Part shown: positions 1-64,000 of the stretch, piece after piece
Position numbering within the stretch: position 1 is the stretch's first letter
How the letters are laid out: every line of letters starts with the position of its first letter
Assembly: GCA_030867875.1 (NCBI GenBank)
Contig: JAOWCC010000577.1
Coordinates: 152,884,344 to 152,948,343, forward strand
Direction: 5' to 3'
Origin: Actinernus sp. WN-2022
Lineage: Eukaryota > Cnidaria > Anthozoa > Actiniaria > Actinernidae
Length of the DNA stretch: 64,000 nt
Notes under the pieces: model-generated
What the model saw: the letters and a program-made list of their open reading frames with translations, nothing else
Told to the model about the DNA's origin: nothing
Databases searched by the model: none
Made by a program: the position numbers and the translations under genes

Positions 1-767
1 ATATAGCTATTGCGAAACAGTTACAATACCTCGAAATCCACATAATTATATCCCGCTTCTGAAATGTGAAAAGTAGTCGCTATTTTTAATATGTCCCTTA
101 TAGGGATACGTTTTTGTGAATGATAATGGTTTATCGGTTCATTACGTTTTCGGGACAGTATACTAGTCACTTCAAGTGCTGGCAAAGCGCGCGCCACTGC
201 ATTTTCTGTCGCGATCAAGCGAAGGAATTTAATTGCTGGTTTTCACTCAACCCCAGAGATTCAAATTACAACGGACATGGCGGCCATATTGGTGCCCCAA
301 CAAAAGAAGCTAACGTGGAATCTATTGTTTAAGGGCACCAACATGGAGTGCGCAAATCGGTACAATAAACACTGCAACTCATGCAGCAGGGTTTGTTGGA
401 TGTTGTCTTAGAAACACAGCTCATAATGAACGACATTATCTTCTATTTATTGCAGCATGCTTGCATGAATGCTTAAGCTCTTTTGTGAGTGTTTCAGACA
501 CAACTCACCAAAGACTCCTCTACTTTGTAATTTTCTTTTCCGATCGAGCGAAACGGTGTTGAAGAGTCACGGGAGCTTGGTTTATTATCTTAAGGTTATT
601 TTGAGGATTGTTCTATTCGCGGTATATTAGCCCGGTCAAGGGCAATATTTTGATTCAGAAATGCCCTACGGTTATTCAAAACAATTAACTACATATTATT
701 GTGGCTATAAACCGAAAGCTCACTAATAAGAGAACATTATGGAGATCTAACGGTGGGAAAATCGATA
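1..767 (+). repeat. Internal direct repeat, first copy
   Basis: Bases 1-767 match 62589-63355 closely and 6640-7310 less closely. The stretch near 245-340 is present here and at 62830-62925 but missing from the 6640 copy. After about 767 this copy joins unrelated sequence that resembles 15980-16050. A third block of the same kind at the window edge suggests a longer array of such units to the left. No gene is seen. Confidence 0.75.
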
Positions 768-860
768 CCTCGACTCCGTTTCGGGGAACATCGAGGATCT
801 CGGGGAAACAAAACTCACTGTTTCCCTCGGGGCCAGTCATTAATTTGCCCTTAATCAAAA

Positions 861-1142
861 CATAGTTAATAGAGTGGAATGGTTAGGAAACCCGGCAAAC
901 TTCAAAAGGGCAAACAAAGGCGCTGCGATTGAGGTTGGAAGGGGGAAGACAAAAGATTGTGCACTATCATAGTTCATTAGCGTTCCCTGAACGACTGAAC
1001 TCACACGTTTCTATTGGCTGATTGACTAACATGTTGGAATTTCTATTGTGTTTTGTGCACGGTAGTGGTCGAAAAAAGCTAACAAAGACCTATAACAAAG
1101 AAGGTCCCTGAGTTTCCTAACCATTCCACTCTATTAACTATG
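861..1142 (-). mobile_element. MITE family A copy 1 (31-bp TIR, 7-bp TSD)
   Basis: A 282-bp element begins CATAGTTAATAGAGTGG and ends with the reverse complement. It is flanked by ATCAAAA and ACCAAAA, a 7-bp duplication with one mismatch. Two more copies lie at 9190-9471 and 23178-23459; this one is inverted relative to them. It is non-coding. At 16058-16070 the paralogous site is uninterrupted. Confidence 0.88.
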
Positions 1143-1289
1143 ACCAAAACGAGTAGGAGACAAGGTACTAGCTTGTCGCGCAGGGCCTCGGTAACGCGTT
1201 TGGGTAGACAGGACTTGTCTGTCTGTCTTTTGACATGGCGACGAGTGTTTGAATGTGTTCCAAGATCAGAGTTTAAGGAGAAATCATGC

Positions 1290-1880
1290 CAAGGGCACCC
1301 AACGAAGTTTTAGGTTAAAAAGCTGTTCGGGAGAGTAAGTTAGTCTAAAACTTTCGGATTTGAATTTTTTTTTCCTAGAAAATTGTTTTCTGACTGATAC
1401 TGGCTAGAAAATTCGTTTTAAATCCCTAGAAAATTATAGAAGAAAAGGGAGACTAAAAGGTTTCCCTAAAATATTCATACGTCCCAATTCGTCTGATCAA
1501 TAGAATCAGAACGATCCGGGGAAAAAAATCTGACATCTAAAATCCGAAAGAATAAACCTCTAGCAAATGGAGGTCACCTAAAAGAATTGCCTAAAAGAAA
1601 AAAGAACCCCTAAAGAATTCGTACCTCCACAAAACTTTGCAACGTGAAGTTACTTGGGCTAGAAAAATCTTGTTTATGCTCTAGGCTACTAACAAATTCG
1701 TAGGCCGGGAATATTTTGCCATAGTATTTTCGGTTGAAGCGATTTCCACCTAGAAAATCCGAACAGCTAATAGCTTTCTAGAATACGCCAAAAGACATTG
1801 TAGGCGCCTTAAAATGGCTAGATGAGCTGCATACAACTGGTTTCAAACGAATTTCAAAAAGTACTCGTTGGGTGCCCTTG
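1290..1880. mobile_element. TIR element with CAAGGGCACCCAACGA ends, uninterrupted copy
   Basis: The ends are CAAGGGCACCCAACGA and its reverse complement, flanked by the 7-bp direct repeat ATCATGC at 1283-1289 and 1881-1887. It is 591 bp and non-coding. The paralogous copy starts at 16216 and ends at 57502 and contains the E1 insertion. Compared with that copy, this one lacks about 95 bp after the GATCCGG near 1518. A partial inverted copy lies at 61883-62372. Confidence 0.88.
1681..1686. other. Empty-site counterpart of the E1 insertion (CTAGGC)
   Basis: The sequence reads TATGCT-CTAGGC-TACTAAC without interruption. In copy 2 the same sequence is split, with CTAGGC present on both sides of E1 (16702-16707 and 57313-57318). 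This gives the pre-insertion site and supports a 6-bp target-site duplication. Confidence 0.9.
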
Positions 1881-2112
1881 ATCATGCCAAAGCCGGTAAA
1901 TTGCTGCGTTCCTCTGGAGTTTCCCGAGGCAAACTTGCACCAGGAATGTCCTCTTCAGCTAAAGAAACATGAAAACATTGAGAAAATTACTCACTCGCTG
2001 TACTCGCCGCCATGTTGACAACAAACAGACAGACAAGTCCTGTCTACCCAAACGCGTTGTCCAGGCCCCGCGCGACAAACTAGTACCAAGTCTCCTACTC
2101 GTTTTGGTTAAG

Positions 2113-3929
2113 GTCAAAAACAGTCATGTGATATAATACATCGTTTACGAATGAATTGAGCTCGTGATCCCCATATGAAAGACGTTGCCATGGACGCTGG
2201 GTGGCAAGCTATCTTTATAAACGCTGTTTTAGAGAGATCGATTGGAGGTGGTAAATAGCATCTACAAACAGGTTTTGTTAATAACACTACCGATCTCGTA
2301 CAAGTGCATTTAAATGTAGTACAACCACGTGATTACATTCCTGCAAAAGGCCCATAGCAGTCCGTATCACAAAAATAACTTTGTGAAGCGTATTTGAATA
2401 TACTCATATATAATTTATGCTATATAAATGAATACCTTGCCTTTTCTTTGAATCTGGCAAAATCTAATTGTATTATTGGTCTCCTTTCTAAATTGTCGTT
2501 GTGTACTGTATGTCCTCAAGTCCATATTGGACACATGGGGATACATGTTTTTGCATATGACCCCCAATCCCTGTATAAAAGAAAATATCGGTGCCGTACC
2601 ATTTGTTAAATAAGGCTAATTATTTCCTATAATTACTGACAATAATTGCTTTGATATCTTCAAAGAACCCTGATGCTATCGTAAGCTTTCAATTACGGTT
2701 GAATTCTATAAGTCTTTTGAAGTTCTGATATCGCTTTGTGCATGGCTGTTCAACGATTACTTACGGGATACGAACATTGCTTCAATTTATTATTCATTGA
2801 CATTGGCTTTACAGTCTGCGCGTCATTGCCGCTTAATTACAATAGAACTTGAACAAAATTAAAATATATGAGGTTTAATCAGCATCTCGCTATTAACAAG
2901 GTGCAAGTTATAAAAAGCGTAGCTAACTCCAAACACAGCTACTTCCACGGCAACCGAGATACAATCCTTAACTTCATCCAGGCCGGAAATATTCTGCCCC
3001 AAGATGAATTCTTTAACGGCAGTAGCATACTTTGCTGCACTCTTTGCCAGTTTTCAAGGTAACGCAAGCCAGTGGTTTCATGAATTGTATTTTTGTGAAC
3101 ACTTTATTAATTACTATACTTCCCCAAACTGCACGCGCTGCACAACCGTTGTATAGTTTGGATTTCGACTGAAGTTTCTAAGAAAATCATTTACACCAAC
3201 TTCGATTAACAGTTTTTATAATGTTCTTGTTAGCCTCCAGCGAATGGATCAGAGTTTGAGTCGGTGACTTCAAGTTCTTCGAGACGCAGCTGTTGTGAAC
3301 GTTTTAAACGAAGTACAGAAATGACCTGTCCTCGTCACACTGGCGATTTGTTGTCATGAATTGGTTTTTGTATACACTTTATTAAGTGTTGTACTCTCTC
3401 CAAACTATCGAATGCACACGCTGCATAACTTTCGACGGAAGTTTCCAAGAAAATCATTTACACCAGTTACCCAAGCCAGTCTTCGATCAACAGTTTTTAA
3501 AATGGTTCTAATAAATTACTAGCCTCCAATCTAAGATTAGGCGAATCGGAATCAGCGTTTGAGTCGGCCTTCGAGACGCAGCTGTTACGTTATACGTCAT
3601 ATATGAAACTTTTAAACAAACATCTCTCGACAAGACTTCTTCAAGCGTGTCCTCCTTCTCGAAGGCATATAAGAAATTCAAATTTTAGCTAAACTTTATT
3701 TAGAAATGACCTGTTATCGTCTTTAGCATGAGGCAATCTAATATTGGCGCCTTTTATTTTATTCTTGGGATCAGACATTTTGACAACTTTGATCGCATCC
3801 TTGTACACGTTATCCGCAATCGCATTTCATCGCTTTCCCAGACTCTGCAAGTTTATAACACAACTGAGAAGCCAGTTTGAAATGTGACTATACTCCATAG
3901 ATCTACATCAGTTTCTAAGCGTGTCAAAT
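2113..3929. other. Non-coding part of duplicated unit
   Basis: No gene, RNA gene or clear element is seen. The sequence matches 57735-59555 nearly base for base, including short ORFs, as expected for a duplication. Sub-blocks near 2868-3240 and 4110-4500 also resemble each other, so the unit has an internal repeat structure. Confidence 0.6.
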
Positions 3930-4026
3930 AGGAGTGCCGTGCTCAAGTTAGGAGTGCCGTGCCCAAGTTAGGAGTGCCGTGCCCAAGTTAGGAGTGCCGT
4001 GCCCAAGTTAGGAGTGCCGAGCCCAT
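3930..4026 (+). repeat. 20-bp tandem repeat, about 5 units
   Basis: The unit is AGGAGTGCCGTGCCCAAGTT. About five units are present here and about nine at 59556-59735 in the second copy of the block, so the array has changed length since the duplication. Confidence 0.92.
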
Positions 4027-4605
4027 TGATTGGCTTCACAGTCTGGGTGTCATTGCCGCTTACTTACAATCGGAACTTGAATAAAATTAAAATATATAGT
4101 GATTGATTTGCAAATGAGGTTTAATTAGCGTCTCGCTATTGACAAGGTGCAAGCTATAAAAAGCGTACCTAACTCCAAACACGGCTACTTCCACAGCAAC
4201 CGAGATACAATCCTTGACTTCATCCAGGCCGGAAAAATTCTGCCCCAAGATGAATTCTTTAACTGCAGTAGCATACTTTGCTGCACTCTTTGCCAGTTTT
4301 CAAGGTAACGCAAGCCAGTGGTTTCGATTCATGAATTGTATCAGTGTGAACACTTTATTAACTACTAAACTTCTCCAAACTGTTGAAGTTAAAGTGCACG
4401 CGCTGCAAAACCGTTGTATAGTTTGATTTCGACTGAAGTTTCTAAGAAAATCATTTACACCAATTGCCTAAGTCAGGTTTCGATTAACAGTTTTTATAAT
4501 GGTTCTTGTTAGCCTCTAGCGAATGGATCGGAGTTTGAGTCGGTGACTTCCCGGGTGACTTCAAGTTCTTCGAGACGCAGCTGTTGTGGAACTTTTAAAC
4601 AAAGT

Positions 4606-4870
4606 ATAGTAAAGTAAAGAGAGTTTAAACACGTTTACCGGCTAACATGTAGTTCAGTAATCTAACGCATGGCCCTCTCTTTACTAAGTCCTACGGTTTT
4701 ACGTCCAACCGAGAAGACAAGAAGGTCTACCCGTTTACTTTTGGATCATGTAAAAGAAGCGCCTTCTCCTCGGTTATTTTTAAGACCCTGAGTCGGTTGA
4801 TCTGGCCGGTGTGGACCCGCGACCTCCCGCTCAACAGACCAGAGCTAATCGCTGAGCTAACCGGGAGGCA
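4606..4870 (-). mobile_element. tRNA-derived SINE (minus), copy 1
   Basis: Read on the minus strand, the head has a box-A-like TTAGCTCAGCGATTAG and a box-B-like region ending GGGTCCACACC. A body of about 190 bp follows, ending in a CTTTACTTTACTATA-type tail near 4606. The same insertion is present at 60307-60581, so it predates the duplication. It is not a functional tRNA gene because the cloverleaf is degenerate. Confidence 0.7.
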
Positions 4871-6092
4871 ATCATCTCTAGAAAAGATTCCTCCAAGCGT
4901 GTCATCCTTCTCAAAGTAGCTAAGAAATTCAAAATCTTAGCCGAACTTTACTTAGAAATGACCTGTTCTCGTCTTTAGCGCACTCTGGCGATTTGTTGTC
5001 ATGATTTGGTTTTTGTATACAAATTATTAAGTATTGTAATCTCTCCAAACTCTGCAAACTATCAAATGCACACGCTGCACAACTTACGACGGAAGTTTCG
5101 AAGAAAATCATTTACACCAGCCGATCCAAGCCAGTCTTCGATCGATCAACAGTTTTTTAAATGGTTCTAATAAATTAGTAGCCTCCAATCTAAGATTAGG
5201 CGAATCGGAATCAGCGTTTGAGTCGGCCTTCGAGACGCAGCTGTTATACGTTATGAAACTTTTAAACGAACATCTCTCGACAAGACTTCTTCAAGCGTGT
5301 CCTCCTTCTCGAAGGCATATAAGAAATTCGAATTTTAGCTGAACTTTATTTAGAATGACCTGTTATAGTTATCGTCTTTAGCATAAGGCAATTTAAGATT
5401 GACGCCTTTTATTTTATTCTTGGGATCAGACATTCTGACAACTTTGATCGCATCCTTTTACACGTTATCCGCAACCGCATTGATCGCTTCCCCAGACTCT
5501 GCAAGTTAACACAACTGAGAAGCCAGTTTGAAATGTGACTATACTCCATAGATCTACATCAGTCCCTAAGCCTATCAGGTACATCTCCTGTCAGCCTAAA
5601 AAATTAAGAAGCTTTCTTCTTTTTTGAGACTCAACTGTTTTAAATTTCATACATCTTTTGTAGAAGAATTTATTACCCAAGCGTCACTCCTTCGCCTCGG
5701 GGAGTTAACATCTTCTTAGAGCGTGATCCAAATAAAATTTGCAAGAATTGAACTTGCTTGTATTCTTGGCTGCAGCATACTCTGGCGATTTAAGATTGAC
5801 GGCCTCTAAATTCTACGGACTGGACGACGGTTTTAAATGGGGATTAAAATATTGACGTTGTTTTACCCGTACGGTACGAAAAGTTAAGACTATTAATTAA
5901 CTCTAGTGTGCGTTTACCACTGAGAGGCTTGAGAAACATTTGTATTTCAACGATACATAAAAGATACTGAACAGGACTTCAATTGTAATTCAGTCAGTTT
6001 TGTACAAAGAAATGTTAGTTCGATCAGGGTTCAGGGTTACCCTGAGAACAATTTATTACCCTGAAAGCGCTAAGAGACTGAATATACTCAAC
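4871..6092. other. Non-coding part of duplicated unit
   Basis: No gene is seen. It matches 60582-61785 with small indels. Two stretches (about 3340-3560 and 4980-5250) are similar to each other, again showing internal repetition of the unit. Confidence 0.55.
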
Positions 6093-6290
6093 AACGCGTA
6101 GCCAGAGAGGGGGCCAGGGGATTCGCCCGCCGCCCCCTTTCGTTAAAAAAGAACGCATGTGAAAAGTAGCGTCACATTAACGCACCTAATAAGCTAAGTG
6201 ATATACCGGGAGTCAGTGAACAATGCGACAGTCTTACTGGAAAAGGTTGGTGATTGAAAACAATAGACAAGATTGGTTCGAAAGACCGCG
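6093..6290. mobile_element. Partial GCGTAGCCAG-type MITE
   Basis: GCGTAGCCAGAGAGGGGG followed by a CCCCCTTTCGTTAAAAAA motif matches, in reverse, the right half of the element at 19809-20095. The homologous place in copy 2 (61786-61880) is cut short by a partial CAAGGGC element. Confidence 0.6.
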
Positions 6291-6639
6291 TTCTTAATAT
6301 AAAAGAGTACTGCAGTCGCCAAATGCAAAATGCTGGCTACGCCCCTGGAATAACCTTTAACAAGAAAAAAAGCTCTGGTTTTTTTGGGATGTTATCGTCT
6401 AGGTGATGTTGAATCAAAATCTGAGTGTTAAATGGAAAACCATATACCATGGTGTTAAGTAATTAGTTTCATTTTGGCAGGCAATAGGACATATTTCATT
6501 AATAGCGGAATTAGTTTTGGTCAAATAGCTTTCTCCTTACCGGACAAAAAAGAAATAATCGAAGTAATATTCGCTAATATATAGCGCAGTATAGTTGCTG
6601 CAAAATGTATTGCAGCAGGACATGTTCTTTTAAATACTC

Positions 6640-7377
6640 ATTCTAACTATTGCGAAACAGTTAGAAACCTCGAAATCCACATATATCCCGCTTCTGAAAT
6701 GTGGAAAGTAGTCGCTATTTTTAGTATGTCCCTTAGGGATACGTTTTTGTGAATGATAATGGTTTATCGGTTCATTGACTTTTTTGAGACAGTATACCAG
6801 TCACTTCAAGTGCAGGCAAAGCCGCCACTTCATTTTCTGTCGCGATCAAGCGAAGGAATTTAATTGCTGGTTCACTCAATCCCCACCAACATGGAGTGCG
6901 CAAATCGGCAAAATAAACACTGCAACTCAGCAGGGTTTGTTGGATGTTATCTTAGAAACACAGCTCATAATGAACCACATTATCTTATATTTATTGCGGC
7001 ATGCTTGCATGAATGCTTAAGCTCTTTTGTGAGTGTTTCAGACACAACTCACCAAAGACTCCTCTACTTTGTAATTTTCTTTTCCGATCGAGCGAAACGG
7101 TGTTGAAGAGTCACGGGAGCTTGGTTTATTATCTTAAGGTTATTTTGAGGATTGTTCTATTCGCGGTATATTGGCCTGGGCAATATTTTGATTAAAATGC
7201 CCTACGGTTATTCAAAACGATTGACTACATATTAAATTGTGGCTATAAACCGAAAGCTCACTAATAAGAGCACATTATGGAGATCTAACGGTTGGAAAAT
7301 CGAGAAATCGCACATTGTAAATTTGAAAAAGAATTGTAATGTATATATAACACAACCAAAAAGTGAGCGATATCCTC
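6640..7377 (+). repeat. Internal direct repeat, second copy
   Basis: It is homologous to 1-767 and to 62589-63427. About 75 bp present in those two are missing here, near 6885. No gene is supported; the short ORFs are not shared in frame among the three copies. Confidence 0.75.
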
Positions 7378-7762
7378 TTAATTCTGTTGAAATTACAATG
7401 TATGTACAAACAGAATTCAAGCCTTGTGCAATTAGCGAAACTGCTAATGAGCTGGCCAAATAATTATATACGGCAAAGTGATAAAAAATTATTTTCCTTA
7501 AAAACGAAAACTATAGATAAGAACCAATCTATTAAACTGCTTGTTTCTTCTTGTCATTAAACTTTACCTTAACCAAAGCCTCTACCGACCCGCAGATCTA
7601 TGTACTTTACCATTTTCAGCGGAAATGAGTTTTGAAATATCTCATGCATTTATATTCGATTTAGTTCAAATACAAACACATTAATATTAAATCACCCCTC
7701 GATTGCCCTCTTCGTCTTTACGCCCACATAAAACCGACTTCACTGAGCTTACTGCGAACTTA

Positions 7763-8204
7763 AAGTGTATATTAACCCAAATTTTTAATCATTAAAATTG
7801 ATTCTCCATCAAGTAAATAGTTGAATTGTAAAATATTTATTGATTTGAGTGCTGCGTCTATGAGTTATAGAGGTTTCTATTTCAAGTGAGGCCAACAAAA
7901 GGTCACTTCTTTCTCCTTGTGAATGAAACTATTTCTGATTTATACAAACTATTTGGTAAAATCACTGATATAAGGCCCAAATATTACATAGATCTTTTGA
8001 AAAATATGTATATTTCTGCCAGCACATTTTTGTACAATACACGAGTCCTCACATGTGCATCACTTCGCATAATTAGCATATTGGAAATAGAAACCTCTAT
8101 AACTCATAGACGCAGCACTCAAATTAAGAAATATTTTACAATTCAACTATTTACTTGATGGAGAATCGATTTTAATGATAAAAAATTTGGGCTCATATAC
8201 ACTT
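7763..8204. mobile_element. Fold-back element with about 125-bp arms
   Basis: The left arm (7763-7885) and right arm (8079-8204) are inverted copies; the inner edges share GAAATAGAAACCTCTATAAC. The outer edges begin AGTGTATAT and end ATATACACT. The spacer between arms is about 190 bp with no recognised coding content. Confidence 0.75.
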
Positions 8205-8736
8205 GAAACAGAATGTGTAAGGAGCATAAAATGATTTGTAAGAGTATACGGATTTCTGCACAATTCTGATTCCAATCCGGTAGGCGTTTCGTTAAAACAA
8301 ACTTTTAAAATTTAGCCAGAAATATCTTGAATTAGCAGACATTAAACTTATTAAATTATATTAGTTGGTAACTGCGTCACTTTCCGGAGGGAAAAAAACT
8401 GCCGGAAGACTTCAACTGAGCCTTTATTTCCTGACAGATTTCTCAATTACAAGTAATTTAGGGCTCGGTTCTTCAAAGTTAAAAAAGAGCACAATTAGGC
8501 CAAAGTTAAGTCTTAAGATATATTTCTTATTGTGGTATTACTGCATGTCGGTGACATATAATGAATCATACACCGCCAGATTTTATGATCTAATTCTCAA
8601 AAAATATAATTAAGCTCGATAATTGCGGAAGTGTAAACAACATTTGTCAAATCGAGCCTGAATAGAATGTGAAAATCAGTTATAATAATAATAATACAAG
8701 AACATGATATAACCAGTTATAATCAGTCGTATTTTA

Positions 8737-8822
8737 TGGTACCCTGGGTTGAAAGGAGAAGAGGAGAGAAAAGAGGAGAGAGAGGAGAAGAGTGGTGTTA
8801 TTCCTCTGACACCCAGGGTAAT
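8737..8822. repeat. Purine-rich hairpin with TACCCTGGGT ends
   Basis: TACCCTGGGT and ACCCAGGGTA are inverted around a strongly purine-biased stretch of GGAGAAGAGGAGAG-type repeats. It may be a tiny MITE; no function is claimed. Confidence 0.6.
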
Positions 8823-9189
8823 ATTATGGTATTTCTTTTGTTATAACTGAAATGTAGATTTTGCAAAGTAGTCGTTTGGCGTTCAAGAACAACTATTATC
8901 TGGCTGCTCTTTTCTGATATGTTTCCCGCCAGTGGAAAGTGCGAGAATTCAAGTGAACAGACGCGACACATTAACAAATTGACGATAATGTTTTTAATAT
9001 AACAACAGGCTGAAATGTCAAGCGACAGCACTGACAATAAAACGTATAGTCATCCAGTAAACGAGAAACTCATCAACTGTAGTAAAAATGATATTTGACT
9101 CTTTCAAACAAGAACAGCGTATGGATACATAGTTTTGAATGAGTATTACTGCTTTGCAATCAATTCCCAGATATTCAGATAGCAAAGAC

Positions 9190-9471
9190 CATAGTTAATA
9201 GAGTGGAATGGTTAGGAAACTCAGGGACCTTCTTTGTTATATGTCTTTGTTAGCTTTTTTCAACCACTACCGTGCACAAAACACAATAGAAATTCCAACA
9301 TGTTAATCAATCAGCCAATAGAAACGTGTGAGTTCAGTCGTTCAGGGAACGCTAATGAACTATGATCGTGCACAATCTTTTGTCTTACCCCTTCCAACCT
9401 AAATCGCAGCGCCTTTGTTAGCCCTTTTGAAGTTTGCCGGGTTTCCTAACCATTCCACTCTATTAACTATG
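9190..9471 (+). mobile_element. MITE family A copy 2 (TSD CAAAGAC)
   Basis: It is 282 bp with 31-bp TIRs and a perfect 7-bp duplication CAAAGAC at 9183-9189 and 9472-9478. The paralogous sequence at about 63641-63647 reads GATAG-CAAAGAC-GTGG without the element, a clean empty site. It is non-coding. Confidence 0.93.
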
Positions 9472-9663
9472 CAAAGACGTGGTGGCCATGTTGTTTGACA
9501 AAACAAGAGAAGCTAACGAGCAATCTTTTGTTTCTGTGGATCAAAGAGCAATATATTAGGAATTGCTATTGTCCACTTTAAAAACGAGTAGGGGGATGGG
9601 GCGAGTTCGGTTTCGCAAAGGCGCTTGGGATCGTTACTGGGGACAATTGTAGAAAACAAACAT

Positions 9664-10020
9664 GGCGGTTAGCTCAGTTGGTAGACGGCACGGTCTAGAG
9701 TGCGGGAGGTCGGGGGTTCGAATCTCGGCCGCGTCCTTGGCAGGGACGTTTATAAGCCGATGGCCTTGTCTCCTTCCACTTCTAATCGGTATTTGAAGGG
9801 GACGTAAAAGAACCTGTTGTGTTACTCGAAAAAGAGCAGGGGATTGTCACCCGGTACAGCAGCCTGGCCATTGTACTAACCACACACGCAACATTGTAAA
9901 CTGCGTGGCAGCTATTAGCGCCATAAGCAGTCCGGAAAAAATCACTGACGGGATATGTCAGTATTATGTAAAGCGCCATGAGACTGTGGTGATATTGCGC
10001 TATATAAATATTATTATTAT
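9664..10020 (+). mobile_element. tRNA-derived SINE with (ATT)n tail, copy 1
   Basis: The head GGCGGTTAGCTCAGTTGG contains a good box A, and GGTTCGAATC is a near-consensus box B about 40 bases later. A body of about 280 bp follows, ending GCGCTATATAAATATTATTATTAT. This is the usual layout of a SINE transcribed by RNA polymerase III from its tRNA-like head. A second copy at the same place in the duplicated unit begins near 63839 and runs off the window. A truncated 3' part lies at 42886-43040. Confidence 0.85.
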
Positions 10021-12116
10021 AGGTAAATTCATTGCCTGACGAGGAAATTCCACGTTAAATTTCACGTGGAATTCCCGAGTCGGGCAAATAAAGATTTCAG
10101 TTTGAAAGTTGCTGAAATTCCCGCCACGCGCCAGGAACCCATTGCGCGGTAAACTTTATTCTTCGAATTTATGAGAGTGAAAAAATACGTCTGCATAGCA
10201 GGCTACTGAGGTCAGGAGCCCTGTTCAGGTATAATAAGATTTACAATGGCGTGTATTTTTGAACGTAACCCCCCACCCTCGCAAAACGTCCATCTCTTGA
10301 GGAGATCTTAATATAAGACCGCACCAAACGTCTCATGAGCAGTAAAACAGATTGTAACAGATTGTACCAGATTGTATCAAATTTCGCCTAATATAGAAAA
10401 AATCCTCAACCAATCAGGCGCCACGTTACATGTATCATTTGACTCTGACGTCATCAGAGGCAAAGAATTCAAGATGGCCGACGTCTTGAATGTGAGAGGG
10501 GAAAACCGAAGAAAAACTACTTTACTTGGATGATTTCAACACAAAAATAGGATCGCTTACTCATGTGGAATACGGAAATCGATAGTTTACGGTTTACATC
10601 TCGTCTTTATCACCTAAGAACGCTCATTTTTGGCCAACAAAAGAGCTACATAGAAATGAACGATTTGTTAATAAAATACTGTGTAGATCTCTAGATATTT
10701 CACCCTATAGAATACATATTCTCGGCTTACCTTTTCGTCCAGGTATTCCATGGCTGCCATCCATCAGATAAACATCGTACAAAGCGCGGGAATACAAATC
10801 ACGTGGGAGAAGATATATCAGTACTAGAAACCTCCAGAGGTGGGAGAGGAGAATTCATGTTCTTTTTTTTGCCAGGGAGGGGAGGGAAGAAGGAATTATC
10901 TCTGTTTTCTCGGACTGTAAATATATCACAATGTGGACTGTCGCGCTCAAAAACTAACTTTAGCGTAATTATTGCTCTGGTCAGCTCAAATAACTGTTTG
11001 CGTGAATTAGTTTATTACTGTTTCTACAATAACCTTAGCGTCTTTGGCAAAATTTACCAAGGCAGAGAATGTCAAATATTGTAGTCTGTGGTTGCTGTAC
11101 TGAAGGTCGGCTATCTCTAATAAATCGATACGTTAGATACGTTGGTTTCGACAGTTTTAATAACGGTTCCGCTGGTTCCGTTCCGGTGGTTCTGTTCCCG
11201 AAGTTTCGGTCGTTCCGGTGGTTCCGTTCCGGTGGTTCCGTTCCGGTATTCTGGGTTTTAGTACATGCCGAATCAAGCTAATATTAGACTGAAACTCGCA
11301 CGAGGTTTTTTTAATTTTTATTTAAACATATAATGTCCTAGTGTTTGCCTCAAGAGGTTCAACTAAAAGTGCAGACTTGCTCACAAAATATGGTTTTCCG
11401 ACATCAAAACTGCATTTTTATTCATGAAAATACCTGTATTTTATTTAGGTACACCGGCTTAATTTCGTTCTAATCTTTACCAAGAAAGCGAAAGTGCATT
11501 AACTGGAGACAAAATTGTGATTTTTTGTGAAAGATTTAGAAAACCGGCGGCCTGAAAGTTGTCGATAAGTGAAAATCGAAAACCTGACAAACCGAAGAGC
11601 TGTTTTTAAACTGTTGAATGCTTATACTTGTGTCCAATCCACTCGTTTCCAAAATTTTCCTCGTAGTTGTACCATGATTTTAGTACCGTTCTGTAGCCGT
11701 GCTTTTCGTCCTGCTTTTAGGTGAATATTTTTTTCCTGTTCAAAATCACACATATTTGAATTTGCTGCAGTTGTTTTTCTCGATTCCAGTCGGTTTCTAG
11801 TGACCATTTGAGCGCCAAAACGTATCATTTATCGTGAAAAACGGAATAAAAGATATATAATTTCACGTTCTTTGACTACTGTTAACTTTGTGAATACCCT
11901 GGTTTGTAATTTTAACATGATTTGTCTCTGTTCGCGATAATAAAAATAAACAAAATATTTACGCGCGGGCTTCCTGTACATCGTTGAACACAGCTTTCAA
12001 ACCATTGAATTCCACAAAATATTAAACGCTTCGTTAGCCAATCAGCGCGCGAGTTTGAGTCGTGCTATGGGATTCTATAGACCCTATGCATAAGTCCTGG
12101 TAACCAGCATGTCAAC
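10021..12116. other. No gene seen; short repeats
   Basis: A 23-bp inverted repeat (GCCTGACGAGGAAATTCC and partner) lies at 10032-10088. A degenerate array of GGTTCCGTTCCGGT-like units lies at about 11165-11255. A 93-codon ORF at 10803-11084 has no recognisable features. Nothing else is supported. Confidence 0.5.
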
Positions 12117-12316
12117 GAGGCCGGTAGGTCCTCTGGAATGTTGAAATTGAAGCGCCCGTTAATTTGCTATGCGCCTGGCTAGTTGTACTATAAAGAAAAA
12201 TAAAGGATAAATGAGGACAGATTAGCAACATTTTTCAACTAAACAATCATGATCAACACGTTTCACACCTCCTGCTAGCATTTAAACTTCAACATTCCAG
12301 AGGACCTACCGGCCTC
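12117..12316. mobile_element. 200-bp fold-back element (GAGGCCGGTAGGTCC)
   Basis: Perfect 29-bp inverted ends begin GAGGCCGGTAGGTCCTC. The interior is non-coding, and no clear target-site duplication is seen. Confidence 0.8.
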
Positions 12317-12428
12317 TTTTTCGTGTTGTGACCGCGCGAGTTATGCATAGCGTGTATTGAACCGAACTCGCCCCACTCCCTACTCGTTTCTAAAGTGGGC
12401 AATTTAGGTCAACTTAATCAACGCGTTC

Positions 12429-12817
12429 TTGAGGTTAAAAACAATGATTATCATTGTTTGTCAAATCGCTTTAAAATAATGATAATCATTATTCTAAGAC
12501 AAACCCTAACCCGAACCATTGGACGAGTTCACGGGTAAACAACGGGTTCTCACTCACCTAGAGCTAGGGTTCACAGATAAACAAGAAGAGAAGGTAAACG
12601 AGAGAAATTTTTTTTTTGAGCGCTCCTACTCGGGCTCGTACTCGTTTGCGTGTTGTGCTTGGTAGTACAGACGTCTTGACCACTACACTAAGCGCGTCTA
12701 CCGCCGTTCGGAATTTGACAATTGTTTATCATTATCCTTGACTGTTTTTAAGAATAATGATTATCATTGTTTTGAAGTGATTTGACAATTAATGATAATC
12801 ATTGTTTTAACCTCGAG
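12429..12817. mobile_element. Fold-back element rich in AATGATTATCATT
   Basis: The arms at 12429-12500 and 12750-12817 are inverted copies. Each contains AATGATTATCATTGTTT, itself near-palindromic. It is non-coding. Confidence 0.75.
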
Positions 12818-12836
12818 GTTGTGTTGACTGAATATT

Positions 12837-13437
12837 CCTTATGCATGATACCTACACTACCAGAATGTTCTTTTGTTACTCTAATTTAGACCATTGTCTT
12901 GGTATTCTCAGAGGAGAGAATATACCTTATGCATGATACCTACACTACCAGAATGTTCTTTTGTTACTCTAATTTAGACCATTGTCTTGGTATTCTCAGA
13001 GGAGAGAATAGACCTTATGTATGATACCTACACTACCAGAATGTTCTTTTGTTACTCAAATGTAGACCATTGTCTTGGTATTATTAGAGGAGAGAATAGA
13101 CCTTATGCATGAAACCTACACTACCAGAATGTTCTTTTGTTACTCTAATTTAGGCCATTGTCTTGGTATTCTCAGAGGAGAGAATAGACCTTATGCATGA
13201 TACCTATACACTACCAGAATGTTCTTTTGTTACTCTAATTTAGACCTTTGTCTTGGTATTCTCAGAGGAGAGAATAGACCTTATGTATGATACCTACACT
13301 ACCAGAATGTTCTTTTGTTACTCTAATTTAGACCATTGTCTTGGTATTCTCAGAGGAGAGAATAGACCTTATGCATGATACCTATCCTACCAGAACGTTC
13401 TTTTGTTACTCTAATTTAGACCATTGTCTTGGTAACA
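12837..13437. repeat. 88-bp tandem repeat, about 7 units
   Basis: Units start with CCTTATGCATGATACCTACA near 12837, 12925, 13013, 13101, 13189, 13279 and 13367. They differ by a few substitutions. The last unit abuts the 3' end of a minus-strand LINE coding fragment. Read on the minus strand, the array lies directly downstream of its stop and could be its 3' UTR or tail. Confidence 0.9.
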
Positions 13438-13762
13438 CGAAAATTATCAGGAGTGTACTTAGACATTGAAAATTGGAAGTACAGTTTCTTAAGTGAAATT
13501 ATTGATTTACAATCTTTAATATCATTCGGTAGAGTGTTCCACATGTTAATAACTGAATAGATAAATGTTCTGTAGAGACTGTTTGTGCGTGGGACAGGAA
13601 GTCTATACTTGGTATCAGATCTGGTATTGTACACAGAAGTAAATTTAAAAGACGGTACCTTGTTAATGAGATAATCAGGCGCCCGTTTGTCTTGAATTAT
13701 TTTCAATAGAGAGAGACGATTAGCGATACAAAGCTTATCGACAGGTTGCCAATTCAGATCTA
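13416..13762 (-). pseudogene. LINE reverse transcriptase C-terminal fragment
   Basis: The minus strand encodes the distal part of a non-LTR retrotransposon ORF2, with motifs of the type RAPDYLIN, RSDTKYRLPVPR, SVINMWNTLP and IKDCKSIISLKK. These are typical of the C-terminal region after the RT domain in jockey/CR1-like elements. The reading frame is open upstream to about 13760. There the tail of a second LINE copy begins, so this copy is truncated at its 5' side. It is not expected to be functional. Confidence 0.75.
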
Positions 13763-14940
13763 TAATATAATAATAATATATAATATAATAATAAATCTTT
13801 ATTTAAACACGTAATATACATCAGCGTAGCTGCTTTTCAGATAGCCGTGAGGAATGCACTAAAATAAATATCTAGTAACTAATATCACTAATTATATAGG
13901 TATTATATAGGTGTAGTAAAAACAAGACTAAAATACTCTAGGATAATTGTTTTACAATAAGTACTAATGCTATATATAATCAAATTTCCTTAAATATAAT
14001 AATAAAATTGAAGGATAAAAATTAATTTTTACTAATAGATGCTTTAAAAGCGTCTAAAGATACAGAGTCTTTAAGGGCCTTAGGTAATTGATTCCACAAT
14101 AGGGCACCACTGTAACTGAAACTCTTTTTTAGGTATTCACGAGTAGGGCGTGGTATAGAATAATTATTCTGACTAACACTTCTTAAAACGTAGTGTGTGG
14201 ACATTGATCTACTTGTAAATAACTCTGATAAATAGTCAGGACATAAACCGTGATGGATTTTATACATCATAATTGCCATATGTTTATTTCTTCTAGTTTG
14301 TAGATCATCCCATCCAAGTTGTTGAAGAAGAATACGGGACCGTATGTCATAAGAAGATTTTGTTACTACCCTCGCAGCTCTATTTTGTAGTTTCTGTAGT
14401 TTATTTGCTAAAGTCAATCCAATATTATCCCACACAGAGCTGCAGTAGTCAAAGTGACATTGGACGAGAGATTTGTAAATGACATTTAACGTTTCGACAT
14501 TGACATATGGCCTCATTCTCTTTATCATACCTATGCCTGATGACACTTTTTTACAGATTTTATCAACATGATTACACCAAGAAAGTTTATCATCAATTTC
14601 CATACCTAAGTATTTTGTGTTCGAGACATTATTAAGTTGTGTGCCTCCAATTGTAATGACTGGTATAGAGTTCAGGGCTCTTTGTTTTTGAGCATTGGCA
14701 ATAATCATAAACTCGCTTTTCACAGTATTAAGATTTAATTTATTAGCCGTGAACCAGTCGTTGATTTTGCTTAGGTCATAATTAATTTTTGATTCAACTT
14801 CAAGTATGTCTTTTCCAGATACACATATACTGGTATCATCGGCATACATTTTACAATTTGAATAATGTATTGATTGGTGTAAATCATTTATATATATTAA
14901 AAATAATAATGGCCCAATAATTGAACCTTGTGTCCATTGG
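13763..14940 (-). pseudogene. 5'-truncated jockey/CR1-like LINE (RT C-terminal half)
   Basis: The minus-strand ORF (14022-14940) carries RT motifs: QGSIIGPLLFLIYINDL, then YADD as the catalytic box. Thumb and C-terminal regions follow (KYLGMEIDDKLSW, YCSSVWDN, LQKLQNRAARVVT). The frame is open from RT motif B to a stop at 14022. The fingers domain, endonuclease and ORF1 are missing, so it is a typical 5'-truncated copy. Downstream on the minus strand is a 220-bp 3' UTR with AATAAAG and a TTATTA-type simple tail at 13763-13800. Confidence 0.88.
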
Positions 14941-15261
14941 AGCAGCGAGGATGGTGCAAGCACAGCGTTTCTGAATTCTGAAGAGATCATCTAGGTGGCA
15001 TACTCCACAATTTCCCCATATTGTTGAGCAGTAGTCAAGCAACGGTTTGATGTTTGCGTTGTAGAGTAGGATGCGATACTTGACTGGTAGATGACGCTTT
15101 ATGCGAGACAGCACAGCTATCCTCTGGATGAGCTTTTTCCTTAGCATTTCGACGTGATAGGTCCAGGTCAGGTGAGAATCGATAAGCACTCCAAGAAGGC
15201 GTTCTTTTTCTACTTGTTCGAGGCGTTTACCACCGAGATATAAATTCAGCGAAGTGTCGTT
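14940..15261 (-). pseudogene. Second LINE family fragment
   Basis: The minus strand encodes the region after the RT palm of another LINE family: LYLGGKRLEQVEKERLLGV, HLTWTYHVEMLRKKL, YCSTIWGNC and DLFRIQKRCACTI. It differs clearly from the neighbouring LINE, so this is a separate family. It is cut at its 5' side by a fold-back element (15262) and at its 3' side by the neighbouring LINE near 14940. Confidence 0.8.
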
Positions 15262-15641
15262 AGCTAGCCAGTGGCGCGCGCGACACATCACACCATCTTC
15301 TGTCACGATGTAATCATGATCACGTGGCGGGCAACTATTGATGAATTGTTGCCCGCGCGGGGAACATTGGATTTTGATGACTACCACGTGACCCTGAATT
15401 AGCCAATGAGAGCGTGCGTTGTGTCTGGAAAACTTATGGCTATGTAACAATGGATTTTGATGACTTCCACGTGACCCTGAATCAGCCAATGAGAGCGTGC
15501 GTTGTATCTGAAAAACTTATGGCTATGTAACAATCGGGCCAATGTTTCCCGCGCGGGCAACAATTCATCAATTGTTGCCCGCCATGGCCACGTGATCACA
15601 TCGTGATGGTGTGGTATGTCGCGCGCGCGCCACTAGCTAGC
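15262..15641. mobile_element. Fold-back element with internal duplication
   Basis: Inverted arms of about 100 bp (15262-15366 and 15535-15641) share AGCTAG, GTGGCGCGCGCG, a CACGTGG segment and GGGCAACAATTCATCAA-like sequence. Between them an 85-bp segment starting GGATTTTGATGACT is present twice in tandem. It is non-coding. Confidence 0.8.
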
Positions 15642-15954
15642 TTAGAAAAAAATGTCCAGTTCATCAAAAGCTGACCATTTTTCGTCGAAAGAAAGCGTTC
15701 AAAATGGAGCCAGCTCAAAAGAAACAATTTACATCTTTGGAGAGTGAGAAATTGGTAGCTAAAAAAGGATGCAAGAAAGACACAAAACGATACTAAAAAT
15801 GCCGTAGCGATGCTGGCAGCATTTTGTGTTGAAAAGCAGAAGAGAAGACGACAAACCTCGCTTGTATCAGGTAGGTCCTGTAATTTATGCACAACTTTGC
15901 CTCTAGTAAAACGTATATGTCCGGCTATATAACAAATCACTTAATGACTGTCCT
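15642..15954. other. No gene seen
   Basis: This is unique-looking sequence between a fold-back element and the duplicated unit. It has purine-rich stretches and a 114-codon minus ORF without recognisable motifs. No call is made. Confidence 0.4.
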
Positions 15955-16707
15955 CTCGGGAATCAGTAAGTTTTGTTTCCCCTCGATCCTCGGTGTTTCC
16001 CTCGACTCCGTCTCGGGGAACATCGAGGATCTCGGGGAAACAAAACTCACTGTTTCCCTTAACCAAAACGAGTAGGAGACAAGGTACTAGCTTGTCGCGC
16101 AGGGCCTCGGTAACGCGTTTGGGTAGACAGGACTTGTCTGTCTGTCTGTTGTCTTTGAAAATGGCGACGAGTGTTTGAATGTGTTCCAAGATCAGAGTTT
16201 AAGGAGAAATCATGCCAAGGGCACCCAACGAAGTTTTCGGTTAAAAAGCTGTTCGGGAGAGTAAGTTAGTCTAAAACTTTCGGATTTGAAAAAAATTGTT
16301 CCTAGAAAATTGTTTTCTGAAATACTGGCTAGAAAATTCGTTTTAAATCCCTAGAAAATTATAGAAGAAAAGGGAGACTAAAAGGTTTCCCCTAAAATAT
16401 TCATACGTCCCAATTCGTCTGATCAATAGAGTCAGAACGATCCGGGAAAAAAACATGTTTGGAATGGAAAAAAAAACATATTATCACAAATCATTTAGTG
16501 AAGCGGCCACCTAAAGTTTTCGAGAACACATTTTCATTCCCAAAGAAATTCTGACATCTAAAATCCGAAAGAATAAACCTCTAGCAAATGGTGGTCACCT
16601 AAAAGAATTGCCTAAAAGAAAAAAGAACCCCTAAAAAATTCGTACCTCCACAAAACTTTGCAACATGAAGTTACTTGGGCTAGAAAAATCTTGTTTATGC
16701 TCTAGGC
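15955..16707 (+). repeat. Large duplicated unit, copy 2, left part
   Basis: It matches 780-860 and 1143-1686 of copy 1 in the same orientation. The MITE at 861-1142 of copy 1 is absent here. It includes a GGGGAAACA-rich inverted repeat (15965-16055), the left arm of the CTTAACC fold-back (from 16058) and the left part of the CAAGGGC element (16216-16707). It ends at the E1 insertion point. Confidence 0.85.
16216..16707. mobile_element. CAAGGGCACCC TIR element, left part (split by E1)
   Basis: The left end is preceded by ATCATGC (16209-16215). The matching right end lies at 57319-57502, followed by ATCATGC at 57503-57509. The two parts align to 1290-1880 with E1 removed. This copy keeps about 95 bp (16454-16550) missing from copy 1. 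Confidence 0.85.
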
Positions 16708-17216
16708 TATGGAGGGGGATTCTGGACAAAAATGGCATTCGACTGGCCATATCATTGTCATTTGATGAAACCTTCATGGCATTGGATCAAACCTTCATGG
16801 CATTGGACCAAACCTTCATGGCATTGGATCAAACCTTCATGGCATTGGATCAAACCTTCATGGCATTGGATCAAACCTTCATGGCATTGGACCAAACCTT
16901 CATGGCATTGGATCAAACCTTCGTGGCATTGGATCAAACCTTCGTGGCATTGGACCAAACCTTCATGGCATTGGACCAAACCTTCGTGGCATTGGATCAA
17001 ACCTTCGTGGCATTGGATCAAACCTTCGTGGCATTGAACCAAAAGGCAAACTTCGGCGTGGCATTGGACCAAACCTTCGTGGCATTGGACCAAACCTTCG
17101 TGGCATTGGACCAAACCTTCGTGGCATTGGACCAAACCTTCGTGGCATTGGACCAAACCTTCGTGGCATTGGACCAAACCTTCGTGGCATTGGACCGAAC
17201 CTTCGTGGCATTGGGC
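16708..17216 (+). repeat. E1 left terminal repeat and 21-bp array
   Basis: A terminal segment of about 60 bp is followed by about 21 units of TTCATGGCATTGGACCAAACC or its TTCGTGG variant. The outermost seven units carry ATGG; inner units are mostly GTGG, with one reversion and one irregular unit near 17040. The array stops at 17216, where E2 begins, and resumes briefly at 40766. Because 21 is divisible by 3, long ORFs run through on both strands; these are not taken as genes. Confidence 0.9.
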
Positions 17217-17230
17217 ACTTAAGAAACATA

Positions 17231-17313
17231 TCAAACTTCTGTATCTCTACCATGGTATTTATGGTGATACAGGACACATCATATGTCTTGCCTCACCACC
17301 ACGTGACTGGTTG
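17231..17313 (+). repeat. E2 left inverted repeat
   Basis: It starts TCAAACTTCTGTATCT and contains ACCATGGTATTTATGGTGAT and CTTGCCTCACCA. The reverse complement lies at 40669-40750 with about five mismatches. It also holds a small internal palindrome CTGTATC...GATACAG. Confidence 0.85.
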
Positions 17314-19808
17314 CGGCACAGGCAGCCCAGGTTGCGGTCGTTAATATTCAACAGAGGTTCCTCGTACGTATCGGCAAAGGTGATCCACTTCCATGAGCAC
17401 GGCGAAGGAGACTACCATAAATAAGGCATTTTATAAAGCGAAAGTACATTCTCATAAGCATTCGAGGAAGGAAAATCGGATCGTCGCTAATTGGACCACA
17501 GGCCGCCCAAGTTCTGACTGTATAACACTGAGGTTTGTATGGGAGTTCTTCCGATAACTCAGAATAATAACATAAATCTCCTGTAATACAAGGTAAATAA
17601 AGGAAGAAGACTTACTTGAAGTTGTTTTGTCGTCCTATGTGTATTTCAGGTCGCTAGAACGGTGTTTCATGGAATTCTTGAGTCATACGCTTGGGCGGCC
17701 TGTGATTGGACTAAGATCTAGAGCTGAGCGAGCGAAAAATATCAAAGCTTAAAATTATATGTTCTATGACCGAAGTTGTCTTATTATTTATACTTCGATT
17801 ATTGAGATTCTTTGGTTTCGGCTCCGATCTCCGGCTAGAGGCTTCCGTGGATAGTATTAGTGTTTTTAAACAAATGGACACGGCTATATATACAATTTAG
17901 GTCCGTACTCCTTCCATAACAGCAATTTGTGACTGAAGTCTGATCATAATGTCCTTGTTTATAGAAATATTATAATTGTGGCTTTTGACCTTTTTATAGT
18001 AAAACTGTAAATGTTACAGTTTGACTAGAAAGAGGGTCCTATAAAGCGGACCTTTATCGATATATAAATAAAATAAATAATTAAATATTGTATTTGTTAT
18101 AGCAGGCTGAGTATTACAGCTTACAGCTGGTGGAGGCCTGCTTTTACTCCTCACACACTCCCCACTATACATTAACTGTTTTAGACACTTATTCAGTTTA
18201 ACTACGCTCAACTCACGGTTGATTTTTATATCAGCTACCCAACTGTATCGACCAGTGTCTGTAAATAAACCTAAATATACACCATATATAAAAAGGGTCA
18301 ATAGAACGGGCGCCTTTGGATTTGCCAGTGTGTTCAGACTGAGGCATCTCAGCCTTCCTGATTGCTTCTGTTGCTTTACTGAATATCAAGCTCAGTCTGA
18401 CTGATTAAGCTGAGTGATGTTTTCCGAAACCTTCGATGTTCAATTCAATTTAATTAAATTTATTTTTGCTCAATTTTTTTTTTATACAATAATTATAAAA
18501 TACAGACAGAGAACGGAGATAGACTAAGAGTAATATAATAAATAATAAGAAATGTGTGAGCCTGAGGGCTAAGTTAACCGCTGGGTTTTCTAGTTAGCCC
18601 CGGGCCAGCCATATTTAGTTAAGTGTTTATAACAGGTAGAGAAAAAAAAGGAGTTTAAGAGTTAATTTTAGAGAATTAGAGAGAGAATAATGATATATAG
18701 AAATTATGAGTGTTGTTCTGACAGTATGTGACGTTTCAGTTGTTTTGAAAAGGCGAATGCGCTCGGACTCGGACAATTAAATTTTGTCATTGAAGTTGGA
18801 CTCGAGGTTGAGTAATCAATGATATGGTGAGTAGTTTAAACAAGGTTGTCTTGTAATGTCGATAACATTTTTCGGCTCCTCATTTATAAAAGAACTAAAA
18901 GAAATATTGTATTTCTTATGGCAGCTTACACCTGACGTGCATGGGCCTGTTTCCCAGGGAGCTATACTCCCAGAAATTTAGGATACAGAGATATCGAAAC
19001 CCTGACCCAAATTAAAAGCGTGAAAAATCGTAAAATAGGTATTCTTTTCAAGGCTTGAAACTAAAATATAGGACAAGTGAATACCCAAAATTTATTGAAC
19101 ATATCGTTTTTATTTCTCTCAGTCTGTGTAATGCTTTACGTTTATTGAAGCCAGGGATTGTTACGTTTAGCGGACGTTGAGCAAATGCACGATGTCAAGA
19201 GTTAGGGGAACAAAAAAAACGTACCCAATTTAAGGATCGGATATTTTATTTAAGGATGATAAACCCTATGAGACCCTATTTAACGGTCCGGCACCTCGAA
19301 AACTATACCCTATCCCGCGGCACATACCTACAACAACAACATCTTTATGCGGACCCGTTACACAATCCAGTGCGTTTTCGGTTTTCACCAAATGTACTTT
19401 ACATTGCGTGAACGCTATGGTATATATACCTATATGGCTTATATATGGTTGAATATACAAGACAATCGACTCACGTGATGATTTTTGAGGGAGGGGAGAA
19501 AATCAGAGAACCTGTAGAAAAACCCTTCTCGTAGTCACTGAACAAAGAAGCATGCATGCAGATCTTGGCCATGTTCGATGCACTCACTTAAACTGGTCAT
19601 TGTCGATGTACGCTTCAGTTCCGCCTTGTGATCTAGTCTGTTTGCCAGAACTTTGAGTTGGATTTTGGATACATACGAGAGACTTATCGTGTGGTGTTCT
19701 TCGCATTTGCTTGTAACGATTTTCTTCTAAAACGGTACAAGAACACTTCTCAAGAACTAGTCTTCCGGCCATTCTCCATCCTCGTATATTGCCTTGCTTG
19801 CCTTGCAT
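17314..19808. other. No gene seen (E2 interior)
   Basis: Both strands were scanned; only short ORFs without motifs are found. A 95-codon minus ORF (18014-18301) has no recognisable domain. AT-rich simple sequence is common near 18470. Confidence 0.45.
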
Positions 19809-20095
19809 ACAGGGGCGTAGCCAGCAGTTTGCATAGGGGGGGGGGGGGAGGAGAGGGCACTCCACCAAACTCACGAATTTCGCGACTGCAATACTCTTTT
19901 ACATAGATAACGCGGTCTTTTGCACCAATCTCGTCTATTCAGGTACATCTCAGTTTTCAGTCACCAACCTTTTCCAGTAAGACTGTCGCATTGTTCACTG
20001 ACTCCCGGTAACTGACGTTACTGTGACGTTACTTTTCAGTTGCGTTTTTTTACGAAAGGGGAGAGGGCCCGGGCTCCCTCTGGCTACGCCCCCGT
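19809..20095. mobile_element. MITE with ACAGGGGCGTAGCCAG ends
   Basis: The left end AGGGGCGTAGCCAG at about 19811 is inverted at 20078-20093 (CTGGCTACGCCCC). A G-run of about 13 lies at 19838-19850. The right half matches 6093-6290 and 61786-61880 in reverse. It is non-coding. Confidence 0.75.
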
Positions 20096-20569
20096 ACATA
20101 GCTCAGTCTATGTACAATCTTTGTCTGTTCCTCCTCATCAAGCCGACACTTGCGGCAAAATTTCTGCCGGGATTTCGTCTGTCCCTTCTAGTTCCCATAT
20201 TTTAGCATTTTGATGGCTTCTAGCACATCACTATGAAGAACATCATCGTCTCTCCGAGAAAATGATGATTAAGTTTCGGTTAGATATTATTGACGAAGTT
20301 ACAACCTTTCGAAGATCCGAATAATGTTTTTGAAGTCAACCACCCACCCTTCGAAACAGTTTCTGTGATTTTTGTAACGTTCCATTGAGTCTCATTCCAT
20401 TATATATCCCTGATCAAATTTCACCCGATTCCAAAAGCAATTGCATCAACGTAACCTTTAATAATGTAGTTTCCGATGCATCTTTAAATTTGAAAACAGA
20501 ATCGTAGGGTGACTATGTGTTAACACAAATAACCTACCTTCACAGCATTTTGTGATATTTTACAGGTTT
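20096..20569. other. No gene seen
   Basis: Sequence between a MITE and the satellite array. No motif is recognised on either strand. Confidence 0.4.
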
Positions 20570-22330
20570 TAGAGCAATTATAGCTTCACAGGTTTACAAA
20601 TGTTTGTATCTAAATTAATACACAATTTATTTACGTTTGCAGTGCATTCAAACAAACACTGAACATCTACTATGAATTAAGCCAATTATGGAAGCCCAGA
20701 ACGGTATTTCCTATTACCGTTTTCCGCTATTGCTCGTTTTGGTACCAAAAACGATAATAGGCAACATATTTTCTATTTCCTATTACCGTATTCCGGTCTG
20801 TTGCTCGTTTTTAATTGTTTGTATCACAATTAATATTCAATCGATTTCAATTTTGCTTGCAGTAACAAACGCTACGATGGCAGTGCATTCAATGAATATT
20901 GAATATCTACTAAGAATTAAGCTAAACAGGGATAAAATGTTGATTAAAGTTGACCAATGGTTGCAAAGCAACAGCGCAGTTTAGTCACGTGATCATTTGG
21001 TATGTTGTTGCTCCGTCCTATGTCAAGATCTTCACCAAAGGTCATTGGAAAGCAAGAAATATATAGTGTTTTAGTAGGGGTTGGGGTTAACTCTGGTGGT
21101 TGGGGTTGTTCAAATTTGTGTATCTCAATTAATATTCAATCGATTCCAATTTTGTTTGCAGTAACAAACGCTACGATGGCAGTGCATTCAATGAATATTG
21201 AATATCTACTAAGAATTAAGCTAAACAGGGATAAAATGTTGATTAAAGTTTACCAATGGTTGCTAAGCAACAGCGCAGTTTAGTCACGTGATCATTTGGT
21301 ATGTTGTTGCTCCGTCCTATGTCAAGATCTTCACCAAAGGTCATTGGAAAGCAAGAAATATATAGTGTTTTAGTAGGGGTTGGGGTTAACTCTGGTGGTT
21401 GGGGTTGCTACTTAACATTAATTTACTGGTTTTCGTGCAATTATAGCTTCCGGGTTCACTACAAATTTGTATATCTCAATTAATATTCAATCGATTCCAA
21501 TTTTGTTTGCAGTAACAAACGCTACGATGGCAGTATATTCAAACGAATATTGAATATCTACTAAGAATTTAGCTAAACGGGGATAAAATGTTGATTAAAG
21601 TTGACCAATGGTTGCTAAGCAACAGCGCAGTTTAGTCACGTGATCATTTGGTATGTTGTAGCTCCGTCCTATGTCAAGATCTCCACCAAAGGGCATTGGA
21701 AAGCAAGAAATATATAGTGTTTTAGTAGGGGTTGGGGTTAACTCTGGTGGTTGGGGTTAACTCTGGTGGTTGGGGTTGCTATTTAACATTAATTTACTGG
21801 TTTTCGTGCAATTATAGCTTCCGGGTTCACTTCAAATTTGTGTATCTCAATTAATATTCAATCGATTCCAATTTTGTTTGCAGTAACAAACGCTACGATG
21901 GCAGTGCATTCAATGAATATTGAATATCTATACTAAGAATTTAGCTAAACAGGGATAAATTGTTGTTTAAAGTTTACCAATGGTTGCTAAGCAACAGCGC
22001 AGTTTAGTCATGTGATCATTAGGTATGTTGTAGCTCCGTGCTATGTCAAGATCTCCACCAAAGGTCATTGGAAAGCAAGAAATATATAGTGTTTTAGTAG
22101 GGGTTGGGGTTAACTCTGGTGGTTGGGGTTGCTATACTTTACATTAATTTACTGGTTTTCGTGCAATTATAGCTTCCGGGTTCACTTCAAATTTTTGTAT
22201 CTCAATTAATATGCAATCGATTCCAATTTTGTTTGCAGCAACAAACGCTACGATGGCAGTGCATTCAACGAATATTGAATATCTACTAAGAATTAAGCTG
22301 AACAGGGATATAATGTTGTTTAAACGTCCA
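20570..22330 (+). repeat. Satellite-like tandem array, 300-365-bp units
   Basis: Units recur near 20822, 21120, 21477, 21845 and 22201, each with TTAATATTCAATCGATT, then AACAAACGCTACGATGGCAG, GCAACAGCGCAGTTTAGTC and GGGGTTGGGGTTAACTCTGG. A degenerate first unit lies at about 20570-20680. Units vary in length because a segment of about 60 bp is missing from some. The repeated ORFs here are shadows of the array. Confidence 0.9.
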
Positions 22331-22825
22331 GTGGACATTGTGGACGGGGCAGTAAGCATATGTCGTTGTCTGAGCCTTATACATGGCTCAGACAATACGA
22401 CCGTGTCAGCAGATTGTTACTTAAATTTAAGGTTGCATTAGTTTTGCTTGGTCACGTTGATCTAGATGAAAAGTGGAAAATGGTGAAACACGACCATTTT
22501 CTTGTCGTTTTTTACCATCTAGACTTTTTTACCGGATCATTAGTATATGGCTCAGACAATATGGCATTTTTGCCATCCATTTTTTTTTAGTCTAAAAAAT
22601 ATATCTGAATTTTAGCGGAATCTGAAACAACCATGGGCTGATAAAAACCAGGACCCGGCTAAACCACAGATCGAATTGTAATTTAGCTTATTTTTTGCTA
22701 AGGAAGGAAAACAGGAGAACCCGGAGAAAAACCCTCGGAGCAAGAGTGAGATACCAACAAACTCAATTCACATATGGCGCCGCGAACGGTAATCGAAGGT
22801 GAAGAGTTTACCACTTGTGCCACCC
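22331..22825. other. No gene seen
   Basis: It contains a short inverted pair around TATGGCTCAGACAATA (22380 and 22545) and AT-rich sequence. No coding signal is seen. Confidence 0.4.
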
Positions 22826-23069
22826 CGCTCCCCATTTCTACGCTGAGTGTAGCCTGCGAAGCGCCTTTTCTTGATGGGAGTCCCACCCGGCTCTCCATTT
22901 CTATGCTGAGTATAGCCTGCGAAGAGCCTCCACTTGATGGGAATCCCCCCGCTCTCCATTTCTACGCTGAGTATAGCCTGCGAAGAGCCTCCTCTTGATG
23001 GGAATCCCCCCGCTCTCCATTTCTACGCTGAGTATAGCCTGCGAAGGGCCTCTTCTTGATGGGAGTCCG
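22826..23069. repeat. 62-bp tandem repeat, 4 units
   Basis: Units contain CTCCATTTCTACGCTGAGT, then AGCCTGCGAAGAGCC and CTTGATGGGA, starting near 22833, 22895, 22957 and 23018. The ORFs across it are by-products of the repetition. Confidence 0.88.
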
Positions 23070-23177
23070 GTAATTTCATCTTTCCATTTGAATCGTACAC
23101 TTTTCAAACTTTGAATATTAATTATCCTCGCGATGATTTTTTGATTAGAACTCATGTTCTTTTGTAGTCAGTTTAAC

Positions 23178-23459
23178 CATAGTTAATAGAGTGGAATGGT
23201 TAGGAAACCCAGCGACCTTCTTTGTTATGGGTCTTTGTTAGCTTTTTTCAACCTTGAACGTGCACAAAAGACAATATAAATTCCAATGTGTTAATCATTC
23301 AGCCAATAGAAACGCGTGAGTTCAGTCGTTCAGGGGACGCTAATGAACTATAACCGTGCACAATCTTTTGTCTTACCCCTTCCAACATAAATCGCAGCAC
23401 CTTTGTTAGCCCCTTTGAAGTTTGCCGGGTTTCCTAACCATTCCACTCTATTAACTATG
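23178..23459 (+). mobile_element. MITE family A copy 3 (TSD GTTTAAC)
   Basis: It has the same 31-bp TIRs and length as 9190-9471, with a perfect 7-bp duplication GTTTAAC at 23171-23177 and 23460-23466. It is non-coding. It lies inside E2, so the family was active on both layers of the nest. Confidence 0.93.
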
Positions 23460-23466
23460 GTTTAAC

Positions 23467-25373
23467 ACATTCGTTGCATGGGTTAACTCCTGTTGCCTCA
23501 CTAGTACTGGGGACTTTGCCGAAAAACGCGTGCTCCATGTGGGAAAATAAGGGGCTAAGCAAAGCCCACACGGTCGGTACAAAAGTTATAAAAGATTCGG
23601 GAGTCCTTACTTACAGACCCAGCCAACTACGTATACCATGTGTAGACATCTGGAACCGTATTTAGCCATTCTTAAGATTTGCGTAGGTGTAAGTGTCGTT
23701 TATGCAACAGAATTTACGCGTGTTGCATAAAACTTTTAAGGCCTGAACGTAAGTGGAAAATCGCACGTAAATTTACGGGACCTCTGGATGTTCCGTATAT
23801 TTAGGGTATCATATAAAACATTCATTTTGTTTGCTTTTTGTTTTATATGATACTTCAAATTCGTATTGTGACTTGCTTCTGAAGTGTTTCTAAACTCGTA
23901 CTTATAATTTGTTTGCCATTTAAGGATAATTAAATTACACTAACCTATAAATACATATTCGGGTAATTATATGGGTTGGAATAATTACGAATTTTTACAT
24001 AACGTGATTTAATAAAATATTCAGTTGGACTTCACTGATAAAGAATCCCATTGTTTTAGGGTTATGGTTTGTATTGTTTTAGGGGTAGGCTATTGTTTGG
24101 GTAATTTCAGGTTGCAAACGGTGAAGTCTGCCCCAAAATATTTGAAGTTCTTTCAGTAATATTGAATGCGTCTAGACGTATTTGGGAAAAGAAAACTTAT
24201 TGCATATTCTTAGTTCGTCTAGTATAAAAATAGGCACCCAATGGCTGCATGTGTTTACTGCATGCTATTATTAGGAATGAGATGCTGAGAGTGAGAAGAT
24301 AGATGGAATAATGCAAAATTTATTTACATATGCAGAAATTGTTATGCATCAAGGTTGGACCTTTGTTGACTGGGATTACGCAAATTGTCCCAAAAAATAT
24401 TGAGCACACTCTTTTTTCAAAAAATAAATAGAGCAAACAGCCTAACCCCTAGAACATGGATGATTTTGCCTTAGTATGTACACTGTTATCCACTTCTCAG
24501 TTGACAGAGCTTGCAGCCTAAGAACGGTATAGCATATTATTTCAGCGGCAGAATCATATTTCAGCTTGCCTGTTTGATGCCCATTTCAGACCACGTGACA
24601 GTTCTCTAGAGAATTGTACTTTTTTTCCAATACATTTCGTTTTGGTATACATAAAACAACAAAAATATTTTAGTCAAGGGAAAAGTCAAGCTGAATGGGT
24701 CTATTATAATTTTGAAAGCATATTAAAATTATAAGAAAAACTTAAAATGGCTTTCAAGGACACGAGTTAAAACAATTATGTAAGCTTAATTATTGGTACT
24801 AATCATGAGTAAAACGAATTAAAACGAATAAATGGTGTGCAAGGTCATGGTATCTTTAAGAACGATCATGCAGGTGTAATCGGCCCTTCTGTTGAGAATA
24901 TCGACCGAAAGGACCTAAAACTTGAAAGCATATTTCATAACCTTTCATTCCAGCGGTTTGACACACATTTTGAAAGCTGTATTTGTAAATCGTAAGAATC
25001 AAACTTCTTCGCGTTTGCCAGTCCTGGAAACGAGGTCATTCGAACTTGTCGCAAAGCACGATCGGAAGTGTTAACTGACATAGCACGACAGCAAAGTGTC
25101 TACTGGCTGTCTACTGGCTTCAAAGAAGCAGTAGACTGGCTTCAAAGAAGCAGTAGACACAAAAACGGGCACAAGACGCATTATGCGACTGGTCGAACAA
25201 AGTTTTCTTTGCCCAAATACGTCTAAACGCATTATGCGTCTTTAGTATAAAACGTTGATATTTGTCGCCAACCGTAATTGATTTAGTTTATTATTGACTA
25301 TTTATAATCTACAAAAACGTTATAGGTTTAAGACATATAACGAGATTTAATTTACCTTGTACGAAAAGCATCT
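23467..25373. other. No gene seen
   Basis: AT-rich sequence with short direct repeats (TACTGGCTTCAAAGAAGCAG near 25100-25160). No coding or RNA gene signal is recognised. Confidence 0.45.
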
Positions 25374-25493
25374 GGGCCCGGTTCCTGAAAGCCCGATTAG
25401 CGCTAATCCTGGATTAACTCTCAACAAAACATATTAGTTGTCATGGTAATTAACTCTGGATTAGCGCTAATCTGGCTTTCAGGAACCGTGCCC
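25374..25493. mobile_element. 120-bp fold-back MITE
   Basis: GGTTCCTGAAAGCC and GATTAGCGCTAATCC are mirrored by GGATTAGCGCTAATC and GGCTTTCAGGAACC. The inner motif TTAGCGCTAA is itself palindromic. Confidence 0.88.
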
Positions 25494-25849
25494 TGAGGAA
25501 CACGAAACTAACGATAATTCTTACAAAGAAGGTACAGTTGCTTGACCTAAAGATTATATAGGCTGTATAAAGAGAAACACGCGATAGCGATAAGTAGCTT
25601 GATTCATGTAAACTGATACTTTAACATTCATCATTTCTTCAATACTGTTTTCTGGAAATACAATTTAAGTACTGTTAGTATTCCAATATTTATATTTTTC
25701 ACTTAACCCACCGAACCTCTATTATATATAATATGACACAAAGTGTACTAAATTATTTATGCATGTTTAACTGTATTTGTTTATAAGAACCACTCACTCT
25801 ACGTGTGGCCTTAATGAACCCGTAAACCAACACGCAACTCGAACAGTTA

Positions 25850-26115
25850 CGAGAACACGAAGTACATTATATGTTTCATGCAACACCTGTAAGTGTACCC
25901 GTAACGGATTCTTAAGTGTCCCTCTTAAAGTGAACACTTAAGAGGAGGTTTTATGTAACCGGGCCCTGGCACTGAAATGTATGAAAGATGTGCTAACAGT
26001 CGCGTACCACATGTCCCTGTTGGATTCGAACCAACTACCTTATGGAAGGCATACCATTGGGATTGTGCGGTGTGGCGGGCTGTGTTGAGATGAACTCGAT
26101 GAATTGAACCAGACA
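25850..26115 (-). mobile_element. tRNA-like SINE remnant with hairpin
   Basis: On the minus strand GGTTCGAATCC at about 26030 is a consensus box B, but a convincing box A at the right distance is not seen. The following sequence contains a hairpin (CCTCTTAAGTGTTCACTTTAAGAGGG region, 25918-25948) and a CCCGGTTACATAAAACC end. A decayed SINE or tRNA-related repeat is the best reading. Confidence 0.45.
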
Positions 26116-29053
26116 TGATTCAGATCAGATGTACCGAGTATGAGATCGTAGTAACGCAACAATAAAAGGATATGACGCATTCAGTCCTGTTTGGACCTTT
26201 TGTTTCGGTTATGAAACCATAGAAACAGTTTAGTATGCAACATAAAGTGGTCTGGGTTCATGTAACTAAGGTGGGCCTTGATTCACTTTAAACGACAGTT
26301 GCTCTGTTCAGATATTTCACTGTTGATACCACTGTATTGCAGAACCCTAGTATAGTAACAAAATACTGATAACAGAAGTTAGAATTTACATACACATATT
26401 ATTATACATGTACAAAAATAAAAGAAGACATCAATTGGCTGGTTTAATCAACATATATCGTAATTCCAGGAACCGTCTAAGACCCCCCTATAAAAAAGAA
26501 ATTCCAGCTCCCTTGTCCATTTCATCTTGCCTTATAGCTGCCACAGTAATTAGCCTCCTCTGCAGGCATCTCTAGAAGAGGCTTTTGAAGAGGCTTAAGA
26601 AAACCGGGCATCCTGTGGTATAATGAGAGCAGATAGGAAATGACCCCTCTGCCCTGTGGAGGAAGCTAGCCACAGTTGTCTTACATGTATTTTAAAATTT
26701 CGTGGAATGAGACAATTATATATGATCTTCATTAAATATTCAGGCATGAAACTTTGTATGAATCAATGGCAAAAAAATTATGTTCATAATAAGGTTATAA
26801 TTTCAGAGCAGATACATGAACTGTAGTGTGTAGCAACTAAAGTTACATTATTTGAGATATTAGAAAATATCCATTAATATACCTTCTAATGATATATCCA
26901 TTGTTTTTCCAAACGTGTCAACTAGTTTGGCCCTAAATATTGTCACAGGAACAGCCATGAAGCAATACCTGCACTTCCAAAATGGCAACGTCTCTTGATG
27001 TACACAAAATTTGAATCCTTAAAAGGAAACAAAAACTCAAATTAAGTGTAAAGTACTTGCATGCATGCACACATAATTCATACTAGATCTATATGAAGCA
27101 CGTTAACACGAAAAAAGGCTTTGTTTGGCAACAAAGGCTCCTTTTGTGTTAACATATATATATATATATGCCTCAATTAACTTGCAAATAATTGAGTACT
27201 TTTCACTTTAAGAGATACATGTATTAATAATACTTTCCAGTTTTTCATTTAAAGAGAAAATGACAGTATCTGACGTTTCTGGACTTTGTATCCCAGAATT
27301 TCTTTGTCTGAGTCTGAAAAGACAAATTACTCCTAATCGATAGGAAACATGTCTATTGTTTCTGCTGTCAATTAAGTGCTAGCCAATCAGATCTTGCTAG
27401 ATTAGTTGAATATGTAATATTTATACTGAATATATTGAATATGTATAAGGGAAAGTGTTGGGATTATTCAGTTATATTACCTATCAATGTTAAGCCCAAG
27501 GGAGAGGGGGGGGGGGGGGGGGGGGGGGGGGGCAGGCAAGGGGTGGGATTTCCCACCCTCAGGACAACATGTTTGGTCAAAAATATGAAATATCTGCCCT
27601 GTCTTCCTTGTTTCCTATAAATAACCCCACCCTTGGGGTAGCCTTGCCTGGCAAATCCCCAACTATTGCTTCCCCTCAGGCTAAATATTGATAGGTGCAT
27701 TAGGATAGCTGGATGTAAATTAAATAAAGTAGGCTGTCCATGCATGGGGCTAGCTGATTAGAACCACCACATATTATGTGCTTGTACATAATTTAATGTA
27801 GTTCATTGCACTGCAAAACTAGCTATAGGCTGGAGGAGAGTACATTGTTTCGCCATGTAGCACATTGAAACCCATTAAAACCTTGAGAAATGCTATCACT
27901 TTGAAGTTTAGGTAACCCAATTTGAGACACATTATAAACTTTTGGGTTTTAGGAAGGAAGACCCATTCTTGTTAACATATATGTCTCATACAGATATAGG
28001 CATGCCTTTCTTCTTTTTTTAAAAGATATAGATTAATTAATATGAATTTTGGGAAAAAGTATTTGTCAGGCCTCTATGCATGATTATATGGTGTCAGAGC
28101 TACTTAAAGGGTACAGCCGTATACATGTATGGAGTGCGGAGGAACAGAACAGGGAGGAGGGAGAATTGGCAAAAACAAAAACAGGGAGGAGGGTGAAATG
28201 TCCAGAAAAACTAGGGAGGAGGAAGAATTTAGGATACAGGGAGGAGGGAGGAAATGGGATCTACATATTATATGCTATTGGGAGAAATTTTAAACCTCAC
28301 TAGGGAGGAGGGAGAAATGTTGAAAAAAAATAGGGAGGAGTGAGATTTCACTACCCGTTCCTCTCCACTCTGTATGTACAATGTATACATGTATATCATT
28401 TATCTTTTCAACTTTTCACGTGGCAGTGGTATTAGCTTGAAAGCTTATGCTCCTCTAACCACCGCAAACTTCATTATCTAATCTGTTCTTCATATAAGTA
28501 ATCTTGTAATTCTCTAGTTGTCAAACTATTGTGTACAACTTGCTTCTGATGTGTAAATAAAATGAAACTGAAATATGTACATGATGTAGGTATAACCACA
28601 TACTTTAATGATCTCCACCAGCCCATATAAATTAGCCATATCGATCAGTTTTAAGCTATGGCCAGGGCTGTCAATAACTTTTTAAGCACCCAGTCCTTAC
28701 ATGTATGATACTGCACCCATAATATTTGCTTTACTTGGTTAGCAAATTTAATTGAACATAGCAACCATCACCTGTAACATTGAGTGAGCTCATCTGCGAC
28801 AGGTTTATGGGTTATTGCCCTTATTGACAGCCGATGGCCATGTAAATTTATAGACCATAAGTATATATCAATGCAATATTCAGGAAATACTGCAGTTTTA
28901 TAATTTTACACTGTCTGGTGACAGCAATTAAAGATCGAGCATTCACTCACTGGTTAGCAAATATGAGAAAATCAACCTTGTCAGATAAAAAAGCATACAA
29001 ATACAAGTTTACAAATGTTTGAAATTTGAGTACCATACAGTAGCTTTTATATT
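26116..29053. repeat. No gene seen; simple repeats
   Basis: It holds a (TA)n run near 27152-27168, a G-run of about 26 near 27507-27532, and degenerate GGGAGGAGGG units spread over 28120-28350. The G-rich units could form quadruplexes. No coding exon is recognised. Confidence 0.5.
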
Positions 29054-29233
29054 AGAGCATATTTCTTATGAGTGGGACAAACTACAGCACGGTTACCGTA
29101 CTGCATGCCATGATGTTGAAATGGTTTCCAGACCTATTGTTTTTGTCTTGCTGATTCAATCAAATCGCAGAGTTGCAGCACAGCACGGTTACGGACATGC
29201 CGTAGTTTGTCCCACTCATACAAAATCTGCTCT
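29054..29233. mobile_element. 180-bp fold-back MITE
   Basis: The inverted ends share AGAGCA and ATGAGTGGGACAAACTAC. Between them are two copies of CAGCACGGTTAC. It is non-coding. Confidence 0.82.
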
Positions 29234-29302
29234 AGGAGTTCAGTTTCAGTTCAATTTCACTGAAATAACAGAACTTTATTTGAAATCAGTCAGCCATTGC
29301 CC

Positions 29303-30460
29303 TTAAAGTGGATATGAAGCGAAAATTAAGTTGAGCTAAAGTTAAAATGCTTTCGAAATGAGGAATAATGACATTTGTCAACATCTCATCTCATTTCAGA
29401 GATATTCAGGTTTTTGTAATATGCAAATGAGATGACATATGACATCATATTGTTTGCACAGCCTTGGAGACGAATCACAAAATGAAGAATATCTCTACAA
29501 ATATTGGGTAAAAACAATTGACACTTTGCACATGTGTGGTACGAAGGAAAATACACGTCATTATGCAAATTAGGATGTTACCATGGTAACACTCTAGGCC
29601 CCAGGCTCCTTCAATGAGGAAATAATTTTCCTAATTTCTCCTTTGCCAAACACATTTTTTTCTACTGTTGGCATATCAGAAGGTTTGTAACAGTGTAGGC
29701 ATTGTATGTGAGTGGCTTAAAGTAAATTATTTTCTGTAACAGAGATAAAAACTACAATTTTATGTTCAAGGTGAAAGGAGCCTGGGGCCAAGAGTGTTTC
29801 CATGGCAACATCATGATTTCAACAGTGATGTGTGTTTTCCTTAGTACCACACATGTGCAAAGTTTCAATTGTTTTTACCCACTATTTGCGGATATATTCT
29901 TCATTTTGTGATATTCTTCATTTTGTGATTGTCTTCATGGCTGTGTCAACCTTATGACATCACAGACCATCTAATTTACATATTCCAGAAACCTTAATAT
30001 ATCTGGAACAAGATGAGATATTGACAAACAGAAAACGAAATTCTAACTCATTTCGAAAGAACTTTCAAGTGAGATCTTAATTTTAATGATGAAATTTCGC
30101 TTCAGTAGCACTTTACGCAACTTAATTTTTGCAACAAGGAAATAAATTGGAATTTTATGTTCAAGGTGAAAGGGGCATGGGAGTTTCCATGGCAACACCA
30201 TAATTTCCACAATGATGTGTACTTTTCAGTGTCATACATGTGCAAAGTTTCAGTAATTTTTATTCAATATTTGCAGAGGTAATTTGTCTCCAGGCTGTGC
30301 AAACAATATGATGTCATAGGTCATCTCATTTGCATATATTACAAAAACCTGAATATCTCTGAAATGAGATGAGATGTTGACAAACAGAAAATGTCATTAT
30401 TCCTCATTTTGAAAGCATTTTAACATTAGATCAACTTAATTTTCGCTTCATATGCACGTT
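29303..30460. mobile_element. Long fold-back element with duplicated right arm
   Basis: The left arm (29303-29610) begins ATATGAAGCGAAAATTAAG. It is matched in inverse by 30163-30460 and, more diverged, by 29765-30110. The element therefore has two right arms in tandem and one left arm. Shared inner words include TGCAAATGAGATGA and ACACATGTGCAAAGTTTCA. It is non-coding. Confidence 0.82.
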
Positions 30461-30575
30461 AAATAAGCTACCTGAGCTCAGTCTCACTTTTGTGAATCAT
30501 GCATTTCAAAGGTTTTAATGCTAATCCCAACATTTTAAAGTTTAGGAACATTTCTTAAAACACAATACATTATTG

Positions 30576-31031
30576 TAAGGGGGCACTTAGGGACTCAGGG
30601 TCATAAAGTATATTGAGGGTGGGCTGGAAAAATCAAATATTCCTAAAAATCGTTTTTTCATGGCCCCCACCCTTGAAGCCAGTTGCACAGAATTGATTAG
30701 CCCCCCACACACACAACCACCATTTATATCATCCTAGAGGGAAACATTAGAAACATGTGGAGACTTCTTTCAAAGCCAAACGTAGGCTGTAAACCCCTTG
30801 TTTACCTCTAATTATCCCTCATTCACCCGAAAAGTTTGGAAATCTAAGACCTCTGAAATGACATTTCCTGCACTTTGAGACCACTTTGAAGCAAATTAAG
30901 GCATGACCCACCCCTGGTGTAGTGCATGATTTTTCTTGGCCCATCCCTTTTTCCATGTTGAAAAATAGTGACCCACCCCCTCTTTTTTACCAGCCCACCC
31001 CCACCCCCCATACTTTATGACCAGTCCCTTA
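30576..31031. mobile_element. TIR element with TAAGGGACT ends
   Basis: The left end has GGTCATAAAGTATATTGAGGG, GTGGGCTGG; the right end is the inverse with a C-rich expansion. The interior contains pyrimidine-rich CCCACCCC stretches. It is non-coding. Confidence 0.72.
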
Positions 31032-33442
31032 TACATAGGCGAGAATGTTGTAACTTTGCATGAAGATTAAGAAAGCTAGACCGACTGACCTTTAATGACT
31101 TGACCAACTGAGGATCTATGCTGGGATATTGCATGTGTTCTATTAAGGGTGGTATCCACATGTTATACAGTATTTTTGTATCTTGGGGGAACTACAAATG
31201 TATATAAATGTAGGTCGGAAGAAGTGATTAAGTATACTTACCATATATCATGCAATTAATGAACATCATGTGTACAACAAGACTTAAACCATAGGGATCC
31301 CAAATGAGCAGAACCAACACATGTATACATGTAATTATAAGTTATACCATGGCATGAGGAGTATTAGTGATTTTTATAATATACAAGCTAAGAAATTTCT
31401 GTCATTTGATTGGTTGAGAGCAGTAGTATTTCAGCATAATTTGTAATACTTACATGTAATAATAATAATAACGGCTTTATTTACCGAGGGTAGTACGTAA
31501 TAGTGTTAATTACACTAATAAACTTGTAGCTCTCTAAATCTAAATATCATTACACTAATAACATAATTATACAAATGAGACATATACTAGATTTGAAATG
31601 TGCAAAAATTAAGTTAAAAATTTAAAAGCTATACATAATACATGTATATAAAACTCAGTTTACTATACATGTGATCATGTAAGTATTACAAACCCATATA
31701 TGGTAGCTGTTGCCATATTTGGACATCATGTTACCAGTGTCTTTTCGATCTTGTCTTAAAAAATGCCAGACATGTTTACCCGAAAGTGCAAAGTGAAAAT
31801 CTTGGAAAAGCAAGCTTAAAACAAGCAAATATGCAGAACTGACAATTTACAAAAGTGTAGAATCACGTTGTTGAGATACCTGTTGCAAAATCTTTGTGAA
31901 AGACTCGAGCATACATGTACATGTAGTTTAGTTTTCGGGTCCTTGAACAAGAAATCCCCAGCATGGTGGGATCTCCAATAAGGAATCACACAAGACTTTA
32001 ACTTGATAAAAAACTTTAAAAAATACAAGGAAATGGACCAAATAAATGTGTAAGTTTTCTATTCTTTCAGATCTTTGTTATTGTTTTGCATGCCTTTTTT
32101 TAACTCGTGGATGTGCACTAGTGCAGAACACGAGATATTGGAGTGGGTCAGTAGCTAATTTATCTGTCTTAGCATGACTCCATGATATGAGTTTGTTGGT
32201 TTTAGATGCATGCACACCAAGCAGTGAGGGGATTGCCTAAAAAAATTCTTAGCTCGTATTATAAACATTAAATAGCATGGTTTGTACATGATATTTGGCA
32301 TAAATACTACTCGTAAGATTTCATAATTCCCTGTAATTTCACTCACCGGCCGCTTGAAATTACAAGGAATTATGAAATCTCTCTTGTGGTATTTAAATAC
32401 CACTACAAACTATGCTATTACTATTACAAATTTCCCTGCGAGCCGAGGGAAGATTTGTGGAAGTACAGGGGCTGCAGGCTGAGGGACTTTTACAAATCCT
32501 CCCAAGGCACGAGGGGCAATTTAAATCACTAATACCCGAAATGCCATGGTATATTAAGTTTGTTATACTATGATCACCAAGGAACGAAACAAATCTCCGA
32601 GAAGTTTAGTTTTCTCTGCCAAATTAAAGAAGTTGTAGTTGAGTTGCTTTTGAAAATGTTTTGTTTAATGCTTGACTGAGTGCCATTGATTGAATGACTC
32701 TGGCATCCCCTGGGGACAATCATGTTTTTGAGAAGAATAACACTACAATACAATGTAATTATGCAGTTGACTCAATATTCAAAGAGCATGCAAGGATTTT
32801 AATTACGTCACGTTTATTGTCTTAAGTATCCCACATTGAAGAAGCGGGTTTGAGAAATGAAGAGAAGAATGTGCAGATTGAAATAGGTCATCCCACATAG
32901 ATTACATTGAAGGTTATGAGGACAGGTCAGTTGAGATTTGATTTTCTCACCTGGAAGCGCAGGGCTACTTGTGCTGAAGGGGAGCAGGAGTTGATGCTTT
33001 TGACCCTCTCATGCCCAGCCTGCATTCTCTTCAAATGTCCCTCATTACATATGCAGGGAAATTTAGAAATATGCATCGTCTCAAGACAATGCATATTATT
33101 TCTGAATATCCCTGCATGCATAATGATGGCAATTTCGAAGACAATGGCCCTGACTAAATTTCCCTGTCATTAGTGGTTTAAATGTGCCTCGGAGAACAAA
33201 AGAATCAAAGGCGACCATGGTATAACATAACATATACCACATATTCATGGATAAATAGAATTAGTGTATGCATGTACAGTAAACTTAAATTGGGAACAAC
33301 TTTAGAATACCTGGCCAATAAAACTTGGGAGTCAATTAGCTACTGGCTACATACATACAATTGCATAGTGTAGAGATGGCTACATGACTACGTGGCTAAG
33401 TACTTGGCTAAGTGGCTACATGGCAGAATAATTATAGAATAC
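31032..33442. other. No gene seen; one hairpin
   Basis: A (TAA)n run near 31459-31474 next to CGGCTTTATTTACC resembles a LINE/SINE tail. A 68-nt stem-loop lies at 33051-33118. No coding signal is seen; the ORFs are short and lack motifs. Confidence 0.45.
33051..33118. other. 68-nt near-perfect stem-loop
   Basis: The 5' arm TGCAGGGAAATTTAGAAATA pairs with the 3' arm ending TCTGAATATCCCTGCA. There are few mismatches, a short bulge and a small loop near TCTCAAGA. The size would fit a pre-miRNA or a tiny MITE; nothing shows expression. Confidence 0.5.
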
Positions 33443-33447
33443 CCCGC

Positions 33448-33591
33448 TAGAGAGAGATGTGGTCTACCTGTGTAGAGACTGGGACTAGCCCGGTCAGACC
33501 CCGTTCGTAGTTGTTTGTAGTCGTTCATCATTCCGTTTGTTACACCCGAATAAATCATCTTTTAACAAGGAAATGGATGAACTCCTATCTA
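33448..33591 (+). repeat. 5' LTR (144 bp)
   Basis: It begins TAGAGAGAGATGTGG and ends CTCCTATCTA, so the termini are TAGA...TCTA. It matches 38723-38866 with one difference (position 9). CCCGC lies immediately outside on both sides. It contains AATAAA near 33550. At 144 bp it is very short for this class. Confidence 0.92.
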
Positions 33592-33604
33592 TGATGAACG
33601 ACTA
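33591..33604 (+). promoter_or_regulatory. Self-complementary primer-binding site
   Basis: ATGATGAACGACTA directly after the 5' LTR is the exact reverse complement of TAGTCGTTCATCAT inside the LTR (33518-33531), 14 of 14 bases. This is the arrangement of Tf1/sushi-type self-priming, in which the 5' end of the RNA primes its own reverse transcription. A tRNA primer was not looked for by search. Confidence 0.75.
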
Positions 33605-33789
33605 ACCATCTTTGGAAAACTACGAGGGAAACCAAGCCATAAACGGAGACAACTGGCACAAAACGACAGGAAAACGTCGACGAAACGTAACGGCCGCCAT
33701 CTTGGATTTCACCGCGACTGAAATCTTAGATTCTACGCGACTTTCGACGAGTCAAAGGCGCATCACAGGTCAACCAAACCTCAAGCACG

Positions 33790-36700
33790 ATGCCAAAACA
33801 CAAGTGCCCCTTCCCAGATTGTGACTACGAGACCGAAGACGTTGGAGACGAGCTCGCAGCAGTACTTATCTCCGTCCACGCGAAGGGAGTCCACACGAGT
33901 ACTCCAGCCCACGGCCCCCCTAATCAAACGGCAAGAATCGAGAAAATACGCCGACCAACAATATCGAGCGCTGGAACGAGCGAAGAATGGTCCTATTTTA
34001 CGACACGCTGGGGGGACTACGTCGAAGCAACGAAAGTACAAGGCAAAGATAAGGTGATTCAACTTCTCGAATGTTGCGACGAACAACTCAGGAAAGATCT
34101 GACACGCAATGCAGGTGGCTCCCTGACGAATAAACCTACAGAGGAGGTCCTAGAGGCAATTAAAAAGCTCGCCGTCCGAGAGGAAAATGCAATGGTGGCC
34201 AGAGTTCAACTCCACAACATGAGACAAGACAGGGACGAGACAATAAGAAGCTTCGGCGCACGCCTCCGCGGCCAAGCCGGTGTATGTAAATTTCTCATCA
34301 CGTGCCATAGCTGCAACACTGACGTCAACTTCACCGAGAATGTCCTCCGAGACGTCGTCACCCGGGGCCTAGTGGACGACGAAATCCAACTAGACCTACT
34401 TGGAGAGAAAAACCAAGACATGTCATTAGAAGAAGTCTTACAATATGTAGAGGCCAAGGAATCTGGCAAACGGTCAGCAGCGCGCCTCCTTCAAACCCAA
34501 GGCGCTGAGGCAATGCGAAGCCAATACCGAAAGCAGCAGAACCCCAATAGAAAGCCCAATGACAAACCAAACGACAAGCCCAATATCGAAGCCTGCAACC
34601 ACTGCGGTAAACCAGGCCATGGCCACATAACCCCTGCCAAACATCGAGAGCAAAAGTGTCCGGCTTTCGGCACCATCTGCCAACTATGCGGCCGCCCAAA
34701 CCACTTTGCGACTGCATGTCATAGCAAAAACAAACCCTTCCAACCGAGACCCCACACCACAGCCAGAGTGGGCAGACAAGCAGAAGGTGCCATCTTTGAC
34801 AATCTATGCAACATCACCAGCGGAGACCATGCTATCTATGGCATCACCCTAGACCACCACCTATACAACAACATGAATGATTGCTGGATCCAACGTCCAT
34901 CCAAGCCACAGCCACACATCTCGCTTAACGCCACCATCCACCCACAAGACTACGTAGCCCTTGGATACAAACCAGTTACTGACGCACTCAAGTCCATACA
35001 GCTACAAGCAATGGCAGACACAGGCTGCCAAAGCTGCCTGGTTAGCTTGAGCATCATTCGCCGCCTCGGATTAAGTGAAGCAGACCTAATTCCGGTCACC
35101 ACCCGTATGCGTGCAGCCAACAACAGCGGCATAAGGATCCTCGGCGCCATTATCCTACGATTGACAGGCACAACTGAACCCGGACAGCACCTAGAGACAA
35201 GGCAGATCGCATACGTCACCAACGACTCAGACCGCCTATTCATAAGCCGAGAGGCCTGTCAGGAATTAGGAATCATCTCAGAACGATTCCCAACAGTGGG
35301 AGAGACGCCCCCCCTTCAACACAACCACACCGTCACCATGTCAAATGTATCAGCAGACCAAGCAAACCAACAGCCCAAACTACAGGCATGTGACTGCTCG
35401 CGACGCCAGATGCCACCTCCAAAGCCGACTGCGCCCCCCTTCCCAGCAACAGAGGCCAACCGGGAACGCATACAAGATTGGCTCCTTGACCTTTACAAGT
35501 CAAGCACATTCAATACATGCGAACACCAACAGCTTCCCCTCATGGACGGTCCTCCCATGCGACTCATGGTGGACCCGGATGCAGAGCCTGTGGCCCACCA
35601 TACCCCAATCCCAGTCCCACTCCACTGGCAAGAGGCGGTAAAAGCTGGACTCGATCAAGACGTTGCCATCGGCGTCCTGGAGCCCGTGCCAGTTGGAGAT
35701 CCGGTGACATGGTGCCACCGCATGGTCATCTGCCCGAAGAAGAATGGTAAACCACGTCGCACCGTAGACTTCCAGTCTCTCAACCTTCACGCTACACGAG
35801 AGACTCACCACACCCAGAGCCCGTTTCACCAAGCACGCTCAGTGCCCCACAACAAGAAAAAAACAGTGTTTGATTGCTGGAACGGATATCACAGTGTTCC
35901 CCTACACAAAGACGACCGCCACCTTACCACATTTATTACCCCGTGGGGACGGTACCGATACAACACAGCCCCCCAGGGATACATCGCGTCTGGAGACGGG
36001 TACTCTCGAAGATTTGATGAGATTGTCTCCCATATCCCTGATAAGACCAAATGTATTGATGACACCCTACTGTGGGCAGACGACATCACCAGCAGTTTCC
36101 ACCAAGCAGTCAACTGGCTAGACATATGTGGGCGACACGGAATAACTCTCAACCCCGACAAGTTTGCATTTGCAGCCGACACAGTCGAGTTCGCAGGGTT
36201 TGAGATCACACTCGACAGCGTGCGCCCATGCGCAAAATATCTCGATGCAATCCGCCACTTCCCCACCCCAAGCAACACCACTGACATGCGCTCGTGGTTC
36301 GGCCTGGTCAACCAGGTCTCATATGCATTTGCAGCAACTGAACGCATGCTCCCATTCCGTGAGTCGCTGAAACCGGGTACTTCATTCCTGTGGAACGATG
36401 AGCTCAACCGTCTATTTGAAGAATCCAAATCAGCCATCATCTCCGACATTGAAGACGGCGTCCGTATCTTTGACAAATCAAAGCCAACATGTCTGGCCAC
36501 TGACTGGTCTAAAACCGGTATTGGTTACTGGCTCTTCCAGAAACACTGCCAGTGCTCCTCCACAGAGCCCTTTTGCTGCCGCAGCGGCTGGAAGGTGACA
36601 CTAGTGGGTAGTCGCTTCACCCATGCAGCAGAGTCACGCTATGCCCCCATAGAAGGTGAAGCCCTAGCTGTCGCTGATGCCCTTGACAAGGCACGCTTCT

Positions 36701-38595
36701 TTGTCCTTGGCTGCAACAACCTGATAATCGCGGTTGACCACAAACCCCTCCTCAAGATATTGAGCGATCGATCCCTTGACGAAATCTCCAACGGTCGCCT
36801 CAGAAACCTCAAGGAAAAGACACTTCGGTACAAATTCCGCATGGTACATATCCCCGGGGTACAACACAAGGCAGCCGACGCCATCTCAAGGCACCCGACC
36901 GGTTCCACAAACCCTGACATCCTTACCCTACCAGACGACATAGCCGCCATAGACATTTCAGCCATCCAGTATTCAGCAAGCCTCATCGGACACCCCTTCC
37001 TAGCAAGTCTCCGCACCAAAGTGCTGCCTCAAGAATCCTGCTCCTACACCATTGAGAACGAACTAATATATGCAGCCTCATCAACCCTCAGCAACATGGC
37101 AGTCACCTGGGAACGCACCAAGCTAGCAACCACCAGTGACACAGACCTTCACATCCTGACCACCATCATCGAATCAGGATTCCCAGAATTCAAGCACCAG
37201 CTACCACCTGCCCTCCAGGAATACCACAGATTACGCGTACACCTGCACACTGTTGATGGTGTCATACTCTACAAAGATCGCATCGTCATCCCCCCCTCCC
37301 TCCGAGAGGCGATATTGACTGTACTACACTCCGCCCACCAAGGGGTGACATCAATGACGGCCAGAGCGGAGTCCACCCTATTCTGGCCCGGCATCACATC
37401 TGCCATCATCACAATGCGGGACCGCTGTTCTCACTGCAACCGCATGACCCCTTCACAACCCAACGCCCCACCATACCCCCCAGCGATACCAGCATACCCA
37501 TTCCAATGCATCTGTGCTGACTATTTCCAATACAAAGGTGTCAACTACCTCCTAATAGTGGACAGATACTCCAACTGGCCCATCGTTGAAAGAGGACGCG
37601 ATGGTTCCGCTGGCCTGACTGAATGCCTCAGACGTACCTTTGCCACATACGGCATCCCAGACGAATGCGCCACCGATGGAGGACCACAGTTCAGAGCATA
37701 CACCACCCAGCAACTCCTGAAAGATTGGGGAGTACACCACCGCCTCTCATCTGTGGCATTTCCACACTCAAACTGCAGGGCTGAGATAGGGGTAAAAACA
37801 ATCAAGAGGCTAATCACGAATAACACAGACTCACAAGGCAACCTTAACACTAACGCATTCCAACAGGCCATCCTGCAGTACCGTAACACCCCCGACCCCA
37901 ACACCAAGCTATCCCCTGCACAGTGCGTCTTTGGACGACCAATCAAGGACTTCATCCCCATCATCCCTGGGCGCTACATTCCTCACCCCACATGGCGTGA
38001 CACCCTTGCTTTGAGGGAAGAAGCCTTGAAGAACCGCCACATGCAAGCATCTGAGAGGTGGGCCGAGCACACAAAAAGGCTCCCCCCCCTGACTGTAGGT
38101 AAATACGTTCGGATCCAGAACCAGATTGGACCACACCCCACACGATGGGACAAGACAGGGGTTGTCATAGAAGTGCGACAATTTGACCAGTATGTCACAC
38201 GCGTTGACGGCTCAGGCAGAATAACACTCAGAAACCGTAAATTTCTACGACAGTACACACCAGTTCAGGCAAGACCCCCACTGCGCCTACTGAGCGATGA
38301 CCTCAGATATACAGGGAAAGCCAACCAAGACACACCCCTCAAGCCAAGTTCCCCAACCATGGAAAATCAGGCTACAGGTGGAGCAGAGCCACCATCCCCA
38401 TCAGATCCGGGCCACGCCAACAGTGATATACCACAACCCCCTGGAACAGAACCAGCACAGCCAACAGTAACCCCTAGACCACTGGCACCAGTCATGCCCG
38501 AAGCCAGTCCAGCCACAGGCCCTACTGAGAAGAAAGTTCCACTGGCCCTACGAAGGCTAAGGGACCACAACAAGCAAGGCATACTTGAACTATGA
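33790..38595 (+). CDS. Gag-Pol polyprotein of Ty3/Gypsy-type LTR retrotransposon
   Basis: A single open frame of 1601 aa encodes all the enzymes for copying and inserting this element. In order: an N-terminal C2H2-like finger (C6, C11, H30, H35); a Gag region; zinc knuckles with CNHCGKPGHGH at about 268-310; an aspartic protease with DTG at 410-412. The RT follows, with CIDD at 755-758 in place of the usual YxDD, then RNase H (ATDWS, D905). The integrase has a zinc-binding region near HSAHQG...CSHC and a catalytic triad D1244, D1296, E1332 (35 residues between the last two). The PR-RT-RH-IN order is that of Ty3/Gypsy. There are no stops or frameshifts, and the LTRs are nearly identical, so the copy is young. 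No separate envelope gene is seen. The C-terminal 90 residues are Pro-rich. Confidence 0.96.
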   Translation: MPKHKCPFPDCDYETEDVGDELAAVLISVHAKGVHTSTPAHGPPNQTARIEKIRRPTISSAGTSEEWSYFTTRWGDYVEATKVQGKDKVIQLLECCDEQLRKDLTRNAGGSLTNKPTEEVLEAIKKLAVREENAMVARVQLHNMRQDRDETIRSFGARLRGQAGVCKFLITCHSCNTDVNFTENVLRDVVTRGLVDDEIQLDLLGEKNQDMSLEEVLQYVEAKESGKRSAARLLQTQGAEAMRSQYRKQQNPNRKPNDKPNDKPNIEACNHCGKPGHGHITPAKHREQKCPAFGTICQLCGRPNHFATACHSKNKPFQPRPHTTARVGRQAEGAIFDNLCNITSGDHAIYGITLDHHLYNNMNDCWIQRPSKPQPHISLNATIHPQDYVALGYKPVTDALKSIQLQAMADTGCQSCLVSLSIIRRLGLSEADLIPVTTRMRAANNSGIRILGAIILRLTGTTEPGQHLETRQIAYVTNDSDRLFISREACQELGIISERFPTVGETPPLQHNHTVTMSNVSADQANQQPKLQACDCSRRQMPPPKPTAPPFPATEANRERIQDWLLDLYKSSTFNTCEHQQLPLMDGPPMRLMVDPDAEPVAHHTPIPVPLHWQEAVKAGLDQDVAIGVLEPVPVGDPVTWCHRMVICPKKNGKPRRTVDFQSLNLHATRETHHTQSPFHQARSVPHNKKKTVFDCWNGYHSVPLHKDDRHLTTFITPWGRYRYNTAPQGYIASGDGYSRRFDEIVSHIPDKTKCIDDTLLWADDITSSFHQAVNWLDICGRHGITLNPDKFAFAADTVEFAGFEITLDSVRPCAKYLDAIRHFPTPSNTTDMRSWFGLVNQVSYAFAATERMLPFRESLKPGTSFLWNDELNRLFEESKSAIISDIEDGVRIFDKSKPTCLATDWSKTGIGYWLFQKHCQCSSTEPFCCRSGWKVTLVGSRFTHAAESRYAPIEGEALAVADALDKARFFVLGCNNLIIAVDHKPLLKILSDRSLDEISNGRLRNLKEKTLRYKFRMVHIPGVQHKAADAISRHPTGSTNPDILTLPDDIAAIDISAIQYSASLIGHPFLASLRTKVLPQESCSYTIENELIYAASSTLSNMAVTWERTKLATTSDTDLHILTTIIESGFPEFKHQLPPALQEYHRLRVHLHTVDGVILYKDRIVIPPSLREAILTVLHSAHQGVTSMTARAESTLFWPGITSAIITMRDRCSHCNRMTPSQPNAPPYPPAIPAYPFQCICADYFQYKGVNYLLIVDRYSNWPIVERGRDGSAGLTECLRRTFATYGIPDECATDGGPQFRAYTTQQLLKDWGVHHRLSSVAFPHSNCRAEIGVKTIKRLITNNTDSQGNLNTNAFQQAILQYRNTPDPNTKLSPAQCVFGRPIKDFIPIIPGRYIPHPTWRDTLALREEALKNRHMQASERWAEHTKRLPPLTVGKYVRIQNQIGPHPTRWDKTGVVIEVRQFDQYVTRVDGSGRITLRNRKFLRQYTPVQARPPLRLLSDDLRYTGKANQDTPLKPSSPTMENQATGGAEPPSPSDPGHANSDIPQPPGTEPAQPTVTPRPLAPVMPEASPATGPTEKKVPLALRRLRDHNKQGILEL

Positions 38596-38710
38596 ACCTC
38601 ACACCATATCTGCGATGAACATTCTATTATATATACCTAGTTGTTTTGGTATTATCAGTCTTTACCGACCCTCCACACGTACCGTCAAAATTGCAAAGGA
38701 ACACTAAAGA

Positions 38711-38722
38711 CTTAGGGGGAGA
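38711..38722 (+). promoter_or_regulatory. Polypurine tract
   Basis: AGGGGGAGA sits immediately before the 3' LTR, the expected place for the plus-strand primer. It is 115 bp after the gag-pol stop. Confidence 0.75.
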
Positions 38723-38866
38723 TAGAGAGATATGTGGTCTACCTGTGTAGAGACTGGGACTAGCCCGGTCAGACCCCGTTCGTAGTTGTTTGTAGTCGTT
38801 CATCATTCCGTTTGTTACACCCGAATAAATCATCTTTTAACAAGGAAATGGATGAACTCCTATCTA
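38723..38866 (+). repeat. 3' LTR (144 bp)
   Basis: It is identical to the 5' LTR except for one base. It is followed at 38867-38871 by CCCGC, which also precedes the 5' LTR at 33443-33447. This is a 5-bp target-site duplication, usual for Ty3/Gypsy elements. Confidence 0.92.
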
Positions 38867-39076
38867 CCCGCAACTTATATCATTAATAATTCATTTTCTC
38901 AAATTTTCATAGAAACCTTCTAAAACCTAACCCTGAAATATTAATAAATTCTGATTTCAAAATACCTGTCAGTTTCCAACCACGAACGCTGTGATGACTG
39001 ATGTAGCCTTCGGAACTTGTTGATGCACCGCGTTCTTTACGAATTCCCTAAGATCAGGACAAAATAACTCTGAATA

Positions 39077-39529
39077 CAGTAAACACCCGCATAAAAGAAC
39101 AAGTGATTCTGGGGTTCAGGCTGATGCGTTTCTTATATATCGGGTGCTTAGTGAGAAATCAGGCTGAAGATGTTCTTAAGAGGTTCTTAAAATTGTTTCT
39201 GGAAATGAGTTACAGTGATCAAGATTACTGAGAGGTTTAATTAATATGCAATCACTGTTTTATTAAATGAAACCATAAAACTAGCCTGTACTATATAATA
39301 TTAACTACTGTAACTGTATTAATTAACAAATACTGTGTGTTTGTAATGGTCCAGCACACATACTTAGATCAGCCCCACTGTTTTCTAATTTTTGATACCC
39401 TATTTTCTTTACATAAGAACATGTTTCATTTGTCAGGCTGAATTGGTTCTTATATAGATGGTGCTTTATTGACCAAATTTCAGCCTGAAGGTTCTTAATC
39501 CACTTGTTCTTTTATGCGGGTGTTTACTG
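39077..39529. mobile_element. Tc1/mariner-type MITE (TA target)
   Basis: It has perfect inverted ends, CAGTAAACACCCGCATAAAA and its complement, extending about 30 bp, flanked by TA on both sides. The 453-bp interior is non-coding and carries further inverted segments (CAGGCTGA). Confidence 0.88.
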
Positions 39530-40394
39530 TATCGAAAGGCATGGTAATGAGTCTTTGATCCAACTCCATCCATATACTCCCATGTTGTCTTCCAAGCCTT
39601 TTAAGTTTAGAGGATAACATTTTTAAAGGTGCTGCACAGATGATAAAGCCTCACATGGCAGAGAACCTTGCTGTAAAACTGCCGGATTCTTAAATAATAA
39701 TCTAAATCGTTACAATATTACCTTCAGCTAGTCTCTTTGTGTCCGCGCTTGTGTACCCAGACCATTTTGTAATTTGGCCATACTCACACTTGGATTGAGC
39801 AAGGAACACATACCCTCTACCTGGCATGCTTGTGTTTTACAAGCCAAGTAGCCATCTCTACACCACACAATGGCAGGTATGTAAACTATGTACATGTAGC
39901 CAGTAGCTTCAACTCCCAAGTTTTAGTGGCCGGGTATTCTAAAATTGTACCCAAGATCTGTATTTGCATGGTTGAAACTACTAACTCATCCTAAACAGCT
40001 GTCAGCTGCTCTGTCAGACACCTTAACTTTTTCCATGGCCTTTCATGAAATTATAAATTTATGCTCAAAAATATTTAGTCCTGTAAATAAGCTTAATTAT
40101 GAGTATATAAAGCTTACAGGTACATGTACGTGTTACAAAGATAGAGTAATTCAGCCAAATAATGAATATAAAGCATTAATAACAAACCCCTTCGATTTGC
40201 AGGTGTTTAGTGTACAATAATCCATTCAATTATTGCACCATGGCGGGTCGAAGAGGGAAGTCGAATGACTATGCAGGTCGACATCAGCTTTAGTACGTAA
40301 CTTATGTTTTACTATACGAATACATGTAAAAATGCATACCAGCGTCTCTGCTATCTGGGAAAGAGAAGATCTTGATGCACAATTCCCGGGACAA
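39530..40394. other. No gene seen (E2 right part)
   Basis: Only short ORFs without motifs are found. Nothing is recognised on either strand. Confidence 0.4.
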
Positions 40395-40586
40395 TTATAT
40401 GTAGCTGCATGACTCTTTAACGGCCAGTCGAGCTCCCTCCATTACTCGACGAACGGAACGCATCCGATATTGTGCCAGCTTCTTCCGATGGTATACCCTG
40501 TTTCGCAGTCTTTCGAGGACTTGGTTGACTGAAATCAGTCTTTGGCCAAGCTTCGAATTACGGCTTCGAATACCTTTTCGAGGCAT
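40395..40586 (-). CDS. Small basic ORF near the E2 right end (uncertain)
   Basis: A 63-codon minus-strand ORF starts MPRKGIRSRNSKLGQRL and is rich in Arg and Lys with a possible helix (VNQVLERLRNRV). It starts about 83 bp inside the E2 right inverted repeat and reads away from it, the position expected for a transposon-encoded first exon. No splice partner or family is recognised. It may be a chance ORF. Confidence 0.25.
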   Translation of the reverse strand: MPRKGIRSRNSKLGQRLISVNQVLERLRNRVYHRKKLAQYRMRSVRRVMEGARLAVKESCSYI

Positions 40587-40668
40587 TTAGTCTTTTACCT
40601 TTAGTGAGCACCAACGCGGCGTGATTTCACACTGCACGAACACAGTTATTTCGCAATCGCTTATGAAT

Positions 40669-40750
40669 AACCGATCACGTGATGGTGAGGCAAGACAAAT
40701 GATGTGTCCTGTATCACCATAAATACCATGGTACAGATACAGAAGTTTGA
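40669..40750 (-). repeat. E2 right inverted repeat
   Basis: The reverse complement matches 17231-17313 with about five mismatches. It lies 15 bp inside the point where the E1 array resumes (40766). Confidence 0.85.
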
Positions 40751-40765
40751 CAGCTATTATACCTC

Positions 40766-40825
40766 CATTGGGCCGAACCTTCGTGGCATTGGACCATTGG
40801 GTCAGCGGATTTGTGCATTACCCAT
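40766..40825 (+). repeat. E1 left array remnant and inner 31-bp repeat
   Basis: About one and a half 21-bp units (CATTGGGCCGAACCTTCGTGG) continue the array broken at 17216. They are followed by CATTGGGTCAGCGGATTTGT... at 40795-40825. The inner repeat is found inverted at 56916-56946, so the left end of E1 is complete once E2 is removed. Confidence 0.85.
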
Positions 40826-41279
40826 AAGGCCACACAGCGGTCAAACGTCTGCGCATGCGTCGAAAGTCTTGCAACATCAACATATTCCAAACCAAATTCA
40901 AACCGAAGCGAGCCGGCGGCCGTCACTGTTCACACAACCGTTTTCAAACTCTTGAGAACTGTTTTGGTAAATTACGAAAAAAATTGGTAAACTCACAGTT
41001 TGAAGTTTGTTCAATTTCCTCATTCCCTCTCCTCATTCCCTCTCCCCTCTTTCCCAATCTTCCCCATTCCCCCTGGGCTTGCTACGCAGGCTACTTTCAC
41101 GTATTTTTCTTAACTTTTCGGGGTAGATTTGCGCGGGAAATTCGCGCGGCCGCCCACAAGACTGACCGTAATACGCACGCGCAGACGTTTGACCGCTGTG
41201 TGCCTTTGGAACCTTTGGCGCCAAGCGACAACGTTTGTTTCTCATTTCGTATTCCAATTTTTCCTCGCCGAGAAGAAGA

Positions 41280-44200
41280 ATGTCGAAGGGTGTTGAAGCA
41301 GTTGAAGAAGCCTCGCGGATTCTAAAGGAAGCCATCCAGAGGCTGGAGGGTTTATCCAGGAGGTCGGCGGATTCTAGTACAGCTTTGCCCCCTCGGCAAG
41401 TGCCGGTTCCACTCCGCCAAGAGGCACAGAACTCGACGATGAACTCGACGATGAACTCGACGATGAACTCGACGATGAACTCGACGATGAACTCGACGAT
41501 GAACTCGACTGCTTCGGGCTCACAGTCACAAGCTGCCGAAGAATTCAGGTAAAAATCAGCATGTATTAAAGAACTTAAGGGATCTCTTTTTGTCCATATT
41601 TGGATGATATATGCTTGCCGATTTACAGTCCGTATTTTTGTGGCAGTAATTAACTAAGGGATTTTGCGTCATGGAACGTGATCGGGGGGCGGGCATAGGA
41701 CCCTGCCCTGAAAATCAGGTTCATTCACTATTTAAGTATGCTCTCCTGGTAAAAAATCAGAATACCGGCAACCTTTTAAGCCTGAAAAATTACCTCTTAC
41801 TTATCAAGAACTGAAGAAGATAACAAAAGTGCATTGACCAAAGTTTTACCCCCATCCTAACCCCCCCCCCCCCCCCCCCCCCCTCAGGAGTCAGGGACAT
41901 ATTAAACGATCGGGTATTACATTTCCAAATTTTGATCAGCCACTCTACTTTATGTGAATAAATATAAGCTTAAACTGTATTAAAACCATAACACCGAAAA
42001 TGGAACTTATCTTTTAGTCCTTTTTGGAACTAATCATTGTGTAACCTTATGTTGTACAATGCTGGAAATTCTCTTTCATTCTTCCTTGGGGGTGGGGGTG
42101 ACCTCTGTCTGTAAATGAGGAATAAAGGAATTCCCAGAGGAGTGGAGGAATCTTGTGTTGCTTAATTCCTCCATGGTAAGGGTATGGAGATTCTCTGGAA
42201 TCACACAATAAATTTGACACTAGCTGCTATTCATAACATTTTCAGGCGCAGATTTCCAGGCCTGTGCACTAGAAATATTGCCAGGCCTACCCAAGGTCGA
42301 TGTCAGCCACCAAAGAAGAAATTAAAGACAGGTTATGTCCCAAAGTGGAAGCCACTGGAGACATGGACACATGACGTGTGTGTCCTGGCTGGCCAGGAGG
42401 AGAGCCTTACCCCATCCAGGAGCAGACTATCAACTCTCAGAAGTGCAGGCTTAGGGAAATTAAAGATTATTTTCCCCAAGTCTGCCTCACATGAAGAGTT
42501 TGAGGCCCTTCTCACAGACAAATTTCCAAAACTAAAAGATGCTGGAGGCATTGAGGTACTACGTGCAGATGGTGGTGGAGCTGGGCAGAGATATCTCAGC
42601 CTGCTACCTCCCAGTAAGGTCGGATACAGTGTTCAGTACTTGAAAGAAAGGCTGGGGCAGGCAGTGGCTTACATAAGGCCCCTGCAAGCCAACCTGGATG
42701 AAACACCAGCTGTATGTGAGGTAAGAATTAGTGTTGTTAAAAGCCTTATTCTTAGTCTTATACTCCTCTCACGAGTGTTTGAATTACAATGCATCTTCAT
42801 CCATTTCACACCCTATTAGATATTCATTTCACAAGTAATTTACAACATGATACAACACTCCCGCTCATGTTGTAAACATTACATACACTCATGATTGTAA
42901 ACTGTGGCTGCCTATAGCACCATAATAGCAGTCCAACTGACGAGCTGTCAGCTCACTTGTAAAGTGCATTTGAATACATTCACATAGAATTTGTGCTATA
43001 CAAATGCACACATTATTATTATTATTAGTAGTAGTAGTAGTATTAGTACTAGTAGTATTATGTTATGTTATTATCTTCACCTGTGACTTAATTGTAAGCT
43101 GTGTGAGTGCATTTATATCTAATTGGCATAAAATAATTCGAAACCATTTTTAGGTTGAGGAATCCCCCGAAGTAAGTTGTATTAACTGCCATTTGGCTGT
43201 ACCCATGGCAGAAATGCGCAGCCATCAGAAGGGATGTGGTTTTGGCTCATCAGGAAGCAAACATGCAAGGTAAATTAAAGCCTCTTGCACCTACCCAATA
43301 TTACAGGTTGTGAGATCAACTTTTTAATTTGTTTTCCTTTCTCACTGGTCGCATGGACACTAAAACTTCCAACACAAATTTATCCCTAACTTTTATCACT
43401 AGGACTTTTTATTACTATATTTTCATAATACTCAGAGTTCCATTAATGCACAAATGTGTATTTTTATGCGCAAAAATGGAAAAGGATGCACAGTTTTGGA
43501 GCATTGTGCATCCCTCACACACATGAAATTGGGTACTACCTAGGATTGGACTCCCAAAAATAAAAATGGACCCTGGTTTTAGGAACCTGGAGGTCCTAGG
43601 GACCCCTTAATTTTAAAACTAGTGGGGGGGGCATCTATGTGTAATAATTTGAAAGAACTGATTAATCAAAACAAATATTTTACTTTCACAGGGAGGGAAT
43701 CAGTGTTACATCCATTAGTGATGATGAGGTAATTAAACACCTGGTAATGTTGCCTTAGCAGTTTCTCATCATTTCAAATGGGTAATATTTGGAGCTGCTT
43801 ATTTATGAGTTACTGGTATGCAGATTAAAAATTGTGAGATCACATGATTGACAAGTCACATATTTCTTATTCCATGAAAATTTTGCAACACTTTGGAAAA
43901 TTTCAAGATGTTTTAAAAATCCAAAATTAAAATTGCAAAAATTTGTTGAGCTACTGGTGGCCTTTAAAAGGCTGGACTGGTGGGGCTATACTCCACCATT
44001 TATTTATTTGTTTTGTCATATTATATTATTCTATAGGAAGATAACATGACTCAATGCTGCTTTATGTGTGATGCGGTGGTTGATCTGAAAGAGTTTGCAA
44101 ATCATCTGGATGAGTGCAGGTGACAACACATCACATAACACTTTTAATTGCATCTTTCAAATTCACCTACAAAAAATCTTATTGATTGATATCCATATAG

Positions 44201-47200
44201 TACATAGACATGTTTATTGACTACCTCCATATTCATGGTATTAATGTAAACATTTTGATGGTCCAGAGGGCCTGCTATCCATACATACATCCATTTCCAC
44301 TTAATTGAAATTGATAAAATTGAGTAAACATATCAAACAACAAATCTACTGACTGAAACAAATACATCCACTGGCAAAAACAAACAATGGTTTTCAAAGG
44401 TCGCATGACTTCAATGATACCACAGAGCCCCAATTAGTGGTAAATAGTCTGTTTCTGAGCAAACCAAACATCAGGAAAACACAAATTTGTGGAATTTAAT
44501 AATGATTTAATTCTAAACCTCTTCAAAGTTATGTAGTAATTTCCACAGTAACATACTCATAAATTATTAATAAGTTTTAGAAACATGTGCATACATTTTC
44601 CTTATTCAATAAAATCATATTGTGTAAATAAATAAAATCATGAACTCCACTTTTACCTAGCCTAAACAATTGTCTGCAATTTATATATTTTTTAAATTTA
44701 TATTGTTTATTATAGCCAAAAAAGTAAAGAGGCCATGGAGGAGTTTTTGGGAGATGGAGAAAGTAACCACAGCAACCATGACTCTCCAGTAAATACTCAA
44801 GCCCCAACAACCACTGAGGACAATAGCAGCAACACACAGGACAGTGGCACCAACAGCCAAGACTCCAATTCTGTACAGAATACCAATCCAGAAAATGGCA
44901 ATAATTCTGTATCTGTGGAAACACAGGACAATGGTGATGACTCCACCTCTGTGCAGGATGATGACAGTGATGATGATGATGACCTTGTGCCCATGATCGA
45001 TGAAGCACAATACTTGTCTGGCATAGACAATGTAGTAAAAGAAACAATAGATTACTGCAAGTCTGCTGGACTGGACAATAACCCTGTTGAAATACTGCGA
45101 TTTTTCCAGTCAAAGATGGTAGAAGGAAGGGCCCTTGAAGTTGAGGACTCAGTTACATCACCTGAAGGGCAAACAAATTCCCTATATATTGACAGGAATA
45201 ATGTTCTCAATACAGGAATGGCCGAGATTAAAGGGTTGAAGGGGCACAACAAGCGTATCACCCTCAAGATTACATTTTATGGTGAGGTAAGACTACAAAA
45301 GTATATCATCTAATGTAATGCATTTGTATGTCTGTGCCACTTACATGTATCCACATTTTGTTATTGATTTCATTGAACTTTTTACTGCTTACAATAATCA
45401 GCTGGGCATAATGAAAATACCACAGTATGACAAAATACTACAACACTTCAAATAATAGGCAGTGGACTAACAACAGTTTACACATTTAATTACTGTGTAA
45501 GTTGTAATGATAATAAGTTTTCTAACTTACACAGCAAGCCGATGATTATGGAGGCCCAAGAAAGGAGTTCTTCCAGCTCATACTCCAAAGTATTAAAGAA
45601 AAGTATTTTGACCATGGCATTCTTGAGCATGCGAGGACTGAGTACCATACAGTTGGATTTATATTTGGTAAGTTTTTAAAGCAGACTCAATCATATTAAT
45701 TTAGCATTCCTAACAGTGTTGGCTATGTAAGTTTTCTTTCACTTTTTTTAACGAAGAATTGGCCCCATAACGATGAAACTTTGTTGTATATTAATTACCA
45801 TAAAATTCCGAAAATAAGCCCCCCAAAAACCTTGCATATAACACCCTTCCGATAACAAGGCACCCTGAATATAGCCCCTGGGGCTTATTTATGGAAGACA
45901 TTGAATGGTAAAACGGTCTTCCTAGCAAAGTCCCTTTTCATTTGTATATTCTGACAGCCAACAGTTCAGCCAAACGTGCCTGCCGTATTCGTTTTTTTTT
46001 TCTTTCGTATTTCCAAAAACTAAGAATTTTTGAGGAACATCAGGATTCCATTTGACTTGTTTTACAAAGGAAAAAGGGGGATTTGCTGAGAATTGAAGTT
46101 TGTCGTGAAGGACAACTTGAGAGTGGGAGCACATGCATATCAATAAAACGAGGAACTGGACCAGGTAGACTGGTGGATAGACAGACCGAAGAATTTATAT
46201 ACAACAATCAAACTTATAAGTTTTAAGAGAACTCGGTACAGGACATTAGCAATTCTCTCAAAATATGTTTTCTCATAAATGATTGTAAATAAAATTCTTA
46301 ATTTCACTGAAAGTTATCTTCGTTCTTGATGGTAGGATCCCAGAAATCCTCGGATTTTTTACAAACGTATAAGTAAGTGTTATAAGTGATATTTTCATGG
46401 GCATTCAGCTAGTAATTCATTAAATAAATCAAGGATGATTGTTTGGTGACAAGGACTAATAATTATGAACTATTCATGTTATGGGGTAAATTCTTTGGCA
46501 TCTGACTTAGGGCTCTGATTTGACTCGGCCAATCGATGAACTCTGAACGAAGGGAGATTGTAAGCTCCATAAACGTTTTAAGGCTCTGACATCTGTTTAC
46601 ACTCAAGAATGATAGACAGAAAAGCCCTTATTTTTTGTTCTTTAGCTCTAAGCATGCTGCAGAATGGGAAACTTCCCATATTCCTGACAGAGGAACAAGT
46701 GGATGATGTGTTCACAAACCCTAACCCTCCACCCTGTATGCAAGAGCTACGACAAGGACTGAGTGAGCTGGGAATTTACCAGGTACATTGTACATGTACA
46801 CAAGTTGAATATTATAGGTCAATTGTCGATATTAAGATTCACCCACTACTTTGTGCAACAAATGGAAAACATTGGTGAAAATATGGCTTGTTTTACCATA
46901 CCATCCTTAATAATTAAGGATAGGGATGGTTAGGCCATGGTAACCCTGGTGGAAAACTTGGACAGGATCCTGAGTAGGATCCTGACAGGATCCTGCATAG
47001 GATCCTAGTTAGGATCTTGTTTAGGATCCTGTAGGATCCTGTAGGATCCTGTAGGATCCTGACACAGGATCCTGTAGGATCCTACAGGATCCTACAGGAT
47101 CCTACTCAGGATCCTACTCAGGATCCTACTCAGGATCCTACTCAGGATCCTACTCAGGATCCTACTCAGGATCCTACTCAGGATCCTACTCAGGATCCTA

Positions 47201-50200
47201 CTCAGGATCCTGAACGATTTCCTGTAGGATCCTGGGCTATTTCCTGTAGGATCCTGGGCTATTCCTGTAGGATCCTGGGCTATTCCTGTAGGATCCTGGG
47301 CTATTCCTATAGGATCCTGGGCTGTTCCTGTAGGATCCTGGGCTATTCCTATAGGATCCTGGGCTATTCCTGTAGGATACTGGGCTATTCCTATAGGATC
47401 CTGGGCTATTCCTGTAGGATCCTGGGCTATTCCTATAGGATACTAAAGGATCCTGGGCTATTCCTATAGGATCCTGGGCTATTCCTGTAGGATCCTGGGC
47501 TATTCCTGTAGGATCCTGGGCTATTCCTGTAGGATCCTGGGCTATTCCTGTAGAATCCTGGGCTATTCCTATAGGATACTATAGGATCCTGGGCTGTTCC
47601 TGTAGGATCCTGGGCTATTCCTGTAGGATCTTGGGCTATTCTCTGTAGTATCCTGGGCTATTCCTGTAGGATCCTGGGCTATTCCTATAGGATACTATAG
47701 GATCCTGGGCTATTCCTGTAGGATACTGGGCTATTCCTAAAGGATCCTGGGCTGTTCCTGTAGGATCCTGGGATATTCCCTGTAGTATCCTGGGCTATTT
47801 CCTGTAGGATCCTTACACCCAAATCGTATACCATAGTTGTCATTAAACATAAAAATAACACAGTAATTATTGTTTTAAAACTCCATGTATAGTTTATTAT
47901 AAATAGAAACATGCATGTAAGTGAGTTACAATGTACATGTATCATTACAATCGCCAGACAGTGAAATACTCCTATTTCTATAAATAAGTTAAAAGTATTC
48001 ATTTACAATACACACTATAAAGAAGTTATTGCTTAGTGAATCAAAATTACAGAGTTGAGACTTAATATGTAACAAAAACTGCATCTAATGGAAAATGCAG
48101 GAATTCCATCACCTTATTTGGACTTCAGTGACTTTTGAGATGAAATTTGAGCTTTTGAATCTGACTAGATAGATAATCTTAGCTAGTAAAGCGAAATGTT
48201 GTACTGTCAAAACATTTACAAGTGATCAAAAAGGTATACTGTCATAGTTGTTTATAATTTCATATCAATAAACCTACCCACACTGAACTATCAAAGAACA
48301 CTGAATGAGTTGTTGCTGCATAAATCGTTCAGGGCCACTTTTCAAGCCGGATCTTTATTTGCTAGGGAGTGAATCTAGGCTATGAATAAACATTACATGC
48401 AAGTGCACTATGAACCACGAACATGATGGCCGTTCACCCAAGCAAATGGGGATCCTCGATAGTATACCTTGAAAATAACTGCATCTTTGGCTTACTGACC
48501 TCACAAAAGAGCTGGCTTGAAAAGTGGCCTGCTGTGATGTGTGTTGGTTTTGAAATTATAAACAACTATTATGTTTTGACAGTCGTAGGAAAAATTCGCT
48601 TGACCGGGCCGAGCCACGAAAGAACGAAGCAGACAAGCTACCGACACACACTAAATAGGCTTGAATCACTGCCAAGCAAGCGAGCAGCCTTGGTAGTTAT
48701 ATTCCTTGAAAAGAACTCTGTTGTTCGCATTCGGCTTCTGAGAATTGCAACTAATTTATGCATCGTGAAACAGCTATCTGCTACGTCATCAGTATGAAAT
48801 GTTCTGCCTCGTTGCCCGACGTCTCTTTTGCGAGTGGGGGAGCGATAAGAGTCGGCTGGTTTCCCAGGCTATAGATTTTGGAGAAAATCTAAAAACCACT
48901 GAATGTGCTTGGAATACACACAGTTATTTTCAGCGATTTTGAAATGAACTGAGGAACCTTGCACATGTACATGTGTAGATGTATGTGGAGTGGTTAAGAT
49001 GAAAGCAAGAACGACTAACAAATTGTATGTAAAGAGAACAACTATATACAGGTGCAACACCTTAACATAGCCTCTTTAAAATCTAGCTTAGGTTTGGAAA
49101 AAAAAGTAACAGAGTTAATAATGAATGTTCCATGCCATTCTAACTTTTTAACTTTTAGTTTATTACATAAATTATAGCTATAGGTTTTACAAACTATACA
49201 TTTTTAATAAAAATGATTGTGATCTTCACTCACTACTTGGCAGTCAACTTTTCCCTGATTATCTTTCATTGTTGGTGATAATTTCAAGAATTAACCCTTT
49301 AGCCCCAAGGGTGATCAAAGGGAAGCAGGCAGATCATGAGTATTTGGAGTTGATCAAAATGTATCCAAATGTATAGAGAAAAGAATTTGAATTTCACTTT
49401 TGGGGCTGGAAGGGTTAAAAACTTTGGTCCTTGATCTTTAATCCAAAACCTGTAAAAACAATTAACCACAATAAGAATTACGATTTAGATGAGTACGGTG
49501 GTGTATAAAGTCCCGTGCGGTTTGCCAACCGGAAACCGACAAATATTTTTATACATCCAGTCATCCTACATGTACTTCCGTTTCTACCAAAATAACTTCG
49601 GTTTTGTGGCTGATTGTGTTGAATAGGGTATTGAGAAGCACTCCAACATCAAACATTCTAGAATGATAAAGTTTGAAAAGGGATTAATAAGACCTGGGAC
49701 ACGAAAATGTGAATTTTGTCGTTCCAAAAAGGCAAAATGTTTGAATTACTAGTACAGTGAATCTCAATGAAGTCCATCTCAACTCTTGAAGAAATTTCGA
49801 TTGGAATCGTAAACTTCACTTGACCTCTTGGAAGCTTTCATAAATAGTTTCTTCAAATATATCTTGGAATATATTCAAGTACACTGACTACAGATCAGAG
49901 TATACAGGGCTAGTAATAGTATAGGCCATAGCAATTCATCTTTTAGTCAATTAGTGTGAGCAACATGAACAAATTAACGAACCTAACATAAACTTCTGCT
50001 CACCATTTCTTCAGGAATTCATCTCTTCCAGAACTGAAACTGCCTCTCACTTGGAGCAGTTATTATTATCTTTCATCTGATGAATATTGGCATTGAAATG
50101 CTGTTGAAATGACCTTCTAAGCGAGTTTAAAACTCCAGCAACAAAATGGCCTCTTGGCTTCTTGCTATTTGAAATGTGCAACCGTTACCAAATATGGATA

Positions 50201-53200
50201 TAGACTTGGTTCTAGGCCACTCGGTTGAAGCACAGGCAGCCCAAGCCAAAACGATTATAGAATTGCCTCAAACCAAAAATAAACACATCAGTGATGAACA
50301 GGAACAACTTCTTAACACTTTATTTCCTCTTTTACTACAGTTTCAGATTTGTTCTAAAAAAATCCCATAACATTCCTTGTAACAATCATTAGCTTGGACT
50401 GCCTGTGGTTAAAGTGGAACTTTGTCTCTTCCATGTTTATATTCAAATTTCTCAATGAAAGCACACTTTTAAGGGGCTGGATGAAAATATTTTGCTTAAT
50501 TAAATAATGGGAATTTGTTTTTGGACAAGCCAGCCTACTTGGTGAGTAATATAAAATCTTTAGTCTAAAACAACCAGGAGAAGTCATCGTTATGTTAGAG
50601 CTTTTTTTATCCTTTCAACAACAATTAACATCCTGAACTGATCATTAATTACAGGGGGGAGCGGGGCTGGCTGGTGAAAAAAGGGGGTGGGTCCCCAATT
50701 TTAATGCAGAAAATTAGGGGGGCATAGTAAGCTAGAGTGGAAATCATTGGGGGGAGGGGTCATCAAAAATTGAGCATGACATTTTTCAGTTAATTCTTAT
50801 AAGGATTATGTTCCGATCCTAGAAAGATTATATAATTTTTCAAGAATTTGCTATGTCATAGGAATCCTACTTAATAATTATGTAGGATTCCTATTCAATT
50901 AGGTGCTGCATGTAACTATGTACATGCATGTACATGTAGGTCCTATTCAAGATGCTGTTCCTATGTAGGATCCTATTCAGGATTATGTTCCTATATTTTT
51001 ATTATGTAGGATCCTGTTCCTACATAGGATCCTATTCAGGATGCTATTCCTACATAGGATCCTATTCAGGATTATGTTCCTATGTAGGATCCTATTCAGG
51101 ATCCTATTCCTACATAGGATCCTATTCAGGATTATGTTCCTATGTAGGAACCTATTCAGGAACCTATTCCTACATAGGATCCTATTCAGGATTATGTTCC
51201 TATGTAGATTCCTACATAGGATCCTATTCAGGATTATGTTCCTATGTAGGATCCTATTCAGGATCCTATTCCTACATAGGATCCTATTCAGGATTATGTT
51301 CCTATGTAGGATCCTATTCAGGATCCTATTCCTACATAGGATCCTATTCAGGATTATGTTCCTATGTAGGATCCTATTCAGGATTATGTTCCTATGTAGG
51401 ATCCTATTCAGGATCCTATTCCTACATAGGATCCTATTCAGGATTATGTTCCTATGTAGGATCCTATTCAGGATCCTATTCCTACATAGGATCCTATTCA
51501 GGATTATGTTCCTATGTAGGATCCTATTCAGGATCCTATTCCTATGTAGGATCCTATTCAGGATCCTATTCCTACATAGGATCCTATTCAGGATTATGTT
51601 CCTATGTAGGATCCTATTCAGGATTATGTTCCTATGTAGGATCCTATTCAGGATCCTATTCCTACATAGGATCCTATTCAGGATTATGTTCCTATGTAGG
51701 ATCCTATTCAGGATCCTATTCCTACATAGGATCCTATTCAGGATTATGTTCCTATGTAGGATCCTATTCAGGATCCTATTCCTACATAGGATCCTATTCA
51801 GGATTATGTTCCTATGTAGGATCCTACTCAGGATCCTGTTCCTGTTCAGGATCCTGCTCAGGATCCTGTCCCTGTGTAGGATCCTACAGGATCCTACAGG
51901 ATCCTACAGGATCCTACAGGATCCTACAGGATCCTGTCCAGGTTTTCCACCAGGGAAGCCATATCTGATTTCACATGTTCCTTTTCAAACACTTTAACAG
52001 TGACTTTATTTATGTTCAATTTCAACAGATTGCTCAAGAACTCCCCTTATTTCTACATTTATTCAGAAAGAATGAAGCCCCAGCAATGACAGTTCCAAAG
52101 CTATTAGACATTCTGAAGCCAGAATTTAGTCCTGATGGCTCCAATGCTAGGCAGTTTGAGGGGATGGTTTATGCTGCTTTTGTTGCATATGTGAAGAAAG
52201 TTGCAAGTGAGTGTTCTGATTTTCAAAATCTAAATAAAAAAGAAAAGGAAAGACAGATCAGGGACCATTCGTTTTTATGAGGTGTGGTTTCAGAGCAGAT
52301 CAATGAACTATTTTCCCTGACCCCCTCCTCAACCATAAGTTTTCTGTAGGTACAAATTGCTCATTCAGGAAAAAATTGAAAATCTGAGCATTTCTGGGAC
52401 TCTAGGGGACCTAAAGCAATATATATTAGGGGGTTCTGGAGGCATGCTCCTCTTGAGAAAATTTGCCCGAATTTTACTTCTATTTATGCCTTTTCCCATT
52501 ATTTTGAAGAACACTGCTGGTGCTAATCTTTTCAACATGGATTACCCTCTCCCCCCTTTAAATTTAGAGTCTACCTTTTTGAGGTGACCCTAAATCCAAC
52601 CCCCGCCCCACCTACAAAAAATGAATGGTCCCTGAGATACATGTACATTAATGGCATCATATACTACAACTCACTACATGTACCATAAACTACTTAAGTG
52701 ATCCCTTTGTATCTGTAATCAGCACAATTGTGTTATTATTCCCATTGGGACCTTTAATAGCATTTGAATAAGAAAAGGAACCAACACTATAAGAGCAGAT
52801 GCAAAGGAAGCTAGGAACAACCAATCACATATTGCAGGACTAAACTATAGTTTTGGATTTTATGTTACATGTGCTGCAACATCTATTACATGTAAACATA
52901 AATCTTTTTGGTGAAAAACATATTGAAAGTTTAGGTTTTTTGGTTGAAATGTCAAACATTTTTACACTAGCAAAATGAGCAAAACCACTAACATTTATTT
53001 AGAAGTGGTTTCAATATTTACTCGCAAATGCTTGCTAGTGGATTTTTAACTTTCAAACTAGAAAACAAGTTTGCGAGTTGTGAGTGTTTATTTCGAGCCC
53101 TGAAGTGGTAATTAAACTTTGTGTCATGCAATTTTGATCTGATATCATACTTGGGTTTTCAAATTGCATTCCTGCTATGCAGTCACTTGATTTTGTAATA

Positions 53201-53655
53201 ACTTGTATGATTTCAGAACAAAATGCACTCCAATCAATGCAATTACCATTATAAAATATTAGGGATGCTGAATGAGTCTTATCGATTTTTTGGGTATCTG
53301 GTTTGCATTTTGAAAGTCTTGGCATCTCAGTGGGTCTCTGATTTACCATCAGATACTCCTAATATTTCTATTCGTTTTTTTTATAGGTGGATCAAGACTT
53401 GATGGTAATATTTCGCTTGGTCACATCCTACAGTTTTGCACTGGTGAAGACGAAGAGCCTGTCCTTGGTTTCAAGCTCAGTCCATGCATTCTTTTCAAAG
53501 AAGCTGTTGGCAAAGATTTCCTTCCAACAGCAAACACTTGCTGCAGTTGCCTCTATATCCCAAGACCAACCACAACAAATCCACTTCCAAAAAAGATTGA
53601 CCTATACAATTTATATGACTACGCTTTTGCTAATACATATTTTGGACGGGCATAA
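41280..53655 (+). CDS. Putative HECT E3 ubiquitin ligase with two UBZ4-like fingers, carried by E1
   Basis: Ten exons with GT/AG borders and consistent phase: 41280-41548, 42246-42720, 43154-43269, 43692-43728, 44037-44119, 44716-45286, 45535-45667, 46646-46782, 52029-52206, 53387-53655. Joined, they give 755 codons plus stop with no break. The N terminus has a short helix and seven STMN repeats. Residues 90-248 hold a domain I recall only from animal proteins labelled G2/M-phase-specific E3 ligase-like. Two fingers with identical spacing C-x2-C-x11-H-x3-C follow (C257, C260, H272, C276; C307, C310, H322, C326), the RAD18-type UBZ4 pattern that binds ubiquitin. After an acidic Ser/Asn-rich linker comes a HECT-like domain to the C terminus. 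Its LPTANTC motif puts the presumed thioester Cys at 718. The domain looks short (about 320 aa), as in other G2E3-like proteins. The role in E1 is unknown. Exon joins are by eye. Confidence 0.82.
41441..41512 (+). repeat. In-frame 12-bp coding repeat
   Basis: The unit AACTCGACGATG is repeated about six to seven times in exon 1, giving STMN/NSTM repeats. It is a likely site of length variation. NST looks like a glycosylation sequon, but no signal peptide is present, so that is not expected to be used. Confidence 0.9.
41549..42245. other. Intron 1 with C-run
   Basis: A C-run of about 22 lies at 41862-41883. No other element is recognised. Confidence 0.6.
42886..43040 (+). mobile_element. 5'-truncated SINE in intron 2
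   Basis: GATTGTAAACTGTGGCTGCC and GTGCTATACAAATGCACACATT followed by (ATT)n match the 3' half of the SINE at 9664-10020. The tRNA head is missing. Confidence 0.7.
45783..45910. mobile_element. Small MITE in intron 7 (AATAAGCCCC ends)
   Basis: CATAAAATTCCGAAAATAAG and CCCC are mirrored by GGGGCTTATTTATGG near 45890. The remaining intron up to 46645 shows no gene. Confidence 0.55.
46968..47815 (+). repeat. GGATCC-rich minisatellite 1 (intron 8)
   Basis: Units of 12 bp (CTCAGGATCCTA) pass into units of about 21 bp (GGGCTATTCCTGTAGGATCCT). More than 50 GGATCC or one-off words are present. It lies in the 5.2-kb intron 8 of the ligase gene. Confidence 0.93.
47816..50934. other. Intron 8 interior, no gene seen
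   Basis: AT-rich sequence between two related minisatellites. A 124-codon plus ORF (48423-48797) has no recognisable motif. A G-rich stretch near 50655-50760 may belong to a MITE. Confidence 0.45.
50935..51945 (+). repeat. GGATCC-rich minisatellite 2 (intron 8)
   Basis: A 30-bp basic unit contains GTTCCTATGTAGGATCCTAT, and units are arranged in 60-bp pairs (CATAGGATCC alternating with TGTAGGATCC). It ends in 10-bp GGATCCTACA units. Periods are multiples of three, so ORFs of 318 and 338 codons run through; these are taken as by-products. Confidence 0.93.
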
Positions 53656-55071
53656 ATTACAGTAGCAGAAATATGGGTACAAAGCAAATTGTCAGAATTT
53701 TATATATTTTTTTGTATTTCACCTGGAGAAACATGCCTATCAAACTCTATAAACAGAGGATTTGGACTCAAACCTGTATTGAAGAGAAGGGCAGAGACAG
53801 GTGTGTGTAATTCAAATTTTCCAACTTATCAGGATATAAGGATATGAACTGAAACTGGTTGTACAGTATGGGATTTTAGTGAAATTGACACAAATAGGTA
53901 GTTATTTATGTACATGTACAGAAAATACAAGAGTGCAGACAACATACCCATGAAACAGTACTGAGTAATTAGCGCTAAATAGTACTACATTGTAGGTAAC
54001 ATTAATTAGTGCTATTTAGTCTTAGCCCTATTTCATGGGTATATTGTCTGCATTCTATACGAACAAGGATATTTACAATAATAAGGTTCTATTTTTGTCA
54101 TCTAGAAAACTTGAACATGCACAGGAATTTTATTTCAGAATTTTGCAGGATTCTTTTTCGTACACTTTTTTGGGGGTGAATCCCACCTAATTTCTAATGG
54201 TCCACCTCTAAATACCATAAGGTCTATTATAAATGAGTCCCCCCCCCCCCCCCCCCCCAGGCTTAGCCTATATACATGTAGGTGTGGGTGGGTTTTAACA
54301 GTAAGTGATATACAAAATTCTATACTGTAGATATCCCATACCTACAGTGTCATTATTTGTTAAAGTTTCCTGCCATATTGGGTGTTCACATTACAGTTCA
54401 AAATCAGAACTTTTGCAAATGGCTGTACATTTACTGTGTACACAAATAGGTTATGGTGGTGCCCATAGTTTCATATCTCCTTCAATTCCACAATGCAATA
54501 TTTTATCCAGTAAGGCAGCACCCATATACCGTAAATGCTCAAATTAGTGCCCAGCTTCAAGTAAGTACCCCTCTACCCATACCCCCACCCCCAAAGAAAG
54601 AAAATTTATAATGATGAAAGCAAATCTTATGACATAGATACATATATGCTTCTAAGGGATAATAGACAAGTTATAGTTTGGTATTTATTATTACAGTTTA
54701 TAAAACAAAGAAAATGCAGTCCATATTAAGGCCGAAATGTGGAAACGGAATAATGAAGTACATGTACCCCCTCAAGACTGAGGAAATTAAAGAAGCGCCC
54801 CGGGCACTAATTCAAGCATTTACGGTTGTTAATTTTATACCCAAAGTCAATCCCACAATGCTATGTTTGTTTCTACTGTGATTTCAACTCGCAACTGGTC
54901 TATTACTTTAAATCATGTACTATTATTACAATGTTATATTTTGCCTCCCTTTGTTTGTTGAACATTCTTACACAAGTTGTGAATTAACAGTTATGGCTTT
55001 CCATCCCCATTGTTTGTTTGTGCTACAACAAAGAAATAAATATTTGATTCTTTGTGTTTTAGAAAGATGAC
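53656..55071. other. Intergenic region between the two convergent E1 genes
   Basis: It contains a fold-back pair GTGCAGACAACATACCCATG / CATGGGTATATTGTCTGCA (53932-54058), a C-run of about 20 at 54240-54259, and a TIR element at 54527-54836. No further gene is seen. Confidence 0.6.
54527..54836. mobile_element. MITE with CCGTAAATGCT ends
   Basis: ACCGTAAATGCTCAAATTAG is mirrored by CACTAATTCAAGCATTTACGG. The interior is non-coding and about 310 bp long. Confidence 0.78.
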
Positions 55072-56878
55072 TTACTTCATTTTCTCTGTAACAAAGTTGC
55101 AAACATTTAAGAAGAGTTCTATTCCATAATTTTCATCAGGGTCAAGAGGGTTGATTTGATTCTGCAGCTCCAGATAATCACTCGCTGACAATGGGTGGTT
55201 GTAATCCAGTAAATCAACACCAGCCTCATCTGTGTCTGTTGATATGAGGGTCATGTCATAATCAATCCCATAGTCATCCCAGTTCTGAAAAATGAGATAA
55301 GTGTATATCCTGCATGAATGTTTAGTTTTCAGACTCTGTTTGCACTCTATGGGGTCACACTATTATTCATACATGTAGTTACATTTTAGGAAAACCTTCC
55401 AGCAGCTGCAAATAAGAAATAAAAAAATTATAATCCAAATACCATATTGCCTATTAATCATTTTACCTGAACTGTTTGTTCTTCGATTCCTCTTGCACTA
55501 ACATCAGGGCTTGCTCTTGCTTGAGCAAGTCCCATGATCCAGAGCTGACTTGGAGTTTTGTTGCCTGCAGTTCTAACAGGGTGGCAATTCCAAGAGGTAG
55601 CAAACTTTTCGAGATGGTCATTTATCCTTGGCAGATATACATAATGCAGTGAGAACATGTGAATGTCATCAGACAGGTCAAGATGGCCTGATTCCTCAAG
55701 GTAGTAAAAGACTGTGTAATAGATGTACAAGCAGCTTGCAAATACATCTCTCCATAGCCTCTCGATGCGTTGATTGTGGACGCTAGGTCCTGTGATGTAA
55801 CTGCCTCTACCAGGTCCCCTCAACGGATGATTCAGCATATGCCACGCAACCTTCACATTCTCTACACCATGGTCTCCTCTTACTCTGGATGGGAGGCCAT
55901 GGACTTCTACTGCTTTCAAGAACTCCCTCAAGACTGTGTTAGCTTTGTTGTTGGAGTTGCATGCAAGGTACATGACTTTTCTCGAGTATCCATCTATGCA
56001 TCCATGAACAACAAATTTCCACCTAAAGAGTAAGGACATTATACTTAACTCGTGTAATGTGGGGTATTGTGCAGTTCCAGAAATTACCATACCCCTGGGT
56101 TAGAAATTATAGCAAATGTACACTTAAACAGTACAACAAGATTGTGATCAGGTTCCAATGTAACGTACCTTATGAGTTTATGGTGGCCATCCATGTGCCA
56201 CAATGAAAGAGGAGCTCTGACATTGTATGATCTTCTGTGTGTGACCCGAATTTGAAGAGCCCTTACAATGGTGCCTTCGGGGTCATTTCTCCTCATTGCC
56301 TCCCTCACACGGTCTTCCTGCACTTTGTGCCCCCTTGACAGCAGATGGCCACGCATGGCTTTATACCCAGAATTAGGAAACTCTTGTAGGATCGTTTGTA
56401 TAACAGCATCTAGCTCTGGTCCGCTCAAAGTCGAATATGATGCCCGAAATGGCATGCCAAATTCTTCAAGCCTCCTGTAAATTGTTTTGTCGCTCACACC
56501 AACTAGTTTTGCGATATCTGTGGCTTTAAATCCATTATCCAACAAGTACTCGAGATTCTCTCTTGGAATGTAAAATGTGGGTCTTCCTCTGTTCCCATTT
56601 GCTAACAAAGGTGGGACAGAGTGGTTGGACTTGGCAGGGTTATCATCAATGCTTGACAGAATCTGCTGTACTTCGAGTAAAGGTATCAACAACAATTTTT
56701 CAAATTCTCCTCCAAGCCTTGAGAGCAGAGCACAAACCCAGTCAATCTTGTAATTCATATAATCTAAGTTGGAGCCAAAATCTCTACCTTCTATCTTCTG
56801 CAATACTTGTAGTAGTATATTTTCAAGGTTTTTACACACTATTTCATGCGGAGATTGATGCTGACCTTCGTCCGCCAT
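55072..56878 (-). CDS. Integrase-type DDE transposase of E1
   Basis: Three exons on the minus strand, 56878-56169, 56022-55467 and 55284-55072, with GT/AG borders and correct phase, give 492 aa and no break. It would cut and join the E1 ends. Residues 1-95 are largely helical. [16 protein letters not shown]...[18 protein letters not shown] (98-137) is a helix-turn-helix. Residues 153-200 ([19 protein letters not shown]) resemble the HTH_21-type segment that precedes the catalytic core in IS3-family transposases. The catalytic core has D230 (WHMDGHH), D287 (RGDHGVEN) and E324 (RIERLWRDV), with 36 residues between the last two. The acidic tail (423-492) is unassigned. The start codon lies 38 bp inside the inner E1 terminal repeat, so the terminal array probably supplies the promoter. 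IS3EU-like or Ginger-like are the nearest named groups I can suggest; this was not checked by search. Confidence 0.87.
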
Positions 56879-56915
56879 CTTTTTTTCTGGCGCTAACTTG
56901 GGTGCGCGGGATATT

Positions 56916-57312
56916 ATGGGTAATGCACAAATCCGCTGACCCAATGCCACGAAGGTTTGGTCCAATGCCACGAAGGTTCGGTCCAATGCCACGAAGGTTT
57001 GGTCCAATGCCATGAAGGTTCGGTCCAATGCCACGAAGGTTCGGTCCAATGCCACGAAGGTTCGGTCCAATGCCACGAAGGTTTGGTCCAATGCCACGAA
57101 GGTTTGGTCCAATGCCATGAAGGTTTGGTCCAATGCCATGAAGGTTTGGTCCAATGCCATGAAGGTTTGGTCCAATGCCATGAAGGTTTGGTCCAATGCC
57201 ATGAAGGTTTGATCCAATGCCATGAAGGTTTGGTCCAATGCCATGAAGGTTTCATCAAATGACAATGATATGGCCAGTCGAATGCCATTTTTGTCCAGAA
57301 TCCCCCTCCATA
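56916..57312 (-). repeat. E1 right terminal repeat and 21-bp array
   Basis: Reading inward from 57312: the 60-bp terminal segment, seven ATGG-type units, about eight mostly GTGG-type units including one ATGG unit, then the 31-bp inner repeat (56946-56916). The order mirrors the left end, including the seven outer ATGG units. About 15 units are present, against about 21 plus a remnant on the left. Confidence 0.92.
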
Positions 57313-59555
57313 CTAGGCTACTAACAAATTCGTAGGCCGGGAATATTTTCCCATAGTATTTTCGGTTGACGCGATTTCCACCTAGAAAATCCGAACAGTC
57401 TAGAATACGCCAAAAGACATTGTAGGCGCCTTAAAATGGCTAGATGAGCTGCATACAACTGGTTTCAAACGAATTTCAAAAAGTACTCGTTGTGTGCCCT
57501 TGATCATGCCAAAGCCGGTAAATTGCTGCGTTCTTCTGGAGTTTCCCGAGGCAAACTTGCACCAGGAATGTCCTCTTCAGCTAAAGAAACATGAAAACAT
57601 TGAGAAAATTACTCACTCGCTGCACTCGCCGCCATGTTGACAACGAACAGACAGACAAGTCATGTCTACCCAAACGCGTTGTCCAGGCCCCGCGCGACAA
57701 ACTAGTACCAAGTCTCCTACTCGTTTTGGTTAAGTTCAAAAACAGTCATGTGATATAATACATCGTTTACGAATGAATTGAGCTCGTGATCCCCATATGA
57801 AAGACGTTGCCATGGACGCTGGGTGGCAAGCTATCTTTATAAACGCTGTTTTAGAGAGATCGATTGGAGGTGGTAAATAGCATCTACAAACAGGTTTTGT
57901 TAATAACACTACCGATCTCGTACAAGTGCATTTAAATGTAGTACAACCACGTGATTACATTCCTGCAAAAGGCCCATAGCAGTCCGTATCACAAAAATAA
58001 CTTTGTGAAGCGTATTTGAATATACTCATATATAATTTATGCTATATAAATGAATACCTTGCCTTTTCTTTGAATCTGGCAAAATCTAATTGTATTATTG
58101 GTCTCCTTTCTAAATTGTCGTTGTGTACTGTATGTCCTCAAGTCCATATTGGACACATGGGGATACATGTTTTTGCATATGACCCCCAATCCCTGTATAA
58201 AAGAAAATGTCGGTGCCGTACCTTTTGTTAAATAAGGCTAATTATTTCCTATAATTACTGACAATAATTGCTTTGAAATCTTGAAAGAACCCTGATGCTA
58301 TCGTAAGCTTTCAATTACGGTTGAATTCCATAAGTCTTTTGAAGTTCTGATATCGCTTTGTGCATGGCTGTTCGACGATTTTACGGGATACGAACATTGC
58401 TTTCAATTTACTATTCATTGACTATTCATAGTCTGCGCGTCATTGCCGCTTAATTACAATAGAACTTGAACAAAATTAAAATATATGAGGTTTAATCAGC
58501 ATCTCGCTATTAACAAGGTGCAAGTTATAAAAAGCGTAGCTAACTCCAAACACAGCTACTTCCACGGCAACCGAGATACAATCCTTAACTTCATCCAGGC
58601 CGGAAATATTCTGCCCCAAGATGAATTCTTTAACTGCAGTAGCATACTTTGCTGCACTCTTTGCCAGTTTTCAAGGTAACGCAAGCCAGTGGTTTCATGA
58701 ATTGTATTTTTGTGAACACTTTATTAATTACTATACTTCCCCAAACTGCACGCGCTGCACAACCGTTGTATAGTTTGGATTTCGACTGAAGTTTCTAAGA
58801 AAATCATTTACACCAACTGCCTAAATCAGGTTTCGATTAACAGTTTTTATAATGTTCTTGTTAGCCTCCAGCGAATGGATCAGAGTTTGAGTCGGTGACT
58901 TCAAGTTCTTCGAGACGCAGCGGCTGTTGTGAACGTTTTAAACAAAGTACAGAAACGACCTGTCCTCGTCACACTGGCGATTTGTTGTCATGAATTGGTT
59001 TTTGTATACACTTTATTAAGTGTTGTACTCTCTCCAAACTATCAAATGCACACGCTGCATAGCTTTCGACGGAAGTTTCCAAGAAAATCATTTACACCAG
59101 TTACCTAAGCCAGTCTTCGATCAACAGTTTCTAAAATGGTTCTAATTAGCCTCCAATGCAATATTAGGCGAATCGGAATCAGCGTTTGAGTCGGCCTTCG
59201 AGACGCAGCTGTTACGTTATTATACGTTATGAAACTTTTAAACAAACATCTCTCGACAAGACTTCTTCAAGCGTGTCCTCCTTCTCGAAGGCATATAAGA
59301 AATTCAAATTTTAGCAAAACTTTATTTAGAAATGGCCTGTTATCGTCTTTAGCATAAGGCAATCTAAGATTGGCGCCTTTTATTTTATTCTTGGGATCAG
59401 ACATTCTGACAACTTTGATCGCATCCTTTTACACGTTATCCGCAATCACATTTCATCGCTTTCCCAGACTCTGCAAGTTTATAACACAACTGAGAAGCCA
59501 GTTTGAACTGCGACAATACTCCATAGATCTACATCAGTTCCTAAGCGAGTCAAAT

Positions 59556-59735
59556 AGGAGTGCCGTGCTCAATTCAAGTTAGGAGTGCGTGCCCAAGTTA
59601 GGAGTGCCGTGCTCAAGTTAGGAGTGCCGTACCCAAGTTAGGAGTGCCGTGCCCAAGTTAGGAGTGCCGTGCCCAAGTTAGGAGTGCCGTGGCCAAGTTA
59701 GGAGTGCCGTGGCCAAGTTAGGAGTGCCGTGCCCA
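59556..59735 (+). repeat. 20-bp tandem repeat, about 9 units
   Basis: AGGAGTGCCGTGCCCAAGTT units expanded relative to the five at 3930-4026, with variants GTGCTC, GTACCC and GTGGCC. Confidence 0.92.
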
Positions 59736-60306
59736 TTGATTGGCTTTACAGTCTGGGTGTCATTGCCGCTTTATACTTACAGTCGGAACTTGAATAAAAT
59801 TAAAATATATAGTGATTGATTTGCAAATGAGGTTTAATTAGCGTCTCGCTATTGACAAGGTGCAAGCTATAAAAAGCGTACCTAACTCCAAACACGGCTA
59901 CTTCCACGGCAACCGAGATACTTCATCCAGGCCGGAAATATTCTGCCCCAAGATGAATTCTTTAACTGCAGTAGCATACTTTGCTGCACTCTTTGCCAGT
60001 TTTCAAGGTAACGCAAGCCAGTGGTTTCGATTCATGAATTGTATCAGTGTGAACACTTTATTAACTACTAAACTTCTCCAAACTGTTGAAGTTAAAGTGC
60101 ACGCGCTGCAAAACCGTTGTATAGTTTGGATTTCGACTGAAGTTTCTAAGAAAATAATTTACACCAACTGCCTAACTCAGGTTTCGATTAACAGTTTTTA
60201 TAATGGTTCTTGTTAGCCTCTAGCGAATGGATCAGAGTTGGAGTCGGTGACTTCCCGGGTGACTTCAAGTTCTTCGAGACGCAGCTGTTGTGGAACTTTT
60301 AAACAA

Positions 60307-60581
60307 AGTATAGTAAAGTAAAGAGAGTTTAAACACGTTTACCGGCTAACATGTAGTTCAGTAATCTAACACATGGCCCTCTCTTTACTAAGTCCTACGG
60401 TTTTACGTCCAACCGAGAAGACGAGAAGGTCTACCCGTTTACTTTTGGATCATGTAAAGGAAGCACCTTCTTCTCAGTTCCTCAGTTATTTTTAAGACCC
60501 TGAGTGTTGGTCTGGCCGGTGTGGACCCGCGACCTCCCGCTCAACAGACCAGAGCTAATCACTGAGCTAACCGGGAGGCAA
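60307..60581 (-). mobile_element. tRNA-derived SINE (minus), copy 2
   Basis: Same position and orientation as 4606-4870 within the duplicated unit, with small indels. It is inherited through the duplication rather than inserted twice. Confidence 0.7.
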
Positions 60582-61882
60582 TCATCTCTTGAAAAGATTC
60601 CTCCAAGCGTGTTGTGACCATCCTTCTCAAATTAGCTAAGAAATTCAAAATCTTAGCCGAACTTTACTTAGAAATGACCTGTTCTCGTCTTTAGCACACT
60701 CTGGCGATTTGTTGTCATGATTTGGTTTTTGTATACAAATTATTAAGTATTGTAATCTCTCCAAACTCTGCAAACTATCAAATGCACACGCTGCATAACT
60801 TTCGACGGAAGTTTCCAAGAAAATCATTTACACCAGTTACCCAAGCCAGTCTTCGATCGACAGTTTTTAAAATGGTTCTATTAAATTACAAGCCTCCAAT
60901 CTAAGATTAGGCGAATCGGAATCAGCGTTTGAGTCGGCCTTCGAGACGCAGCTGTTATACGTTATGAAACTTTTAAACAAACATCTCTCGACAAAACTTC
61001 TTCAAGCGTGTCCTCCTTCTCGAAGGCATATAAGAAATTCAAATTTTAGCTAAACTTTATTTAGAAATGACCTGTTATCGTCTTTAGCATAAGGCAATCT
61101 AAGATTGACGCCTTTTATTTTATTCTTGGGATCAGACATTCTGACAACTTTGATCGCATCCTTTTACACGTTATCCGCAATCGCATTGATCGCTTTCCCA
61201 GACTCTGCAAGTTAACACAACTGAGAAGCCAGTTTGAAATGTGACTATACTCCATAGATCTACATCAGGTACATCTCCTGTCAGCCTCAAAAATTAGGAA
61301 GCTTTCTTCTTTTTTGAGACTCAACTGTTTTAAATTTCATACATCTTTTGTAGAATAATTTATTACCCAAGCGTCACTCCTTCGCCTCGGGGAATTAAAA
61401 TCTTCTTAGAGCGTGATCCAAATTAAATTTGCAAGAATTGAACTGACTTGCTTGTATTCTTGGCTGCAGCATACTCTGGCGATTTAAGATTGACGGCCTC
61501 TAAATTCTACGGACTGGACGACGGTTTTAAAGTGGAATTAAAATATTGACTTTGTTTTACCCGTACGGTACAAAAAGTTAAGACTATTAATTAACTCTAG
61601 CCGGTGTGCGTTTACCACTGAGACGCTTGAGAAACATTTGTATTTCAACGATACATAATAGATACCGAACAGGACTTCAATTGTAATTCAGTCAGTTTTG
61701 TATAAAGAAATGTTATTTCGATCAGGGTTCAGGGTTACCCTGAGAATATTTTATTACCCTGAAGCGTCACAAACAGATCAAATACAGGGGCGTAGCCAGA
61801 GAGGGGGCCCATCCGCCGCCCCCTTTCGTTAAAAAAGAACGCAACTGAAAAGTAGCGTCACAGTAACGCACCTGATAACAAG

Positions 61883-62372
61883 GGCACCCAACGAGTACTT
61901 TTTGAAATTCGTTTGAAACCAGTTGTGTGCAGCTCATCTAGCCACTATGTCTTTTGACGTATTCTAGAAAGCTATTAGCTGTTCGAATTTTCTAGGTGGA
62001 AATCGCTTCAACCGAAAATACTATGGCAAAATATTCCCGGCCTACGAATTTGTTAGTAGTCTAGAACAGAAACAAGAATTTTCTAGCCCAAGTAACTTCA
62101 TGTTGCAAAATTTTGTGGAGGTACGAATTTTTTAGGGGTTCTTTTTTTCCTTTAGGCAATTCTTTTAGGTGACCTCCATTTGCTAAAGGTTTATTCTTTC
62201 GGATTTTAGATGTCAGAATTTCTTAGGGAATGAAAATGTGTTCTCGAAAACTTTAGGTGGCCGCTTCACTAAATGATTTGTGATAATATGTAGGTTTTTT
62301 TTTCAGTCAAACCAAATTTTTTTTTCCGGATCGTTCTGACTCTATTGATCAGACGAATTGGGACGAATTGGG
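61883..62372 (-). mobile_element. Partial CAAGGGCACCC element, inverted
   Basis: It begins CAAGGGCACCCAACGAG and is the inverse of 16407-57502 with E1 removed. It lacks the far end; after GGGACG it joins sequence matching copy 1 from about 6428. It replaces about 230 bp of copy 1 (6190-6425), so it is probably a deletion or rearrangement linked to the insertion. Confidence 0.78.
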
Positions 62373-62588
62373 ACGTGTTAAATGGCAAACCATGTACCAA
62401 GGTGTTAAGTAATTAGTTTCAGTTTGGCAGGCAATAGAACATATTTCATTAATAGCGGAATTAGTTTTGGTCAAATAGCTTTCTCCTTACCGGACAAAAA
62501 AGAAATAATCAAAGTAATATTCGCTAATATATAGCACAGTATAGTTGCTGCAAAATGTATTGCAGCAGGACATGTTCTTTTAAATACT

Positions 62589-63427
62589 CATTCTAACTAT
62601 TGCGAAACAGTTACAATACCTCGAAATCCACATAATTATATCCCGCTTCTGAAATGTGAAAAGTAGTCGCTATTTTTAATATGTCCCTTATAGGGATACG
62701 TTTTTGTGAATGATAATAGTTTATCGGTTCATTACGTTTTCGGGACAGTATACTAGTCACTTCAAGTGCAGGCAAAGCCGCCACTGCATTTTCTGTCGCG
62801 ATCAAGCGAAGGAATTTAATTGCTGGTTTTCACTCAACCCCAGAGATTCAAATTACAACGGACATGGCGGCCATATTGGTGCCCCAACAAAAGAAGCTAA
62901 CGTGAATCTATTGTTTAAGGGCACCAACATGGAGTGCGCAAATCGGCAAAATAAACACTGCAACTCATGCAGCAGGTTTTGTTGGATTTTGTCTTAGAAA
63001 CACAGCTCATAATGAACGACATTATCTTATATTTATTGCAGCATGCTTGCATGAATGCTCTTTAAGCTCTTTTGTGAGTGTTTCAGACACAACTCACCAA
63101 AGACTCCTCTACTTTGTAATTTTCTTTTCCGATCGAGCGAAACGGTGTTGAAGAGTCACGGGAGCTTGGTTTATTATCTTAAGGTTATTTTGAGGATTGT
63201 TCTATTCGCGGTATATTAGCCCGGTCAAGGGCAATATTTTGATTCAGAAATGCCCTACGGTTATTCAAAACAATTAACTACATATTATTGTGGCTATAAA
63301 CCGAAAGCTCACTAATAAGAGAACATTATGGAGATCTAACGGTGGGAAAATCGAGAAATCGCACATTGTAAATTTGAAAAAGAATTGTAATGTATATATA
63401 ACACTACCAAAAAGTGAGCGATATCCT
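62589..63427 (+). repeat. Internal direct repeat, third copy
   Basis: It matches 1-767 closely and 6640-7377 more loosely. It sits at the homologous place of the 6640 copy yet is more like the 1-767 copy, which suggests gene conversion or a higher-order array. Confidence 0.75.
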
Positions 63428-63838
63428 CACTAACAAATTGACGATAATATTTTTAATAACAACAGGCTGAAATGTCAAGCGACAGCACTGACAATAAAAC
63501 GTATCGTCATCCAGTAAACGAGAAACTCATCAACTGTAGTAAAAATGATATTTGACTCTTTCAAACAAGACCAGCGTATGGATACATAGTTTTGAATGAG
63601 TATTACTGCTTTGCAATCAATTCCCAGATATTCAGATAGCAAAGACGTGGTGGCCATGTTGTTTGGCAAAACAAGAGAAGCTAACGAGCAATCTTTTGTT
63701 TTTGTTTCTGTGGATCAAAGAGCAATATATTAGGAATTGCTATTGTCCACTTTAAAAACGAGTAGGGGAATGGGGCGAGTTCGGTTTCGCAAAGGCGCTT
63801 GGGATCGTTACTGGGGACAATTGTAAAAAACAAACATG

Positions 63839-64000
63839 GCGGTTAGCTCAGTTGGTATAGACGGCACGGTCTAGAGTGCGGGAGGTCGGGGGTTCGAATC
63901 CCGGCCGCGTCCTTGGCAGGGACGTTTATAAGCCGATGGCCTTGTCTCCTTCCACTTCTAATCGGTATTTGAAGGGGACGTGAAAGAACCTGTTGTGTTA
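63839..64000 (+). mobile_element. tRNA-derived SINE, copy 2 (cut by window edge)
   Basis: GGCGGTTAGCTCAGTTGG and GGTTCGAATCCCGG mark box A and box B. It matches 9664-9830 and runs off the end. Box B here is closer to the tRNA consensus than in copy 1. Confidence 0.82.

Follow-up and report, generated by a model that had tools for sequence, protein, structure and literature searches.

The window, the whole 64,000-nucleotide stretch of Actinernus sp. WN-2022 DNA analyzed here, contains a locus of 40.6 kb including nested blocks (E1, 16708-57312), which raises the question of whether a single transposon accounts for it and what the genes between its ends contribute. A sequence-only reading had proposed exact terminal inverted repeats (TIRs), and indeed the first 79 bases at 16708, beginning TATGGAGG, are reproduced exactly, in reverse complement, by the 79 bases ending at 57312. 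The two arms display 95% complementarity across 336 nt, the termini read TATGG..CCATA, and arrays of a 21-bp repeat lie directly inside each end. The left TIR consists of an outer part (16708-17214, plus strand), in which the 79-bp exact inverted end is followed by the array (19 matches to the degenerate unit), and an inner part (40766-40827, plus strand) separated from it by the nested block E2; the right TIR with its array (14 matches to the degenerate unit) occupies 56914-57312 on the minus strand. When 16700-57330 was scanned for pairs of inverted 9-mers separated by 800 bp or more and flanked externally by a direct repeat of 4-10 bp, the top-ranked pair was 16708/57312 with CTAGGC. The 6-bp duplication of CTAGGC on both sides, claimed by the same reading, was thereby found again, and from the sequence and the ranked search the target site duplication was placed at 16702-16707 (left copy) and 57313-57318 (right copy).

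The further claim of a preserved empty site in the neighbouring duplicate also held, as a single CTAGGC at 1681-1686 (plus strand) reads straight through, with flanks near-identical to the filled ones: the left flank agrees at 153 of 156 bases and the right flank at 138 of 140 aligned bases. A second uninterrupted empty site was found in an inverted duplicate (62059-62064, minus strand), which has CTAGAC where the filled site has CTAGGC and matches its flanks at 147/155 and 130/136 aligned bases, strengthening the case for a TIR transposon whose empty site has survived. Recombination or misassembly among the duplicated blocks could in principle leave such a site without any transposition, and flanks that are duplicated and rearranged, with one copy inverted, invite assembly errors; but the break is base-exact at both ends of the 79-bp inverted repeat, the 6-bp duplication is clean, and two duplicates run on without a break at this very position, all of which makes this origin extremely improbable. 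E1 is a TIR transposon inserted at a site that is empty in two duplicates.

The size of the locus is partly a matter of nesting, because E2, with a Ty3/gypsy-type element in it, and a further block, E3, lie inside. E2 (17215-40765, 23551 bp) has imperfect inverted ends and interrupts the left array at CATTGG, which stands on both sides of it (17209-17214 and 40766-40771) and is weak evidence of an E2 target duplication because the 21-bp array unit itself contains it. The palindromic CCATGG, also returned by the end search, was rejected as the E2 duplication, as the inverted repeat extends outward beyond it. Within E2 lies an LTR retrotransposon of the Ty3/gypsy type (33448-38866, plus strand), possessing 144-bp repeats that are 99% identical and a 1621-aa ORF with reverse transcriptase (RT), RNase H and integrase. 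Ten E2 ORFs outside this insert were scanned against Pfam and none reached the curated cut-off, the one listed match, to COG5_N (E = 0.059), lying under it; one of the scanned ORFs is the reverse frame of a tandem repeat. E3 (46944-51955, 5012 bp) sits in the sixth intron of the ligase gene described below and displays inverted ends CCCTGGTGGAAAAC and arrays of AGGATCCT-type repeats at each end; no clear target duplication was found at its ends, and it is a probable nested insertion. Subtraction of E2 leaves 17048 bp (17.05 kb), consistent with the about 17 kb given earlier for E1 once the 23.5-kb block is removed, whereas the description of the element as unusually large is weakened, since 12036 bp (about 12.0 kb) remain if E3 is nested as well.

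Two intron-containing genes had been placed between the ends of E1, and both were borne out as predictions, one with three exons and one with eight. The three-exon gene (55072-56878, minus strand; exons 56169-56878, 55467-56022 and 55072-55284) encodes a predicted IS3EU-type transposase of 492 aa, in which an HTH-like stretch is followed by a Pfam rva_4 integrase core with the DDE residues D230, D287 and E324. HTH families matched exon 1 weakly, the last exon scanned as an ORF against Pfam gave no match, and no solved structure was matched by the transposase profile in the search performed; the protein grouped with three octocoral proteins.

As described in two reports (PMC10045372, PMC12730594), elements of the IS3EU superfamily of eukaryotic DNA transposons have TA..TA termini, a 6-bp target duplication, TIRs of >30 bp and an integrase-like DDE transposase without the HHCC motif, and the rust-fungus members end in TAYGG..CCRTA (PMC12730594). 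E1 resembles them in its TA..TA termini, its 6-bp duplication, its 79-bp exact TIR and its predicted integrase-like DDE transposase without HHCC, and differs in the long 21-bp arrays inside its ends and in the nested elements that extend the locus to 40.6 kb. GingerRoot, of the IS3EU/GingerRoot lineage, was described in a clubmoss and has supposed animal relatives; it likewise shows 6-bp duplications, mostly TA..TA termini and an integrase-related transposase, and the section describing it mentions no ligase gene (PMC10045372). The sequence-only reading had named IS3EU, Ginger and Polinton for comparison; the ends and the 6-bp duplication, compared with these published descriptions, and the transposase type point to IS3EU. 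The reading as a whole, in which E1 is most likely a cut-and-paste transposon of the IS3EU type and encodes both a predicted DDE transposase and, as second gene, a predicted HECT ubiquitin ligase, is given a probability of roughly 0.8. Membership in Ginger1/2 or Polinton/Maverick instead could be argued from the integrase-like DDE enzymes common to all of these groups and, for Polintons, from duplications that are also about 6 bp long. Polinton/Maverick elements carry genes for a polymerase, a packaging ATPase, a protease and a capsid, and no match to a polymerase, ATPase, protease or capsid was found in the nine E1-core ORFs scanned. Moreover, transposase exon 1 had no Integrase_H2C2 match listed at E ≤ 0.1 and possesses only two cysteines and no C-x2-C, so that the HHCC zinc motif before the core, the domain characteristic of Ginger1, is absent, whereas the Ty3/gypsy-type ORF in the same scan did match Integrase_H2C2. 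Together with termini that fit the TAYGG..CCRTA of IS3EU, this renders an assignment to Ginger1/2 or Polinton/Maverick very unlikely.

The second gene of E1, left unnamed by the sequence-only reading, is a predicted HECT ubiquitin ligase gene on the present analysis (41280-53655, plus strand, 715 aa, frame open). Its eight exons (41280-41548, 42246-42720, 43154-43269, 44716-45286, 45535-45667, 46646-46782, 52029-52206 and 53387-53655, all on the plus strand) are separated by seven introns, all GT-AG. A candidate ninth exon, a second zinc-finger-like stretch at 44037-44119, was dropped, as it breaks the frame and gives 17 stops. Besides a HECT domain, the product is predicted to have a ubiquitin-like fold and a C2HC-type finger. 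The N-terminal domain (exon 42246-42720, plus strand) was modelled as a ubiquitin-like beta-grasp fold with a pLDDT of about 97 in the core, and PDB matches to this model were weak. The HECT profile scored 34.4 bits on the last exon (Pfam cut-off 23.9), and 16 of 17 aligned family members matched HECT at E ≤ 0.01. A search whose query omitted exon 1 and the acidic stretch, while still including the dropped 44037-44119 stretch, revealed 38 homologous proteins in bivalves, a crinoid, a hemichordate and corals; the full query found only one protein, its candidate list probably having been crowded with low-complexity words. Cys678 of the predicted ligase lies in an LPTANTCC motif of the HECT C-lobe and aligns with the TC of AREL1, whose cysteine we take to be the catalytic residue. 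A cysteine occupies this column in all 30 homologues covering it, eight of the 38 alignments not reaching it; a hand-written cysteine motif pattern (24/38 homologues) was set aside in favour of this alignment count. On these alignments, Cys678 is the predicted HECT catalytic cysteine, and it is present in the ligase model. The protein shares with HECT E3 enzymes (AREL1, SMURF and UBR5 among the solved relatives) the C-lobe LPTANTC and the N-lobe start DYGGPRKEFF, and its homologue P0122 gives a fold match to them; the protein differs from them in its N-terminal ubiquitin-like domain and C2HC-type finger, the architecture of a marine-invertebrate protein family, and in its location in a transposon.

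We propose that the HTH of the transposase would bind the 21-bp repeats near both ends, that the DDE core would excise E1 and join it to its target with a 6-bp stagger, and that gap repair would then produce the CTAGGC duplication, E2 and E3 presumably having arrived after E1. With less certainty, the ligase made from E1 might ubiquitinate, via Cys678, either the transposase itself or a host factor involved in silencing, in which case it would be a counter-silencing or copy-control gene with a role comparable to that of TET/JBP in fungal IS3EU. The account of the rust-fungus elements proposes that their TET/JBP gene undoes silencing DNA marks and helps the element to escape silencing, and describes a further gene of the fungal TET/JBP IS3EU, an alpha-kinase, oriented opposite to the transposase (PMC12730594). 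The ligase may help E1 against its host. E1 and the fungal elements are alike in being IS3EU with a host-type enzyme gene and in having a further gene opposite to the transposase. They differ in that E1 has the HECT ligase in place of the alpha-kinase or TET/JBP, and in that the fungal enzyme acts in DNA demethylation whereas that of E1, in an animal, is a predicted ubiquitin ligase.

A broader proposal, that a HECT ligase is the standard second gene of animal IS3EU, degrading a host silencing factor or tuning the transposase, and that coral, bivalve and hemichordate HECT families of the same architecture are largely transposon genes annotated as host genes, is put forward tentatively, at somewhat less than even odds. 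The ligase could also have entered E1 after E1 entered its present site. It may even be that the transposon is real and the ligase a passenger caught once, by transduplication or as an engulfed host gene, and without a role in the element: ligase and transposase were seen together at this locus only, the gene resembles a host gene in having eight exons, and the bivalve, crinoid, hemichordate and coral homologues could be ordinary host genes. The intact frame and HECT active-site cysteine speak against a mere passenger, as do the start of the first ligase exon about 450 bp inside the left TIR, the lack of any other recognised gene in the nine core ORFs scanned, and the parallel of the oppositely oriented alpha-kinase in the fungal elements, and we consider a passenger origin unlikely.

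If a cut-and-paste element does carry a ubiquitin ligase, this would point to an attack on host proteins rather than on DNA marks, or to self-control of the element via protein turnover. It would also help to explain why HECT proteins sharing one architecture turn up in scattered marine animals, and would caution that transposon genes of this kind may be tallied as host genes. IS3EU with TET/JBP are already known in fungi (PMC12730594); no report of a DNA transposon carrying a HECT ligase was found among the papers listed in the open-licence literature searched.

No contig with both genes was seen, by eye, among the best 120 of 2425 transposase relatives and all 38 ligase homologues. In viral contigs, the profile of the transposase alignment confirmed 0 of 51 pattern matches and that of the ligase alignment 0 of 2, and the 20-base E1 end had 0 exact matches. 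In genome contigs, the transposase alignment yielded three loci out of 25 pattern matches, all in one sponge-symbiont assembly on contigs of 3.4-4.2 kb, too short for a full element, and the best ligase match in these three contigs reached only E = 0.016. The three loci with transposase relatives are probably sponge DNA.

The inverted-repeat ends of E1, the whole TIR transposon, lie at 16708 and 57312 and share 79 identical bases, and the complementarity between the two arms is 95% across 336 nt. The 6-bp sequence CTAGGC is present on either side of the element (16702-16707 and 57313-57318), so that both the exact ends and the target duplication proposed by the sequence-only reading were confirmed. 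When 16700-57330 was scanned for inverted 9-mers with an outside direct repeat, the pair 16708/57312 ranked top. A 21-bp unit, CATTGGAYCRAACCTTCRTGG, is arrayed just internal to both ends; a degenerate form of it matches 19 times in the left array and 14 times in the right one, with one match elsewhere within E1 and none in the remaining window.

The insertion point lies in a duplicated block, in which 1143-6192 pairs piecewise with 16062-16709 and 57313-61878. As anticipated, the locus in the neighbouring duplicate is uninterrupted: CTAGGC is unbroken at 1681-1686, and its flanks match those of the filled site at 153/156 and 138/140 aligned bases. A third copy, in inverted orientation, is also unbroken (CTAGAC at 62059-62064), with flank identities of 147/155 and 130/136 aligned bases. 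Neither E1 gene is found in these empty copies. Since the site is uninterrupted in the duplicates, 16708-57312 is explained by insertion at that site, and the blocks nested in E1 probably arrived afterwards.

The larger of these blocks, E2 (17215-40765, 23551 bp), sits in the left array of E1. The array is broken at CATTGG at both E2 borders, a sequence that also belongs to the array unit. The palindrome CCATGG, also returned by the inverted-9-mer scan, was rejected as the border because the inverted repeat of E2 extends beyond it. E2 contains a Ty3/gypsy-type element (33448-38866), without which it measures about 18 kb, and none of the 10 E2 ORFs tested reached a Pfam cut-off; possibly E2 is a large element that is non-autonomous, or else it carries genes of unknown kind. 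The smaller block, E3 (46944-51955, 5012 bp), lies in intron 6 of the predicted HECT ubiquitin ligase gene and has inverted ends CCCTGGTGGAAAAC; it is bounded by arrays of near-palindromic AGGATCCT-like repeats, whose periods are 12, 21 and 30 bp. Because no clear target duplication was seen at E3, we regard it as a likely rather than proven insertion. E1 measures 17048 bp after subtraction of E2, in agreement with the earlier estimate of about 17 kb, and 12036 bp after subtraction of both blocks.

The predicted transposase gene comprises three exons on the minus strand, encoding 492 residues with no stop. Exon 2 matches Pfam rva_4 (2.4e-70), and exon 1 gave weak matches to helix-turn-helix families, under their cut-offs. 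A protein search with 7991 scored candidates returned 2425 homologues at E<=0.001, 120 of them listed; the named entries among these include cnidarians, sponges, hemichordates, a mussel, a priapulid, a crinoid and fishes. D230, D287 and E324, spaced by 56 and 36 residues, are invariant across 20 aligned proteins. Of the 120 homologues listed, 31 were placed in a tree with the E1 transposase, which clusters there with three Dendronephthya gigantea proteins (support 100/99). By this grouping the host would probably be an octocoral or close to one; two further proteins of this species are placed elsewhere in the tree. Relatives of the IS3EU-type transposase are also encoded by three contigs of one Cycloclasticus sponge-symbiont assembly, which are probably sponge DNA within a bacterial record.

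E1 shares its end features and 6-bp duplication with published IS3EU elements. TA..TA termini are described as constant in complete IS3EU families and 6-bp duplications as usual, and IS3EU is united with GingerRoot (PMC10045372). For TET/JBP-carrying IS3EU of rust fungi, 6-bp duplications, TIRs >30 bp and ends TAYGG..CCRTA are reported, with oppositely oriented alpha-kinase and transposase genes and the TET/JBP gene in between, and escape from silencing is proposed (PMC12730594).

These fungal elements are the nearest parallel to E1's predicted ligase, which was found together with the transposase at one locus; no report of a HECT ligase carried by a DNA transposon was found among the open-licence papers listed, in one case 15 of 67 matches. 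The predicted ligase would most likely either remove a host silencing factor or limit the transposase. What is known of DDE enzymes, together with the duplication, suggests that the transposase probably recognises the 21-bp arrays by binding, makes its cuts at the TATGG ends and joins the element to a target with a 6-bp stagger. The stretch 44037-44119 has splice-like borders and can be read as a second zinc-finger-like motif (CCFMCD...HLDEC); it was excluded as a further ligase exon because it breaks the frame, and is possibly a decayed or alternative exon.

Elsewhere in the window, a 282-bp short inverted-repeat element (CATAGTTAATAGAGTGGAATGG..., 9190-9471) carries CAAAGAC at both flanks and has an empty counterpart in the matching duplicate near 63639-63646; its relatives lie at 861-1142 and, within E2, at 23165-23463. 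About 1.59 kb (7378-8968) is present in one duplicate and absent from the other at 63428, and no terminal repeat or duplication is evident around it in the short stretches examined. A reverse transcriptase remnant (RVT_1, E=2.6e-11) occupies 14025-14990.
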